Below are positions 1 through 64,000 of a DNA stretch of 64,000 nt, one piece after another; the first letter of the stretch is position 1; each line of letters opens with the position of its first letter. The notes beneath the pieces are model-generated. The model saw only the letters and a program-made list of their open reading frames with translations. It did not search any database and had not been told where the DNA came from. This stretch comes from Polytrichum commune. Its lineage: Eukaryota > Streptophyta > Polytrichopsida > Polytrichales > Polytrichaceae. The position numbers and the translations under genes are program-made. Where the stretch lies: the NCBI GenBank assembly GCA_950295325.1, contig OX485804.1:66998033-67062032 (forward strand). The letters run 5' to 3'.

Positions 1-2085
1 AGACAGTCAACTTTCATTGTAAATGGGTGCTTATGAGCTGATGTGGACTGAATTGAGGGTCAAGGGGTGAATGTATGTTAGTTTTGTTTAGTTTGGTTTG
101 GTTTACATTAGTTCAGTTTGGTTGTTTGAACTTAGTGATTAGGTCAATTACTAAGTAGTAGTAGGTAAAGAGTTAGTTCTGAATTAGTGTTTCGGGCCCG
201 AAACACTAATTAAGGGGGGCTGGTTTGTGAATTTGGAGGTGACAGGGTAGGAATTCAGACAGTCAACTTTCATTGTAAATGGGTGCTTATGAGCTGATGT
301 GGACTGAATTGAGGGTCAAGGGGTGAATGTATGTTAGTTTTGTTTAGTTTGGTTTGGTTTACATTAGTTCAGTTTGGTTGTTTGAACTTAGTGATTATGT
401 CAAAAACTAAGTAGTAGTAGGTAAAGAATTAGTTCTGAATTAGTGTTTCGGGCCCGAAACACTAATTGGGGGGGGGCTGGTTTGTGAATTTGGAGGTGAC
501 AGGGTAGGAATTCAGACAATCAACTTTCATTGTAAATGGGTGCTTATGAGCTGATGTGGACTGAATTGAGGGTCAAGGGGTGAATGTATGTTAGTTTTGT
601 TTAGTTTGGTTTGGTTTACATTAGTTCAGTTTGGTTGTTTGAACTTAGTGATTATGTCAAAAACTAAGTAGTAGTAGGTAAAGAATTAGTTCTGAATTAG
701 TGTTTCGGGCCCGAAACACTAATTGGGGGGGGGGCTGGTTTGTGAATTTGGAGGTGACAGGGTAGGAATTCAGACAGTCAACTTTCATTGTAAATGGGTG
801 CTTATGAGCTGATGTGGACTGAATTGAGGGTCAAGGGCAGATTGTATGTTAGTTTTGTTTAGTTTGGTTTGGTTTACATTAGTTCATTTTGGTTGTTTGA
901 ACTTAGTGATTAGGTCAAAAACTAAGTAGTAGTAGGTAAAGAGTTAGTTCCGAATTAGTGTTTCGGGCCCGAAACACTAATTGGGGGGGGGCTTGTTTGT
1001 GAATTTGGAAGTGAAAGGGTAGGAATTCAGACAGTCAACTTTCATTGTAAATGGGTGCTTATGAGCTGATGTGGACTGAATTGAGGGTCAAGGGCAGATT
1101 GTATGTTAGTTTTGTTTAGTTTAGTTTGGTTTACATTAGTTCATTTTGGTTGTTTGAACTTAGTGATTAGGTCCAAAACTAAGTAGTAGTAGGTAAAGAG
1201 TTAGTTCTGAATTAGTGTTTCGGGCCCGAAACACATTTGGGGGGGGGGCTGGTTTGTGAATTTGGAGGTGACAGGGTAGGAATTCAGACATTGAACTTTC
1301 ATTGTAAATGGGTGCTTATGAGCTGATGTGGAATGAATTGAGGGTCAAGGGCTGAATGTAGGTTAGTTTTGTTTGGTTTGGTTTGGTTTACATTAGTTCA
1401 GGTTGGTTGTTTGAACTTAGTGATTAGGTCAAAAACTAAGTAGTAGTAGGTAAAGAGTTAGTTCTGAATTAGTGTTTCGGGCCCGAAACACTAATTGAAG
1501 GGGCTGGTTTGCGAATTGTATTTGGGAACCCATGAGCTGGTGTGGACTGAATTTCTCTTCAAGGTCTGAACATATGTTAGTTTAGTTTGTTTTAGTTTGG
1601 TTGTTTGTGGTTAGTGTTAAAGGTCAAAAACATAGTGGAAGTAGGTATAGCTACCTCTGAATTTGTGTTTCGGGCCCGAAACAGGAAATGGGAGGGTCTG
1701 GTTTGTGAAATTGTATTGGATAGGGTGTTAAGAGGATGAGTTGAGCTTGTATTGAGGGTCTGAATTTAAATTAGATTTATTAGTTTATTTGAGTTTAATT
1801 TGAATATTCCTGGTTAGTAAGTAGGGTCAAATACTAAGTACTGGTAGTTCTGATTTAGTAGGGTCAAACACCTAGTTAGTTCTGAATTTGTGTTTCTGGA
1901 CCGACATGTTAATGGGAGGGGCAGGTTTGTGGAGTTTGATGTGATAGGGTAGTAGATTCACTCTTACTTTATTTCTGTTTTAGTTCTGTATTAGTGTCCC
2001 GAAACATTTGCTAGTTTGGTTCATTTTAGTTCAACTCTTATTAGTTTAGTTTGAATGTTTCTGGTTTTGGGTTTAGGATCAACAC
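1..2085. repeat. Tandem array A1, ~257-bp units with central palindrome
   Basis: Head-to-tail repeats start near 1, 257, 514, 772, 1029 and 1286, a period of 256-258 bp, then decay in diverged copies to about 2080. Each good unit has a perfect inverted repeat with half AATTAGTGTTTCGGG. Full 30-bp palindromes lie at 182-211, 438-467, 695-724, 953-982 and 1467-1496; shortened ones at 1215-1234 and 1666-1683. A G-run of variable length follows each palindrome. The array ends just before the splice acceptor of the first recognisable exon of copy A, so it probably lies in an upstream intron; it could also be 5' flanking DNA. No coding capacity is seen in it. Confidence 0.93.
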
Positions 2086-2163
2086 TTGGTTCAAGTAGGT
2101 AGATTTTATATTGCATTTGTGATTCTTACTTTCTTTGAAATTGTATTCTCTCTGGGAGTGCAG

Positions 2164-4794
2164 CCAGATATGGAAATCCTAGAGGACGTGCCTGAGGGGG
2201 AAGAGGAGATTCTTGGGGATGATGCTGAATTTGTGGGTGATGAGGATGAGATTCGGATACGGCAGAAACTTAATTCAGTGTCCACGATCACAAGCTTGCG
2301 ATTCCAACCCATCAGCTCCTCGCGTTTTAGTATTCCTTTGTGCAGAATGCTAGCAATGCCAATGGTAAGGCCAACTCTCACATCCGATCTTGCTAAGCTC
2401 GAGCAAGAGTTTGTTCACGGATACAGGGAAGGTGCTTCAGTCTTTTATGTCTCAACCACCAATGAAGACGGTAAGACACAGGAAGTGCTTGAAGCTGATA
2501 AAACTTCTTGGGGTCCTATTTGGAACTCCAAAAACGACGCCTTCAACACATTTCTCCTATCCGATCCACATTTGGCCCACTTAACAAATATGATGTTTTT
2601 TGTGTGCGACGGAAACCATAGGCGTCAAGCATGGTTAAACCACATTGACAGACTTCACCGAAATGAGGATTCCTGGCATTATTTGGTGGACTCAATTCTA
2701 CTTGAAACAAATGGGAAAACTGGACTTGTTATGCAAGTCATGCACAACATAAACAAGTAAGTCAATTCTCTTTTCAATTACAATTTTTCATATTGATTTC
2801 GGACACGTTTCAACTTATTTTCATTTCATTAATCTAATATCTTTCACTTGAATTTTGATTTCAGACACACCGAGGACTCTCACGTGAAGACCAACATTGT
2901 CCATACCCTGTTCAGGGTTCAGAAGTATGGTTTAATGTCAATTGACCAGTTCAAAGACATTTTGAGTCCGGCAGATCTCAAAAGATGCAAGAAGTCACCA
3001 AAAAAGACGTAGTATTCGTTACCATTACATGTGTTTACAAATTTCATATTTCAGGTAATATACTAGTCCTACATCCTAGTTTCTTAATCGCAAAGAGAAG
3101 AGTTTGTGAATCTCCAACCATTGGTTTCATTTTCTTCTGACCTTTTGGTTTCTGCATTCTTGTTCTCTCTTTGTGCAGCACGAACTTGGTCTCGCTGCTG
3201 ACGATGGTTTACGTCTGCTTGTGGAGCAAACGGAAGGAGAAGTCTCCCCTGCTGACAAGGTAGCTGCGATGAAAGCTGCAGTTGAAAAGAGAGCTGTGGC
3301 ACTTCGCATGAAAATGGGAAAACTGGTTGCTGTATCTAACCCTGAGCTTACCGACGGATGGCTTCACGAGGTACGTTTACGAAACCTTTGTCCATATCAA
3401 TCTTTTCAGCTTATCCTTGACAAGAGGACTTCGGAACTCACAAAGTCTCTGTCACACAGATTGAACGACATTACACCCTACACTCACTCTCACAGGAACT
3501 CAACTTGGAGAAGCTGCAGCTCATTGCAACTTCTAAGGCGTCTCCGACATTCAAAATAAAATGGCTAGAATACTTTAATTCATCTGCTTCTACTCGCGAG
3601 GCCCGCAGGCTACCTCCCAAGCCCATCAACGAAGAAAGATTGGCAAATTTCCTGGCTAAAGCAAGTTTCTGGGCAGGAGTAAGTCCACTCATTCATAATT
3701 TCATTGACGCAATCATGCATTTGATGTCCAGCTGATGCTTATTGTCTTGCTTATCAGATTTCTGAGCAGGCCTGTATTATTTTTGACGAGACCATGCGTC
3801 AAGACCGACTTCCTATCAACATGACTGTTGCCAGTGAGCCGATGTTGTTGCCAGCGTATATCAAAGATTGTCGCATGAAGTTGTGGGACCATGCTTTCAA
3901 CACCTATTTCAGAGGACCCGATTCCTTCAAAAAATGTGACGACTTTGTTGGATTCAATGGAGCTGACCTTGTTGTCCGCAGAGTACTTTATAGGTACGTC
4001 TTAATTCTTTAAGTACTCTTCATTTATATCAGTTCATATTTTGTGATTTCCTAGTTCAAAATTTCTATAATGTAATGTTAACACATATTTCTGAACACAG
4101 GTACTTTAAGTACGAGCTTATGGCCAAAGGAGCTATTTCCAAAGAAGACCTTCCTGTATTCTTGACTACATGGCTTGATAGATCGAATTCAGCCTGCATG
4201 TTCTCGGCTCTTCAACAACGCACGTGGACATCTTCTCACCTTACCGGCGGTGCCTGGTATCTGGATTGCGCTCCAAGTTTTACTCCTTCGTTTGAGACTG
4301 AGATCCGAAAGTCAAGGGAGGATGTAGGTGAGTCTGGAATTGAAATGTTGGACTTACAGGGCATTGAAGATGAGAATGAGAGGGCAAAGGCAATAAAAAG
4401 ACGCATCGAAGAGGACCGAAAGAAAGCGTTGAGGGTTAAAGAGGCTGAGGAGAGAGCAGATCAAAGAGAGCGGGAGAAGCTACAGAATTCACTGGAGAAA
4501 TCCACGAAGAAGGGCAAGAAGAAGATGGACCCCCCCCCGGAGCCAGAAGGTAAGAGTCCCGTTGCTCCAAGTCCCACATATGAATCTGGTTCTCATGCTC
4601 CAACATTTTCTAGAGGAACAAAACGCGATTCATCCTACGAGCAGTTGAGTCAAATTCCTATTTTGACATTGGGGGAGGAGCTCGAGATCCATATTGAAGA
4701 GCTCATTCTCAACTCCTCATTAGAGGACGTTCTTGGCGGTGACACTGAGGAATTCACCCCTTCCTACAACGAGTTGAAAAGATTCATGCTCAAG
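2164..4794 (+). CDS. Copy A, 5' part: ParB-like domain and linker of a ParB/methyltransferase-like fusion protein
   Basis: Exons read from GT-AG signals and the paralogue at 29.1 kb: 2164-2756, 2865-3054, 3179-3370, 3492-3678, 3758-3993, 4101-4794. The first exon opens after a CAG acceptor; an in-frame ATG at 2170 could be the start, otherwise an exon lies upstream. An acidic stretch is followed by IPLCRMLAMPMVRP and then CDGNHRRQAW, the layout of the ParB/Srx fold (a GHRR-type loop). The last exon encodes a WYLDC motif, a highly charged helix (about EDENERAKAIKRR onward) and a proline/serine-rich, probably disordered linker. An in-frame TAG at 3010-3012 in exon 2 aligns with a Trp codon of copy B, so the gene may be a pseudogene or be spliced differently. 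The next exon lies 20.7 kb downstream. Domain assignment is from motifs; nuclear DNA binding is inferred. Confidence 0.7.
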
Positions 4795-5581
4795 GTAATG
4801 GTCTAACTCACTTTTGTCATAACATGTTTGCATTGGAATTTATGCATATCAATGTGTTTCTAAACTCCTTCATTAAAAAAGGTTTCATTCCTAAACTAAA
4901 CTGAGCTGAACTAGGATGCTTCTGAGTTGGTATTAAGTGTCTGAATTTGCTTTTAAAGTATATTTACTTCAGCTCAACTTAGTTTTGTTTGGATGCTTGT
5001 GGTTGGTGATTAAGGGGAAACACTTAGAAGTATTAGGTAGATTTTGATTTGAATATGTGGCTCGGTTCTGAATTGGTATTAATGGTCTAGAATTAATGTC
5101 AAACACTACCTATCAGTAGGTAGAGTTAGTTCTGAATTAGTTTTTCGGGCCCGAAACACATATTGGGAGGGGCTAGATTTTATGCTGGATTTGATATGGT
5201 AGGATACTTCAGTTTAGTTTAGGGAGAAACATGGAGTAGTAGTAGGCAGAGTTAGTTCTGAATTAGTGTTTCGGGCCCGAAACACTTTCTCGGGGGGGGG
5301 CTGGTTTGTGATCTTTGAAGTGACAAGGTAGGGGGTTCAGATATTCAACTTTGATTGTATGTAATTGCCTCTGAGCTGATGTGGACTGAATTGCTCTTCA
5401 AGGGCTGAATGTATGTTAGTTTTGTTTAGTTTAGTTTGGTTTAGATTAGTTCGGTTAGGTAGATTGAAGTTTTGGTCAAACACTAAGTAGTCGTAGGTAG
5501 AGTTAGCACTGACTAAGTGTTTCGGGCCCGAAACACTTTCTGGGGGGGGCTGGTTTGTGAATTTGGAGGTGACAGGGTAGG
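4795..5581. repeat. Array A2, left part, in the middle intron of copy A
   Basis: After the donor at 4795 comes diverged repeat sequence, then recognisable ~250-bp units. Palindromes with core TTTCGGGCCCGAAA are at about 5143-5156, 5265-5286 and 5516-5537. The units are a relative of array A1: they keep the palindrome, the G-run and the 'gagctgatgtggactgaatt' segment, but have a different right flank (cactttctgggg). The array is cut by the retrotransposon at 5582 and resumes at 23474. Confidence 0.88.
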
Positions 5582-7394
5582 TGTGAGGCCAAACCCCCCA
5601 CCCTTAAGCGTCCGTAGTCCGAGTAGTGGGTTTGGGCTCACATTCCTCCGCGGTATTGGATTTGGACTTGGATGAGTCCATAGTGCAAGGTTCACCCTTC
5701 AAGTGGTCTTGGATTTAACTTTGGTCTTTGCTTCCTTTGTCTTGCCATCGCGAGAGTGCTCCACATTCTCCATTAAGTTGTGCACGTGGTTTATTTTTAA
5801 AGAGAGGATGCAAGTGTTAAAAAAAACACTATTCTCTATAGTCAATCTCAAATACATTTACTTGTGAAAGCCACACATAACACTAACTAGCATAATGTAA
5901 CTAACTACTTGTCTATGAGCTAATTAGGTAGGCTATCTACTAAGCTCCTTCATGAACCCATCTCTTTATTTTCTAATTACATAAACCTAGCTCCTTCATA
6001 AACCCAGCTCCTTCATAAACCCAGCTTCTTAGCTTCTAACTAAACAAACCCAGCTCCTTCATGAACCCAGCTCCTTAGCTTCTAACTAAACAAACCCAGG
6101 TCCTTCATAAACCCAGCTCTTTACTTTCTAACTAAACAAACCCAGCTCCTTCATAAACCCAGCTCCTTCATGAACCCACAACTTTGTAGTTGTAATCCCC
6201 AACTACCTCACTAATTATTCAAGCCCTTAACTAATCTTCCTACCTAATTTCCCTAATTCTACTAACAACCCCTTTCTAATCACACAATTCTTCTCTAATC
6301 CTAAAATCCTAAAATCCTAGAGAGGAGAGGGGGAGAGAGAATTTCCTAACTTCACTAAGACTAACTAATCCACACAAGTATATTTTTGCACTCATCACAA
6401 CATCAAGTGCTCAACTCTTAAACATGGAACTTGCAACCACGTGTATTCAAAACATAAACTTTAAGTACCACAAATTGGAATCATGAATTAACTTTAAAAT
6501 CCTTCACGTCAACACTAATTCTACCAAGAGGTCAAGCCCTCTTCAAGGCTAACAAGCCTTGGCTCTCAAACTAAAAACTAAGCACACACATGTGCTCCAA
6601 TATGGCTTCCCACACCCACACTTATAACTCGTGGGGTGCCTTGGAGCACAAAGGAAAGAGAGGATGAGTGAGGGAAGAATGAGGGATTATATAGTAAGCT
6701 TGAGGGGGTGAGCACCCTCAAGGCTCACGATAAGCCCTTGAGATTTCCTCCTACTTAGTAGGCGCCAATCCTATCTTCTAAGTCTTCCTCCCTCAAATGA
6801 TCAACAAGGATCCTAATTCGAACATTTAACTAGCCTTGGCTTTCTACCTACCACACTTTACCAAACTTGGGATGCTTCAACCCAAACTTAGCCTCCTTCG
6901 CTTTCCGCCGCCATAACTTTCTCCCCTTACTTTCCCAAATCGTCGCTCACCACTTAATTCAAACCACGATGCTTAACTCGTGATTTGATTGGTGCTTTGA
7001 GAATTTGCTTATCCTCCACCTTGCATTCTTCCTTGGGCCTTCCCCATTAAGTGGCCATGATGAGGTGGTCCACTTGTGCGCTCCATGTGATCCTCCATTC
7101 ATCCCAATTCGAATGCACTTGCCTCTTGAGTCACTTTGGTTGTCTCCATCCATTTGTACTAGCCTACTCACTAACTACTCAATCCAAGTTCTCCTTACCT
7201 ATCTTCATTCACTCAAATCCTTCCGAAGGTAAAAACACAATAACAACTCACATCCTAGCCTCTTACAACATGGTACTTCTAAGACTAACATTTCACTCTT
7301 TTTATATTTTTGTGAAGTAACATGCTACTTCAAAGTGCATCAACTAACGTTTCAAGGGTCTAAGACTAAATGTGGGCACCCTTTTGGGCTCACA
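5582..7394 (-). repeat. 3' LTR of the outer retrotransposon
   Basis: 1813 bp, TG...CA. It matches 21660-23473 almost base for base. It carries an internal minisatellite of CAGCTCCTTCAT(A/G)AACC modules (about 5943-6178). The open frames in this LTR have exact twins in the other LTR and show no protein features. Confidence 0.96.
5943..6178. repeat. Minisatellite inside the outer LTR
   Basis: Short tandem modules alternate between a CCAGCTCCTTCATAAACC type and a TTCTAACTAAACAAACC type. The same block is in the other LTR at about 22021-22257, so it was present in the mother element. Confidence 0.85.
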
Positions 7395-7452
7395 TAATTG
7401 GCGACCATCGGGGGATGAATCCAAACATCTCTTGCTCCAAGGGTAAGTTGCC

Positions 7453-10314
7453 TAGTCAAGCTCGGTACTCCTTACATCTACTTCCCGATGTACGGGTAGG
7501 AAAGAGCTCACCATTCAACGTTTCCAATTGAATTGAATTATTAGGAAAGACCTCATAGACAAGGTAAGGTCCTAACTATACCGCATTGAATTTCGCCGGA
7601 AATTCAAGCTTTCGTGCGTCTTGAATCATGACCATCATTCCCGGTGTTAGGGCCCTTCTCTTATGTCGTTTGTCGAAAGTAATCTTTCTCCTTCTTTGGA
7701 TTGCCTCAATATGTTGAGCCGCCATTCTCCTCCCTTCGTCAAGTGCTTCCAAATCGGTTAGTCGATTTCGTAAGGATTGACTTTCGGTAAGTCTCGTACT
7801 CACGGCCACCCTAAGTGACTCGACTTCATATTCGATTGGTAGTGTCGCTTCAAGACCATAGACTAAGGAAAATGGTGTAGCACGCGTAGTTACCTTATAG
7901 GTTGTACGGTATGCCCAAAGTGCCGCCGTTAGTTTCGTATCCCAATCCCGCTTCGAGTCTATAACCGTCTTGCGTAGTATACTCACCAAAATTCCGTTAA
8001 CCCTTTCCGTTTGTCCATTGGTTTGTGGGTGGTAGGGAGTAGTCTTCCGGTGATCAATTTTAAATTTCTCTGTCATCTCTCGAATCAAGTCATTCAAAAA
8101 GTGAGTACCCCTATCGCTTACTAGGATCTTCGGCACCCCGAACCGCGAAATTATGTTTTCGTACATAAATGTTGCCGCGTGTTCCGCCGTGTCGGTCTTC
8201 ACCGCTTTGGCTTCCGCCCACTTGGTGAGGTATTCGGTTGCCACCACAATATATTTCATTCCTTTTGAAGATTGGGGATGGACCTCACCCACATAGTCGA
8301 TGCCCCATTTTTCGAAAGGAATTAAGGGTAATGATACATGTAAAGGCATCTCCATTCTAAGGTCGTTTCGGGCATACCGTTGGCAAGCGTCGCATTTCCT
8401 TACATAGTCATGGGCGTCCTTAAATAGTGTAGGCCAAAAGTAGCCCGCTCTAAGTATTTTTTGCCCGGTGAGTTGACCCGAGAAGTGACCGCCGCAAGCG
8501 CTATCGTGGCAAGCGATTAAAATCGCTTCAACCTCCGTTTTTGACACGCATTGTCGTAAAATACCATCGGACCCCCTTCTAAACAACCTATGGCCCACTA
8601 CAACAAATTGCCTACTATTTACCCTCACCTTCCTTCTCTCTTCTTTTGTCCACTCTTTGGGCAACTTGTGGGTTGTTAGAAATTCCACTATGCCCGCATA
8701 CCACGCCGGTGTAGAAGTGACCACAAAGAGGCTATCATCTACTAACATATCATTTACCGGATTTTTTCCTATCTCCTCCGACAACCTAGACAAGTGGTCC
8801 GCTTGTAAATGCATACGACCCGGTTTATATTCCACCGTGTAGTCGAATTCTTCTAATAACAAAACCCACCTAGCTAACCTACCACTTAACTCCGCCTTGT
8901 TAATTAGATACTTGATAGCCATGTGGTCAACAAAAAATACAACCGGGTTGCACATGAGGTAATGCCTAAACTTTTTAACGGAAAACACCATGGCTAGGCA
9001 CTCCCTCTCCGTTGTAGAGTAGTTTCTTTCGGCGGGGGTCAATTGCTTACTCGCATAAGCTATAGGTTGATCCTTCTCTTTTTCTCCCGTTGCTTGACAA
9101 AGCGCACTCCCTATTGCCACATTACTAGCATCACAATAGACGTGAAAAGGTTTACCCCAATTGGGTGGTATCAACACCGGATAGGTGCTCAACCTATCCC
9201 GCAATTCCTCAAAGGCTTTTTGACAAGCATCCGTCCACTCGAATTTGACATCCTTTTTGAGCAAATGGGTAATGGGCACCGCTATCTTTGAAAAATTAGG
9301 AATAAGTTCCCGGTACCATCCCACATGTCCTAACAACTTAGAGATCCCCTTGGAATTGGTTGGAGTTGCCAAGTCGCTTATGGCCGCAATCTTATCCGGA
9401 TCGGGTTCTCTACCTTTCTCACTAACAACATAACCCAACAACACTCCCTTATTCACTCCCAAAAATGTCTTATCCGGGTTCAATGCTAACCTCATCTTCC
9501 TACACCTAACCAATGCCTCCCTAACACAATGTAGGTGATCATCCACATTACTTTGTGTGCTAAAATCGTCCACAAAGACGGTCATGGATTTGAACAACAA
9601 GTCGGTGAAGATATACATTACTAATCGTTGGAAAGTAGCCGGGGCATTACATAACCCAAATGGCATCACTACCCACACAAAAGTACCCCAAGGTGTAGTA
9701 AAAGCCGTTTTATGGATATCTTGGAGGGCTATGGAAATTTGATTATAACCCGCATACCCATCCATAAAGGTATATCGCGAATGACCTCCAACCTCCTCAA
9801 GCAACAAGGTAATAAAAGGTAAGGGGAAGTGATCCTTTTGTGTGCACGAATTCGATTTCCTATAGTCGACACAAACCCTTAATTTCCCATTTTTTTTCTT
9901 TACTAAGACCATAGGAGAAACCCAATCCGTGATTTCCACCGGCTTGATAAACCCGGCCTTCAATAACCTTTCCAATTCCGCTTTCACCAACAATTGCAAT
10001 TGAGGATTCATCCTCCTCTCCTTTTGTCTAATTGGCCTCGCCCCCGGAATTAAAGGAATCCGGTGCTCTACCATTTCCCTAGGAATTCCCTTAAGCTCAT
10101 CGTAGGACCATGCAAAAGTATCACTAAACTCATCCACCAAATTGCTATACTCCCTAACCTCTTTCTCCCCCAATTTGGAGCCCATCTTCATTTGTCGGGT
10201 TTTTCCATTCTTTAATTTCACATCCACGTACCGCCAATCCGCTTCCGACACATGTGCTTGTTCCTCTTTGTTCCGATACCAATCGGAAGGCACATTGGGG
10301 TAATCTTTCACATC
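7453..10314 (-). pseudogene. Outer element pol: RT, RNase H, integrase
   Basis: A 911-codon open stretch (7576-10311) carries, in order: an RT with VCVDYRKSN, MPFGLCNAPATF and catalytic FVDDF; RNase H with FHVYCDAS; the integrase zinc finger (HDSACGGHFS ... CDACQ); and an integrase core with YHPQTNGQTERVNG. It is in the same frame as gag, separated only by a TAA at 10315-10317. A TAG at 7576-7578 cuts the integrase C-terminus; the frame continues to about 7453. Both stops are single codons in an otherwise intact frame. The TAA could be a readthrough stop or a lesion; the TAG looks like a lesion. Confidence 0.92.
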
Positions 10315-12592
10315 TTAACCTACAACTATCCCCGTAGACGTGGTCTTGAAATGTAAAGGCTCCTCCAATTTCGATGACTCAATAATCACATCCTCCTCTT
10401 GAGTCCCATCTACATGAATTAAACTAACCTCACCCTCTTCCACGTCATCTACCCAAGGTGTTAACCCACCGCTAACCCACTCTTCCTCGGTGAGCGCCTC
10501 ACATGGCTCCAACAATGAGCCCTCTCCTAAACTAACACTAGGAAATTCACTCCCTAAGCCTACTTGGTGAAATGTAACCATTACATCAACCTCGGACTCG
10601 GGGTACTCCCTTAGCCATTGGGCATAATCCCCATTATCCCCATAATTGTAAAAATTAGGACCTAGACTTCCCGAGCCCGAATCTATAACAACCCTTTGAC
10701 CTTCGGGATGGACGACTCCCACCAATGCCTTGCCAATCTCATTCTCGTTTAAGTCATCAATTTCCTTCTCCAATGGCAAATACATCTCCTTCTTCATCCA
10801 TCCTTCTAATGAACCAATGGACACTATGACCCTATTACCCTCCGGACCATAAGTGATGGATGGTTTAGGTCCACCCCAATTGACCATAGCATTCGCCATC
10901 CGCAACCAAGGCCTACCTAGCAAAATGGGGAAGGTGTCCTTGTTGGAGTGCATTTTAATGACATGGAAGGTGACCAAGTACTCCTCACCTCCCGTAGTCA
11001 TTCTACAATCCTTGATCATCCCCAAAGGCGTAGTCGAACTTTGATTTGCCATATTTATGACCAAAGGTGAAGGCCCCGTGAGTCCAAGTCCCAATTTTTT
11101 CATAGTATCCTCCGGTAGTATATTTAGACTACTCCCTCCGTCGACTAGCACATTAGGAACCACCTTATCTACTATAACAACTTCTATTTCTATAGCTTTC
11201 ACGTCTCTTCCACCTTGTGATTGGATCCTAGCGGCTATTTTAGCTTTCACCTTCCTCATCCTCTTGTGTACCGGCATTCCCTCCTTTAATGTTTTCCTTG
11301 CCGTGGGTGAAATTTCCAATAGTTGGCCGAAAGTAATATCCGCCTTGAGTGTACTAAGGTCCGCCCACAAGTCGTACCCGGTAGATCTTTCCACCTTAGA
11401 ATTACCCACTACGTCGAATTCGTCTACGGGAACCCCCGGTCCTTCCCATTCACCCACATCGCTATTATCCAAGTCATGTACCGCATTAGTCCTCTCCCTA
11501 TCTTGTAAAATTATATTTTCCCTCTCCACATCCTTAGTAGCTCTTCTAGCTACCCTATCCAACTCGGAGAGATTAATCTCTTCATCCGAAGAGTAATTTC
11601 CTTGCTCTCCCATTCCTACCTCCAACGGGGCATCCCCTCTCCTAGCCCTAGTAGTTACCGCTAGTGCAGGTGCTTCTTCAACCACACCCTTACCCTTCAC
11701 TAACTCATATGTAATAGCATTGGTGTGAGGAGGCCATTGACTTTGCTCCTCTCCAATTCTCGTTGGGAGAGGAAGCATGTCATCACATGTGGCCTCCAAC
11801 ACTCCATCCATGAACCTAACATCTTGGGAGTTAGATGGTCCCGGATCCGTTGGAGGCGCTTGTCTCCCGTTACTACCATTAGGTGGAACTCCTTGTCTAT
11901 TTTGTATTGGAATGTAACCGGTTGTAGTTTGCAAGCCCGCCGGTGGATGAAAAGTTTGCCTAGCATTACTATGGTCATAGTATAAGTTAGGTGGCCTAAG
12001 TTCATTGGCCGGTACTCCTTGTGGCCTAGCACCTCGCATATTATCCCTTGCTTGTTGTTGTGGATTAGCCACCGGGTAAGGGACATTAATTATTTTGTCC
12101 GGTTGTCGACACGTATCCGAGGGATGACTTCCTCCACAATTGCTACAATTAAACTCTTGACCTTCGGACCAACATTGTCCTTGAGCGTGCCACCTTCCAC
12201 AAAAGGGATGAAATTCCTTCTTCTCTAAATTTTGGCCACCTTGCCCTCTAGGTTGTGGTCCTCTATTGCTTCCATTTCCATAGTGAGGTGGCGCTTGACC
12301 TCGTTGATTTTGTTGAGGTGGGTTACCGTTTCCTCTTTGGTCACGGTTTTGTCCACTTCTACAAAATTGACGCGTGTGGCCCGGTTGGCCACATTGGACA
12401 CACCATAATCCGGAAGAATGCCTACCCGACTCAACCGGGGGTGGAGGCCCCGGTTGTTGACTCCGGATCATTAATGACATTTGATCCGTGAGGCTTTGCA
12501 TTTGTTTTATCATAGCCTCTTGGAATCCTAGTTGGCTAGCACCTAGTCTTCTCTCAACCTCTTCCAAGTGTGGATCCGTTCTAGGGGCCGGT
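10315..12592 (-). pseudogene. Outer element gag C-terminal half and protease
   Basis: The frame contains a CCHC zinc knuckle (C-VQ-C-GQPG-H-TRQF-C), typical of nucleocapsid, and then an aspartic protease active site, LVDGGSSLNIL. The glycine/glutamine/proline-rich stretch around the knuckle is usual for gag. The upstream part of the same frame is displaced to 19643-20750 by the nested element. Removing that element plus one target duplication keeps the frame, which proves the insertion split one ORF. Confidence 0.92.
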
Positions 12593-13567
12593 TGTCGCAA
12601 CCCTTGCTAGCCCCCCATTGACCATCTTGCCCATTTTCAATTCTAGCAAAGGTTACGAGTGGCTAACCCTTCGCATACCGCCATGCTAATGGTTAGCTCC
12701 TCTAATCCCGGACCAATAGTTCATAGGAGGGAACCAACCCTCCTACTTTGCTTTCGGGACTCACCCCTTAATCGGTAACCCATTTCCCCAATGTGGACTT
12801 CCATCCATGGAAGTCCAATCCTATGTTGATCATCGCGTTGCCGGAGCAACACTACAACAACCCGAAGCATACTAGGCAACTATGGCCTCACATTAGGCCA
12901 AAGCCCATGGAGGCCTTGCCGTTCGGCCTCGGGTGGGTGAGGCCACACCACCTCACCCATATAAGCCTCTAGGACTTCACGCGGGGCCCCTACCCCACCG
13001 TCAACCAACCTCTTGTCTCTCTACCAAGAGTTGGGGCCAAGTGGACATTTTCCTTTAGCTGCTGGGCCTAGAACCCCCTAGCAGCTTCAGACCATCATAA
13101 CTTCCTTGTATGATGTCTGATCATAACAACCAACCACTCCATCTTCATCTACGCTTCACGTAGATGCCGATGGACTCCTCACTTGCCCCATTCGGGCAAG
13201 TATTGAGGAAGTTATGCCTGTTTGAACCTTGGCAGTCCCGGGAATCACTCCCAGGCACTGCTGTACCAGGGCGCTGTCCCGGGACAGCGCCCCACTCAAA
13301 TGGCCATAACTCCTAGCTCACACCTCCGATTGAGGTGTTCTTGAGCTTCCTAGAATCACCACGCCATGAGCTACGCATAGCTCATGGCCTTACCCTTGTG
13401 CCTCCTAGTCTTCGTGGGTGGGAGGCGTTCCCAACGCCCGGGGCCCTCACCCACACTAGGATCACTTGGGCCCTCTCACCAACGGCGCCACAAGTCCCGG
13501 GTGTCACTCCGGGGTCCCCCTTGTGCCCATGGTGTTTCGGGCACTCCTCATGGAGAGGTGCGCGACA
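12593..13567 (-). repeat. 3' LTR of the nested element
   Basis: 975 bp, TG...CA with perfect 6-bp terminal inverted repeats TGTCGC/GCGACA. By eye it differs from 18668-19642 only near 12714 (T versus C at about 18789). Confidence 0.95.
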
Positions 13568-13579
13568 CTCACCCCCACC
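13568..13579 (-). other. Polypurine tract of the nested element
   Basis: On the minus strand this reads GGTGGGGGTGAG, directly upstream of the 3' LTR, the expected place for the plus-strand primer. Confidence 0.65.
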
Positions 13580-14579
13580 AAACGGAGTCGATGCCCTCAT
13601 CGACTATACTCGTAGTCGGCACACCAATTCTCAAGTTGCCATCCTCTATGGTGCGGCATTGTGTTTACCTTAGGGCGCGACCCCCACAATGCATCTTCAA
13701 ATTTGGCATAGTCCCAAAGGTGTCGTTCCTAGGTGGTCCGTTAGCGACCTTGGATCTCTCATCCAAGGACCTAACCTATACTAGACCCACCTACTTTGGG
13801 ACTCACTTGGGTTGCCCCTCCTTTGGGGCCTCCCCCGTTAGGCTCCACTAGCCTAACGTGACACATCTAGGCGAGACCTCAACGCTTCCACTAAGTTGTC
13901 TCGGTTGCAACTCCGAGATGGCTTTCCATTGTTAAGCCACGCCTCGATCGCACGGGGGTGATGCCAAGTCCCGCCCGACTCGGTTCCCACTTTGCTCTTT
14001 CGAGACATGGGTTCATGACTCCCATGCGCCAACTTTCGTTCGCTCGCGGGTAGCACTTTTATGAGCACGCGCCATCACCTTGTCCCCGCCCGGACAAGCC
14101 CACAACTAAGAAGTTTCTTGGTTTTATCCAAGGCCCCTCCAAGCCATGGCCCCCAATTACTCGGCTTACCCAACTTAGTTTGGCATATCTATTCCCCCTC
14201 TTCCATTAACCAAGTACAAGTACAAGACTAGGACCTCATCTCATACTTTTCTCTTTGCACCACTAAAGTTTGGACTTTATTCCCTCAAGCCAAAGAACAA
14301 GTTAATGTTGTGGAGCAATTAGCCTCGAAGCTAAGTGTGCTACTAGCGTCTCTCCCCCACTAAAGGAGATTGATGTCCTCATCAATGCCTACGCTTCTTT
14401 TTATTGGAATGTCTAGCCTTAATTTCTTCAAAGTGCTTTACCAATTCCTTGGCGTTCATCATGTCTCTTGCCGCTACCAAACGGCTTCTTTCTCATGGTA
14501 TCCTCACCATTTCACCAAGTACTCCTTTGTTCATTTTTTTTCTTTTTCACTTGGGCTTCCTACACTTGAGGATGCCCTC

Positions 14580-15566
14580 CTACCTCATGTTCCAAATGAC
14601 ATCCACAAGGTCGGGAGGTGGCCTAATCACTTGCTTGTAATTTGGCCACAAGGTGTCGTCCTTAAATGGCTTTAGGAATGAGACATGAAATGTTGGATGC
14701 ACTTTGATCTCGGGCGGTAATTCCAACTTATACATGTCCTTGAACACTTGTTCCACAATGGGAAATGAAGCTCCAATTTTGGACATGACCTTTGGAGTGA
14801 GGCCTTCCGGTTAAGTGAAGTTGTTCACATTCAACAACATCTTTTGGCCCACCTCATTCTCCACTTCGCGTCTTCCGGCATTGACTTGCACTTCGTAGCA
14901 CATTCGGGCTTTCTCCACCAACAACTTGGTCATCTCCAAGACTTGTTTACAGTCTTGGCCAAGTCCTCACCATCTTGGTTGAACTCTAGTGTTGAATGTG
15001 CCCCCTCGAGAGCTAGGTTAATAGGTTGGAGCGCATCCACTCCATAAGCCACCACGAAAGACCACCCCTTGTGTCGCCAAGTGCGTGGCTACATTGCAAT
15101 TACACTCCGCTCGACCCACATAGTCCGCCCAATCTCCTTGGTCCGCCCCCACCAAGTTCCTCAAGTATTGCTTCAAGTCTCCATTCACACGCTTTGTTTT
15201 CCCATCCATTTGGGAATACACGGCCGTGCTAAACCTTAGTTTCAATACAACCTCCTTAGAGAAATGCATTGAAAATGCACTTGTGAACTTTGGATCTTGA
15301 TCCCACACAATCACTCTTGGCAACCCGTGGTGCCTCAACCATCCTTTGAGAAAAGGCTATGCGGTCTCCAACGCGGTGGCGGTTTCCACAATCGGCACCA
15401 TGTGTGCCCACTTGGCAAACCACTCTACCATCAACAAGATGGCATCATACCCATGTGACTCCGGCAAACTTGTGATCAAGTCCATGCACATACTATGCCA
15501 TGGCGCCGACGGGATAGGCAAAGGTTGCAAGAAACCGCCTTGCTTTTGGTAAGAGGCTCGGTTCAC
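14580..15566 (-). pseudogene. Nested element: integrase and C-terminal region remnants
   Basis: Fragments in changing frames include an integrase core (WHSMCMDLITSLP at ~15480; VIVWDQDPKFTS at ~15300; TAVYSQMDGKTKRVN at ~15220) and a C-terminal segment ELPPEIKVHPTFHVSFLKPF (~14700). The latter is typical of chromoviruses; a degenerate chromodomain-like stretch follows. Stops and frameshifts separate the blocks, so no functional integrase can be made from this copy. Confidence 0.85.
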
Positions 15567-15579
15567 TTGGCACTTTGAT

Positions 15580-17002
15580 TCAAGCCTTCACAAAGTGGGC
15601 TATATCCTCTTTTATGCACCGCCAATGGTACCTCTTTGACACCATTCTATGGCGGGTTTTTTTTCTTTCTCCTCTATGGCCGGCAATAGGGCTATCACAT
15701 TTTTCCTTCAAAACCGATAGCCTCAACTTGCCTTGTGGCACAAATACCCGACTTTGTTTGCACTTGAACAATCCGTCCACCAACTTAACCTCTTTGAGCA
15801 CCTTGCTCTTGCGAAGCTCACCTAAAAGCTTTTGTGCTTTGGGGTAATTAATTTACCCCTCCCGTATCTTGCATCACAAGTTTCCTTCGCCGCACACATT
15901 AGCCACAAGGTTTGGATGGTTCTCATTGCTTGGAACTCTTCCGGTCTACTTCGCGCATCCGGCACCACATTTCCACGGTCCGGTTTGTGGACCAAATCCA
16001 CCTTCATGAGCGCCAAACTATCATGCCAACGCAATGACTTGGCGCTCACTTGCGCTTGTATGTCAAAATACTTTTAGAACACATTGTCCTTGTAGACCTT
16101 TACTTTGTGCGACCCCAACTAGTGTCGCCACATCTTCAAGCAATGCACTACCGCAAAGAAGTTCTTTGTCATGAGTTGGTTGTCTTCTTTGACAACCATC
16201 GAGCTTCATGCTCGCATATGCAATGGCCATCCATCTTACACATAATCCACCATTGGCAAAATCACTCACCCCCGTATGCACCTCAAAAGGATTGTCAAGC
16301 TCCGCGAACTTGAGGACGGGCGGCGAAGAGAACTTGGTCTTAAGCTCCCAAAGACTCATGACAAACATCATCCCACTCTTGGGATAGCCATTTCTTTCAC
16401 AAGTCGAACCATCGAGCTTCATGCTCTCATATGCAATGGCCATCCATCTTGCATCAACATCCGCCAATGGTAAAGTCACTCGCCCCCCGTATGCACCTCA
16501 AAAGGTTTTTCAAGCTCCGCGAACTTGAACACGGGTGGTAAAGAGGAACTTGGTCTTAAGCTCCTCAAAGACTTGGTGGCAAGGTTCATCCCACTCTTGG
16601 GATAGCCATTTCTTGCACAAGTTCGACAAGCTTCTACAACCACGGAGCTTAATGCTCCCATAAGCAATGGTCATCCATCTTGGATCAACATCCGCCAATG
16701 GTAAAGTCCTTCGCCTTCATGTGCACCTCAACATGCTCATGAAAACCCGGAAACTTAACCACATCTTGTGAAGAGAACTTACTCTTGAGCTCCCCAAAGG
16801 CTTGGTGACAAGGCTCATCCCACTCTTGGGGATAGCCATTTTTTTCCAACATGTTGACTAAGGTTCTAGCAACCTTAGCAAAACCATGAATGAAGTGGTG
16901 GTAGTAGTTGGCTAGGCCAACAAATGACCTAAGCCCTTTTCTTGAATCAAGGGCCAATTCTCTTTTTGGATTGCCTTGACATTCTTCATGTTCGTCCACC
17001 AA
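15580..17002 (-). pseudogene. Nested element: RT end, RNase H and integrase zinc-finger remnants, locally duplicated
   Basis: An RT/RNase H junction (LRSFVGLANYYHHFIHGFAK at ~16900) is followed by two or three diverged copies of a ~220-bp segment (containing 'cccactcttgggatagccattt' near 16372, 16590 and 16820). Then come an RNase H end (LVHKPDRGNVVPDA, ~15990) and an H2C2 finger fragment (~15680). The catalytic part of RT is missing. Confidence 0.85.
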
Positions 17003-17159
17003 CTTCCTTTGTCACCACATACCTGAAGAACTCAATCTCTCGTTGAGCAAAGTTATTTTTCACCTCTTGGCGGTAATTTTTTTGGGCAACACATTGGTGA
17101 ATACATCCTTGTATCTCACCAACATCCCACCAATGTGGTTTGGAGGAGGCCCATCTTTC

Positions 17160-17549
17160 CTAGCCTCCCCATACATTCCTTGGAGTTGCTCCAATTGAAC
17201 CACGACCATTATGTTTTCTATTTTTCATTTGGTCCATTAAGACCAAATCCACCTTGGGTCCTCCTAACATAGGAGTCCTTGTCAATTTGAACTTCAATTC
17301 TTTGCCATTATGACCCATCATAATGCACCGCAAGCTCACCGGCTTGCACCTCACATCTATCATGTGAGTTTCAACGTAGGCGGCCTTCACAATGATATGC
17401 ATTTCATCTATTTCACATGGTGTGAAATTTTGACAAAAATCCAATGTCCCACATTGAAAGGTTACATGCATCGCGGCCTCCTTTGTCTCATGCGGTTTGC
17501 CCTTTCCAAACCGCACCTTGGTGGGCTTGCTTTCTCTATCAATCGGCAA
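17160..17549 (-). pseudogene. Nested element: protease/gag-end region remnant
   Basis: A 129-codon open stretch whose position (upstream of RT on the minus strand) fits a protease-region remnant. I see no intact DTG/DSG active site, so this is called from position and composition only. Confidence 0.4.
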
Positions 17550-17679
17550 GCCCCAACTCCCTTGTGAGTTTTGGGCTCAAGAAGGAGTAATAGCCTCTTT
17601 GTCAACACATGAGACATTTCTCCCATTCATTTGAGCCTCAAGGTACAAAATACTTGGCCTCGGCTTAAGGCTACTAGCC

Positions 17680-18010
17680 TTGGCCACAAAGCCATCGTCC
17701 AACATTTGGTCCTCGGCAACTTGGCTTGGCTTGGTCCACAAAGCCAACTTTAAACATTTCATCCGCGGGACAAATTGGTTTGGTGCCACAAAACCAATTT
17801 CTAATAATTTGTCCGCAAAACAAACATGTTTTGCCTTGGTAGCACAAAGCCACCTTCCTACACTCCGTCCGCGGCACGAACATGAATTGCCTTGGTAGGA
17901 CAAACCCACCTCCCAACATTCCATCCGCGGCACAAGTATGATTTGCTTTGGAAGCATAAAGCCATCTTTCAACATTCCGTCTGCGGCACCAATATGTTTT
18001 GCCTAAGTAA
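17680..18010. repeat. ~60-bp imperfect tandem repeats in the nested element
   Basis: Units built around 'tccgcggcac...ttgccttgg...caaagccaccttccaacattc' recur about five times. They replace the gag region expected here. The open frames over it (17577-18024, minus) merely reflect the repeat and show repetitive peptides without a recognisable domain. Confidence 0.75.
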
Positions 18011-18652
18011 AATGGACCAAACAATTTGCACTCATTTCTTTGGGACCTACTTTGGCTAAAGCCACTTGTGGTGATGCGCCACCAAACTTTTCTTCGGGAC
18101 CATCGGATTCAATGATCTTGCAAACTTGATGATCCCCACCATGTCCTCAAGAAGCCTTGGGGACTTAAACAAGGCATCCACCACCCGCTTTTAAAACCCC
18201 ACCTAAAACGATGCATTTCTTAGAAAGCTCGTCCGTTTTAGGTGTATCCTTCATTTGTGCGTTTGAATAGCACACATAGGCCTTAAGAGGCCCCGGATGC
18301 CTCATTAGCACCAAGTTCATTTCAACATCCGAACCTTCGAAGCATCTCGAATTGAAATTTCAATCCAACATTAATACCCTCCAAGGTTTTGGGTGCATTC
18401 GGTATTCTAGGCCCCAAATACTATTTGAGGTTTGCGGGAGCCCTTTCAAAGGACACCTCCATTTTCCTCACCGAATCCACCCTCATGCCCACCATTACCA
18501 TTAAAATCAATGGTATGATCAAACTCTATTTGCACATGATCCTTGTTCCAATTTGAGCCTCACAACCTTTTGGAAACCCCGGGCTCACCATCACAACCCG
18601 TATTTTTGATAGCCATGTTTCCCTCAAAGTGTGAGCTCAAAATTTGGAACCC

Positions 18653-18664
18653 TGCTCTGATACC
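18653..18664 (-). other. Primer binding site of the nested element (tRNA-iMet)
   Basis: The minus strand reads TGGTATCAGAGC, the standard plant LTR-retrotransposon match to the 3' end of initiator methionine tRNA. It lies three bases inside the 5' LTR (18668-19642). Confidence 0.9.
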
Positions 18665-18667
18665 ACG

Positions 18668-19642
18668 TGTCGCAACCCTTGCTAGCCCCCCATTGACCAT
18701 CTTGCCCATTTTCAATTCTAGCAAAGGTTACGAGTGGCTAACCCTTCGCATACCGCCATGCTAATGGTTAGCTCCTCTAACCCCGGACCAATAGTTCATA
18801 GGAGGGAACCAACCCTCCTACTTTGCTTTCGGGACTCACCCCTTAATCGGTAACCCATTTCCCCAATGTGGACTTCCATCCATGGAAGTCCAATCCTATG
18901 TTGATCATCGCGTTGCCGGAGCAACACTACAACAACCCGAAGCATACTAGGCAACTATGGCCTCACATTAGGCCAAAGCCCATGGAGGCCTTGCCGTTCG
19001 GCCTCGGGTGGGTGAGGCCACACCACCTCACCCATATAAGCCTCTAGGACTTCACGCGGGGCCCCTACCCCACCGTCAACCAACCTCTTGTCTCTCTACC
19101 AAGAGTTGGGGCCAAGTGGACATTTTCCTTTAGCTGCTGGGCCTAGAACCCCCTAGCAGCTTCAGACCATCATAACTTCCTTGTATGATGTCTGATCATA
19201 ACAACCAACCACTCCATCTTCATCTACGCTTCACGTAGATGCCGATGGACTCCTCACTTGCCCCATTCGGGCAAGTATTGAGGAAGTTATGCCTGTTTGA
19301 ACCTTGGCAGTCCCGGGAATCACTCCCAGGCACTGCTGTACCAGGGCGCTGTCCCGGGACAGCGCCCCACTCAAATGGCCATAACTCCTAGCTCACACCT
19401 CCGATTGAGGTGTTCTTGAGCTTCCTAGAATCACCACGCCATGAGCTACGCATAGCTCATGGCCTTACCCTTGTGCCTCCTAGTCTTCGTGGGTGGGAGG
19501 CGTTCCCAACGCCCGGGGCCCTCACCCACACTAGGATCACTTGGGCCCTCTCACCAACGGCGCCACAAGTCCCGGGTGTCACTCCGGGGTCCCCCTTGTG
19601 CCCATGGTGTTTCGGGCACTCCTCATGGAGAGGTGCGCGACA
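18668..19642 (-). repeat. 5' LTR of the nested element
   Basis: Near-identical twin of 12593-13567. Its outer end abuts CCGGT, the repeated target site, and the interrupted gag frame resumes from there. Confidence 0.95.
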
Positions 19643-20750
19643 CCGGTAGTGCCAAAAGAGGTGCCGGTTCCCTAACCGCTAAAGGTCGGGGACCGGTGTC
19701 CACAATGGCATATGGAATTTGGTTCTCATACTTAGCGGGTTCTACCGCTACCACCCTAGGGCGTATGGGGATGAATTGTGGGATCAATTCATCCTCCCTT
19801 CTCCATAGCCTTTCGTGATCTTTATCCAAGTTTTCAATATCTCTAGCCGCACGCTTGGCATCCGCCAAGGTCAAGGGATTCCTTTCTAGAACACCCCTAA
19901 TAGTTCCGGACTTAAAAAACCCTTGAATGAAAAATTGCTTTAGTGTGTCGTCGTTGAGCATGGTACCCACAAATCTAGTGCAGACTAAATCAAACCTCCT
20001 AATGTAAGCCGAAATTTCTTCCTCCCTTCCTTACTTCAATGACGACAATGCCCTTAATGCGGTACTTTGACCCACTTCCGGCCTAAATTCGTTAAGAAAC
20101 TCCCTTTGTAATTGTTCCCATCCCCTAAAATGTCCCTCGGCATGATCCCGATACCATTCATAGGCTTCCCACTCTAGAGTGGTAAGAAACCACACTAACC
20201 AATAACCCGGGTCGGTTATGAGGAAGCTAGCCAACCGTTCGATATACCGTTCCATGTGCCGAGAGGGGTCCTCATCCTTGGTCCCATAAAATTTAGGGAG
20301 ATGAGATGGCATATCCATCGCCGCTAAATTTTGTGGAACCACAATTGGTAGGCCTCTTGGCCTAACCAATGGGTCTATTGGAGGTATAGGAGGTATGGGC
20401 GGAATTGGGGGTATGGGTGGTGGATCCATCCCCCGTTCCTCGGCCATGGTGACCGGTGAACTATTCAACAATCCCCTATCAACTTCTACCGGGAATTCTT
20501 CTCTAAGTGTGTAATTTTCCGAAGAAATTTCACCACTCAATTTGGAGGGAGTGATCTCCTCTTCAAGTTGAGCTCCAAGTTCTAAGGTGTCTAGAATTGA
20601 CCTAGTCCTAGGTTCGACGTTCAAACAACTCTCTATTCTAACATTATCTTGTTCTAATCTATCACTGATTTTAGAGGACTGCCTCTTTCGAGTAGATTTC
20701 TCTAGTCCTACTATCAAACTTGGTTTTTGTGAGCGAGTCCTACCTTGCAT
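19643..20750 (-). pseudogene. Outer element gag N-terminal half
   Basis: An ORF opens at ATG 20750 with a basic start (MQGRTRSQKPS). It has a PPIPPIPPIPPI repeat and a capsid-like helical region (LPKFYGTKDEDPSRHMERYI), the retrotransposon gag fold. A TAA at 20031-20033 breaks the frame once, then the same frame runs on to the nested element. The TAA follows LSSLK and precedes GREEEISAYIRRF, so a point mutation of a sense codon is the simplest explanation. Confidence 0.88.
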
Positions 20751-21637
20751 TCCATAAGAATCGATCGACCCTCACTTGACCACACATAATCCTAGCAATT
20801 CCCCTCTTAATATTTTTACTTGTCTTGGTGTGGTTATAATTTTTTTAGGAGGTGAGGAAAAGAACCTGCAAGCCCACTTAGGTGAAAGAATCCCAATAGG
20901 GGATAGGCATGTTCATGTTAATTTTTTGGTTAAGTCGGAGCATCACCTCCGCACCTTCCCGCAAATTAACACTCACCACAATACCGATTGTGAGGGGGTG
21001 ACCTTCCGAGTAGATTATGTTAAAAGTCGAGGCTTCACCCTTCAACTTCTCACACCATCCACAATTCGGGAATTACCCTCTACAACGGATAACAACAATC
21101 ACGAGTACAAAAGGCATTCCTTAATTGATTAATGAGTTCACTTTGAAGAAATAAACATACCTTGAGCAATCGCATCCCCCTGTGAGTTAGCACTCCCCTC
21201 AATCGTGACTCAATGTAACAACACCATAAACTTTGTGAAATATTAATTTAATCTAGAGCATGAAATGACAACTCCCAAAACTTTGAGACTCACCCCGAGG
21301 TGAGTGTCAAAGTTCAATGTCCTAAGGTGAATTTACCCTCTAATGTTTTAATGAGCTACTCGGTTATAGGTTCCTTTTAAGTTCTTAGCAAATTCCCAAA
21401 AAGGTTGAGGACGTACCTTCGCCGCGCTCCTTCCTCAAAAATGAATTTGCGTAATTGACAATGCAATTCATTCCAAGGAATAGTTGAAATACAATGAATT
21501 CAAATGTAACCCAAAGAGAGAATACTTACCGAGTTTCGGGTGCTCCTTCCCTTCTCTCAAGTTTGTGTCTCCAATTTTTCCTAGTTGCCTCCAAGTCTCC
21601 TAGTCGCCTCCAAGTCTTGTAACTACCTTCCGCTTCG
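20751..21637 (-). other. Untranslated leader of the outer element
   Basis: About 0.9 kb between the primer site and the gag ATG. The plus-strand frame here (20776-21132) has no recognisable domain, and I see no other gene. Confidence 0.6.
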
Positions 21638-21655
21638 CTCCCGGCAGACGCACCA
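21638..21655 (-). other. Probable primer binding site of the outer element
   Basis: The minus strand reads TGGTGCGTCTGCCGGGAG, four bases inside the 5' LTR. It starts with the TGG that pairs with a tRNA CCA end. It is not the iMet type; it looks like the Asp/Arg-type sites of non-chromovirus gypsy elements. The exact tRNA is not resolved. Confidence 0.6.
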
Positions 21656-21659
21656 ATTA

Positions 21660-23473
21660 TGTGAGGCCAAACCCCCCACCCTTAAGCGTCCGTAGTCCGA
21701 GTAGTGGGTTTGGGCTCATATTCCTCCGCGGTATTGGATTTGGACTTGGATGAGTCCATAGTGCAAGGTTCACCCTTCAAGTGGTCTTGGATTTAACTTT
21801 GGTCTTTGCTTCCTTTGTCTTGCCATCGCGAGAGTGCTCCACATTCTCCATTAAGTTGTGCACGTGGTTTATTTTTAAAGAGAGGATGCAAGTGTTAAAA
21901 AAAAACACTATTCTCTATAGTCAATCTCAAATACATTTACTTGTGAAAGCCACACATAACACTAACTAGCATAATGTAACTAACTACTTGTCTATGAGCT
22001 AATTAGGTAGGCTATCTACTAAGCTCCTTCATGAACCCATCTCTTTATTTTCTAATTACATAAACCTAGCTCCTTCATAAACCCAGCTCCTTCATAAACC
22101 CAGCTTCTTAGCTTCTAACTAAACAAACCCAGCTCCTTCATGAACCCAGCTCCTTAGCTTCTAACTAAACAAACCCAGGTCCTTCATAAACCCAGCTCTT
22201 TACTTTCTAACTAAACAAACCCAGCTCCTTCATAAACCCAGCTCCTTCATGAACCCACAACTTTGTAGTTGTAATCCCCAACTACCTCACTAATTATTCA
22301 AGCCCTTAACTAATCTTCCTACCTAATTTCCCTAATTCTACTAACAACCCCTTTCTAATCACACAATTCTTCTCTAATCCTAAAATCCTAAAATCCTAGA
22401 GAGGAGAGGGGGAGAGAGAATTTCCTAACTTCACTAAGACTAACTAATCCACACAAGTATATTTTTGCACTCATCACAACATCAAGTGCTCAACTCTTAA
22501 ACATGGAACTTGCAACCACGTGTATTCAAAACATAAACTTTAAGTACCACAAATTGGAATCATGAATTAACTTTAAAATCCTTCACGTCAACACTAATTC
22601 TACCAAGAGGTCAAGCCCTCTTCAAGGCTAACAAGCCTTGGCTCTCAAACTAAAAACTAAGCACACACATGTGCTCCAATATGGCTTCCCACACCCACAC
22701 TTATAACTCGTGGGGTGCCTTGGAGCACAAAGGAAAGAGAGGATGAGTGAGGGAAGAATGAGGGATTATATAGTAAGCTTGAGGGGGTGAGCACCCTCAA
22801 GGCTCACGATAAGCCCTTGAGATTTCCTCCTACTTAGTAGGCGCCAATCCTATCTTCTAAGTCTTCCTCCCTCAAATGATCAACAAGGATCCTAATTCGA
22901 ACATTTAACTAGCCTTGGCTTTCTACCTACCACACTTTACCAAACTTGGGATGCTTCAACCCAAACTTAGCCTCCTTCGCTTTCCGCCGCCATAACTTTC
23001 TCCCCTTACTTTCCCAAATCGTCGCTCACCACTTAATTCAAACCACGATGCTTAACTCGTGATTTGATTGGTGCTTTGAGAATTTGCTTATCCTCCACCT
23101 TGCATTCTTCCTTGGGCCTTCCCCATTAAGTGGCCATGATGAGGTGGTCCACTTGTGCGCTCCATGTGATCCTCCATTCATCCCAATTCGAATGCACTTG
23201 CCTCTTGAGTCACTTTGGTTGTCTCCATCCATTTGTACTAGCCTACTCACTAACTACTCAATCCAAGTTCTCCTTACCTATCTTCATTCACTCAAATCCT
23301 TCCGAAGGTAAAAACACAATAACAACTCACATCCTAGCCTCTTACAACATGGTACTTCTAAGACTAACATTTCACTCTTTTTATATTTTTGTGAAGTAAC
23401 ATGCTACTTCAAAGTGCATCAACTAACGTTTCAAGGGTCTAAGACTAAATGTGGGCACCCTTTTGGGCTCACA
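21660..23473 (-). repeat. 5' LTR of the outer retrotransposon
   Basis: 1814 bp, twin of 5582-7394, followed by the target duplication GTAGG and the resumed intronic array. For a minus-strand element this is the promoter-bearing LTR. Confidence 0.96.
22766..22773 (-). promoter_or_regulatory. TATA box candidate in the 5' LTR
   Basis: The minus strand reads CTATATAA, followed by TCCCTCATTC. It lies near the middle of the LTR, as expected for a U3/R boundary. The twin in the other LTR is at 6687-6694. Confidence 0.5.
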
Positions 23474-25430
23474 GTAGGGGATTCAGATAGTCAACTTTGA
23501 TTCTATGTAGTTGCCCATGAGCTGATGTGGACTGAATTAAGGGTCAAGGGCTGAATGTATGTTAGTTTTTCTTAGTTTAGTTTGGTTTAGATTAGTTCAG
23601 TTAGGTAGATTGAAGTTTTGGTCAAACACTAAATGGTAGTAGGTATAGTAAGTTCTGAATTAGTGTTTCGGGCCCGAAACACTTTCTGGGGGGAGGCTGG
23701 TTTGTGAATTTGGAGGTGACAGGGTAGGGATTCAGATAGTCAACTTTGATTGTAAATAGTTGCTTATGAGCTGATGTGGACTCAAATTATCTTCAAGGGC
23801 TTAGGGTATATTAGATTTGTTAGTTTAGTTTGGTATACATTAGTTCAGTTATGAACTTAGTGATTAGGGTAAAATATGTAGTAGTAGTAGGTAGACTTAG
23901 TTCTGAATTAGTGTTTCGGGCCCGAAACACTTTCTGGGGGGAGCTGGTTTGTGAATTGTTAGGTGACAGTGTAGTGGATTCAGATAGTCAACTTTGATTC
24001 TATGTAGTTGCCCATGAGCTGATGTGGACTAAATTGAGGGTCAAGGGCAGAATGTATGTTAGTTTTTTTTAGTTTAGTTTGGTTTAGATTAGTTCAGTTA
24101 GGTAGATTGAAGTTTTGGTCAAACACTAAGTAGTAGTAGGTAGAGTTAGTTCTGAATTAATGTTTCGGGCCCGAAACACTTTATGGGGGGGGCTGGTTTG
24201 TGAATTTGGAGGTGACAGGGTAGGGGGTTCAGATATTCAACTTTGATTGTATGTAATTGCCTCTGAGCTGATGTGGACTGAATTGCTCTTCAAGGGCTGA
24301 ATGTATGTTAGTTTTGTTTTGTTTTGTTTGGTTTGGTTTAGATTAGTTCAGTTAGGTAGATTGAAGTTTTGGTCAAACACTAAGTAGTCGTAGGTAGAGT
24401 TAGTACTGACTAAGTGTTTCGGGCCCGAAACACTTTCTGGGGGGGGCTTGTTTGTGAATTTGGAGGTGACAGGGTAGGGGATTCAGATAGTCAACTTTGA
24501 TTCTATGTAGTTGCCCATGAGCTGATGTGGACTGAATTAAGGGTCAAGGGCTGAATGTATGTTAGTTTTTCTTATTTTAGTTTGGTTTAGATTAGTTCAG
24601 TTAGGTAGATTGAAGTTTTGGTCAAACACTAAGTAGTAGTAGGTGGAGTTAGTCCTGAATTAGTGTTTCGGGCCCGAAACACTTTCTGGGGGGGGGCTGG
24701 TTTGTGAATTTGGAGGTGACAAGGTAGGGAATCAGATATTCAACTTTGATTTTATGTAATTGCCTCTGAGCTGATGTGTAGTGAATTGGTCTTCAAGGGC
24801 TGAATGTATGTTTGTTTTGTTTTGTTTAGTTTGGTTTAGATTAGTTCAGTTAGGTAGATTGAAGTTTTGGTCAAACACTCAGTAGTAGTAGGTAGAGTTA
24901 GTTCTGAATTAATGTTTCGGGCCCGAAACACTTTATGGGGGGGGCTGGTTTGTGAATTTGGAGGTGACAGGGTAGGGGGTTCAGATATTCAAGTCTGATT
25001 TTATGTAATTGCCTCTGAGCTGATGTGGACTGAATTGGTCTTCAAGGGCTGAATGTATGTTAGTTTTGCTTAGTTTGGTTTGGTTTAGATTAGTTCAGTT
25101 AGGTAGATTGAAGTTTTGGTCAAACACTAAGTAGTAGTAGGTAGAGTTAGTTCTGAATTAATGTTTCGGGCCCGAAACACTTTCTGGGGGGGGCTGGTTT
25201 GTGAATTTGGAGGTGACAGGGTAGGGGGTTCAGATATTCAACTTTGATTGTAAGTAGTTGCCTCTGAGCTGATGTGGTCTGAATTTCTCTTCAAGGGCTG
25301 AATGTATGTTAGTTTTGTTTAGTTTTAGTTTGGGTTAGATTAGTTCAGTATGGTTCTTTTAAGGGTCTGAATTTGTTTTTGTTTAGTTTAGTTTAGTTCA
25401 GCTCAGTTTAGTTTAGTTTGAATGTTTCAT
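23474..25430. repeat. Array A2, right part, in the middle intron of copy A
   Basis: Seven units with period 248-252 bp. The palindromes (core TGTTTCGGGCCCGAAACA) are at 23662-23683, 23910-23931, 24162-24178, 24413-24434, 24662-24683, 24913-24930 and 25162-25179. The unit carries the same parts as the left half at 4.9-5.6 kb: the array was continuous before the transposon landed. The last unit fades into TTTAGTTTAG-rich sequence before the acceptor at 25503. Confidence 0.93.
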
Positions 25431-25503
25431 TCCTGTACTAGGCAATTTACAAAGCAAGGAGGATTTTTTTCACACCAAACCTTGTTGACCTTTGATTGTG
25501 CAG

Positions 25504-26986
25504 CACTCAAAAGACAAAACCCGGTACTACAAGGGTTCTCCAGAGGACCATCCCTGTTTGGACTTGATTCTTGCAGATATACCGGAAGGTCTTCCTATTC
25601 CTGGCATATCAAACCCACCGTCCTCCATTCCCGCTTGGAATCAAGAATCCAAAGAGTGGTTACAACCACTCTTTGACTTTGCCGACGAACATCTCCATGA
25701 CGACGGGGCAATTATTTTGTTTCACCCTTTTCGCATGAGTACGAAGTCCAATATTCTTGGATATTGCAAATCGTATGGTTTTGCAATTCGGAAAGAGTGG
25801 TGGGGAATGAACCGCCTTCATCTTACATCCCCAATAAATCCAGCATCAACTGTAAGATACAGCTTCAGTCATTTTTCTGATCACCGCATTCAGTTTCAAT
25901 TTAATCCTTCCGGTAGTTCAAAGTGTAGACCCACCTAACTATTATACTTACGCAGTTGTGTTCATTACTTTGTAAATTAATATTATTCTTTATGTCTGGT
26001 ACATTGTAGACCATGAGGTTCGGTATTACATTGGCGGTCAGGAGCGTGCCGGGGTCACCTCCATCGAAGTTTTCATTTCGCCATGTCCCTAAATTGGATC
26101 CTTATGGGGTGGATGTTGAACGGGATGATATTCTCCAGAACTTGGTCTCTCGTGAGGACCAGCTAACTTATGCATCCACACCATGGCGAGGGCCTCGTGA
26201 AAAATCCGTGCTTCTCATGCAAATGCTAATTGAAGCATGTAGCTCCCCATGGGATATTATTCTAGATTGCACGGCAGCGACCGGTATGTCTTTGTAATCT
26301 TCCCTTTCAGTTTGTTAATCGTTTATATTGTTTTGGTCTACATAATTTATAATGGTTTTTGTACTAAGTTTTTGCAACTTCTTTATTTGCAGGATCTTCC
26401 ATTCATGCATGCCGCAATGTGCACCGTCACATTGCGGCATTAGAGGCTGATGTTGATATCTTTGAGGCCTTACTTGCTCCATTGATTGTCTCTAGAGCAG
26501 CCTCTGAAGTCACTCTTGAAGACCGTGTCACCAGTTTAGAGGATCTTGAGGGTGAAGATATCCCCGTAGAGAGGATTGTGAAGAGATCTCGCTTTACTAA
26601 GTGAGTAAGGTCCACAAATTCTCTTACCAGTGTTATATTTTTTGCTGTCATTTCTTCTAAAGTTGAGTTATGAACATGGTACCATTGGCATTTGCAGATG
26701 CGATAAATTGAGCTATCCTATTCACCGGCCTTTTTTTTGTGACCCTAAATTCTATCCCAGCCCTCCAAAGTCTTGGCAACTTCCTACATATGCAAATGAT
26801 ATTGCTAATCAACTAGCTGGAGGTTCTTATCAGACTTTTACATCTAAATATCGTCCGGGAAGAGTTTTAGAGTTTTTGGATATAGAAGCTTTAGAATCTG
26901 ATGGTCAGGCCTCCTCTAATGCCGATATTGGTGATCCTACAATGTCTTCATCATCAGGTGATCACAGTGATTCGGATCTGATGTAA
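25504..26986 (+). CDS. Copy A, 3' part: degenerate beta-class DNA methyltransferase domain
   Basis: Exons 25504-25851, 26010-26283, 26393-26600 and 26698-26986 (stop TAA). Phases fit each other and the 4794 donor. In order I see CLDLILADIPEG at the place of motif IV (usual DPPY, here DIPE), YLHDDG-type text in EHLHDDGAIILFHPF (the usual 'L.pgG..v.f' strand), then TPWRGPREKSVLLMQML (place of HPTQKP) and motif I, ILDCTAATGSS, followed by AALEADVDIFEAL. Motif IV before motif I is the beta-class order of N4-cytosine/N6-adenine methylases. The aromatic residue and first Pro of DPPY are lost, so activity is doubtful. The C-terminus is Ser/acid-rich. This half has no internal stop. The fold call is from motifs; the substrate is unknown. 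Confidence 0.72.
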
Positions 26987-27207
26987 TATCTTCATGTGAA
27001 TGTATGTGTACTATCTAATATACCGTTTTTTCTTCCGTTGGTTTTTCAGTTTGTGCACTCATCCGCATGGAATTCATTGTATGTGTGTTACTTTCGGAGT
27101 TTATGGGATTGCATATATGAAATTGCATATTTAAGTTCACTTTTGACTTTGTATTTTCTGATATTGTTTAAAATATTTTCGAACACCACTTTGTTACTTG
27201 TTAATGT

Positions 27208-27507
27208 TTGAGTTTACGATTAATTCGATTGTTCATCACTGAATTCCATAATCGGCCAATTAGTTCATATCCTTCTCTTTTAAATTTAAGGGTTTCCAGG
27301 GATGAGGTTGAGGTTGATGACGTGGAGGAGGAAGACATTGATGATGTTGTCAGTGTGGAGGAAGCCTTGGGGGTAGAGGAAGGCATACAGGTTGAGAACC
27401 TGGCAGGCGTAATTACTATCCTTGGTGATAGTGATGCAGATGAAGAAGGCAATCTTGATGATAATGGTTCTGGCTTCTATTATCGTTTTCATACACTTTT
27501 TCAATGA
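27208..27507 (+). CDS. Possible acidic ORF or extra 3' exon downstream of copy A
   Basis: An ORF with a very acidic core (RDEVEVDDVEEEDIDDV, then GDSDADEEGNLDD) begins about 220 bp after the copy A stop. It could be an alternative last exon, a broken piece of a third paralogue (the copy A N-terminus is also acidic), or chance. A low-confidence acceptor lies near 27290. No domain is recognised. Confidence 0.3.
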   Translation: MSLRLIRLFITEFHNRPISSYPSLLNLRVSRDEVEVDDVEEEDIDDVVSVEEALGVEEGIQVENLAGVITILGDSDADEEGNLDDNGSGFYYRFHTLFQ

Positions 27508-28289
27508 TTGCTTGCGATCTTAGGCGAATGCTGGGTTGAATAAATGACCCTAAACCATTAGTGTCACCTCATAAAACTTGGCATTCATGTGTCTTTACTA
27601 ATATCTCTGCATGAGTATGTTCAACAATGATATGAGGTGCACACCTATATTACACAATGGTCTACAAGTTGACTAAAGTGTACACCAACGACACTAAACC
27701 CGAAACCAATGATTTGAGGTCAAATTTATGGAGTCAGGTTGAATGTAGCTAAGCATGAAACCCAAATATGGCATGCCCACATTCAACCTGAAGCCATATA
27801 CTTGACCTCAAATCAAACATAAAACCCCTAGGCCTTGTCCAAAGTGGCCATGCCGATACCGAACATGAAATCTAAGCCACCCCTAAACCCTCCACCTCAA
27901 ATGACAGTCTGTAACCATCCGAGACCCATTCCCAACCTACAAATTAAACCTTATACCCAATCTGAAATGATACCGCAGCCATGAGGCCTCGGATCCTAGG
28001 TGGTCTCCAAGTGGTACTTAGTCCACCTCAAATGACAACCTGTAACCATCCGAGACCCATTCCCAACCTACAAACCTTCTAAGAGAAGGTGCAAGCAAAT
28101 ACAGTATAGGTTCCTCCACCACGGATATAGGTTCTTTTTGTCAACAAATTTGGGAAATATGCTTGAAATATGTGCAAAATCCACGGTCATAAGGGTCCTA
28201 ACTTTCGTTAAATGGAGTTTTAAATTTTGATTTTCTGCTCACGAAATCTGCTCACCGCTCACCGCTCACATCGTAGCATTCCTGTGACA
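27508..28289. other. Spacer between copies A and B, with hairpin and direct repeat
   Basis: No gene is seen. It holds an inverted repeat (27711-27745 with 27780-27814, about 31 of 35 positions paired, 34-nt loop) and a ~57-bp direct repeat (27891-27947 and 28022-28078, starting 'tccacctcaaatgaca'). The promoter and first exon of copy B may lie here but cannot be placed. Confidence 0.6.
27711..27814. repeat. Imperfect hairpin, 35-bp stem
   Basis: Left arm gatttgaggtcaaatttatg... and right arm ...cttgacctcaaatc are inverted copies with about four mismatches and a 34-nt loop. It could be a small foldback element or a hairpin RNA; nothing decides. Confidence 0.6.
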
Positions 28290-28995
28290 TTCTCAAGTCT
28301 GAATTCGGGAGTGTAATACAGATTATAAGTTTGAGTATGCTAGTTCATAGGCTGCTCTCGGAAGGTGCGGGCACCCGCACCCCCCCTGGGCCAATATTTC
28401 AATTTGTTTTCTAAGGTCAGAAAGACATTATGCAGTCTGAATTCGGGAGTGTATTACAGAATGTAAGTCTGAGTATGCTGGTTCATAGGCTGCTCTCGGA
28501 GGGTGCCGGCACCCGCACCTCCCCTGGGCCAATATTTCAATTTTTTTTCTAAGGTCAGAAAGACATTATGCAGTCTGAATTCGGGAGTGTATTACAGAAT
28601 GTAAGTCTGAGTATGCTAGTTCATAGGCTGCTCTCAGAGGGTGCGGGCACCGGCACCCCCCCTGGCCAAGGTTTTTGATTTTCTTCTGAGTTCAAAGTTA
28701 GAGTAGTTTCTCGTTTTTGTATTGAGGGTCACAGTCTGTTAGTCTGAATTAGAGCATGTATGACAGATTCTGAGTTTGACTTAATTGCTTCATTGTTTGA
28801 GTCTGCTGGTTCATAGGGTCACAGTCTGAAATGGGGAGTGTTAAAAACAATGTCTGAGTTTGATATTGGTACATTCTAGGTTGCTCCAATAGGGTGCGGG
28901 TGCCGGCACCCCTCTGGGCCAATATTTTAAATATTTTTCAGAGTTCAGAATGACATTATCCAGTCTGAATTCGGGAGTGTGTTACAGATTATGAT
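28290..28995. repeat. Array B1, ~137-bp units upstream of copy B exon 1
   Basis: Units start with gtctgaattcgggagtg at about 28298, 28435 and 28573, with diverged ones to 28990. Each unit has a GC-rich hairpin such as GGGTGCCGGCACCC. The array ends about 100 bp before the acceptor of the first recognisable exon, the same relation as array A1 to copy A. The unit is different in sequence from the copy A arrays. Confidence 0.88.
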
Positions 28996-29095
28996 TTTGA
29001 GTGTGCTAGTGTGGGCTTTCTGGGCATAGGCAAGCACATTGTTGCAAATTCTTGCATGCATAATGATATGTACTTACATATATTCTTTGTTGCAG

Positions 29096-31336
29096 TCCGT
29101 CTAACAGATGAAGAGTTGAAGCTCAAGCTTCACGACCTTGCTATTAAGGAGAGTGTTCCAACCGCGTCTCGTCTTGAGAAGCTCAAATGGCAACCAAAGC
29201 ACAAGGGTCGTCTTTTCATTCCCCTTTGCCGCATGTTGCCTCTTCCTATTGTGAGACCATTCATGAGGAACGACGTATCCCAGCTCGCAACTCATTTTAT
29301 GAGCAATGGCTACATGGAGGGGAATGGTTTCTTTTATATGGCACTTGAGGACAACCATGGCCACAGCAATGATGTGACGCCGAGTGTGTTGGCGAAGTGG
29401 TCAACTGAGTGGAAGGAGGTCAATGAAGAATTCGAGAAGAAGCTTCTTGCAGATGATGACTTGAAGATTTTTTCTAATAAGATGTTCATGGTTTGGGATG
29501 GGAACCATCGGCTGCAGGCATGGATGCCAATCATTGAGCAGTTTCATTCTCATGATATCAATTGGCATTTCTGTGTTGAAGGTGTAATCCTTGACCCAAG
29601 GGGAGACGTACCATCAGTGATAGCTGCTTTGCACGAAGTGAATTGGTAAGCTTCTCAACGATGTCATGTTTCATTGAATTTTTTTAGCACCTTTCTGATA
29701 TTCATTATGGATTTGCAGGAAGAATAAAAAATCTCACGTGACCACGAACCTTGTGCACAAGTTATTTCGCATCTAGAATATTGCCCCAGAGCCATTGTCT
29801 TACTTTCAAGGTTTGGTGTCCCCAACTGTTTTGGAGGCTTCAAGGAAGAAGCAGGCTGGAAAAAATCGCACATGGTTCACCCTTACCATTGAAGGTCTCA
29901 ACACTGTCCTTTATCAGGTAATAGCAACCTCTAATGTTCTCGTCTGATTTCATTTTTGATTAAGGTATTCATGTAACTGATTGAATTATTTGTTGGAATT
30001 ATAGCAAGAGATTGCAGAAGCTGCACATGCTGCTGAGGACAAATACAAGATGAAGAACCCAGATTCTAGCAATTGGACGGATCGTAATGTAGAGGAATGG
30101 GTTAAGAAGGCTGTGAAGAAGGTCGAGGATAAGCTTGTCGGTGAGCTTAGGAAGCATTTGCCTGTTGCGGATCCTAGGCTAACTCCGGGTTTTCTCGAGG
30201 AAACAAAGGCTCACTATGAGAAGTTCGATGAACCTGAGATGCTTCAGGAGAAGCTGTATATGCTAGCCACTTCCGTGATGCCTCCTAGGATGATGGTTAA
30301 GTGGCTTCAGAGGTGGAACTCTTCTGCATCGATTCGTGATGCGCATCGCTTTCCCAAGGCTGGCTTCGGCGACTCCAAGTTTCCGGAATGGCTTAATCGG
30401 GCAACATGGTGGGCTCAGATAGCAGTGGAGGCTGACGAGCTCTTCACTGCTATTCTCACAGATTTAGGGGAAACTATTGATTACAATCAAGATGGCCAAG
30501 ATCCGATCTTGACAATCTTTGATTATGTGGAGGCCATGAGGTGTCAGCTCTGGGAGGTTGTTTTTTTCATTGAGTTGGGTGGAGATAATGGCGCTCATAA
30601 GAACAACCCCCCCGAAAAGCAACCTTCTTTCATTCAAGTTGTCCGCAGGGTTCTTTACAGGTACTTTCGGTATATTCTCCTGCCCAGGAAGGCCATCTCA
30701 AAGGTCCCACCTTTTTTTCCTAACTACCTCGATATTGAAAGCCCAGATTCCATGTTCACTCCTGCAATCATAAAAACATGGGATCCGATTCACTTTCAAC
30801 AGTGCGGGTGGTATTTGGACTGCCCGTTCAAGAAACCTCCTGCCTTTGACATTGCACTCAGGGATTCTATTCAACCTATCCTACCTTCTTCTGCAACCTC
30901 AATTCCACCCTCACAGTCTCCCACACCCCCCAAGGGTGGATCCTCAAGAAGCAAGACCGCAACAACAGAGATTAGGCCTCGGGGATCAAAGCGGAAGGCT
31001 GCTGATTTGGTTGAGGATCCAATGGACGAGGATCCAATTCGTGCAACAGGTACTGATATCGGTGATCCCCCTCTTGAACAGCATGACCCAATCAGCTCCC
31101 ATCCTCCCCGGGCAGCTCATCCAAAGCGTATTCACCTCAGTGCCCCAGGTCTAGCCAAGCCCATCAGTTTTGTGCCTCCTGCGGTGAAGGCAATGTCGTC
31201 ATCACAGGCATGCACCTCGTCCGCTTCTCCTCGGGTTCTGATATTGAATGATTCATTCCACAAAAGGCTGGAATATAAATCAAAGCACAACAAATTCCCT
31301 TCCACTTACGATGACATGGTTGTTTTTCTGAGTGAG
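29096..31336 (+). CDS. Copy B, 5' part: ParB-like domain and linker
   Basis: Exons 29096-29645, 29719-29917 and 30005-31336. Exon 1 encodes the ParB/Srx-like stretch IPLCRMLPLPIVRP ... VWDGNHRLQAW, aligned residue by residue with copy A over most of the exon. A TAG at 29774-29776 interrupts exon 2 where copy A has a Gln codon (CAG), one C-to-T change away. The long third exon corresponds to four exons of copy A, so three introns are absent here. It holds the WYLDC motif, a proline/serine linker and a basic, NLS-like RGSKRKAADL. No start codon is visible after the acceptor at 29095, so a 5' exon is missing from my model. Pseudogene status is likely but not proven. Confidence 0.68.
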
Positions 31337-33401
31337 GTAAGTATCCAACTTATTTTCCCTTTCGAAATTCATTCTATAATGTTAATTTTTAGGCTTCATA
31401 AGGCTGGTAACTTATTAGGATTTTATTTCGGGTTTCAGGTTCATTTACTAACAGTCTCAATTGGGCTAGTTATGGCAAATTTTTTGTTTGAGTATGCTGG
31501 TTCTTAAGGTTGCTCCCAAAGATAGCCGGCAGAGAGTGCCAATGTTCTTATATTTATTTACAGTGCAAGGTCTCATTTAAGCACTTAGATTCTAAGTTTG
31601 ATTCTGCTTGTTAATATGCTGCTCCTACAGGGTCTCTGTAGCGGCACCCCTACTGGACCAATGTTTTTATTTTTATTGTGATTTCAGGGTCTCTACTTCC
31701 AGTCTGAATTCGGGAGGGTTTCACAGATGGTTGTTTGTTCATATGCTGCTCCTATTGTCAATGTTTTTGGTTTAATTTTGGGTTCAGGGTCTCAATCTTG
31801 CTGTCTGAATTCGGGAGGGTTTTCCAAATGTTTGTTTGAGTCAGCTGGTTCATTGTTTGAGTCTTCTAGTTCATTGTTAGAGTCTCCTCCTAGAGGGTGC
31901 CGGCAGCTGCACAATTCTGGGCGCAATATTTCTGTCTGAATTCGGGAGGTTATTCAAGGTTTTATTTTGAGTTCATGATCTCAATGTTTATGAAATCAGT
32001 AGGGTATTCCAGAATTTTGTTTGAGTATGCTGGCTCATATACTGCGTCCAGAGGGTGCCTGCACATGCACCCTCTTTGGGCGAAAGTTTTTATTTTTTCT
32101 TAGAGACGAGTGTGGCATTCTTAAAGTCTGAATTCGGGAGTGTATTCCAAAATTATAGTTTGAGTGTGCTGGCTCATGTGCTCCTCCCAGAGGGTGCCGG
32201 CAGCGGCACCCCCTGTGGGCCAAATTTTTTCATTTGAATTCATGGGCGCAATCTTTCTGTCTGAATTCGGGAGGTTATTCAAGGTTCTATTTTGAGTTCA
32301 TGATCTCAATTTCTCTGAAATCGGTAGGGTATTCCAGAATTTTGTTTGAGTATGCTGCGTCGTTTGCTGCGTACGGAGGGTGCCGGCAGCGGCACCCTCT
32401 TTCGGCCAAAGTTTTTATTTTTTCTCAGAGGTGAGTGTGGCATTCTTAAAGTCTGAAATCGGGAGTGTATTTCAAAATTATAGATTGAGAATGCTGGCTC
32501 ATATACTGCGTCCAGAGGATGTCTGCACATGCACCCTCTTTGGGCGAAAGTTTTTATTTTTTCTCAGAGACGCGTGTGGCATTCTTAAAGTCTGAATTTG
32601 GGAGTGTATTTCAAAATTATAGTTTGAGTATGCTGGCTCATGTGCTCCTCCCAGAGGGTGCCGGCAGCGGCACCCCCTGTGGGCCAAATTTTTTCATTTG
32701 AATTCATGGGCGCAATCTTTCTGTCTGAATTCGGGAGGTTATTCAAGGTTCTATTTTGAGTTCATGATCTCAATTTCTCTGAAATTGGTAGGGTATTCCA
32801 GAATTTTGTTTGAGTATGCTGCGTCGTTTGCTGCATACGGAGGGTGCCGGCAGCGGCACCCTCTTTCGGCCACAGTTTTTATTTTTTCTCAGAGGTGAGT
32901 GTGGCATTCTTCTAGTCTCAATGCGGGAGTGTATTCCAGATTATAGTTTGAGTATGTTGGCTCTTGTGCTCTTCCCAGAGATGCCGGCAGCGGCACCCTC
33001 TTTGGGCGAAAGTTTTTACTTTTTCTCAGAGACGCGTGTGGCATTCTTAAAGTCTGAATTCGGGAGTGTATTCCAAAATTATAGTTTGAGTATGCTGGCT
33101 CATGTGCTCCTCCCAGAGGGTGCCGGCAGCGGCACCCCCTTTGGGCCAATTTTTTTCATTTGAATTCATGGGCGCAATCTTTCTGTCTGAATTCGGGAGG
33201 TTATTCAAGGTTCTATTTTGAGTTCATGATCTCAATTTCTCTGAAATCGGTAGGGTATTCCAGAATTTTGTTTGAGTATGCTGCATCGTTTGCTGCGTAC
33301 GGAGGGTGCCGGCAGCGGCACCCTCTTTCGGCCAAAGTTTTTATTTTTTCTCAGAGGTGAGTGTGGCATTCTTAAAGTCTCAATGCGGGAGTTTATTCCA
33401 T
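31337..33401. repeat. Array B2, higher-order tandem repeat in the middle intron of copy B
   Basis: Sub-units of about 100-150 bp contain 'ctgaattcgggag', 'gtttgagtatgctggctcat' and a hairpin GGGTGCCGGCAGCGGCACCC. They are organised into a ~464-bp higher-order unit (equivalent points at 32234, 32698, 33160). Perfect hairpins are at 32192-32211, 32378-32397, 32656-32675, 32842-32861, 33118-33137 and 33304-33323. The look-alike open frames on both strands come from the repetition. The repeat is interrupted by an insertion at 33402 and resumes at 36242. Confidence 0.9.
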
Positions 33402-36241
33402 TGTGAACCCTTTGAGTGGTCCACCACTCTGCGGGATCACTTTTAGTTAGAATGTTAGCATTAAAAGTTAGAATTGATAGGGAATTTAGGAAAAATTAGT
33501 TCATTTAGCATTTAGCCTAGAAGAAGGAAGGTCAAAATGAAACTAAGTAGTGCTAGAAGATAGCAAAGTAGAAAAAATGTGCTAGCTAGTAAAAACAACT
33601 AGCTAAGCAAATATTAGTAGATGCTAGTTATTAAGCAAATGTTAGTAGATGCTAGCTAAGCAAGTGTTAGTTTATTAGTTAGTGTGAGGCACACAAGACT
33701 ATTGGAGGTGTTTTACGTAAGAAGATAAAATCGGCGTGAAGAATTTTGAAGACAAAAAAGAAAGAGAGCAAGGGGGATACTTGCCCACTTGCCCCCTTGC
33801 CAACTCGATGGCGGAAAAATTAGAAAGATTTCTAAAGGTTTTTTATCGGAGCCACCTCGGCGAGAGGGTGGCAACCTCAACCGGGAAAACCCCCGAGCCA
33901 AAATTTCGGGAAAGGGTTTGAAAAATGGATCCGGTGGAGGAGGGGTCCAACCCTTATGTGAGAGGGTTTAAAAACCCCTCCTTCCACCTTGTAGCTCTCT
34001 CTCTTTCTCTAGTTTTTGGGCGAAGCCCTGCTTCAATGTAGTTAGGAAAAAATCCTTTAGCATGTATTCTCAATGGTCTAAAAGAAAGGCTTGAGAACCT
34101 CCTCTACTCTCTCTCTCCTAGTTAGGTTGTGTGTTTATTAACACACCAACAAAATTATTCCTTCTTTTGTAGAGGTAGGTTGGATGGTAGAGTTTTGAGT
34201 AGAGGCATTATAGACCTCATCTGCCAATGCCCTGAAGGCTTAGTTCAAAAGCTAGAACAAGATACTTATCATTTTTCTCTTAGAGAGATTTCATATAGCT
34301 ATCCATAGCCGTTTCCCATTTGTGATTTGGTTGAGATGACAATTAGTTATGGATTTTCAAAGATGGAGTAGAAAAACTGGGTGGTCTTGTGGGTAGCGGC
34401 TGCTGGATCAGACCTGCGAGCCCAATAGGAATTTTAATTCCAAGAAATTATATTTTTCCCAAGTAGAACTTTTGTGTAGCTTTCCAAAATGGCTTAGAAC
34501 ATTTGATTTGAGCATGATTTGAATTAGATATGAATTGTGCAAGATGGGACACATAGTTTGAGAACTTTTGGTTGACTGCTGCATTACAGAGGACCTGCTG
34601 GGTTCACTTCGGCTTACCTTTCTAATCACATATTTTTATCAAATACATCTTTTTAATATCTCTCCAGGGTCATATAGAACGTTTGATTTGACTAAGATTT
34701 GAATTAGATATGAATGGTTGAAGGCGAGATACATAGTTTAAGCCTTCTTGATTGACTGCTGTGTTACAAGGAGTCCGCTGAATTTCTATTAGCTTAACCT
34801 GCTGATGTCATAATTTTTTCTAGTTAGAGCTTGTTCATAGCTTTCCAATGGTATAAGGAAAGCCTAGATCCAAGTAGTAAGGAATGTGCTATGAATTTTT
34901 GAAGTTAGAAGGTAGATAGGTGGGTTGGAAGGGTCGGTTGAATCGACCTCACACTTCCAACCCTCATAACTTTTGCATTTCTTATCCGATTAGAGTGATT
35001 TTTAGATCATTGGAAAGATAATTTGGTGCACTAAGTATAAAAATTATGCTTAGGATTAAATTACAGGGCAGAATAACACTTTATATTTTGATTGTTAACT
35101 AAGGTACGCTTACTACCAAACTAGTTACAAAGAAGGAGGCAAGGTCGACGCTCGGAAAGTGGAGCAAGGAAGGAGGTAGCGGCTCGGCCTACATCAAGCC
35201 CAAATCAACCGAGGAAAATTGAGGTAAATTAACTAACCTTAAGCCTTCCATTTAGGATTGGAGGGAGCACGGCTAAGGTACGCATCTCTAAACCCACTCA
35301 CCTATCTCGTAAGGTCAAGTGGCTTGACCACTTGACCGCCAAGGGAGTACCCAATTCCATTGTTTTCGGGGCCCTTGGTATGTTTTGTGGTAGTAGCTTC
35401 ATTTATTAGCAAGTTTCGTGTGTGGTAAGTCGGATTAATCACCGATACGACCACTCTGAATGTTGTTGGTGGAAAGGTGGGGTTAATGACCCGCGAATCC
35501 ACTATTATGTTGTTGGCCCCATAGATTGGGAGTAATGGCCCCAATTTATGAAGATTGCGCAACAGGTTGAACCTACAGGTCGCCCGTCACCCTGGTCCCA
35601 TTGAGTTGCATTTCGTGGTCTATCCAGTGTAAACACATTTAACAATCAAAACATACAAAATAAATCGTAAACCCTTGTTGGCAAGAGACCCGAGGTAAGG
35701 GGTGATGCCTAATATGTTAATGTAGTAAGTTAGGACGTGCAAACAAAAGTAAGTAATTAAGAAGGAATTTGTGTGAAGGGTGGGACTTAGGCCAAGTTCC
35801 CCCGCTTAGAAAACTAAATAGAACTAAATAAAGAAATAGGAAGAATTGAATGGTCCATCAAATTGTCGTTATTCCGTTCGTTGAGTTAGGGTGGTATGAG
35901 TCACACCCGGTTGGGTGTATCAGAACCATCCCAATTCACAAATTAGGATTGCCTTGGTTTCAAGGCTGGTGCGTCTGCGCGTAGAATAGGTTGTAGGTTA
36001 AGGTTAGAACTAGATATGAAATTGGTTAGTGGAGTTTAAAGCCACACTGGTAAAAAACTAAGGCCTAACCTCCGGAGGTACTACGACGCATATTTAATCT
36101 CCCTTAAAAATCTAACTACTCACGTTATACACCTATCATCCGGGTTCGGCTTGGGCGCCTGCAAATGCAGGCCACCTTCACCGAAGGGCTTGTGTGATAC
36201 TTTTAGGCTCCCTCGAAAGGGGGTGGCCCAAAAGTACCACA
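33402..36241. mobile_element. Solo-LTR-like insertion, 2.84 kb
   Basis: It starts TGTGAACCC and ends ACCACA (TG...CA), flanked by the 5-bp duplication TCCAT (33397-33401 and 36242-36246), inside array B2. No second LTR and no gag or pol motif is seen, so it is best read as a solo LTR left by recombination, or a large non-autonomous element. It has a diverged internal duplication of ~185-bp period (about 34490-34580 and 34675-34765) and a TTTAAAAACC box near 33968. The ORFs in it show no domain. Orientation is unknown. Confidence 0.75.
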
Positions 36242-36930
36242 TCCATATTATAGTTTGAGTATGCAGGCTAATGTGCTCCTCTCAGAGGTACCCCCCCTGG
36301 ACCAATGTTTTTGTTTTTATTTTGATTTCAGGGTCTCTACTTCCAGTCTGAATTCGGGAGGGTTTGACAGATGACAAGTTTGAGTTTGCAGGTTTATATG
36401 TTGCTCCTCTTGGTAATGTTTTTGTTTTAATTTGGGTTCAGGGTCTCAATCTTGCTGTCTGAATTCGAGAGGGATTTCCAGATGAGGGTATTCAAGATTC
36501 TATTTGAGTTCAGAGTCTCATTTTTCCAGTCTGTATTCGGGAGTGTAATACAGATTGTAAGATTGGATCAGGGAGGAATGTCAAATTCTATGATTGAGTT
36601 TGCTGGTTCTATGGCTGCTACTAGAGGGAGACTAAACCCAGCCAATGTTTTCTTTTTATTTTGAGTACAGGGTCTATTTCTTCCAGTCTGAATACGGGAC
36701 AGTATTCAAGTTTTGAGTTTGATTTTGCGAATTCATAGCCTGCCTTTCTGGGGCAACGTTATTATTTATATTTTGAAATTCGGGTCCCATTCTTCCAGTC
36801 TGACTTCGGGAGGGTATTCCAGGTATTAGTTTGAGTATGCTAGCTCATTTGCTGCTCCTCTGGACCAATGGTTTTATTTTTATTTTAAGTTCCAGGTCTC
36901 ATTCTTGCAGTCCATATTTAACGGCTTGGT
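36242..36930. repeat. Array B2, right part
   Basis: It resumes with 'attatagtttgagtatgcagg', continuing the unit cut at 33401. Further 'cagtctgaattcgggag' copies follow, more diverged toward the acceptor near 36976. Confidence 0.8.
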
Positions 36931-36981
36931 TTTCTTGAATCAAAGGTTGGAGCTTCCAGGGAATTCTTTTTTTCAGGAAAG

Positions 36982-38272
36982 GTGTTGCACAAGCCTGCAG
37001 TGGACCTCATTATTGCAGAGTATCCCGATGGTTTGCATGTCCCAGGAGTCTCCGAATTTCCATGCCAAGTACCAAATTGGAATAAGCAGGTTCAGAACTT
37101 TGTCAAGTTGACCATTGGCTTCTGTCAAGGCTATCTTCACGACGACGGGGCACTCCTCCTTTTTTATCCTGATAGCGTGCAAATCAAGAAGGATGTTTTG
37201 AGCTTTCTCTACAACAACAATTTGGAGGTCAAGGAGGAATGGACCATCGTGAATTCTCTCCACCTCACTCATCCTGTGCATACCTCCAAGCGGGTCAGTA
37301 ATTTTAGACTATTTTCCTCTCTTCAAGCACTCCCTCCTTCATGACTTGAATCACATTCCTAACAATTTGGGGCCTATTTTTGATATGCAGACTCTGAAAT
37401 TCAAAGCGATAGTGCTCGTGCGATCTTTCTCCTCCCCTTTGGTTAGGCAACCGATTGAGCTTGTAATTTCTTCAAGTGATGAATTTGAGGATGTTGACCT
37501 TGCATGTGATGACGTGCTTTTCAACATTGTTACTGCTGATACTGCACTGAAGCGCAAGGACGGTGACACATTCTGGAGGGGCCCAAAGGAGAAGGCAGTG
37601 TCCCTGCTCCAGCTTCTTATCAGTGGCCTTAGCCCTCCAGGGGGTATTATATGTGATCTCACTGCAGGAATTGGTATGAGCAATTTGTTCAAAGCCAACA
37701 TTTGTTTTGCTTAGCTAAGTCTATCAACTACGACTAATTCATTTCTTTCGTTCTTCGTAGGTGCTTCGGTTCTTGCCGCGCAATCAACCAATAGGGCAAT
37801 AGTGGCACTTGAGGGTGACAAGGAATATTAATTGTACGAAGAAATTCTACAGCCACTTCAGGTTGCAGCTTCGGAGTTTCAGGGGATCGATCCAACCCAC
37901 TTTGTGGACCTTGACGACGACGAAGATACTCCTCTTCAACAGGGTGCAGTAAATTTATGTGAGTAAGTCTTTTGTCATCTTGAACTTATTTTCCGAATAT
38001 GTTGCATTTAATTTTCATGGGTCTAACAATCGTAAATTTTCTTTTCTTGCCGCAGTCTGATGGTTGCAGGCGGACGCTCCGTACACTACGGCTCGCCTCC
38101 TACATCTAACATGCGACTTCCCTGTTATGCAGAGGATATGGCAGTAGCTTATGCCAAAGACTCCTCCCATAGTTCTAGTGCCTCTTCTAGTCCACGTGTG
38201 AGATACGATCCTAGAGTACTGAGATTCATAGATCAAAGTGCTTCGGAGAGTGAGGATGAGTTTATTCCTTGA
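36982..38272 (+). CDS. Copy B, 3' part: degenerate beta-class methyltransferase domain
   Basis: Exons 36982-37293, 37391-37673, 37761-37972 and 38056-38272 (stop TGA). Motif IV position reads VDLIIAEYPDG (EYPD where DPPY is usual). Then come YLHDDGALLLFYP, FWRGPKEKAVSLLQLLI and motif I ICDLTAGIGAS, followed by VALEGDKEY. A TAA at 37829-37831 stops the frame right after this; the frame then continues LYEEILQPL, aligned with copy A, so the stop is a lesion. At the first exon, the canonical CAG acceptor (36974-36976) gives the wrong phase; only the AAG five bases later keeps the frame. The last exon is Ser-rich and acidic (ESEDEFIP). Changed catalytic residues make activity unlikely. Confidence 0.7.
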
Positions 38273-41200
38273 ACTCCATTTTGTATTGGATTGTATTTTT
38301 TCTGGTTTTTTGATTTCCGGCGCAAGTCTCATACTTGCTCTTTTTTATTTCATATTCATATTTTAAACAAGCATTGCATTCTTCATTAATTACTGTTAAT
38401 CTTTTGATCATAAAAATGTGAAGATGTTTTAGATTTGCAAAGGAACAACCCACGATGCTCACCAAACACCTAAATCTACCATAATATGTACATTTTCATG
38501 GTGAGGATGTGTAACGTTGTCTAAGCATCCAACATGGGTGTTAGTTGTAGGTTGTCTATAATTGAACATTTTAAACCATTATCACTTTTGTAGAAAATAT
38601 CCAAACAATATGCTCTTTGTTGTATTTGAACCCTCTTCATCGTGTGAAACTAAAATTATACAAAATCAACACACATGATGACAAAGACTATGCTCATCAT
38701 TTGTACTGTCGATTTTCAATATACTCAACTCATCTAGAAATGTGCTTATATTAGTACATTACATGTAGAGAGTTATTTAACCTTATTGAATAGTGGAATA
38801 TAATACTATTGAAGTACGTTCACAATATATGCTAATGGAGAACTTGAGGAAATCGCCCACAAAAACATCCTAGAACTACACGTAGCCTGATGATTGTTGT
38901 TTTCAATCTATTAAATGTTAGCACTACACTAAAAATGATATTTAGTTTTTCATACACTATATACGAATGCATACAATAAATATCACTAACTCTATGAAAG
39001 TAATTAACATTAAATGTAAACTCATACACAAAATATCAACTATGGTAATATGTGGAATTTACATGCATAAATGTAGTGTTACTAAGGATATGGAAATTTT
39101 TTAACAATGCTAATAGGAGAAAGGAGGTGGCAGTAGGGAAGTTGGCGGCGCATTTATGTCTAACACTAATTATCAAAGAACTCAAAATTAGTGTTGAGCA
39201 AGATAGGGTGGTAACAACACTACATATAATGAAACACTAAATATCATATTTGGTGTACGTACATATTTTGGAACCCATTTTTGTGAGTCTTGAGGTTGGC
39301 AACATTCTGTTGACCAATAAAATATTTTTGGTATGGTATTTTGATTTTGATTTCGTGACGTCAGCCCTATTTTAATATGTTACATTTGAAACATATACTA
39401 TAAGATAACAATGCAATCTTCCACGCCTATGGGATTTGTTAGTTTCTCGAACAATTCTTGGTTATTATGTCCACGGGAATGGGGTGCCTTTCCAAATATA
39501 GAATTCAAACTATCTCTAATTCCACGGAAATAGGCACTGGTTCTCCTATAATTACCCATCAAAATCTAACTTTTCCGCTCTCCAATCTCCGCTCTACGCT
39601 CTCCGCTCTCCGCTCTCCGCTCTACGCTCACATACTTGAGTTTCCCTGGTGGTACACATGGGAAAAGTGCGGTCAAAAGAACCGCAATGGGAAAACGACT
39701 ACGGTTCTTTTTTACCATGTTTTCTACTAGTGCGACAACCAAAAGGAGATTGTTTTTTTCTCACCTTCAATGCCCCTATTTAGGAAAGCCCCATCTCACA
39801 TTCACAGTGGGAACCCCCCGCCCCCCCCCCCTCTGCCATGGTGTTCTGGAGCATGTTCTTTTTTGTTACAAGAGTAGAAGATTGTTTGTACACAATTTAA
39901 GAGCCTTGTGCTTAACTGTAGTTCAGAGTATTTCTCTCGTAGGTTTTGCTTCTTGGTGTTTGGAGTAATGATGGAGTTATGATTTAGCAATTCATCAGTT
40001 TTGTTTGAATTTTCTGGGCTGATCAGATCACTGGAATATCAAAATTGCATCGATGTTGTGGTGGATGCTTAAGTGATAGCTGCTTAAAAGGTTGTTGCAA
40101 TTGTAGTGTACTGTGTATTTCAAAATCCATTTGGTGTGTTTCCTACAGTGTGCTCGAGTTTATGCATAAGTTTTGTGAGGAGAAGAGTTTAATATATAGT
40201 CTTAAGAGCTACAAGTATGCTTGTGTGTAGTCTAGTTTTTCTCTCTTGCTTCTGAGTCCCTTGGAATCAAAGTTCTTAGGTTGATGAAAATGCTTTCTGA
40301 TAGGTTTTAACCCATGGTAGAAATTTAAGCTGACGAAGACGAGTGGCATGGTTGCGTTTGTGCCGTATGATCTGTCTGAATATTGTGAATGTGAACAAGA
40401 AACCTACTAGTTGCCTAAAATGTTGGTGCAATAAGTTTGTCTCTCGAGTTTGCTCATTATAGGCATTTGGATTAGCACTAATATGTGGTGTTTGTTTGTG
40501 TGCAGTTCCTCTAGTTATTTGATCAGAGGCATTCCCTACACGTGCCTCTCTTGCCCCCAAACTCCAAGAAAGAGTTTGTGATGGGTTTTCAGAAGCTTTA
40601 CAAGAAAGACACATTGCCTTGTTCGCCTCGACAATACAAACATGATCGAATCACAAAGAATATCCTCGCGCAGTTCCTAAAGGCATTGAAGTACGTCTTT
40701 TGTTGTCAAGTGTGCTTCGACACATACAAGGATACCGAGATCCACAAGGACGACGTCCAGCTGCTGAATATCGAGAAGCAATAGCATCTTACCTATCTGG
40801 CGGCCCCACACCTTATCATTTGATCAGTGCCACAGGCCATGGCTGTCAACTGTACATACAAGTTCTATGCTTCCAACCATGGCTCAGTGTGCCACATACT
40901 TAAAAGCGCACTGAGATGTTTGCAGCCATGAAAATGTTGAAGAGAGAAGCTAAAAAAACAGGTCGCTGGGGAGTCTACGTAGCTGCGGATATGACATTGA
41001 CTTATTGCCTTTGAGCAAACCATCTTTACTTGTTTGAATGGAATCTCTGCATACATCCATTGTTCTCGTCCTGTTTTGCCTGTTGTGAACAAGAGTAAGT
41101 TAGATAAAGTCACTCTTATTTTGAATTTTGACTATTTTGTATTGTAGTTACTGGTTGCTATCAACAAAAGTTGGTGGTAAAGTTGAAGTTTCAGGCTGGG

Positions 41201-41854
41201 GTAGCTACATAGTGGAATTGGTTTTTCCTAAATTTGTATGACAAACAGCTCTGGATAAAAATTATCAAAGTGCATGCAATAATACATCTGAGATTTTGAA
41301 TTTGGAGTTTGCATGCCTTTTGTAGATGGGTCAAAGTTCATTATTAGGTGATGGGTGCCTCTCATATTGAACTACCTAGTATGCCATTTTTGGGCATATA
41401 GGGTTTGAAATGTTGTCCAACCTGGAAAAGGTAGTTAATATTTGCCACAAGCAAGAAAATATGCCTCCCTAATCGAGCCTTGTTGCCAAACCAGGTAGGT
41501 GCATAGACCCCTTCACCTTCTACTGAATACTAAAGCTTTCAAGCAAGTACTACAAGCCTTATTGACCTCCTACAAGTTTGAACCAGGGAAATACTCAAGG
41601 CTCCAAAAGAACACTAAACTCGAACAGGAATCAGAAATTTATTTCTGAAGCCGAAGCCCCATAGAGAAGTGCTCAAGTGAACTAGGGCTATAAGAAGTCT
41701 AGCTAAAAGGGTACTTACCATCTCTCGAATTCATCTTGACCAATGTCTTCAAAATATTCAATGAGTGCTTCCGCAGGTGAGCTTCCCCCAAAAAGCTTGA
41801 AATGTCTATCACAGAAACAAACCACAAAATTATATTTGACCCTTGAGTATTAAA
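38273..41854. other. Intergenic region with small repeats
   Basis: No gene with a recognisable domain. It contains a block of CTCCGCTCTCCGCTCTACG repeats (about 39575-39632), a poly-C run (39815-39833) and a copy of a dispersed AT-rich repeat (about 39150-39262). An open stretch with ATG at about 40581 (to 40784) is charged and cysteine-bearing (CCQVCFDTYKDTE) but matches nothing I know; it could be a gene fragment. Confidence 0.5.
39150..39262 (+). repeat. Dispersed AT-rich repeat, copy 1 (MITE-like)
   Basis: Sequence 'aaaattagtgttgagcaaga' followed by 'aacactaaatatcatatttggtgta' is found again, inverted, at about 63112-63185 (reverse complement 'aattagtattgagcaaga ... cactaaatatcatatttagtgta'). 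The end is a near-palindrome. It is likely a small non-autonomous DNA element; limits are uncertain. Confidence 0.5.
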
Positions 41855-43531
41855 TTAGCACTGAGCAGTAAGCAAACCCCTGGAGCATGCAGATGAATCA
41901 TGGAGTGCTGATCGCCATACCCGCTTTTTATCGGAGGTACTTAGTGCATTCTGAGCTTGAGGAGATGCATCCATGAGAGATTGAATTTTGCTGCATATTG
42001 CAGAAAATGTCAGTCGTTGTGCAGGCGTCTCAATCAAACAATCCTTTACAAGATTCTGCAAAGACGGAGGACAATCGCATAATCTTGCCAGGTCCGGTCT
42101 TAAACCTTTCTCCCTAACTCCTTGTGTGAATTTTGAAACACTTATACGTCCATACATCTCCTCCATGTTAAGAAGCCCTGTCAGGACCTGATAAACCACA
42201 ATTCCGAAGCTATAGACATCGATTTTCAGAGGTTCCTCGATTTTCAACTCCTTATCCTTACGCCTCCTCAGGACCTCCGGTGCTGCATATAACGTAGTCC
42301 CACCCGGACATCTAAAAGAGTCGACTCGCTGCGCACTTCCAAGATCCGCAACCTTGACAAGACAATACTTTTCATGTGGATTTATCAACTCAAACGAACC
42401 CAGAAGAATGTTGCCAGGCTTTAGGTCACCATGAACAACATTTTCCTTATGTAGATGTTCCATAGCCTGTGCTATTTGTAATAAAACTTCAAGCATGGCT
42501 TTGTCAGTAGGAAATAGTACTGGCTCGTGAGTTAATAGTGGCTTGTGAGTTTTGCTCCTGTGGTCAATGAAGTTGTAAAGATCGGTGTCCAGCAATTCCA
42601 TGAACAGGCGGTATCCACCAAAGCCAGACTCAGGATGAGAGGCGCCAAAATAATGCACGACATGTGGATGGGAGACTTGAAATGCAATGGTGGCTTCGTT
42701 ATTGCGAGCGGTCTCATTCTCGAACTCTTTCATGGCGAACGTGCCCCCGTTCCATATAACCTCCCACACTGTTCCTTCGCCACCTGATCCCAGTCGCCGC
42801 ACAGATTCAACCTCGGACACAGGTACAAACCACCTTTTTCTATCCGTATTTGGCATGTATTCATTTGTGGCGTTTTGGCATCTTTCTAACTCGCTGGCAA
42901 GATGGCATTCATATTCTCGTTGTTCTCCCCTCTCCTTTATCCATTCCAGTAACTTCTTCCTGAACGAATCTAAGTCAAGAAGCTCAGAGCATTCAGTGCT
43001 TGAAGGCTTCATAGACATCAGATCACCATCCTCCACGCTCCCCTCATCAACATCCATGATCCTCGATAATTCTCGAAGACATTTCTCGAGTAGTGAAATA
43101 GGGAAAAATCCTCTGAAATTGTCCGCAGGGCAGACAGACCTGTCGACCTGCATTGCACAAGCTTGCTCCCATCTAGTCAAGTATGCTTTGCTCGGTAAAA
43201 CGTTGCTATGAATACTAACGCGCGTTTCTGAGTCAATTTTCTTGCCTACTTGAGCCGGAGAGACGATCGCTGTTCTCAACCACTGGTCTTCAGAAAAGCA
43301 TCTGTAAAACTTTTCGGATTGATTCGCTTTTCTGCAAATGGACTTCATAGTGCTAGTGCTCACTTTTGGTCTGAGAGAGAAGGGATCTCCGAGATTCCGG
43401 AAAATTTTCATGGACTGCGAACTATCAAACTTGAACCTATCAAGGCAAGGCACACATTCTTCCGTAGGGATTGGACAAACATCTTCCTGCGATTCAGGTG
43501 TTGACACTCGCGCAAGCACAAAATTCATCAT
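41855..43531 (-). CDS. TKL-type protein kinase with an uncharacterised N-terminal region
   Basis: A single-exon ORF of 558 codons starts with a double ATG at 43531. Residues 1-232 have no domain I recognise (mostly helical from about 140). The kinase domain is ~236-525: glycine loop GSGGEGTV (248-255), Lys268 in FAMKEF, catalytic loop HGDLKPGN (367-374; HRD Arg replaced by Gly), DLG at 396-398 in place of DFG, and YAAPEV. All key catalytic residues (Lys, catalytic Asp, metal-binding Asp, Asn) are present, so it is probably an active non-RD Ser/Thr kinase. IDVYSFGIVVYQ is typical of plant TKL kinases. No signal peptide or membrane segment is seen, so it should be cytoplasmic. It is divergent to the kinase at 45284. 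The substrate is unknown. Confidence 0.9.
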   Translation of the reverse strand: MMNFVLARVSTPESQEDVCPIPTEECVPCLDRFKFDSSQSMKIFRNLGDPFSLRPKVSTSTMKSICRKANQSEKFYRCFSEDQWLRTAIVSPAQVGKKIDSETRVSIHSNVLPSKAYLTRWEQACAMQVDRSVCPADNFRGFFPISLLEKCLRELSRIMDVDEGSVEDGDLMSMKPSSTECSELLDLDSFRKKLLEWIKERGEQREYECHLASELERCQNATNEYMPNTDRKRWFVPVSEVESVRRLGSGGEGTVWEVIWNGGTFAMKEFENETARNNEATIAFQVSHPHVVHYFGASHPESGFGGYRLFMELLDTDLYNFIDHRSKTHKPLLTHEPVLFPTDKAMLEVLLQIAQAMEHLHKENVVHGDLKPGNILLGSFELINPHEKYCLVKVADLGSAQRVDSFRCPGGTTLYAAPEVLRRRKDKELKIEEPLKIDVYSFGIVVYQVLTGLLNMEEMYGRISVSKFTQGVREKGLRPDLARLCDCPPSLQNLVKDCLIETPAQRLTFSAICSKIQSLMDASPQAQNALSTSDKKRVWRSALHDSSACSRGLLTAQC

Positions 43532-43834
43532 TTCTGTATCGAAAACAACCCCACTGTCGAACTCCAGACTCCTTACAACTGATCAAGACCTCTTAAATGA
43601 CTGAAAACTTAGGATATTGAATCTCCTCATTCTGCATCTACTCTGCAATTAACACACGTACAGAAAGAAACGGCTGAAGACAAGAGGCATCTGAGCAAAC
43701 GGGATCACAAACAACTGACCACAAAAGCGACTCGAAGCGGCCCGCCGAGCCATCACCTCATCATGGAGAAGGGGGTGTCAGGGTCGGGCCCGCGATTCGG
43801 CATCCCGGACAGTCTCACCAATTTGTTTTTATTT

Positions 43835-44812
43835 CTTTTGGGATTTCAACCGACGATTGCTGTCCATGCCGTCCAATCTCGGAAAAAAATCGTCGTTGGA
43901 TTTTGAAAGCCGCTTCTCCACAAATCCTATATTCAGTGCACTTCACTTTGAAGGTTCAAAATTTAATATATATATATTCACTTCCCCTTAAATAAACAAT
44001 TGATAGGGATTTCATTTCCGAAGTGAAACTGAAAGCATGTAAATAAATTGTCAAAAAAGCATGTCATGAACTTGGAAGTAAATAATATTACAAAATCCTC
44101 ATTAACATTAAGGTTATAATGTATGTGACTTATCATTTGAAAGGTCCTTTCATCATTCTAAAATGAAACTTTTTTCTATTTTTCGCTTGTTAATTTTATG
44201 ATATTTTAGTTGATGCCTTCTGCTTTCACAAGTATTCATACATATTTGAACTAATTAAGTGTGATTCAATGTAACTAAGTGTATCAAGCCTAATTAGATA
44301 TAATTGAATAAGAAATTATATATCTAAAATGTGCTTGCTTGAACTATTTATGATTTATTACATTTAATCACACTTGATAAGTTCAAATATGTATGAATAC
44401 TTTTGAAAGTAGAAGGCATCAACTAAACTATTGTAAACTATACAAAACTAAAAATAGCACAAAGTTATAAATCTCGTTTTAGAATGACAAAGAAACCTTT
44501 CAAATGGTAACTCACATACATTGTAACCTCAATGGTAATGCGGATTTTGTAATATCTTTTACTTCCAAGTTCACAACATGCTTTAATGACATTCATTTAC
44601 ATGTTTTGGGTTTCACTTCGGGAATGAAATCCCTATCAATTGCTTATTTATCAAAAGAAAGTGAACATACAATATTGATGAATTTTGGACCTTCAAGATG
44701 AAATATATTCTATATGGCATTTGTGGACGAGCGGCTTTCAAGAATGCAAGGACGACTTTTTCTCGAAATTGGACGGCATGAACAACAGTTGTTGATTGGA
44801 ATAATAATAATT
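43835..44812. repeat. Long imperfect inverted repeat between divergent kinase genes
   Basis: Left arm about 43835-44315, right arm about 44330-44812, almost without a spacer. Matching blocks read outward: 'catgccgtccaat' with 'attggacggcatg', 'gaaagccgct..tccacaaat' with 'atttgtgga..agcggctttc', 'gaaatccctatcaattg' with 'caattgatagggatttc', and 'ttcaaatatgtatgaata' with 'tattcatacatatttgaa'. Arms look roughly 80-85% alike. It could be a foldback/MITE-type element, a hairpin source of small RNAs, or an inverted duplication of the shared promoter region. Confidence 0.85.
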
Positions 44813-45283
44813 ATTATATTGCCTAGCCCCAGCCCGAGGGAATCTCTTTCCATTGCCAAAGATACTCTACTCCGTGGCTTGCATCTCCGATCCAGCAACC
44901 AAAGGTGTAGCACTAACCCCGACCTCAGGAAGAAGCTTAGAGTATACTTAGCATGGCTCAAGTGATTCGAGCGCCCTTCGAGTGCAGGTGCAGTCCGTGT
45001 TCTGTCTTATGTCTCATATTCTTTTGTAACGGGTACAACGTTCGGTGAAGTGATCTTTTGTAAGCCGCTACAATGTGAACATACTTGCATCTTATAGTGT
45101 TACAGACTGCGTAATCTGTTGCTTCAACAGAAAGTTGAGTTAATGTACTGCGGCAAGGCACTATCCTAGTTGTAGCAATGCATCACTTAGCAGTGGAAGA
45201 CGGACTGATTCTATCATATTAGGGACAGGACCACGATCTGGTCCGCTACGTGGACAATAGGTTTAGCGTGTTTGTAGATTACC

Positions 45284-46588
45284 ATGGCCTCTACTTCTGC
45301 GCAGCTTGAAGAAAATCCTGAGCAGTTGTTTCATCAGAAGAGAGATGAAAAGGCGAAGAATCTGATACGAGGGCGTTGTGTAGGAAGAGGCACATCCGGG
45401 ATAGTATATGAGGTGACAGAACAATGGTTAGGCAAGAGATGGGTCATCAAAGACTTCTATCCCATGAAGAGCGCGGGTTTTAAAAATGAAGTATTTCCTT
45501 TGGTCTTTCTTGAGCACGAGAACATTGTGCGGTACTATTGGTTTACTTCTGGCACGAGAAGATGCTCCATTGTGTTAGAGTATGTGGATGATGATCTTCG
45601 CAACGTTGTACAAAAGAAGAGGGAGGCACAATGGAAGATGTCCCTGGTGGCTTCCGGTACAAGTTCTAACAAGTCACGCTTGGTTGACATGAAAGAGTTC
45701 ATAGAGCCGCGGAATACTACCATCCCAGATGGTGTGGAAGGTCCTTCTTCAGAAACGTTAGTGATTGATTCTACTCCTTTTGCACTGCTTGACGCTATTG
45801 AGATTATGTTTCAAATTGCAACTGGCATGGAGTACTTGCATGGGAAAGGTGTTCCGCATGGGGATCTTACACCAAACAACGTTTGTGTTAGTTTTACGCC
45901 GGACCAGAGGATGCAGGTAAAGGTAACTGATTACGGCCTCATTGGAATCACAAAGCGCATGAAAATGGCTTCGAAGCATACTCGACAATCTGAAGTGCTA
46001 TTATCGAAAGCACCCGAATTATTTGAGGAATTTCTTGGAACCTCAATTGAAGGCTCCGGCGATCCCTGGACTGACTCGGATACCGAATTAGATGGAGATC
46101 ATGCGCCAAATTCTTATGATATTGATATTTTCAAGGAAAAGAAGGCTGACGTCTACAGCTTCGCTCTTTTATGTTCACTTATCTTGGCTGGGGAAGTATC
46201 TTATCCAAATTTGAGCTCAAATAACTTACGAAAGCAGATCTCATCTAATAACCTAAGACCGAAATTACCTCCAACATGTCCAGAGCTCAGAACCCTCATT
46301 GAGGAATGTTGGGATAAGGACGTCACAGCTAGGCCTAACTTCTTCGAAATATGTGAAAGCTTACGTTCTATCCGAACCGCCCAGCAAATGATCACGCGAG
46401 GTAAAGTCCGTGAACCGTCATCTCGCAAATTGCTCCTTGCTAAGTTACCTATAATGATGTGGTGCAGTTCCAATTTCATATTCGTTACAGTGAAATTTTG
46501 GTGGATGGTGACTATGATTGGCCAGTGTATTGGATGCCACATGCCATTCCCCTCAAAGTGTTCCATGATGCAATGTGCCTATGTTTAG
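45284..46588 (+). CDS. TKL-type protein kinase with altered catalytic loop
   Basis: 434 codons from an ATG in strong context (ACCATGGCC). Kinase domain ~28-365: glycine loop GRGTSGIV (34-41), Lys56 in VIKDF, catalytic loop HGDLTPNN (192-199, the usual Lys replaced by Thr196), DYG at 216-218 and APE at 243-245. A long acidic insertion (about 250-280, PWTDSDTELDGDHAP) follows APE, and another lies at 112-160. It is probably a weak or altered kinase. The last ~40 residues in this frame look odd; the -1 frame from about 46467 reads a more protein-like stretch (DYDWPVYWMPHAIPLKVF) ending at TGA 46591-46593, so a frameshift or short intron near the 3' end is possible. It shares its upstream region with the divergent kinase at 43531. 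Confidence 0.85.
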   Translation: MASTSAQLEENPEQLFHQKRDEKAKNLIRGRCVGRGTSGIVYEVTEQWLGKRWVIKDFYPMKSAGFKNEVFPLVFLEHENIVRYYWFTSGTRRCSIVLEYVDDDLRNVVQKKREAQWKMSLVASGTSSNKSRLVDMKEFIEPRNTTIPDGVEGPSSETLVIDSTPFALLDAIEIMFQIATGMEYLHGKGVPHGDLTPNNVCVSFTPDQRMQVKVTDYGLIGITKRMKMASKHTRQSEVLLSKAPELFEEFLGTSIEGSGDPWTDSDTELDGDHAPNSYDIDIFKEKKADVYSFALLCSLILAGEVSYPNLSSNNLRKQISSNNLRPKLPPTCPELRTLIEECWDKDVTARPNFFEICESLRSIRTAQQMITRGKVREPSSRKLLLAKLPIMMWCSSNFIFVTVKFWWMVTMIGQCIGCHMPFPSKCSMMQCAYV

Positions 46589-46593
46589 AGTGA

Positions 46594-48304
46594 AGGTATT
46601 TTTAGGTCCGTTCTATATATATCTATATATATGTCAAAGTATTCATACCTGGTGTATGAATATGCCAACAGGTTTCTTCGATCCCCAAACTATCTTAAAC
46701 CATATACTTGAAAGCGGCTTCCTAACACAAGTCGAGGATCTGGACATCGATCAAACTTGTGGAGCAACATTGATTTTTTTGAGTTACCATGAGAGGTGAA
46801 CCATATTACTTCGCTCTCATATCATGTGTTTAGTGCTCACAAGTTTAGAATTTGTTATTAACACTTAAAGGACCATATCCATAAGGCTATCAAGTTTGCA
46901 AATTTTGTCTTAAATTCAAATAGCGAATTATAAAATTTAGGGAGTTGGTCTTAGGGCAATAAATAAAAGCATTTGATGGTAATTTGTCAATTATTACCTA
47001 TCAACACCATGTCACCATTGACATGTGTCCAAAGCAAGTTTACAGAACCATAGTAAAATAACTTCAAAATTGATTTTGAATGTTTAAACATGTGAAGTTC
47101 TAGAAGGCACATTGTCGCCTTGAAAACAATAATGTGAGCATCAAGAGGACAATACAGGTCGAAAAATAAATTCAAATTTCAAACACCCCCTAGACTATTC
47201 CATCATGATTATGTTTGCATAGCCTAATCTCCATTTTGAAAATCCTTTCAAATGTTAATTATAAGAATAAAATACGAGGACCCTCATTACTACTTATTCA
47301 ATCTTTGAGAATGAACTGAGAAAAATCCTAAATTAACAATCACTTTAATGTCCCCAATTGAGAATGTGAAAGTTGTTGAAAATCTAATTAAGTCTACACA
47401 CGATCCTTTAGGGGATAAGGTGATATATGTTCATTGATTTATTGTCACTTCTATGATGATGTAACTTGAGGTTAATAAAATTGGGTCATACAACCCTTGA
47501 GATTTTATGGGAAATGTAAAGCATAGCACCTTATAGCCCACTTGCACACGGCAAACATCTGATGTTTTTGAACATCAAGAACCCCCGCAAGTTGCGGCGC
47601 CACCTTTCCGTGCACTTTAACATCGGACAACCGAGAACGTTTGACACAATTGATTATTGAGTTCTACACCTATCCAAACGACAACTCTCAAACACAATAA
47701 GATAAAAGACCAAGTTACCTTCGTCATCACAAAATCCCAGCTTGCAATTGGTCCTAACTTTAATGTTGGTCACTCATTATTATGTGAGTCATAACTTTCT
47801 AACGGAATGCTTTACCGGAACGTTGGACGTTTTGGAACGTTGGACGTCTCAAAAACTTTTTGCACTTGCACACGCGAGCTACTTTTTTAAACATCGAACA
47901 TTTCAAAAACGTCCAATGTTCAGCATGTGCAATTGGGCTATGACTTGGCTTACTTTGTTTGGAAAGGCTGCAAATGCATTACAGGCCCGATGTCCTTGAA
48001 GTTTGAAGATTCTACCAAGTTGCCTGTCTCTAAAATTTCCACTCAAGTACATGGTTGGATGTGTGGATAAGCCCTACGTTACACTCTGCAACATATGTAA
48101 CCTCGGTTCGCAAGTTGTGTGTTCATTAGTTCGTGGTAGACTGTGATTGACCTTTTCAGCTGATTCACCATGAGATTGTATTGAACGGTATGTTCAAACC
48201 TAAACGTTGACAATAATTAGTTTTTACTAATGTTCTGAAGCTTGTCTTCATTCTCTGTATTTGCTGTTGATTCCGCTTTGTCATCAAGGTTGGAGAAAGC
48301 ATCG
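46594..48304. other. Intergenic region, no feature recognised
   Basis: AT-rich. Short ORFs have no domain. There is a small direct repeat 'gaacgttggacgt' near 47820-47850. It holds the unrecognised promoter of the kinase starting at 48305. Confidence 0.5.
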
Positions 48305-50728
48305 ATGAATGAATCATTGTGGAGGCGTGATCGAAATGTTCGCGAGAACATCCTCGATATCATTGAGACTACAATACAAGCAGCCCTGAATGCCTGCGTG
48401 AATAGGTGCCAGTGCAAACGACTTGCAGAACGATTTGAAGCAGTTCGCGAGTCCTTACGGTCTGGCCAGAAACAAGTTCTTGAGCGCATCGACAACACAG
48501 ACCGGTTCAATATTGGCACTCTGCTCAAAAGAGGAAAGGCTCTGGTAATAAAATACCAATTTGTAGCAACCATTGTTACCTCCGTTATCAAGTGGAGGTG
48601 CAATCGAGAGGCGTTCAAGGAGATTCACAAAGATATTGACAATTTGAAATGGGAACTAGACTTAGAAACTTTCTATGCTAACAAGCCTGGTTCCTTTGAA
48701 CTAATTACAGGCGAGGAGAGGGAGAGGGTTCTAGAAAGGGATGCAGAGGAGGACAAGAAAACGATGTTGCAGGGACTGAAAGATTTACATATCAAAGGAT
48801 TGGATTTGACGACACTGGAGCTGGTGCTGGATGAAAAGCCCCAAGGTAACGTTTACTGGCCAAGTTATCTCGACATAGAACCATCCAAGATACAGATCAT
48901 GACCAGAGGGCATTATCGATCTCATGAGTCAAGCAGCGATGCAGATGAACACCTTGAGGTTGTGTACAAGGGCAAGTGGTTCAATTGTGACTTTCATATG
49001 AAGCAATTCAAATCCAGTGAATTGGACTGTAATATGGAGCAGATGAGGAAGGAGGTGGATTCACTCATCAAACTTCGACATCCCCATCTCATTCAGCTTG
49101 TTGGATTTGCACATGACGAGCATAATTGCTATGTGTTAATGGAGTTGATGGAAACAGAATCTTTGCGACACCTCCTCAATTGTCAAAACGATTCTTTGGC
49201 GCAGAATCCTCTCAGCTTATCATTACCGTGTCGCCCCTTCTCATTCCACGAAATAATCGACATTATTCACCAGATTGCCAAGGGCGTGCTATTCCTGCAC
49301 AAAAAGGGCTATGTACATGGCGAACTCAAGTGCTCCAATATCTTGATCAAAGAATCCGATGGAGTTTTCGACGTGAAGATTGCTAACTTTCATTGTTTCC
49401 GGCACCTGGGGAAGAAGTCAACAACAGAAAGCACAGTGTCACATCAGCCTGCAGGGAGAGCACCAGAAGCCACATCAGATTATAACATCAATAATCGGGA
49501 GCCTGCCGAATTTCTGCTGCAGAAAGATGATGTGTACAGTTTTGGGATGACTTGTTATGAAATTATGACAGGAAATCTCCCTATCCAAGGTGTCTCTGGT
49601 CGCGAACTGGTGGAGAACATCAAAAGAGGTTTCAGACCAAAAGGTCTGCGGGATGATGCGCGTGATACTTTGGTAGCGATCGTCAAAAATTGCTGGGATC
49701 CCATTCCTGCGAATCGGCCCGACTTCGATACAATTTGTCGTTTCCTTGGCATGAAGTGGGAAGCACCTAAATTTGGAGGTCGTGAATCAGCGAGTGCATC
49801 ACATGATTTTTTGAATGGTTGGATGATGCACAAAGAATCCGAGGTAATGCACAAACAAAAGCAGCGAAGGGTATCGATCCATATCGCCAATAAGTTGAAC
49901 TTTCCTCAATATCTGAGGATCAACCCCATGGATCTGGAACCGGAGCGGACCATTGGCAAGGGATCCGAAGTATTCAGGGTTCAGTGGCTTGGGTGCACGT
50001 TTGCAGCCAAGCAGTTCCAATCCACCACAAATATCCAATCTGTTCAGGAAGAATTACAATTTTTGATGGAGCTTATGCACCCCCACATTGTGCGGTTGGT
50101 GGGATTTTGTCATAATGTGGAGTCTGACCGGTGTGCTATCGTGATGGAATATATGGAAACGGATTTGAACGAATTGATCGACATGGGCTTTTTCACCCCA
50201 AATGAAGCTTTGAACATCATCGCCCAAATTTCGCTCGGGATATCATACCTGCACTCCCATGGAATTATACATGGAGACTTAAAGCCCTCTAAAGTGTTGG
50301 TGCAATACGATGAGGACCACATGCACATCAAAATTGCACACTTCGGGTTGTCTCAGTACACTTCGGAGGCACCTAAGAGGGACGTTGAAACATCCATTTG
50401 GCGTGCACCAGAAGTTCTCCAAGGGTTGAAGGGGTCCACCGACAAGGCTCAACCTTACATCACACAGGCATCAGATGTGTATAGTTTCGGCGCGGTCTGC
50501 TATTTGGTCTTGACCGGGGAGCGTCCTTTCAAGGAAGAGGTGGAGTCCATCGGGGTTCGAGATCTTGATAGAAGTATCAATGGAAGATTTGGACTTTTTT
50601 TGGAAGATGAAAGTTATGAACATCTAAAGAACCTCCTCAATAGATGTTTGCATCCAAATCCCAATTTGAGGCCCTCCTCCAGGTCAATATGTGAGAAACT
50701 TACATCCATAATTGGAGGAATGTCTTGA
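48305..50728 (+). CDS. Tandem (pseudo)kinase protein with helical N-terminal domain
   Basis: 807 codons from ATG 48305; the open frame extends 21 codons further upstream without an ATG, and an in-frame TGA lies at 48236-48238. Order: a helical, cysteine- and charge-rich region (~10-125, reminiscent of plant HeLo/MCA-type four-helix bundles), kinase domain 1 (~195-485) and kinase domain 2 (~540-805). Domain 1 keeps the Lys (HMKQF) but has HGELKCSN for HRDLKxxN and NFH for DFG, so it should be a pseudokinase. Domain 2 has GKGSEV, AAKQF and HGDLKPSK with the catalytic Asp, but HFG for DFG and Lys for the metal-binding Asn; it also looks inactive or unusual. Both contain DVYSFG. The layout recalls plant tandem-kinase immune proteins and plant MLKL-like proteins; an immune role is inference. 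No signal peptide. Confidence 0.9.
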   Translation: MNESLWRRDRNVRENILDIIETTIQAALNACVNRCQCKRLAERFEAVRESLRSGQKQVLERIDNTDRFNIGTLLKRGKALVIKYQFVATIVTSVIKWRCNREAFKEIHKDIDNLKWELDLETFYANKPGSFELITGEERERVLERDAEEDKKTMLQGLKDLHIKGLDLTTLELVLDEKPQGNVYWPSYLDIEPSKIQIMTRGHYRSHESSSDADEHLEVVYKGKWFNCDFHMKQFKSSELDCNMEQMRKEVDSLIKLRHPHLIQLVGFAHDEHNCYVLMELMETESLRHLLNCQNDSLAQNPLSLSLPCRPFSFHEIIDIIHQIAKGVLFLHKKGYVHGELKCSNILIKESDGVFDVKIANFHCFRHLGKKSTTESTVSHQPAGRAPEATSDYNINNREPAEFLLQKDDVYSFGMTCYEIMTGNLPIQGVSGRELVENIKRGFRPKGLRDDARDTLVAIVKNCWDPIPANRPDFDTICRFLGMKWEAPKFGGRESASASHDFLNGWMMHKESEVMHKQKQRRVSIHIANKLNFPQYLRINPMDLEPERTIGKGSEVFRVQWLGCTFAAKQFQSTTNIQSVQEELQFLMELMHPHIVRLVGFCHNVESDRCAIVMEYMETDLNELIDMGFFTPNEALNIIAQISLGISYLHSHGIIHGDLKPSKVLVQYDEDHMHIKIAHFGLSQYTSEAPKRDVETSIWRAPEVLQGLKGSTDKAQPYITQASDVYSFGAVCYLVLTGERPFKEEVESIGVRDLDRSINGRFGLFLEDESYEHLKNLLNRCLHPNPNLRPSSRSICEKLTSIIGGMS

Positions 50729-52090
50729 CTTGGAACATAATTTGTTTCATTTTTGACAGATTTGATTTTCTTAATATAGATAAAGAGATAGACAGAAACG
50801 TATATGAACATAGACTATGACATGTTCTATGATACAACCAATTAATACAAGTTGGTTGGCAAATCCAAATCGAGGCCGTAGCCACTTTTCTCATGATTTT
50901 GGAGTTCATATGAATATGTTCCTCGTTATCAAAGTGATGTTTCTCATGCTCCTTGAGTGGTCATATAGGTCCCATCATTTAAGTTCATTATTGAACCCTG
51001 AATGGCCTTCATATTTTCAGCATGTAATCCAATCTTTTTTTAATTCATGGCTTTTTAGCATCCGTTCTTGGAGCCACACCTAACCACATACCACTCAACT
51101 ATTGGGGTCCAAATAAGGAGTTTAAATAACCAAATAAGGGATGTCTACCTTAAACCTCTAACTAAGTTAATGGGTGCCCACACTTTATCAAGTTGTTTTC
51201 AATCGCAATGCATCTTAAGTGCCATGTCATAGATTTCCTTCCTTACAATCCTTCAAAATGCTTACCCGCAAATGTGCATGTCCCTTGATGGAATATGCAT
51301 GCAAGTGTCTCTCATATTGTTTGAGAATTGATGTACAATGGAGATGACAATAGGAAGTAAGGCATCATAAGAAGAACTCCGATTTTCGAGGGAGGCAAGA
51401 ATGAATTGAGTGTATGTTCGTACAATATCTGAGGCCACGTCCTAAAGGATAACGAAGTTAGATGTAAAACTACTTGACCCTTTGCATGAAGCACACACTA
51501 CGTTTAACTAATTTAGTATCCAATAACCATTAACAATAACCATTAGCTTGTAATTATAGCTACTGGGTGTTGCCCTAAAATATAGTATCATTAGAAAGTA
51601 GGATATAAGAGTGTGTTTTTGCTAGTGAGTGGACACCAGGTCATCTTATGTGGTTGCTTCAAAATTGGATTAGGCATGTCTTTTCTTTATTTATAATTGT
51701 GGGGTTTTTTCATAAAACATTTGATGATATTTTTTATGTTATTTTTTTCAAGCCATTTGTTTAATTGGTGTGTTTGTTCTGCTATAGCTCGGGGAGGTCA
51801 CTAGCGAAAATCGTAGAAACAACATGCGATAAACAATAGGGTCTAATATATTTATTGTAGATAATTTTTGCAAAAAACATACATATAATATAGGGGAGTT
51901 TAAAATCAATAAAACATGTTTACATGTAAAATACCATCACATATAATGGCCTCTATTTATCTAGTCAGTTCATGTAAAATAGCGTGGAAACAATTAACAG
52001 GGGTAGCGGGTCTAGGGTAGGGTTTGTGCTAGTGAATGAAAAGAGGTAATTTTTTGTCGAGGAGGAGGGCCTATAGCCCTTTCCCAAAAT
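50729..52090. other. Intergenic region, no feature recognised
   Basis: AT-rich sequence with no ORF carrying a recognisable domain and no clear repeat. Confidence 0.5.
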
Positions 52091-52095
52091 GAAGC

Positions 52096-52142
52096 CCTCT
52101 CAGGCGGCCACGTCGCCTGAGAGGTTAGGGTTAGGGTTAAGG
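52096..52142. other. GC hairpin next to a short telomere-like repeat
   Basis: CCTCTCAGGCG (52096-52106) and CGCCTGAGAGG (52114-52124) form a perfect 11-bp stem with a 7-nt loop. The stem is followed at once by TTAGGGTTAGGGTTAAGG (52125-52142). Short telo-box runs occur in plant promoters. A direct repeat CCTCTGCTCAAGAATACC (52149 and 52187) and pyrimidine-rich sequence follow, which would suit a promoter/5' UTR. Confidence 0.6.
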
Positions 52143-52790
52143 CCTTCCTCCTCTGCTCAAGAATACCCGCTGCTGCTCTGTTTCTACCTCTGCTCAAGAA
52201 TACCAACATCGGGGACCTCTCCCTCTCTCTCCACATTAATTCCACATTTCACAATTCTCACGTTCAAGTTCCCTTCTCCTGCTTCCCGTCTTCAATCAGT
52301 TTTTCAGTTTAGTTTTGGTCTACCTTACAATACAACACAAATCATAGGAGCAGTGAGTGGTGTGTGTGTCTGGTTTAATCTTTCCTTGCAGCAGCCTGAA
52401 ATGTGCTGCACCTTTCTTTTTTTTCTTTTCTCCAATTGGATATATGCTGTTCAGAGATAATGTGTTGATTCTTCTATTCTTCACCTCATTTTAGTCTCGT
52501 ATTTTGGTGTGTAACATTTTACATTGAACCACAGTGAGGGACTTGTGCCTGGAATTGCACTGCATGTTTCTTTCTTTCTTTCTCGAGTTTTTGCTGTGAG
52601 AAAGATGTGCTTTCTTCTATTCTTACCTTCGATTAGTTTTCAGTTCTCGTGTACAATGAAGCGAAAATCAGACCAATGAGGGGAGTTCAAGGCTTGTGTG
52701 TGGATATTTCTCAGCATGAAATGTACCGCTCCTTTCTTTTAAAACAATTCATCGCTGTGAGGATTGATTGCTCCCTTTGCATGACAGAGA

Positions 52791-52899
52791 ATTGATGGAT
52801 GCGCAAATACAAGACCACACCGAGGTTATTGGAGAAAAAGATGCTTCAGTCGTCATGTTAACTATGTCTTTCGATGTGGATAAGAAGTTTGCCGAGGAG
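52791..52899 (+). CDS. Possible small first exon
   Basis: An ATG near 52796 opens MDAQIQDHTEVIGEKD and about 35 codons, ending at a good donor (GGA|GTGAGC) near 52899. The upstream ~700 bp is pyrimidine-rich, like a leader. No downstream exon could be matched, so it is only a candidate; it may be a relic. Confidence 0.2.
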
Positions 52900-55016
52900 T
52901 GAGCAAGAGTCTGCAACTTTCTTTCTTCTTTCGTTTTGATTCGATTTTGTGTGCTGGATCTTTGTGAGGATAGATCGCATCGGGATTCACTGTCATTAAA
53001 TCCCGAGGTTTGATTGTTCTTAAGTAATACTGCTTTGAAAATTCTTGGCGCAAGTAATTAAACGATGCTATACTCAGCCCCTTCCCCTGCTCTTATCATC
53101 TTTCAAAGAAGATTGATGTCAAAGGTAACGAGAAGGATTTTCATTTGAAAGAGGCAAATACGTTGCATGAGAAGAAGAGCACGTGAAACAAACAAGAAAC
53201 TAGGTCTTTGAAGTGATGACGAACATTGCACATAATTTGCAGTTGCATATGCTCTGGGAAACAGTTTTGACATTGATCGGTCCATTTCATAATAGTTTGT
53301 GAACAACAAGCACAAATTATTGAATGGAAGGTCTACAATAATGAACTTCCTGAAGTGTTTATCATGTTCCTGGTGTTTCATGATTGTCCCTTTGAACATA
53401 CTTGATGAAAGCCTGGGATGTTACAGCCTTGGTCTAACACAACATCTGAAACATAGATCAATATGTTACTGCTGCCATACTTGTCCAATTCAATCGTCAA
53501 AGGTTGACAATGCTCGTTTTCACGGTCCCCTGTTACTTTGAAATTGTGGCCATGAGCTTGGAGTCCACAAGAATATGGTCATGATGAACATATACTTCGG
53601 ACAGATAATTTGTTTCTCGACTATAGTGAGACATTCGACTTGAACGGAATAATTACTTGACAGAATTGGACATAAACAACCCGAGCTGCCGAAGAACAAA
53701 TGGCTTGCAAGTCTTAAAGTAAGTTAGAATAGGTGCACTAAATAACGTTTGTATAACATGCCCTTTCCATTTTCCAAAGAAGTCGAAATGCTTACCACAT
53801 ATAGTCGACTGTGGGGATAAATCCTCCCATGACTTGATTATTATTTGACAGGAATTCCTGTTTGAACTTGCGAAATGTTTTCATAAACTTAGTTGCGCCT
53901 ATTAAATCGCCCTTCCCAAAGAGGTTTAGAAGATTGTTTCTTCCACGATATCAGACATAGAACTCGGTGGCGAGCTTTATATCTAACATATTGTGCAGTC
54001 CCATGTAATTTCTAGATGTTATTTACAGTAGACTGGTTCAAACATGCCGTTATACATGGACGCTAACCTCAATTATGATAATCAACTATGTTCACTTACC
54101 TCAAGATATGCGCCTTGATCATTAAAAGAAACCTATGACTTCAAAGTTCATTGTTGCAAATGAAATTTTTCTTTTAGACCAAATATAAAAAGTTCTCAAG
54201 GCCATCATGTTGAGAGTTGGACCTAGATATTTAAGCCATGACGTCTTTTTATGTGCACAATAAAGTTTGAGATCCAGAGTAGCCATTTTGTGGAAACAGC
54301 AAATTATGCCTTTACTTGCACCTTGATGTGGCCTGATATAAGCATACACTGCAGGACGACTACTTGGCAAATACTCCTTGGATGTGTTCGAATCACGTAC
54401 TATCTCAGGCCATTCTGATCCTGAAATACGAGACTTTCTTGGAAATTCCAGAGATTCAAGATTGGCATTCAAGCCAGTGAGAGAAACTACAAAGTTGAAG
54501 AATATTATTCACATTTCAGAACACTTGCAGGTTTTATTCTCTGCAAACTGCTGATACTCTTCCAGTTTCCATCTTTTTCTCACTTGGTCTTAAACACCAT
54601 GAAGATCTTAGAAGTCATATTGAAACGGTTTTTAGGACATTTATCCAGACTTTTCTGAGAAGTATTGCTGCTAAGGTGATGCAGGCCATTGGGAGAGTGA
54701 GGCAGTTGATTTAAGTATTGAAGTTGTAGATTGTGTCTTGCTCTTCACTTCATAGTATAAACAGGAGACTATGAACATTTTAGGGTTAGTCTCCTGGTGA
54801 TGAGCACATGCATTCATTGCGCTTCATGTTTTTAAAATTGGGTTCTGGTCATTTTTAGAATGTGCCACATACTAGAAGAAAATGAGCAAATCATGCAATT
54901 ATAATGTATTAATGAGGAATTTATTATGCTGATTCAACATGTTATATGTTTTGTACATGGTAATTATCCCTCAGGAGGTTTGTGATGTATGCAGGAATTG
55001 GACCAATCAAGGTGCC
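52900..55016. other. Intergenic region, no firm feature
   Basis: Short ORFs on both strands, the longest 54122-54472 (minus), show no domain. Exons of the candidate gene at 52.8 kb were looked for and not found. Confidence 0.4.
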
Positions 55017-55260
55017 AACAAATTACATTTGACCTCTTGCTATCTTCCTCAGCACAGGCTCCAAAATTTCCCAAGTATAAAGTATTGGATTCTCCAGTCA
55101 ATTGGATTTGAAAACAATGGCCTGATATTCCAGTGTTTGAAAACCTTAAAAAGCTCAATTTGTCTCAATGTTGGCGCATCGACTTTCAAATTGTCCCCAA
55201 TTCCAAGCAATAACAATACCTTTAGTTGGGCTACAACATTTGTCCATTCTTGACTTGTTA
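55017..55260 (+). pseudogene. Leucine-rich-repeat relic
   Basis: Three LRR-like pieces: KLHLTSCYLP (~55020), IPVFENLKKLNLSQC (~55125) and LSNCPQFQAITIPLVGLQHL followed by SILDL (~55190-55258). The pattern LxxLxxLxLSxC is that of plant NLR or LRR-kinase repeats. The pieces lie in different frames, so it is a broken fragment, too short to say which LRR gene it came from. Confidence 0.5.
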
Positions 55261-56364
55261 GTACCAAAAGTAGTGGAAATCAACGGAGCAGTAACGAGAC
55301 ATATTCACCTATTCACCTATGTGCTACCTGAACCAAGCCCTATCTTGACTAAATTAAAAAATGCAGATGTCATAATCATTGACGAAATGTCAATGAGGAC
55401 TAGCAATATGTTGTGTGCGGTGGAACAACGCCTCAAACAAAGCACCCGCACCACGGACATATATTCATTACAAAACAAACTCCTGATATTAGTTGGAGAC
55501 CTTGCCCAACTACCTGCGATATGCATAAATAAACTTGAATTTTCTGACATCATTTGTAAAGCATGTCACATTACCTCCGCTCCATCTTGGGCAGTTGCAA
55601 AACAACACAAACTTCAAACATCTGTCAGACATGCATCCGACCCATTATACCTCAATTTTTTAAACATAATACGACATTGTCCACCTACAGAAACATAGAT
55701 CGAAGACACACTCAGCACATGCTTCATTGACAATGACATGCTATCACATTATCTAAATCCAACAACAACGATCTCATGTTCGCACCGCGAAGATGTCACA
55801 ACGTACAATGATCGCATATTCAAAACCATTTTTGCACCAAAAGATATAATTCCTGTGACACTTGATACAAATGCAACCGAAGCTCACAACATATCGGAAT
55901 GGCTGAAAGACTCAAAGTTCGACCAACTTCATCATGTGGTTGTGGGTGCGCTCGTTATGTTCACATCAAATGTCAATGTTGCAAAAGGTGTTGTTAACGG
56001 TGCAACCGCTACGGTAACATCAGTCCATCGAGACACCCACGGTGTGGTCACAACCATTGGTGTTCAGCTCATCGGAACCTCCACGCAAATTTATTTAAAA
56101 CGACACAATTTCCAACACAAATACACATATGAACAATATTATTACAAAGCATCATTCCCAATTGTTCTAGCATACGCAATGACAGGCCACAAATCACAAG
56201 ATGCTACAATCTCAAACAACATTATCGTTGATATCCGAAACGCATTCGCACCCGGACTAACGTATGTCATGCTATCTAGAACAACAAATAGACAACATCT
56301 ACAGATTGTAAGAAAACTGGTACCTTCAAATTTCATTCCATGCCCACTTCTTGATACAACATGA
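55261..56364 (+). pseudogene. PIF1-like helicase relic
   Basis: One frame, interrupted by a single TAG at 55696-55698. Visible helicase parts: Walker B VIIIDEMSM (~55372), motif III ILVGDLAQLPAI (~55487), then after the stop the PIF1 C-terminal half with GALVMFTSNVNVAKGVVNGA (~55950), the AYAMTGHKSQDAT motif (~56170) and GLTYVMLSRTTN (~56255). The Walker A region is missing, because the frame runs straight into LRR-like sequence upstream. PIF1-like helicases in plants are often parts of Helitrons, so this may be a Helitron remnant carrying a captured gene piece. No Helitron ends were identified. Confidence 0.8.
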
Positions 56365-57153
56365 TCCCCACCATTACGACAAACACAACACCCTACCTTA
56401 ATTGATTGAGAGGTATGAACACGTGCAATTGAGGGTTATATGTAATGGAGAATATATATACTTTCTCCATGAGCTCTGCCCTTTTCCGCCAGGTAATGCT
56501 ACATATCATGTTATTTAATTACATCTTAAAGTCGTACGTAAATGACTACCATTTATGTAAAGAAAACCTCTCTTTGTCAACTCTCAATCTAAAGTTGCTT
56601 GGTCTCATTCATCCTGATGTGCCTATTGTGCTAGAACATGGTGTTTTTTAATTTTCCTATTATCAACACTATGAGGACAACTAAGAGAATTGTCTCCTCG
56701 ATTACTATGAGGCAGCAAGGGAATTGTCTACTCGATTGGTGTTGTCCAAGTTACATAGCAAACAACACTTACAATATCGAGTTGGCGCTCAGGTGAGTGA
56801 CATTTGAGTTATGGCCATGTACTTGATATACAAAAGCCGTGCAACATCTTGCAAATAGACTTGTTAGCATTTCTGAACAAGGAATAATTCTGCCGAGAAA
56901 TTTGCAATTTAAGTTCCTAGGATCTCCAGTGAAAGTGTAAATGCATAGTCGAATCTTGGTAGGTGGAAGAAGGCTTTGCGTCCGAAGTTAGGCAACAGTG
57001 AGGTGTTGAATAATGAAAGCTTAATATCATTGGAGTTTGCTCAGAATTCATGCGTGTTCTCCATGACCTTCATCCTTTAAAATTTATTCTTGAAGATAGA
57101 ATAGATAGAGAACGCCTTTACATGTGCTTAAAAATGCTAGGGTGACTGACATG
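56365..57153. other. Intergenic region, no feature recognised
   Basis: Low-complexity AT-rich sequence with a small direct repeat (gaattgtctcctcgatta / gaattgtctactcgattg near 56689 and 56722). No gene seen. Confidence 0.4.
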
Positions 57154-57312
57154 GATGAAGCATGTTGCGCCTAATTTAGGTGAAACACGGATGATTGAAT
57201 AACTTTGGGAGGAGTATTTTGTTCATCCTTCTCAGTGGTGGGACAACATATCTGACAAGCTATCATCACCAAGACTACAAACTTTGTTCCAAAACTCGAA
57301 TGAACAAGTGTA
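57154..57312 (+). pseudogene. WWDN-motif relic
   Basis: A frame reading WMKHVAPNLGETRMIE, stop, LWEEYFVHPSQWWDNISDKL and a further 15 codons. The LWxxxFxxPSQWWDN pattern is found in plant organellar single-stranded DNA-binding (OSB-type) and some PPR proteins, usually followed by a PDF motif that is not seen here. The stop and the loss of the following motif point to a relic. Confidence 0.4.
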
Positions 57313-57719
57313 ATGTTCACTCAACATCGTCCATCAAATTTCAAATTTCGGAACACATCGTTGTTTCCAAGACCGCCAATGTTGGGATCAGATGTGGGAG
57401 CTTAGTGTGCATGTTAAGCGTTTATTAACCACGTAAAGGTGATCCATGGATTTTCAAACCTAAGATATGATGCCAGTTGTTTTATTATCAATTCCAAAGT
57501 GAATCTGCAGTGATCTGACTGTTTGGGATTGCAGAATTGGTTCAACATTTGTTCGAGTGCAATGTATACAGGTGTATGTATAGCTTCCCTTTACACTGCC
57601 TGTAACTAGATAATGACATACTCAAATGTTTGACTTCGAAATGTTGTCATGTTTTGACTCAAACTGTGTGCTGGTTGCGAATGGTTCTTTAGATCTTAAA
57701 AATAATGTTTATATAAACT

Positions 57720-58136
57720 GTGGTGGGAGTCAATATTTGGAGGCAACGATTTAGGCATCCAACAAGGAATCAATATATAGGTTGGTTCGCCCAAATCGAG
57801 TCACCACCACCTTACCAACCCTTGTTGGAACAAACAGTTACACTCCATGCCTACAATCCCTATCAACTATTTAAAAAGATACAAATAATTTACGTAGTTG
57901 AACCAAATCGCACTATAGGGTTAGTGCCCTCCTTTCGCAAAGGTAGTCTGCCTACCAACTTCTGTATCACCAACTTTTCCTTTTTTCTACTTCAAAATAC
58001 TCATTCTCCACAATTTATGTTTCACGCCAATGCACCTACAGCGATCGCAAAGTTACAGTACGTAAATATTGGAACTACGTTGAATTCTAACATTGCCTTT
58101 TCTGGAGCTCCCGTTCTTTATTTCGTGGTAGTGTAG
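57720..58136 (+). CDS. Unrecognised 138-codon ORF
   Basis: The longest open frame in this part, starting at a non-ATG codon. Its composition is protein-like (FRHPTRNQYIGWFAQIESPP), but no domain is recognised. It may be a further fragment of the mobile element that left the PIF1 relic. Confidence 0.25.
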   Translation: MVGVNIWRQRFRHPTRNQYIGWFAQIESPPPYQPLLEQTVTLHAYNPYQLFKKIQIIYVVEPNRTIGLVPSFRKGSLPTNFCITNFSFFLLQNTHSPQFMFHANAPTAIAKLQYVNIGTTLNSNIAFSGAPVLYFVVV

Positions 58137-60480
58137 TGTAAATGATGTATTTACAATATATCGATCATGGGCCTGCGGTATACCGACCCCGCCTCCCTAC
58201 GGGGCCCTCCTCCTCCCACCAACGGTGGGGCCTCGGCCCCGAGTGGCTCGTTGAGAAAACATGGATAACTTCGCAGGTTAGTTGACTTGAACGTTACTGA
58301 AGCAATATATCCAATGTGAAGTTAATGTTCTCTACCTACGTGCCAGGAGAGAAAATTTCAGCGCGTTGTTTGAATTGCAATTTTTTCTAATTTTCTTTGG
58401 CAGTATAAGTAAAATAAGGTATTTTAAAATGATTCCCCCCAAATTTTATAATTACTGATAGGGTGTATTGAAATTCAAGCATTTACCTTTATTTTGAAGA
58501 ATAACATACCTTATAATCTTTTCTACAAGGTAAATAGCCCCCCGATAAATAAGTCCTAAGCGCATGTGTATGCATTAATATAAGAGGGAGTGACCTCCCC
58601 GAGTGCTTTAGCTGCTGAGTTTTGTCTTTTGTCATATTTGAGGATGTGTTTTTTGAGGTATCTGATGGGGCCTTTTTTTGGTGTTTCTTGCATTGAGTGG
58701 CTCCAATCTTTTTGGAGGCATTATGGTTGAGGGTGTACATGTTCATATGGTGTTGTGACATTTCTATGGTCTAAATAGACCCCGGGGATGGATTCTTCAT
58801 ACCCAGTACGAAATGTTGTGAGCGTAGGAAGGGGTATTATTTGAGGCATTAATGTACATAGTATACATAAGGGAGAAGTATTCTTTCTTTCCTAGTGGAT
58901 ACACTTAAAAAGGGTATTAAGAATTTTGAAGTAAACGTAGATGTACAGAAAAGGTCCTCAAGTTTAGAGAAAAATTCGACAATTGATGTGTTAGTTTCAT
59001 CCATTGTACCTTATTTCATCCAAATGACGTGTTTTACTAATTGACATTTATGTATATTTGAAGAAACCACTTGTCCCAAAAATAATAAGGGATGTGCACT
59101 TGTGAGGCCAAAAACATCAAATGACAACAACAAAAGCAATAACACAACAAGCACAACTTCAAACATTGTATTTTGTTTGCCAACGATCATATTTGTGTAG
59201 TTTTGCGATCTAGTGTACATCATATTGGCAAATTAGAATTGTCCACAATTCATGCATAAATTCAAATATACTTAAATCCTAGTTTCAGAGTTATACTCTA
59301 CAGGTAAAAAAAACATTTGATGTTTTTTTCATTGAAAAATGAAAATGGATTACATATGTATTAAAGGCCTATGTATTCATAGTTTACATTCTGTGTGTGT
59401 ATGTAGTGGAGTCATTTATCACATTGAATTGAGAAATTTAGTATTAATACATGAGCCCATTTTCTAACGTCTTATTGATATTTATACTTTTTTCCTTTAT
59501 AAATTTCTCCTATATAGGGGATTTTATTTCATAGTCACCCACGCACATTATTTTGGTTTCCAATGGAATGTCCACCTCCTGGGAATTTCGCATTGTAATT
59601 GTTAACACCTCCATATATAAGTGCTTAGGGGAAAAAATTGGAATCGAATGGAGCACAAGTATTGAAGGGCGCGATTGAGGCGCATCCTTATGGACAAGGG
59701 TCACCCTATGTATATTTTAAGATAACATATGAGATAATCGGGTGTATAAAGGAAATTTATAAATTTTACCCTTGATTCTTTTCTCCATCCAATCATCAAG
59801 TAATTTTCTAAAGCCAAGCTTCATAGGGCATGCTATTTTATCTAAACACACAATCAATCAAATACTTTCCAATGCGGATAAACTCTAAGTGATAAACCTT
59901 GTCCTTCACAATTTTGATGTAAAAAAATGTTTAGAGTATTGATTGCATCATGTTGCACTATAAGGGTAGGTTCTTCGTCTGAGAAATACACATGCAAAAA
60001 ATTAACAAAATAAATAATTAAACTTGGAAGCTTTCAAACATGATGCTTGAGGTTTAACCTCTATAAAAAAGACTAATCCTTTGGGGAGGTTTGCAACCCT
60101 AGACCCAAGTGTTATGTTTGAAGTTGAAGTTGAAGTTGAAGTATCAATTAAACAGTCACATCATGCTTTTGTGTAATATGGCATTCTACAAAATTTTGTG
60201 GCATTAAGTCTAAATTTCTTCTACATTAGTGTATGCATGTGAATTTTAAAATATAATATATAGTAGGTCATTGGAGACGGATGAACTGTGTGTTACATTT
60301 GTGCAAACTTCGGACAACTAACTAAGTGGGCAACTAATTAGCTAACTAAAAGCTCCAACTAGCTAAAGCTACGCAAGAATCTAGTGCCTCAAAAGAACAT
60401 CTAGCTAAAACTAAGTGTCATAATCCAAGCAAAGAAAGTTAGCTAATAGCTAGCTGGAATCTAAATGTAATCTCAGTGGA
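58137..60480. other. Intergenic region
   Basis: It includes a short GC-rich block (about 58168-58250) unlike its AT-rich surroundings. A GAAGTT repeat lies near 60118-60140. No gene seen. Confidence 0.4.
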
Positions 60481-60768
60481 ATGAATGATGTCATTGCACC
60501 CAAACGGTCATCTCTCATATCCAAACTTGTTGAAGCAATGATGTTTTTGGAATTGAACATGAGCCGAATTCCTAATAATCCAGCAGATGTCACAGAATCT
60601 CCGATTCGGAACACCTTGATTCCATCTCGTCATGAATTGCTAGATGACATTAACAATTCCAATGATAATGAAAACGAAGAAGATGATGATGATAATGACG
60701 ATGATGATGAAGATGATGATCTATCACCAACGCCAGTCGAAAGTGAGGAAGCCGACTATAAGTGCTAA
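60481..60768 (+). CDS. Acidic-tail ORF, 95 codons
   Basis: It begins MNDVIAPKRSSLISKLVEAM and ends in a long Asp/Glu/Asn run coded by a GAT/GAA microsatellite (60661-60722). It resembles the C-terminal tail of a larger protein, possibly a transposase. No domain is certain. Confidence 0.3.
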   Translation: MNDVIAPKRSSLISKLVEAMMFLELNMSRIPNNPADVTESPIRNTLIPSRHELLDDINNSNDNENEEDDDDNDDDDEDDDLSPTPVESEEADYKC

Positions 60769-62377
60769 TTTTTAAGTCTTTCAATTTCCCTATGCAACAA
60801 CATGAAAATATAGAGCCAACTTAGAGTAATACAACCAAATGTATATTGTTTGGTTTTGTTTGAATGGATTTCTCTCTGGTTTAGAATGAATATGCATGCT
60901 ACACAACTTTTTAGATAGTCGAGGTTGAGTGAAAATGAGGGTTCCGGAAAAGTTAGCTAGCTGAAGATAAGTAACAAACTAAAAGTGAATGAACCAAAAG
61001 TAAGTTGGGATGACGTTAGTTGTAAACTTATTCACAAGAGATTCCATCATAAAAGTTACCGCATTGATATAAAACACTATGTTACTCTAAGTACAATATT
61101 TGGTATAGTAGTGTTTCGTAAAATGCATGAAGACCAATTTGGTTATATATACACTTATATAGTTAATATAATTTGTCATTGTTTCAAAACTAAAAACAAA
61201 ATTAAGCCACTTAACACTATTCAATATTGTGGACATGTTATGCACGCCCTTTGAATTGTAAATTATTCTTTTTGAATCAAACTACATGATGTCAATTCGT
61301 GTTTCTCAATTTTGGTTTAAGTATGACGTGTCATGCCTGAAATGACTAGGAATATAAATAGAATAAACCAACTAAATCAATTAATTTTTTGAAACTAGTG
61401 ATGTGACAACAAAAACTTGTAGCTCTATCAATCAAGTAGAGTATAACTAGGTTTTCAGCAAATTTAGACTTGAGCATGAATTATGAGCAAAATAAAAATG
61501 TATACATACATTTCTATTGGCAGACCCTAAGATAAAAACAGCAAATACTAGTCTCATATGTAAATTACATCTCTCCTTCTAGCACGTTTCAATTGCATGT
61601 ACATTTTGTTATTTGTGAAATTTACACATCTAAAGTGACTATTTGATACATTGCTTTCTCAAAATATGTACGATTAGGGTTATTGTCCTATTCTTTGGGT
61701 TTCTTTCCCTATATATATATTGCAGTGTGCATGTCTTGACAATGAAAACACCATCACATACATGAACATTTTCGAACAGGTCTTTTGTCCATATTTACTT
61801 ACATCCTAGTTTACATTCAACATCATATATGTGAAGATGTCGCAACCAAGTAGCCAATCACGTTGCATTTCTCTTTACACCAAACGGCATTGCACTAATA
61901 ATGCGCCCAATGGCTTCACCATTCCAAAGATGTCTTTCCGCACTACATACAACACGCATCTTGAACCCTAGATGCTTTTTCCTTTTTATGACAAAGGACC
62001 AACGGACATTTGTCCTCCCAACTCAAAACCGTGGAGGATATTTGCGAGTACAAACTTTTTCCGTCCAAATTCTAGGTAGCACATCCATCCGGGATGTGGT
62101 ACGTATTTGCTTGGTGGGATTGCCCGACGTGAGGAAGAAGTACACAATAAAAGGGTAAGAATCCACCCACCAACTAACTTAGGTCCTATTTTGAAACCCA
62201 ACCATAACAAACCAAAGGCGTGTAAGGTACCTAGACAAGGAGGGAATAGAATGGAGCCCGTGCAAATGGGTGTTGTGGTGTTTGTTGGTGCCCACTTGCA
62301 TGTGCGGGCATAGGTTCCGTATGGTTGTCTTAGTTTCGTAGTAAGTTGCATTTTATTCCACCCCGTACGAAGGGTAT
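60769..62377. other. Intergenic region
   Basis: No supported gene. ORFs at 61901-62158 and 61986-62519 overlap on opposite strands; the minus one runs through the MITE below and neither shows a domain. Confidence 0.4.
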
Positions 62378-62379
62378 TA

Positions 62380-62574
62380 CTCCCTCTGTCCCAGAATGAT
62401 TGTCTTACCTTCCCAGATTGTTCAATTGATTTTGTTGATGTTGAAATTGTCTGGGATACCAGATTGTCTGGCGAGATATTCTGCATCGACAAACTCGATA
62501 AACATTTGATCTCGAACAATCATTTTGGGACATAAAGTTTCAGGGATAAGATGATCGTTCTGGGACAGAGGGGG
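62380..62574. mobile_element. Stowaway-like MITE
   Basis: 195 bp with terminal inverted repeats CTCCCTCTGTCCCAGAATGAT and (minus strand) CCCCCTCTGTCCCAGAACGAT, flanked by TA on both sides (62378-62379 and 62575-62576). The CTCCCTC-GTCCC start and TA target site are the marks of Stowaway (Tc1/mariner) MITEs. Confidence 0.88.
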
Positions 62575-63111
62575 TACTCAACATTGATCTTTGATGTTTT
62601 GTATGGACTAAAAGCTTTTTATTGTTGTGTTTTCATAAGCATTTCACCTTAACATTCTTTATCAACGAGGTCAATGCCCCTTTTGAGGGATCATGGTAGA
62701 TAGATTCAAAGTGTTCTTGGACCTAAATGCACATCTGGCATTATACAAGCCTCTTCATTGGAAACGAAATGTGTATGGGGACCATCATGAATCAACGATT
62801 CCAAGCATGTGCGTTCTAGTGCCTAATTCCTTTAGAGCTTTTGAAAATGAGAGTAAGTTATAGTATATTTAGCTTCATGGAACCATTTGCTTCTTTTCTT
62901 TGTCTTCATATTTTTTCATTTTGTTTATTGAAAAATGAAAAATCCCACCAACTTTCCTTAGAAAACATGACACATCTAGTTGTACACCTAGTACATATGC
63001 ATCTCCATATGTTTAAAGAGTATGTAAAAAAATAAGGCAAAGCCAAAGGGCAACATGGGTAATGTGTTGTGGAAGGTGTAGGAGAACTTTCTTAACGTAT
63101 GTGTGCTACAC

Positions 63112-63185
63112 TAAATATGATATTTAGTGTCACCGGTTCTATTTGTCTTGCTCAATACTAATTGTAAACCGCAGTGTAGTGTTAC
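63112..63185 (-). repeat. Dispersed AT-rich repeat, copy 2 (MITE-like)
   Basis: Inverted relative of 39150-39262, with the near-palindrome 'acactaaatatgatatttagtgt'. A further related end ('acactaaataacatatttagtgtag') occurs at 63460-63483, so 63112-63483 could be one element with inverted ends. Confidence 0.5.
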
Positions 63186-63636
63186 CAACACTAAATGTTA
63201 ACCCAACATTATTTGTCATTCCTTGTCATTTTTTTGGATGATTATAGATTTACAATGTTGCAATTACAGTCACTTACCAAGTGGGTTTTCATCCAAATTT
63301 CAATCATCCATGACAATATTTCATCACAAGCTGCTGACAAGAGAAGGTAGGGTGTTGGCCAATGGATGAACTCCTCCATCATCCATGACAATATTTGTTC
63401 ACTTATTCATAAGAAGTGTCCTCCAAAAAGTTACCATAGTGATATTAAACACCATATGACACTAAATAACATATTTAGTGTAGTTGGCACATACGAATCC
63501 TAACCCACCAGATTATCACTAAATGTCATATTCAATGTATCTACATGCAACCCTCTTCCATGTATAAAAGCATGGCGACATGAACGTGAATTTAGACAAC
63601 TCAATTGTGTTTGGAGGAGGGTTGTGAGAAGCCTGC

Positions 63637-63811
63637 TTACTAGTGGGCATACCTAGTGGATGGCTCCCACTAGCATGGGGCACTTTTTCTGTCATGTTTT
63701 GCCAATCATTGGATGTAATGTAGTCGGACTGTGAGCATTCACTGGCTAAAAGTGAACAATAAAGTGCCCCATGCTGGTGGGAGCCGTCCATTGGCTATGG
63801 CTGCCAATAAG
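63637..63811. repeat. Hairpin with ~50-bp arms
   Basis: Left arm 63637-63687 and right arm 63761-63811 are inverted copies; the inner 30 bp (ggctcccactagcatgggg / ccccatgctggtgggagcc) are nearly perfect. The loop is 73 nt. The size fits a plant MIRNA-type foldback, a MITE or a small inverted duplication. Confidence 0.65.
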
Positions 63812-64000
63812 TGTGGGCATGGCATACGATACAAGCACAAGCATGCTCCTATAGCCAAGTTTTTAAAAAATTGTCCAAAAACTTTATGGATTATTTCAAT
63901 GGACCTTCATACTCCTATGGCCAAGTTTTTAGGATGGTATAAACATGAGGGCCCATAAATATTTTTGAATTGCCCGTAATTTTTTTTACGATGCCCACAA

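Follow-up and report, generated by a model that had tools for sequence, protein, structure and literature searches.

A tandem gene pair in the moss Polytrichum commune with a probable ParB/Srx-type region and a degenerate beta-class methyltransferase domain

Within a 64,000-nucleotide window of the Polytrichum commune genome (contig OX485804.1) we found two tandem spliced genes, A and B, in which an N-terminal region with a ParB/Srx-like motif and a conserved central region precede a C-terminal methyltransferase-like domain without its catalytic motif IV. Both genes are best explained as belonging to a moss gene family that is old and large. We tentatively read this family as one that joins a ParB/Srx-type region, an NLS-like central region and a methyltransferase lacking motif IV in a nuclear, DNA-associated role, with both copies in the window probably disabled; taken as a whole, we hold this reading at a little short of an even chance.

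Table 1. Coordinates of the two genes and of the repeats associated with them, numbered from the first nucleotide of the window.
Feature	Position	Strand	Description
Tandem ~257-bp units	1..1726	+	Upstream of gene A; palindrome TGTTTCGGGCCCGAAACA, 7 copies
Gene A	2164-26986	+	10 exons, GT-AG borders
Gene A exon 1	2164..2756	+	Acidic N-terminus, ParB-like region, DGNHRRQAW at 2608
Gene A exon 2	2865..3054	+	In-frame TAG 3010-3012
Gene A exons 3-6	3179-3370, 3460-3678, 3758-3993, 4101-4794	+	Conserved central region, charged linker
LTR retrotransposon	5582..23473	- (pol)	Ty3-like domain order, inside gene A intron 6
Tandem ~249-bp units	23474..25349	+	Gene A intron 6; palindrome TGTTTCGGGCCCGAAACA, 7 copies
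Gene A exons 7-9	25504-25851, 26010-26283, 26393-26600	+	Beta-class methyltransferase-like domain
Gene A exon 10	26698..26986	+	C-terminal tail, stop TAA
~138-bp repeat units	28296..28911	+	Upstream of gene B; GGGTGC..GCACCC-type inverted-repeat core
Gene B	29098-38272	+	7 exons
Gene B exon 1	29098..29645	+	ParB-like region, DGNHRLQAW at 29497
Gene B exon 2	29719..29917	+	In-frame TAG 29774-29776
Gene B exon 3	30005..31336	+	Conserved central region, NLS-like GSKRKA, linker
Related repeats, periods 137-139 and 464 bp	31895..33400	+	Gene B intron 3; GGGTGC..GCACCC-type core
Gene B exons 4-6	36946-37293, 37391-37673, 37761-37962	+	Methyltransferase-like domain; in-frame TAA 37829-37831
Gene B exon 7	38056..38272	+	C-terminal tail, stop TGA

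Gene models, duplication and the moss family

In both gene models the splice borders are GT-AG and the exon phases are consistent, as expected for the spliced plant (here moss) gene proposed in the initial annotation; some of the borders, chiefly the start of gene B exon 4, were chosen with the paralogue in view. An acceptor-like AG lies directly before the first exon in both models, and the start codon of gene A may be the ATG at 2170. The A and B proteins, about 31% identical, align nearly end to end with blastp (E 1.7e-136, 427 bits, 29% identity), the intron positions match between the genes, and exons 3-6 of gene A (3179..4794) are homologous to exon 3 of gene B. Over 1011 aligned codons, the identity at the three codon positions is 0.46/0.57/0.31, which, as far as sequence can tell, is the pattern of long purifying selection. 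The comparison supports an old tandem duplication, so the tandem pair of the initial annotation stands. Scans of the window for tRNAs and with Rfam were both empty.

Intron 6 of gene A, which is homologous to intron 3 of gene B, holds a retrotransposon whose outer LTRs are 99.89% identical and which is flanked by the 5-bp repeat GTAGG; a second LTR pair (12593-13568 and 18668-19643) is nested inside it. Three further copies of the TGTTTCGGGCCCGAAACA palindrome lie in the same intron at 5141-5535, left of the retrotransposon, and at gene B the GGGTGC..GCACCC-type core gave 14 pattern hits at 12 places. An unplanned observation was that arrays of repeats with a palindromic core accompany each gene, both on its upstream side and within the intron that is homologous between A and B.

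Searching with exon 1 yielded 101 relative clusters at 90% identity (101 of 151 candidates reached E <= 0.01) and searching with exon 3 yielded 81 (81 of 3197 candidates reached E <= 1); the clusters were pooled from several sources, so that 101 is not the copy number of one genome. Of the 7993 candidates scored against full-length gene A, none reached E <= 0.001, likely because the relatives are stored as single-exon ORFs and were hidden by the length filter. The NLS-like motif noted in the initial annotation is supported, with KRKA recurring in 64 of the 81 exon-3 relatives. The Ceratodon purpureus hypothetical protein M758_UG129100 (P0129), with 61% identity to gene B exon 1 over 93% of that exon, belongs to the same family and is apparently encoded on the U chromosome; it differs in that its 191-aa record comprises the exon-1 region only and its motif reads KGNHRLQAW. 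Among the matches listed, no title or abstract opening in the open-access literature dealt with this ParB-like/methyltransferase moss family.

The C-terminal domain and the phage fusions

Concordant Pfam, PHROG, PDB-profile and profile-profile evidence places the descent of the C-terminal part, at the level of sequence, in the beta-class N6/N4 DNA methyltransferases. PF01555 was matched by A (E 1.8e-5) and B (E 7.2e-5), both slightly below the curated cutoff, PHROG 3008 was matched with E 8.9e-7 and 2.7e-8 by the A/B proteins, and a profile of A plus B matched DpnA (5HFJ/5HEK, E 7.6e-6) and CcrM (6PBD, E 0.0014) over the motif X/I region. Using hhalign, A plus B aligned with six phage ParB-fused methylases over 186 columns (Probab 91) with a score of 50.5, while the maximum in 60 column shuffles was 20.0. 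The motif IV position comes first and motif I follows in both copies, an order typical of the beta class that had been pointed out before, and the domain is degenerate, as also proposed: the catalytic DPP[YFW] of motif IV is absent in A, B and the relative P0037, where its position reads ADIPEG, AEYPDG and AEYPDG, respectively. The motif IV position was visible only in these two genes and the partial relative P0037, so its loss is thinly sampled for the family as a whole. Unlike the beta-class enzymes that it matches, the moss domain has no motif IV and is embedded in a long spliced protein.

By tblastn, the methylase part of gene B matched 324 phage records; five proteins taken from these records had no ParB domain in Pfam. 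Seven phage ParB-methylase proteins were compared (e.g., from Streptococcus phage Javan117, Ruminococcus phage NatCom_38182 and Lachnospiraceae phage IMGVR 15430980), their putative ParB part having been picked out by tblastn with a stretch of ParB sequence (E 1e-6 to 0.2). They resemble A and B in placing a ParB-type region before a beta-class methyltransferase, and the methylase halves of six of them are those aligned above. However, these proteins are 359-496 aa long (n=7), without the moss central region of several hundred residues, DPPY is present in 6 of the 7 but lost in A and B, and the likeness of their N-terminal halves to A/B does not exceed that of shuffles. Pattern-based scans, each relying on just two or three short peptides, confirmed no relative in viral contigs (queries A3, A2 and A4) or in prokaryotic genome contigs (query A4), and the suggestion that the moss genes arose from ParB-methylase fusions of phages or bacteria found no backing there.

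The N-terminal region

The N-terminal region of ~150 residues is marked by a near-invariant WDGNHRLQAW motif. In 48 aligned exon-1 rows the column counts are D 45, G 47, N 46, H 45, R 46 and A 46, and an exact DGNHR occurs in 77 of the 101 exon-1 clusters; the two motif sites of the initial annotation lie where it put them, on the + strand. The GxxRxxA P motif of ParB/Srx, by itself weak evidence, is present as GNHRRQA in A and GNHRLQA in B. We consider the exon-1 region to be probably a divergent ParB/Srx-type nucleotide-binding domain. Of the ParB-like domain claimed initially, it is the motif that fits; nothing credible came from Pfam, PDB or PHROGs, or from profile-profile comparison with the ParB domains of phages. 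No ParB family of Pfam matched the A or B protein or any of the 48 exon-1 rows, a PDB search with the exon-1 profile matched no ParB/Srx chain, and the N-terminal part of gene B had no tblastn match in phages up to E 10. Against phage ParB halves, hhalign scored 14.2 for the N-terminal parts of A plus B (maximum of 60 shuffles 19.5) and 13.7 for a 46-row N-terminal alignment (maximum of 60 shuffles 21.2); with the insert cut out, the exon-1 score was reached by 28 of 100 shuffles. Several other matches were judged to be noise, namely those of the exon-1 rows to Pfam DndB (PF14072, 4 of 48, best E 0.0059) and to the unrelated DUF5531 (11 of 48), and those of the exon-1 profile to the ryanodine receptor (E 0.008) and eL24 (E 0.1-0.2). 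A Pfam rescan of 20 sequences (19 members plus a consensus), which may omit the four earlier DndB-matching members, returned no DndB.

The moss motif differs from that of sulfiredoxin (Srx), a small redox enzyme and the ParB-fold enzyme of eukaryotes, in having no cysteine. Its GNHR nevertheless resembles the GCHR-type motif of Srx as given in passages of PMC4619093, where DGQHR/DGQQR motifs are described as marks of the ParB/Srx-fold domains of DndB and GmrS, so that a DG[QN][HQ]R signature is common to DndB, GmrS (DUF262) and the moss motif. In contrast, exon 1 had no significant profile match to these proteins, the DndB matches being weak. As a further likeness, the same passages state that double-domain GmrSD proteins often connect their ParB/Srx domain to the other domain through a helical linker 200-400 residues long (PMC4619093); unlike in the moss protein, the partner domain of GmrSD is an HNH nuclease. 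Passages of a 2025 survey of the ParB-CTPase fold report methylase fusions in phages and give Srx as a eukaryotic example, and the words plant, moss and algae are absent from its main text (PMC12704722).

State of the copies and competing readings

Gene A contains 1 internal stop in 1080 codons and gene B contains 2 in 1042, and an uninterrupted reading frame across all exons is absent in both copies of the assembly, contrary to the initial claim that both encode the protein. Given in-frame stops in both, A and B are probably pseudogenes that were disabled recently, within a family that is still alive. The genes might not be disabled by the stops, which are few and accompanied by GT-AG borders throughout, if these reflect an error of the assembly, are recoded or are bypassed by splice forms not seen here, but we find this unlikely: by eye, no nearby donor upstream of the stop in A matches the phase of exon 3 without a large loss of exon 2, and an altered genetic code was judged unlikely and rejected since three long kinase frames elsewhere in the sequence terminate with TAA, TAG and TGA. 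The 101 clusters for a single exon, several of which have altered motifs or ends that seem frame-shifted or cut (P0114, P0127, P0155 and P0177), would suit a family that belongs, or once belonged, to a mobile or viral-type element and was spread by amplification into many copies of which many decayed. This too seems improbable, because the intron positions are conserved and the codon-position constraint between A and B is strong, none of the inverted-repeat pairs listed (25 out of 26) bounds gene B, and the viral contigs gave no confirmed relative in the pattern-based scans.

As for the domains themselves, B retains the GxG of motif I (DLTAGIG) and both copies retain the acidic residue that follows strand 2 (ALEGD and ALEAD), as might an enzyme with an unusual motif IV that still methylates amino groups of DNA or RNA; the missing DPP[YFW] in all three sequences and the degraded motif I of A (DCTAATG, without GxG) make such activity very unlikely. 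A substantial possibility, though well below even, is that the N-terminal domain has another fold with a chance GxxRxxA-like motif, in which case the protein would combine a moss domain with a pseudo-methyltransferase. Every sequence and profile test of exon 1 for ParB came out negative, as this would predict, but the near-invariant motif follows a hydrophobic stretch and resembles the DGQHR/DGQQR/GCHR signatures in the passages of PMC4619093, and a low-threshold hhalign path places the exon-1 elements in ParB order, though not above chance.

Under the preferred reading of an old moss family with a ParB/Srx-type region, the family protein would most likely work in the nucleus as a DNA-associated pseudo-methyltransferase. 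Its N-terminal domain would provide a nucleotide-dependent switch, and its dead methyltransferase fold would serve as a DNA- or SAM-binding module. Each gene has its own minisatellite with a palindromic core, TGTTTCGGGCCCGAAACA for A and GGGTGC..GCACCC for B, ahead of the gene and again within the homologous intron. This gave rise to the further idea that such a protein might recognise palindromic arrays and load at its own locus like ParB at parS, to which we attach hardly any credence. If the fold is confirmed, this conserved moss family of many members, which joins a ParB-like motif to a degenerate DNA methylase and has one member apparently on a sex chromosome, would represent a DNA-associated plant protein of a new kind.

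Structure and coding state of the two genes

Motif search of the window placed DGNHRRQAW at 2608 and DGNHRLQAW at 29497, in agreement with the initial annotation, which had described such loops in two neighbouring copies, here genes A and B. For B exon 4, position 36946 was picked as the start for frame continuity and a length as in A. This choice is supported by P0037, a relative found by single-exon search, in which the central exon reads on into that methyltransferase exon. The alignment of the A and B proteins covers almost their whole length (427 bits). Over 1011 aligned codons they are 30.8% identical, with identities of 0.46, 0.57 and 0.31 at codon positions 1, 2 and 3, and the shared fourfold sites are saturated (third base identical in 0.30, n = 138). 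All six B introns have a same-phase counterpart in A, five at the same aligned residue and the last offset by two residues. Along the stretch of B exon 3, A has three additional introns; since similarity starts at, or a few residues from, the A intron-4 position in 18 of the 22 aligned exon-3 relatives, B probably lost introns.

Both copies had been described as encoding a protein. The motifs and exons are present, but A carries one internal in-frame stop (TAG at 3010-3012) and B two (TAG at 29774-29776, TAA at 37829-37831). The genetic code at the locus looks standard, as the three long kinase frames near the genes end in TAA, TAG and TGA. Assembly error may instead account for the stops; as read from the sequence, both genes were probably disabled recently and both copies in the window are probably dead.

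Coordinates of the features in the window
Feature	Position	Strand	Basis or remark
Gene A, 10 exons	2164-26986	+	Reading frame, GT-AG borders, phase
Gene B, 7 exons	29098-38272	+	Reading frame, GT-AG borders, phase
Gene A minisatellite units with palindrome TGTTTCGGGCCCGAAACA	1-1726, 5141-5535, 23474-25349		Upstream of A and A intron 6
Nested young LTR retrotransposons, A intron 6	5582-23473	gag-pol-like frames on -	LTR identity
Acidic open reading frame in the A-B interval	27205-27507		Might serve A as an alternative last exon or B as a first exon
Gene B minisatellite, different from A's, GGGTGC..GCACCC inverted-repeat cores	28296-28911, 31895-33400		Upstream and intron 3
Other long kinase frames	41855-43582, 45278-46588
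Foldback-like imperfect inverted repeat of itself, 960 bp	43843-44802		77% identity to own reverse complement
Long single frame, MLKL_N-like stretch and two protein kinase stretches	48239-50728		MLKL_N-like stretch: PF22215, E 2.9e-4, under cutoff
PIF1-like helicase piece, in-frame TAG, then further open frame	55150-56364		Perhaps a Helitron remnant

Repeats in and around the genes

The outer LTRs in A intron 6 (1814 bp each) are 99.89% identical and those of the pair nested inside 99.9%; the gag-pol-like frames are broken by TAA at 10317 and 20033. Both inner LTR copies contain a perfect 24-bp palindrome.

The A arrays consist of tandem units of ~250 bp. Within the unit, the 18-bp palindrome TGTTTCGGGCCCGAAACA ranks first for conservation among 300 windows of its length. 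It occurs in 17 copies at ≤2 mismatches, 16 of them exact, with none in 100 shuffles. Upstream of A, five of seven copies have the palindrome extended to 30 bp. The B repeats measure ~138 bp upstream and 137-139 and 464 bp in intron 3, which is homologous to A intron 6; their cores gave 14 hits at 12 places against 0.1 expected. Both minisatellites occupy the same two relative positions. The palindrome arms, TGTTTC..GAAACA, match those of bacterial parS. Bacterial parS is read by an HTH domain, and no HTH family was found here. Because minisatellite palindromes can persist through replication or gene-conversion effects, we report the arrays as an observation that implies no mechanism.

The methyltransferase-like and ParB-like halves

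The degenerate beta-class methyltransferase of the initial annotation, with the motif IV position preceding motif I, was recovered by several searches. PF01555 (Pfam) matched A (E 1.8e-5, 25.2 bits) and B (E 7.2e-5, 23.3 bits) slightly under its curated cutoff of 26.7 bits, PHROG 3008 matched both (E 8.9e-7 and 2.7e-8, respectively), and a two-row A+B profile matched DpnA (E 7.6e-6) and CcrM (E 0.0014) in the PDB. The suggested profile comparison with N6/N4 methylases, run with hhalign, aligned A+B with the C-terminal part of six phage ParB-fused methylases over 186 columns (Probab 91) at a score of 50.5, where 60 column shuffles reached at most 20.0; five other phage methylases gave Probab 97 over 62 columns, without a shuffle control. 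In the former alignment, ADIPEG (A) and AEYPDG (B) lie near the DPPY motif, and DCTAATG (A) and DLTAGIG (B) coincide with motif I. A, B and P0037, the sole members seen that cover the position, have lost the catalytic motif, and we read the domain borne by the family as a pseudo-methyltransferase.

Of the proposed ParB-like domain, the motif stood: WDGNHRLQAW is near-invariant in the family and compatible with the GxxRxxA pattern. In published work, DGQHR and DGQQR characterise the ParB/Srx-fold domains of DndB and GmrS (PMC4619093), and DndB is a ParB-superfamily protein (PMC10853773). No credible ParB match was found in Pfam, PDB, NCBIfam, PADLOC or PHROGs. The profile comparison proposed for this half also stayed within the shuffle range: against nine phage ParB-type regions, hhalign scored 14.2 for A+B (60 shuffles, up to 19.5), 13.7 for 46 family rows (60 shuffles, up to 21.2) and 12.95 with the insert removed, equalled or beaten by 28 of 100 shuffles. 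The same method thus recovers the methyltransferase but not ParB, and the motif makes a ParB identity of the N-terminal part slightly favoured over its opposite.

Relatives of the genes

Searches with exon 3 and exon 1 of B returned 81 clusters (weakest E 1.1e-38) and 101 clusters (weakest E 1.2e-17), respectively. One relative, Ceratodon purpureus M758_UG129100, lies on a 112-Mb contig, "UG" presumably standing for the U sex chromosome; on the strength of this match the window was read as moss DNA. In a midpoint-rooted tree of 46 exon-1 rows, some of them very long, A groups on long branches with the relative P0176 (100/99). B falls together with P0082, P0083 and further rows, and the separation of A from B accordingly looks old. 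Exact DGNHR is present in 77 of the 101 exon-1 clusters; among the remaining 24, some stop before it and several are mutated or appear frame-shifted, which suggests that many copies are decaying. A phage origin of the family is at most a hypothesis; the family is a real, old and conserved one of mosses.
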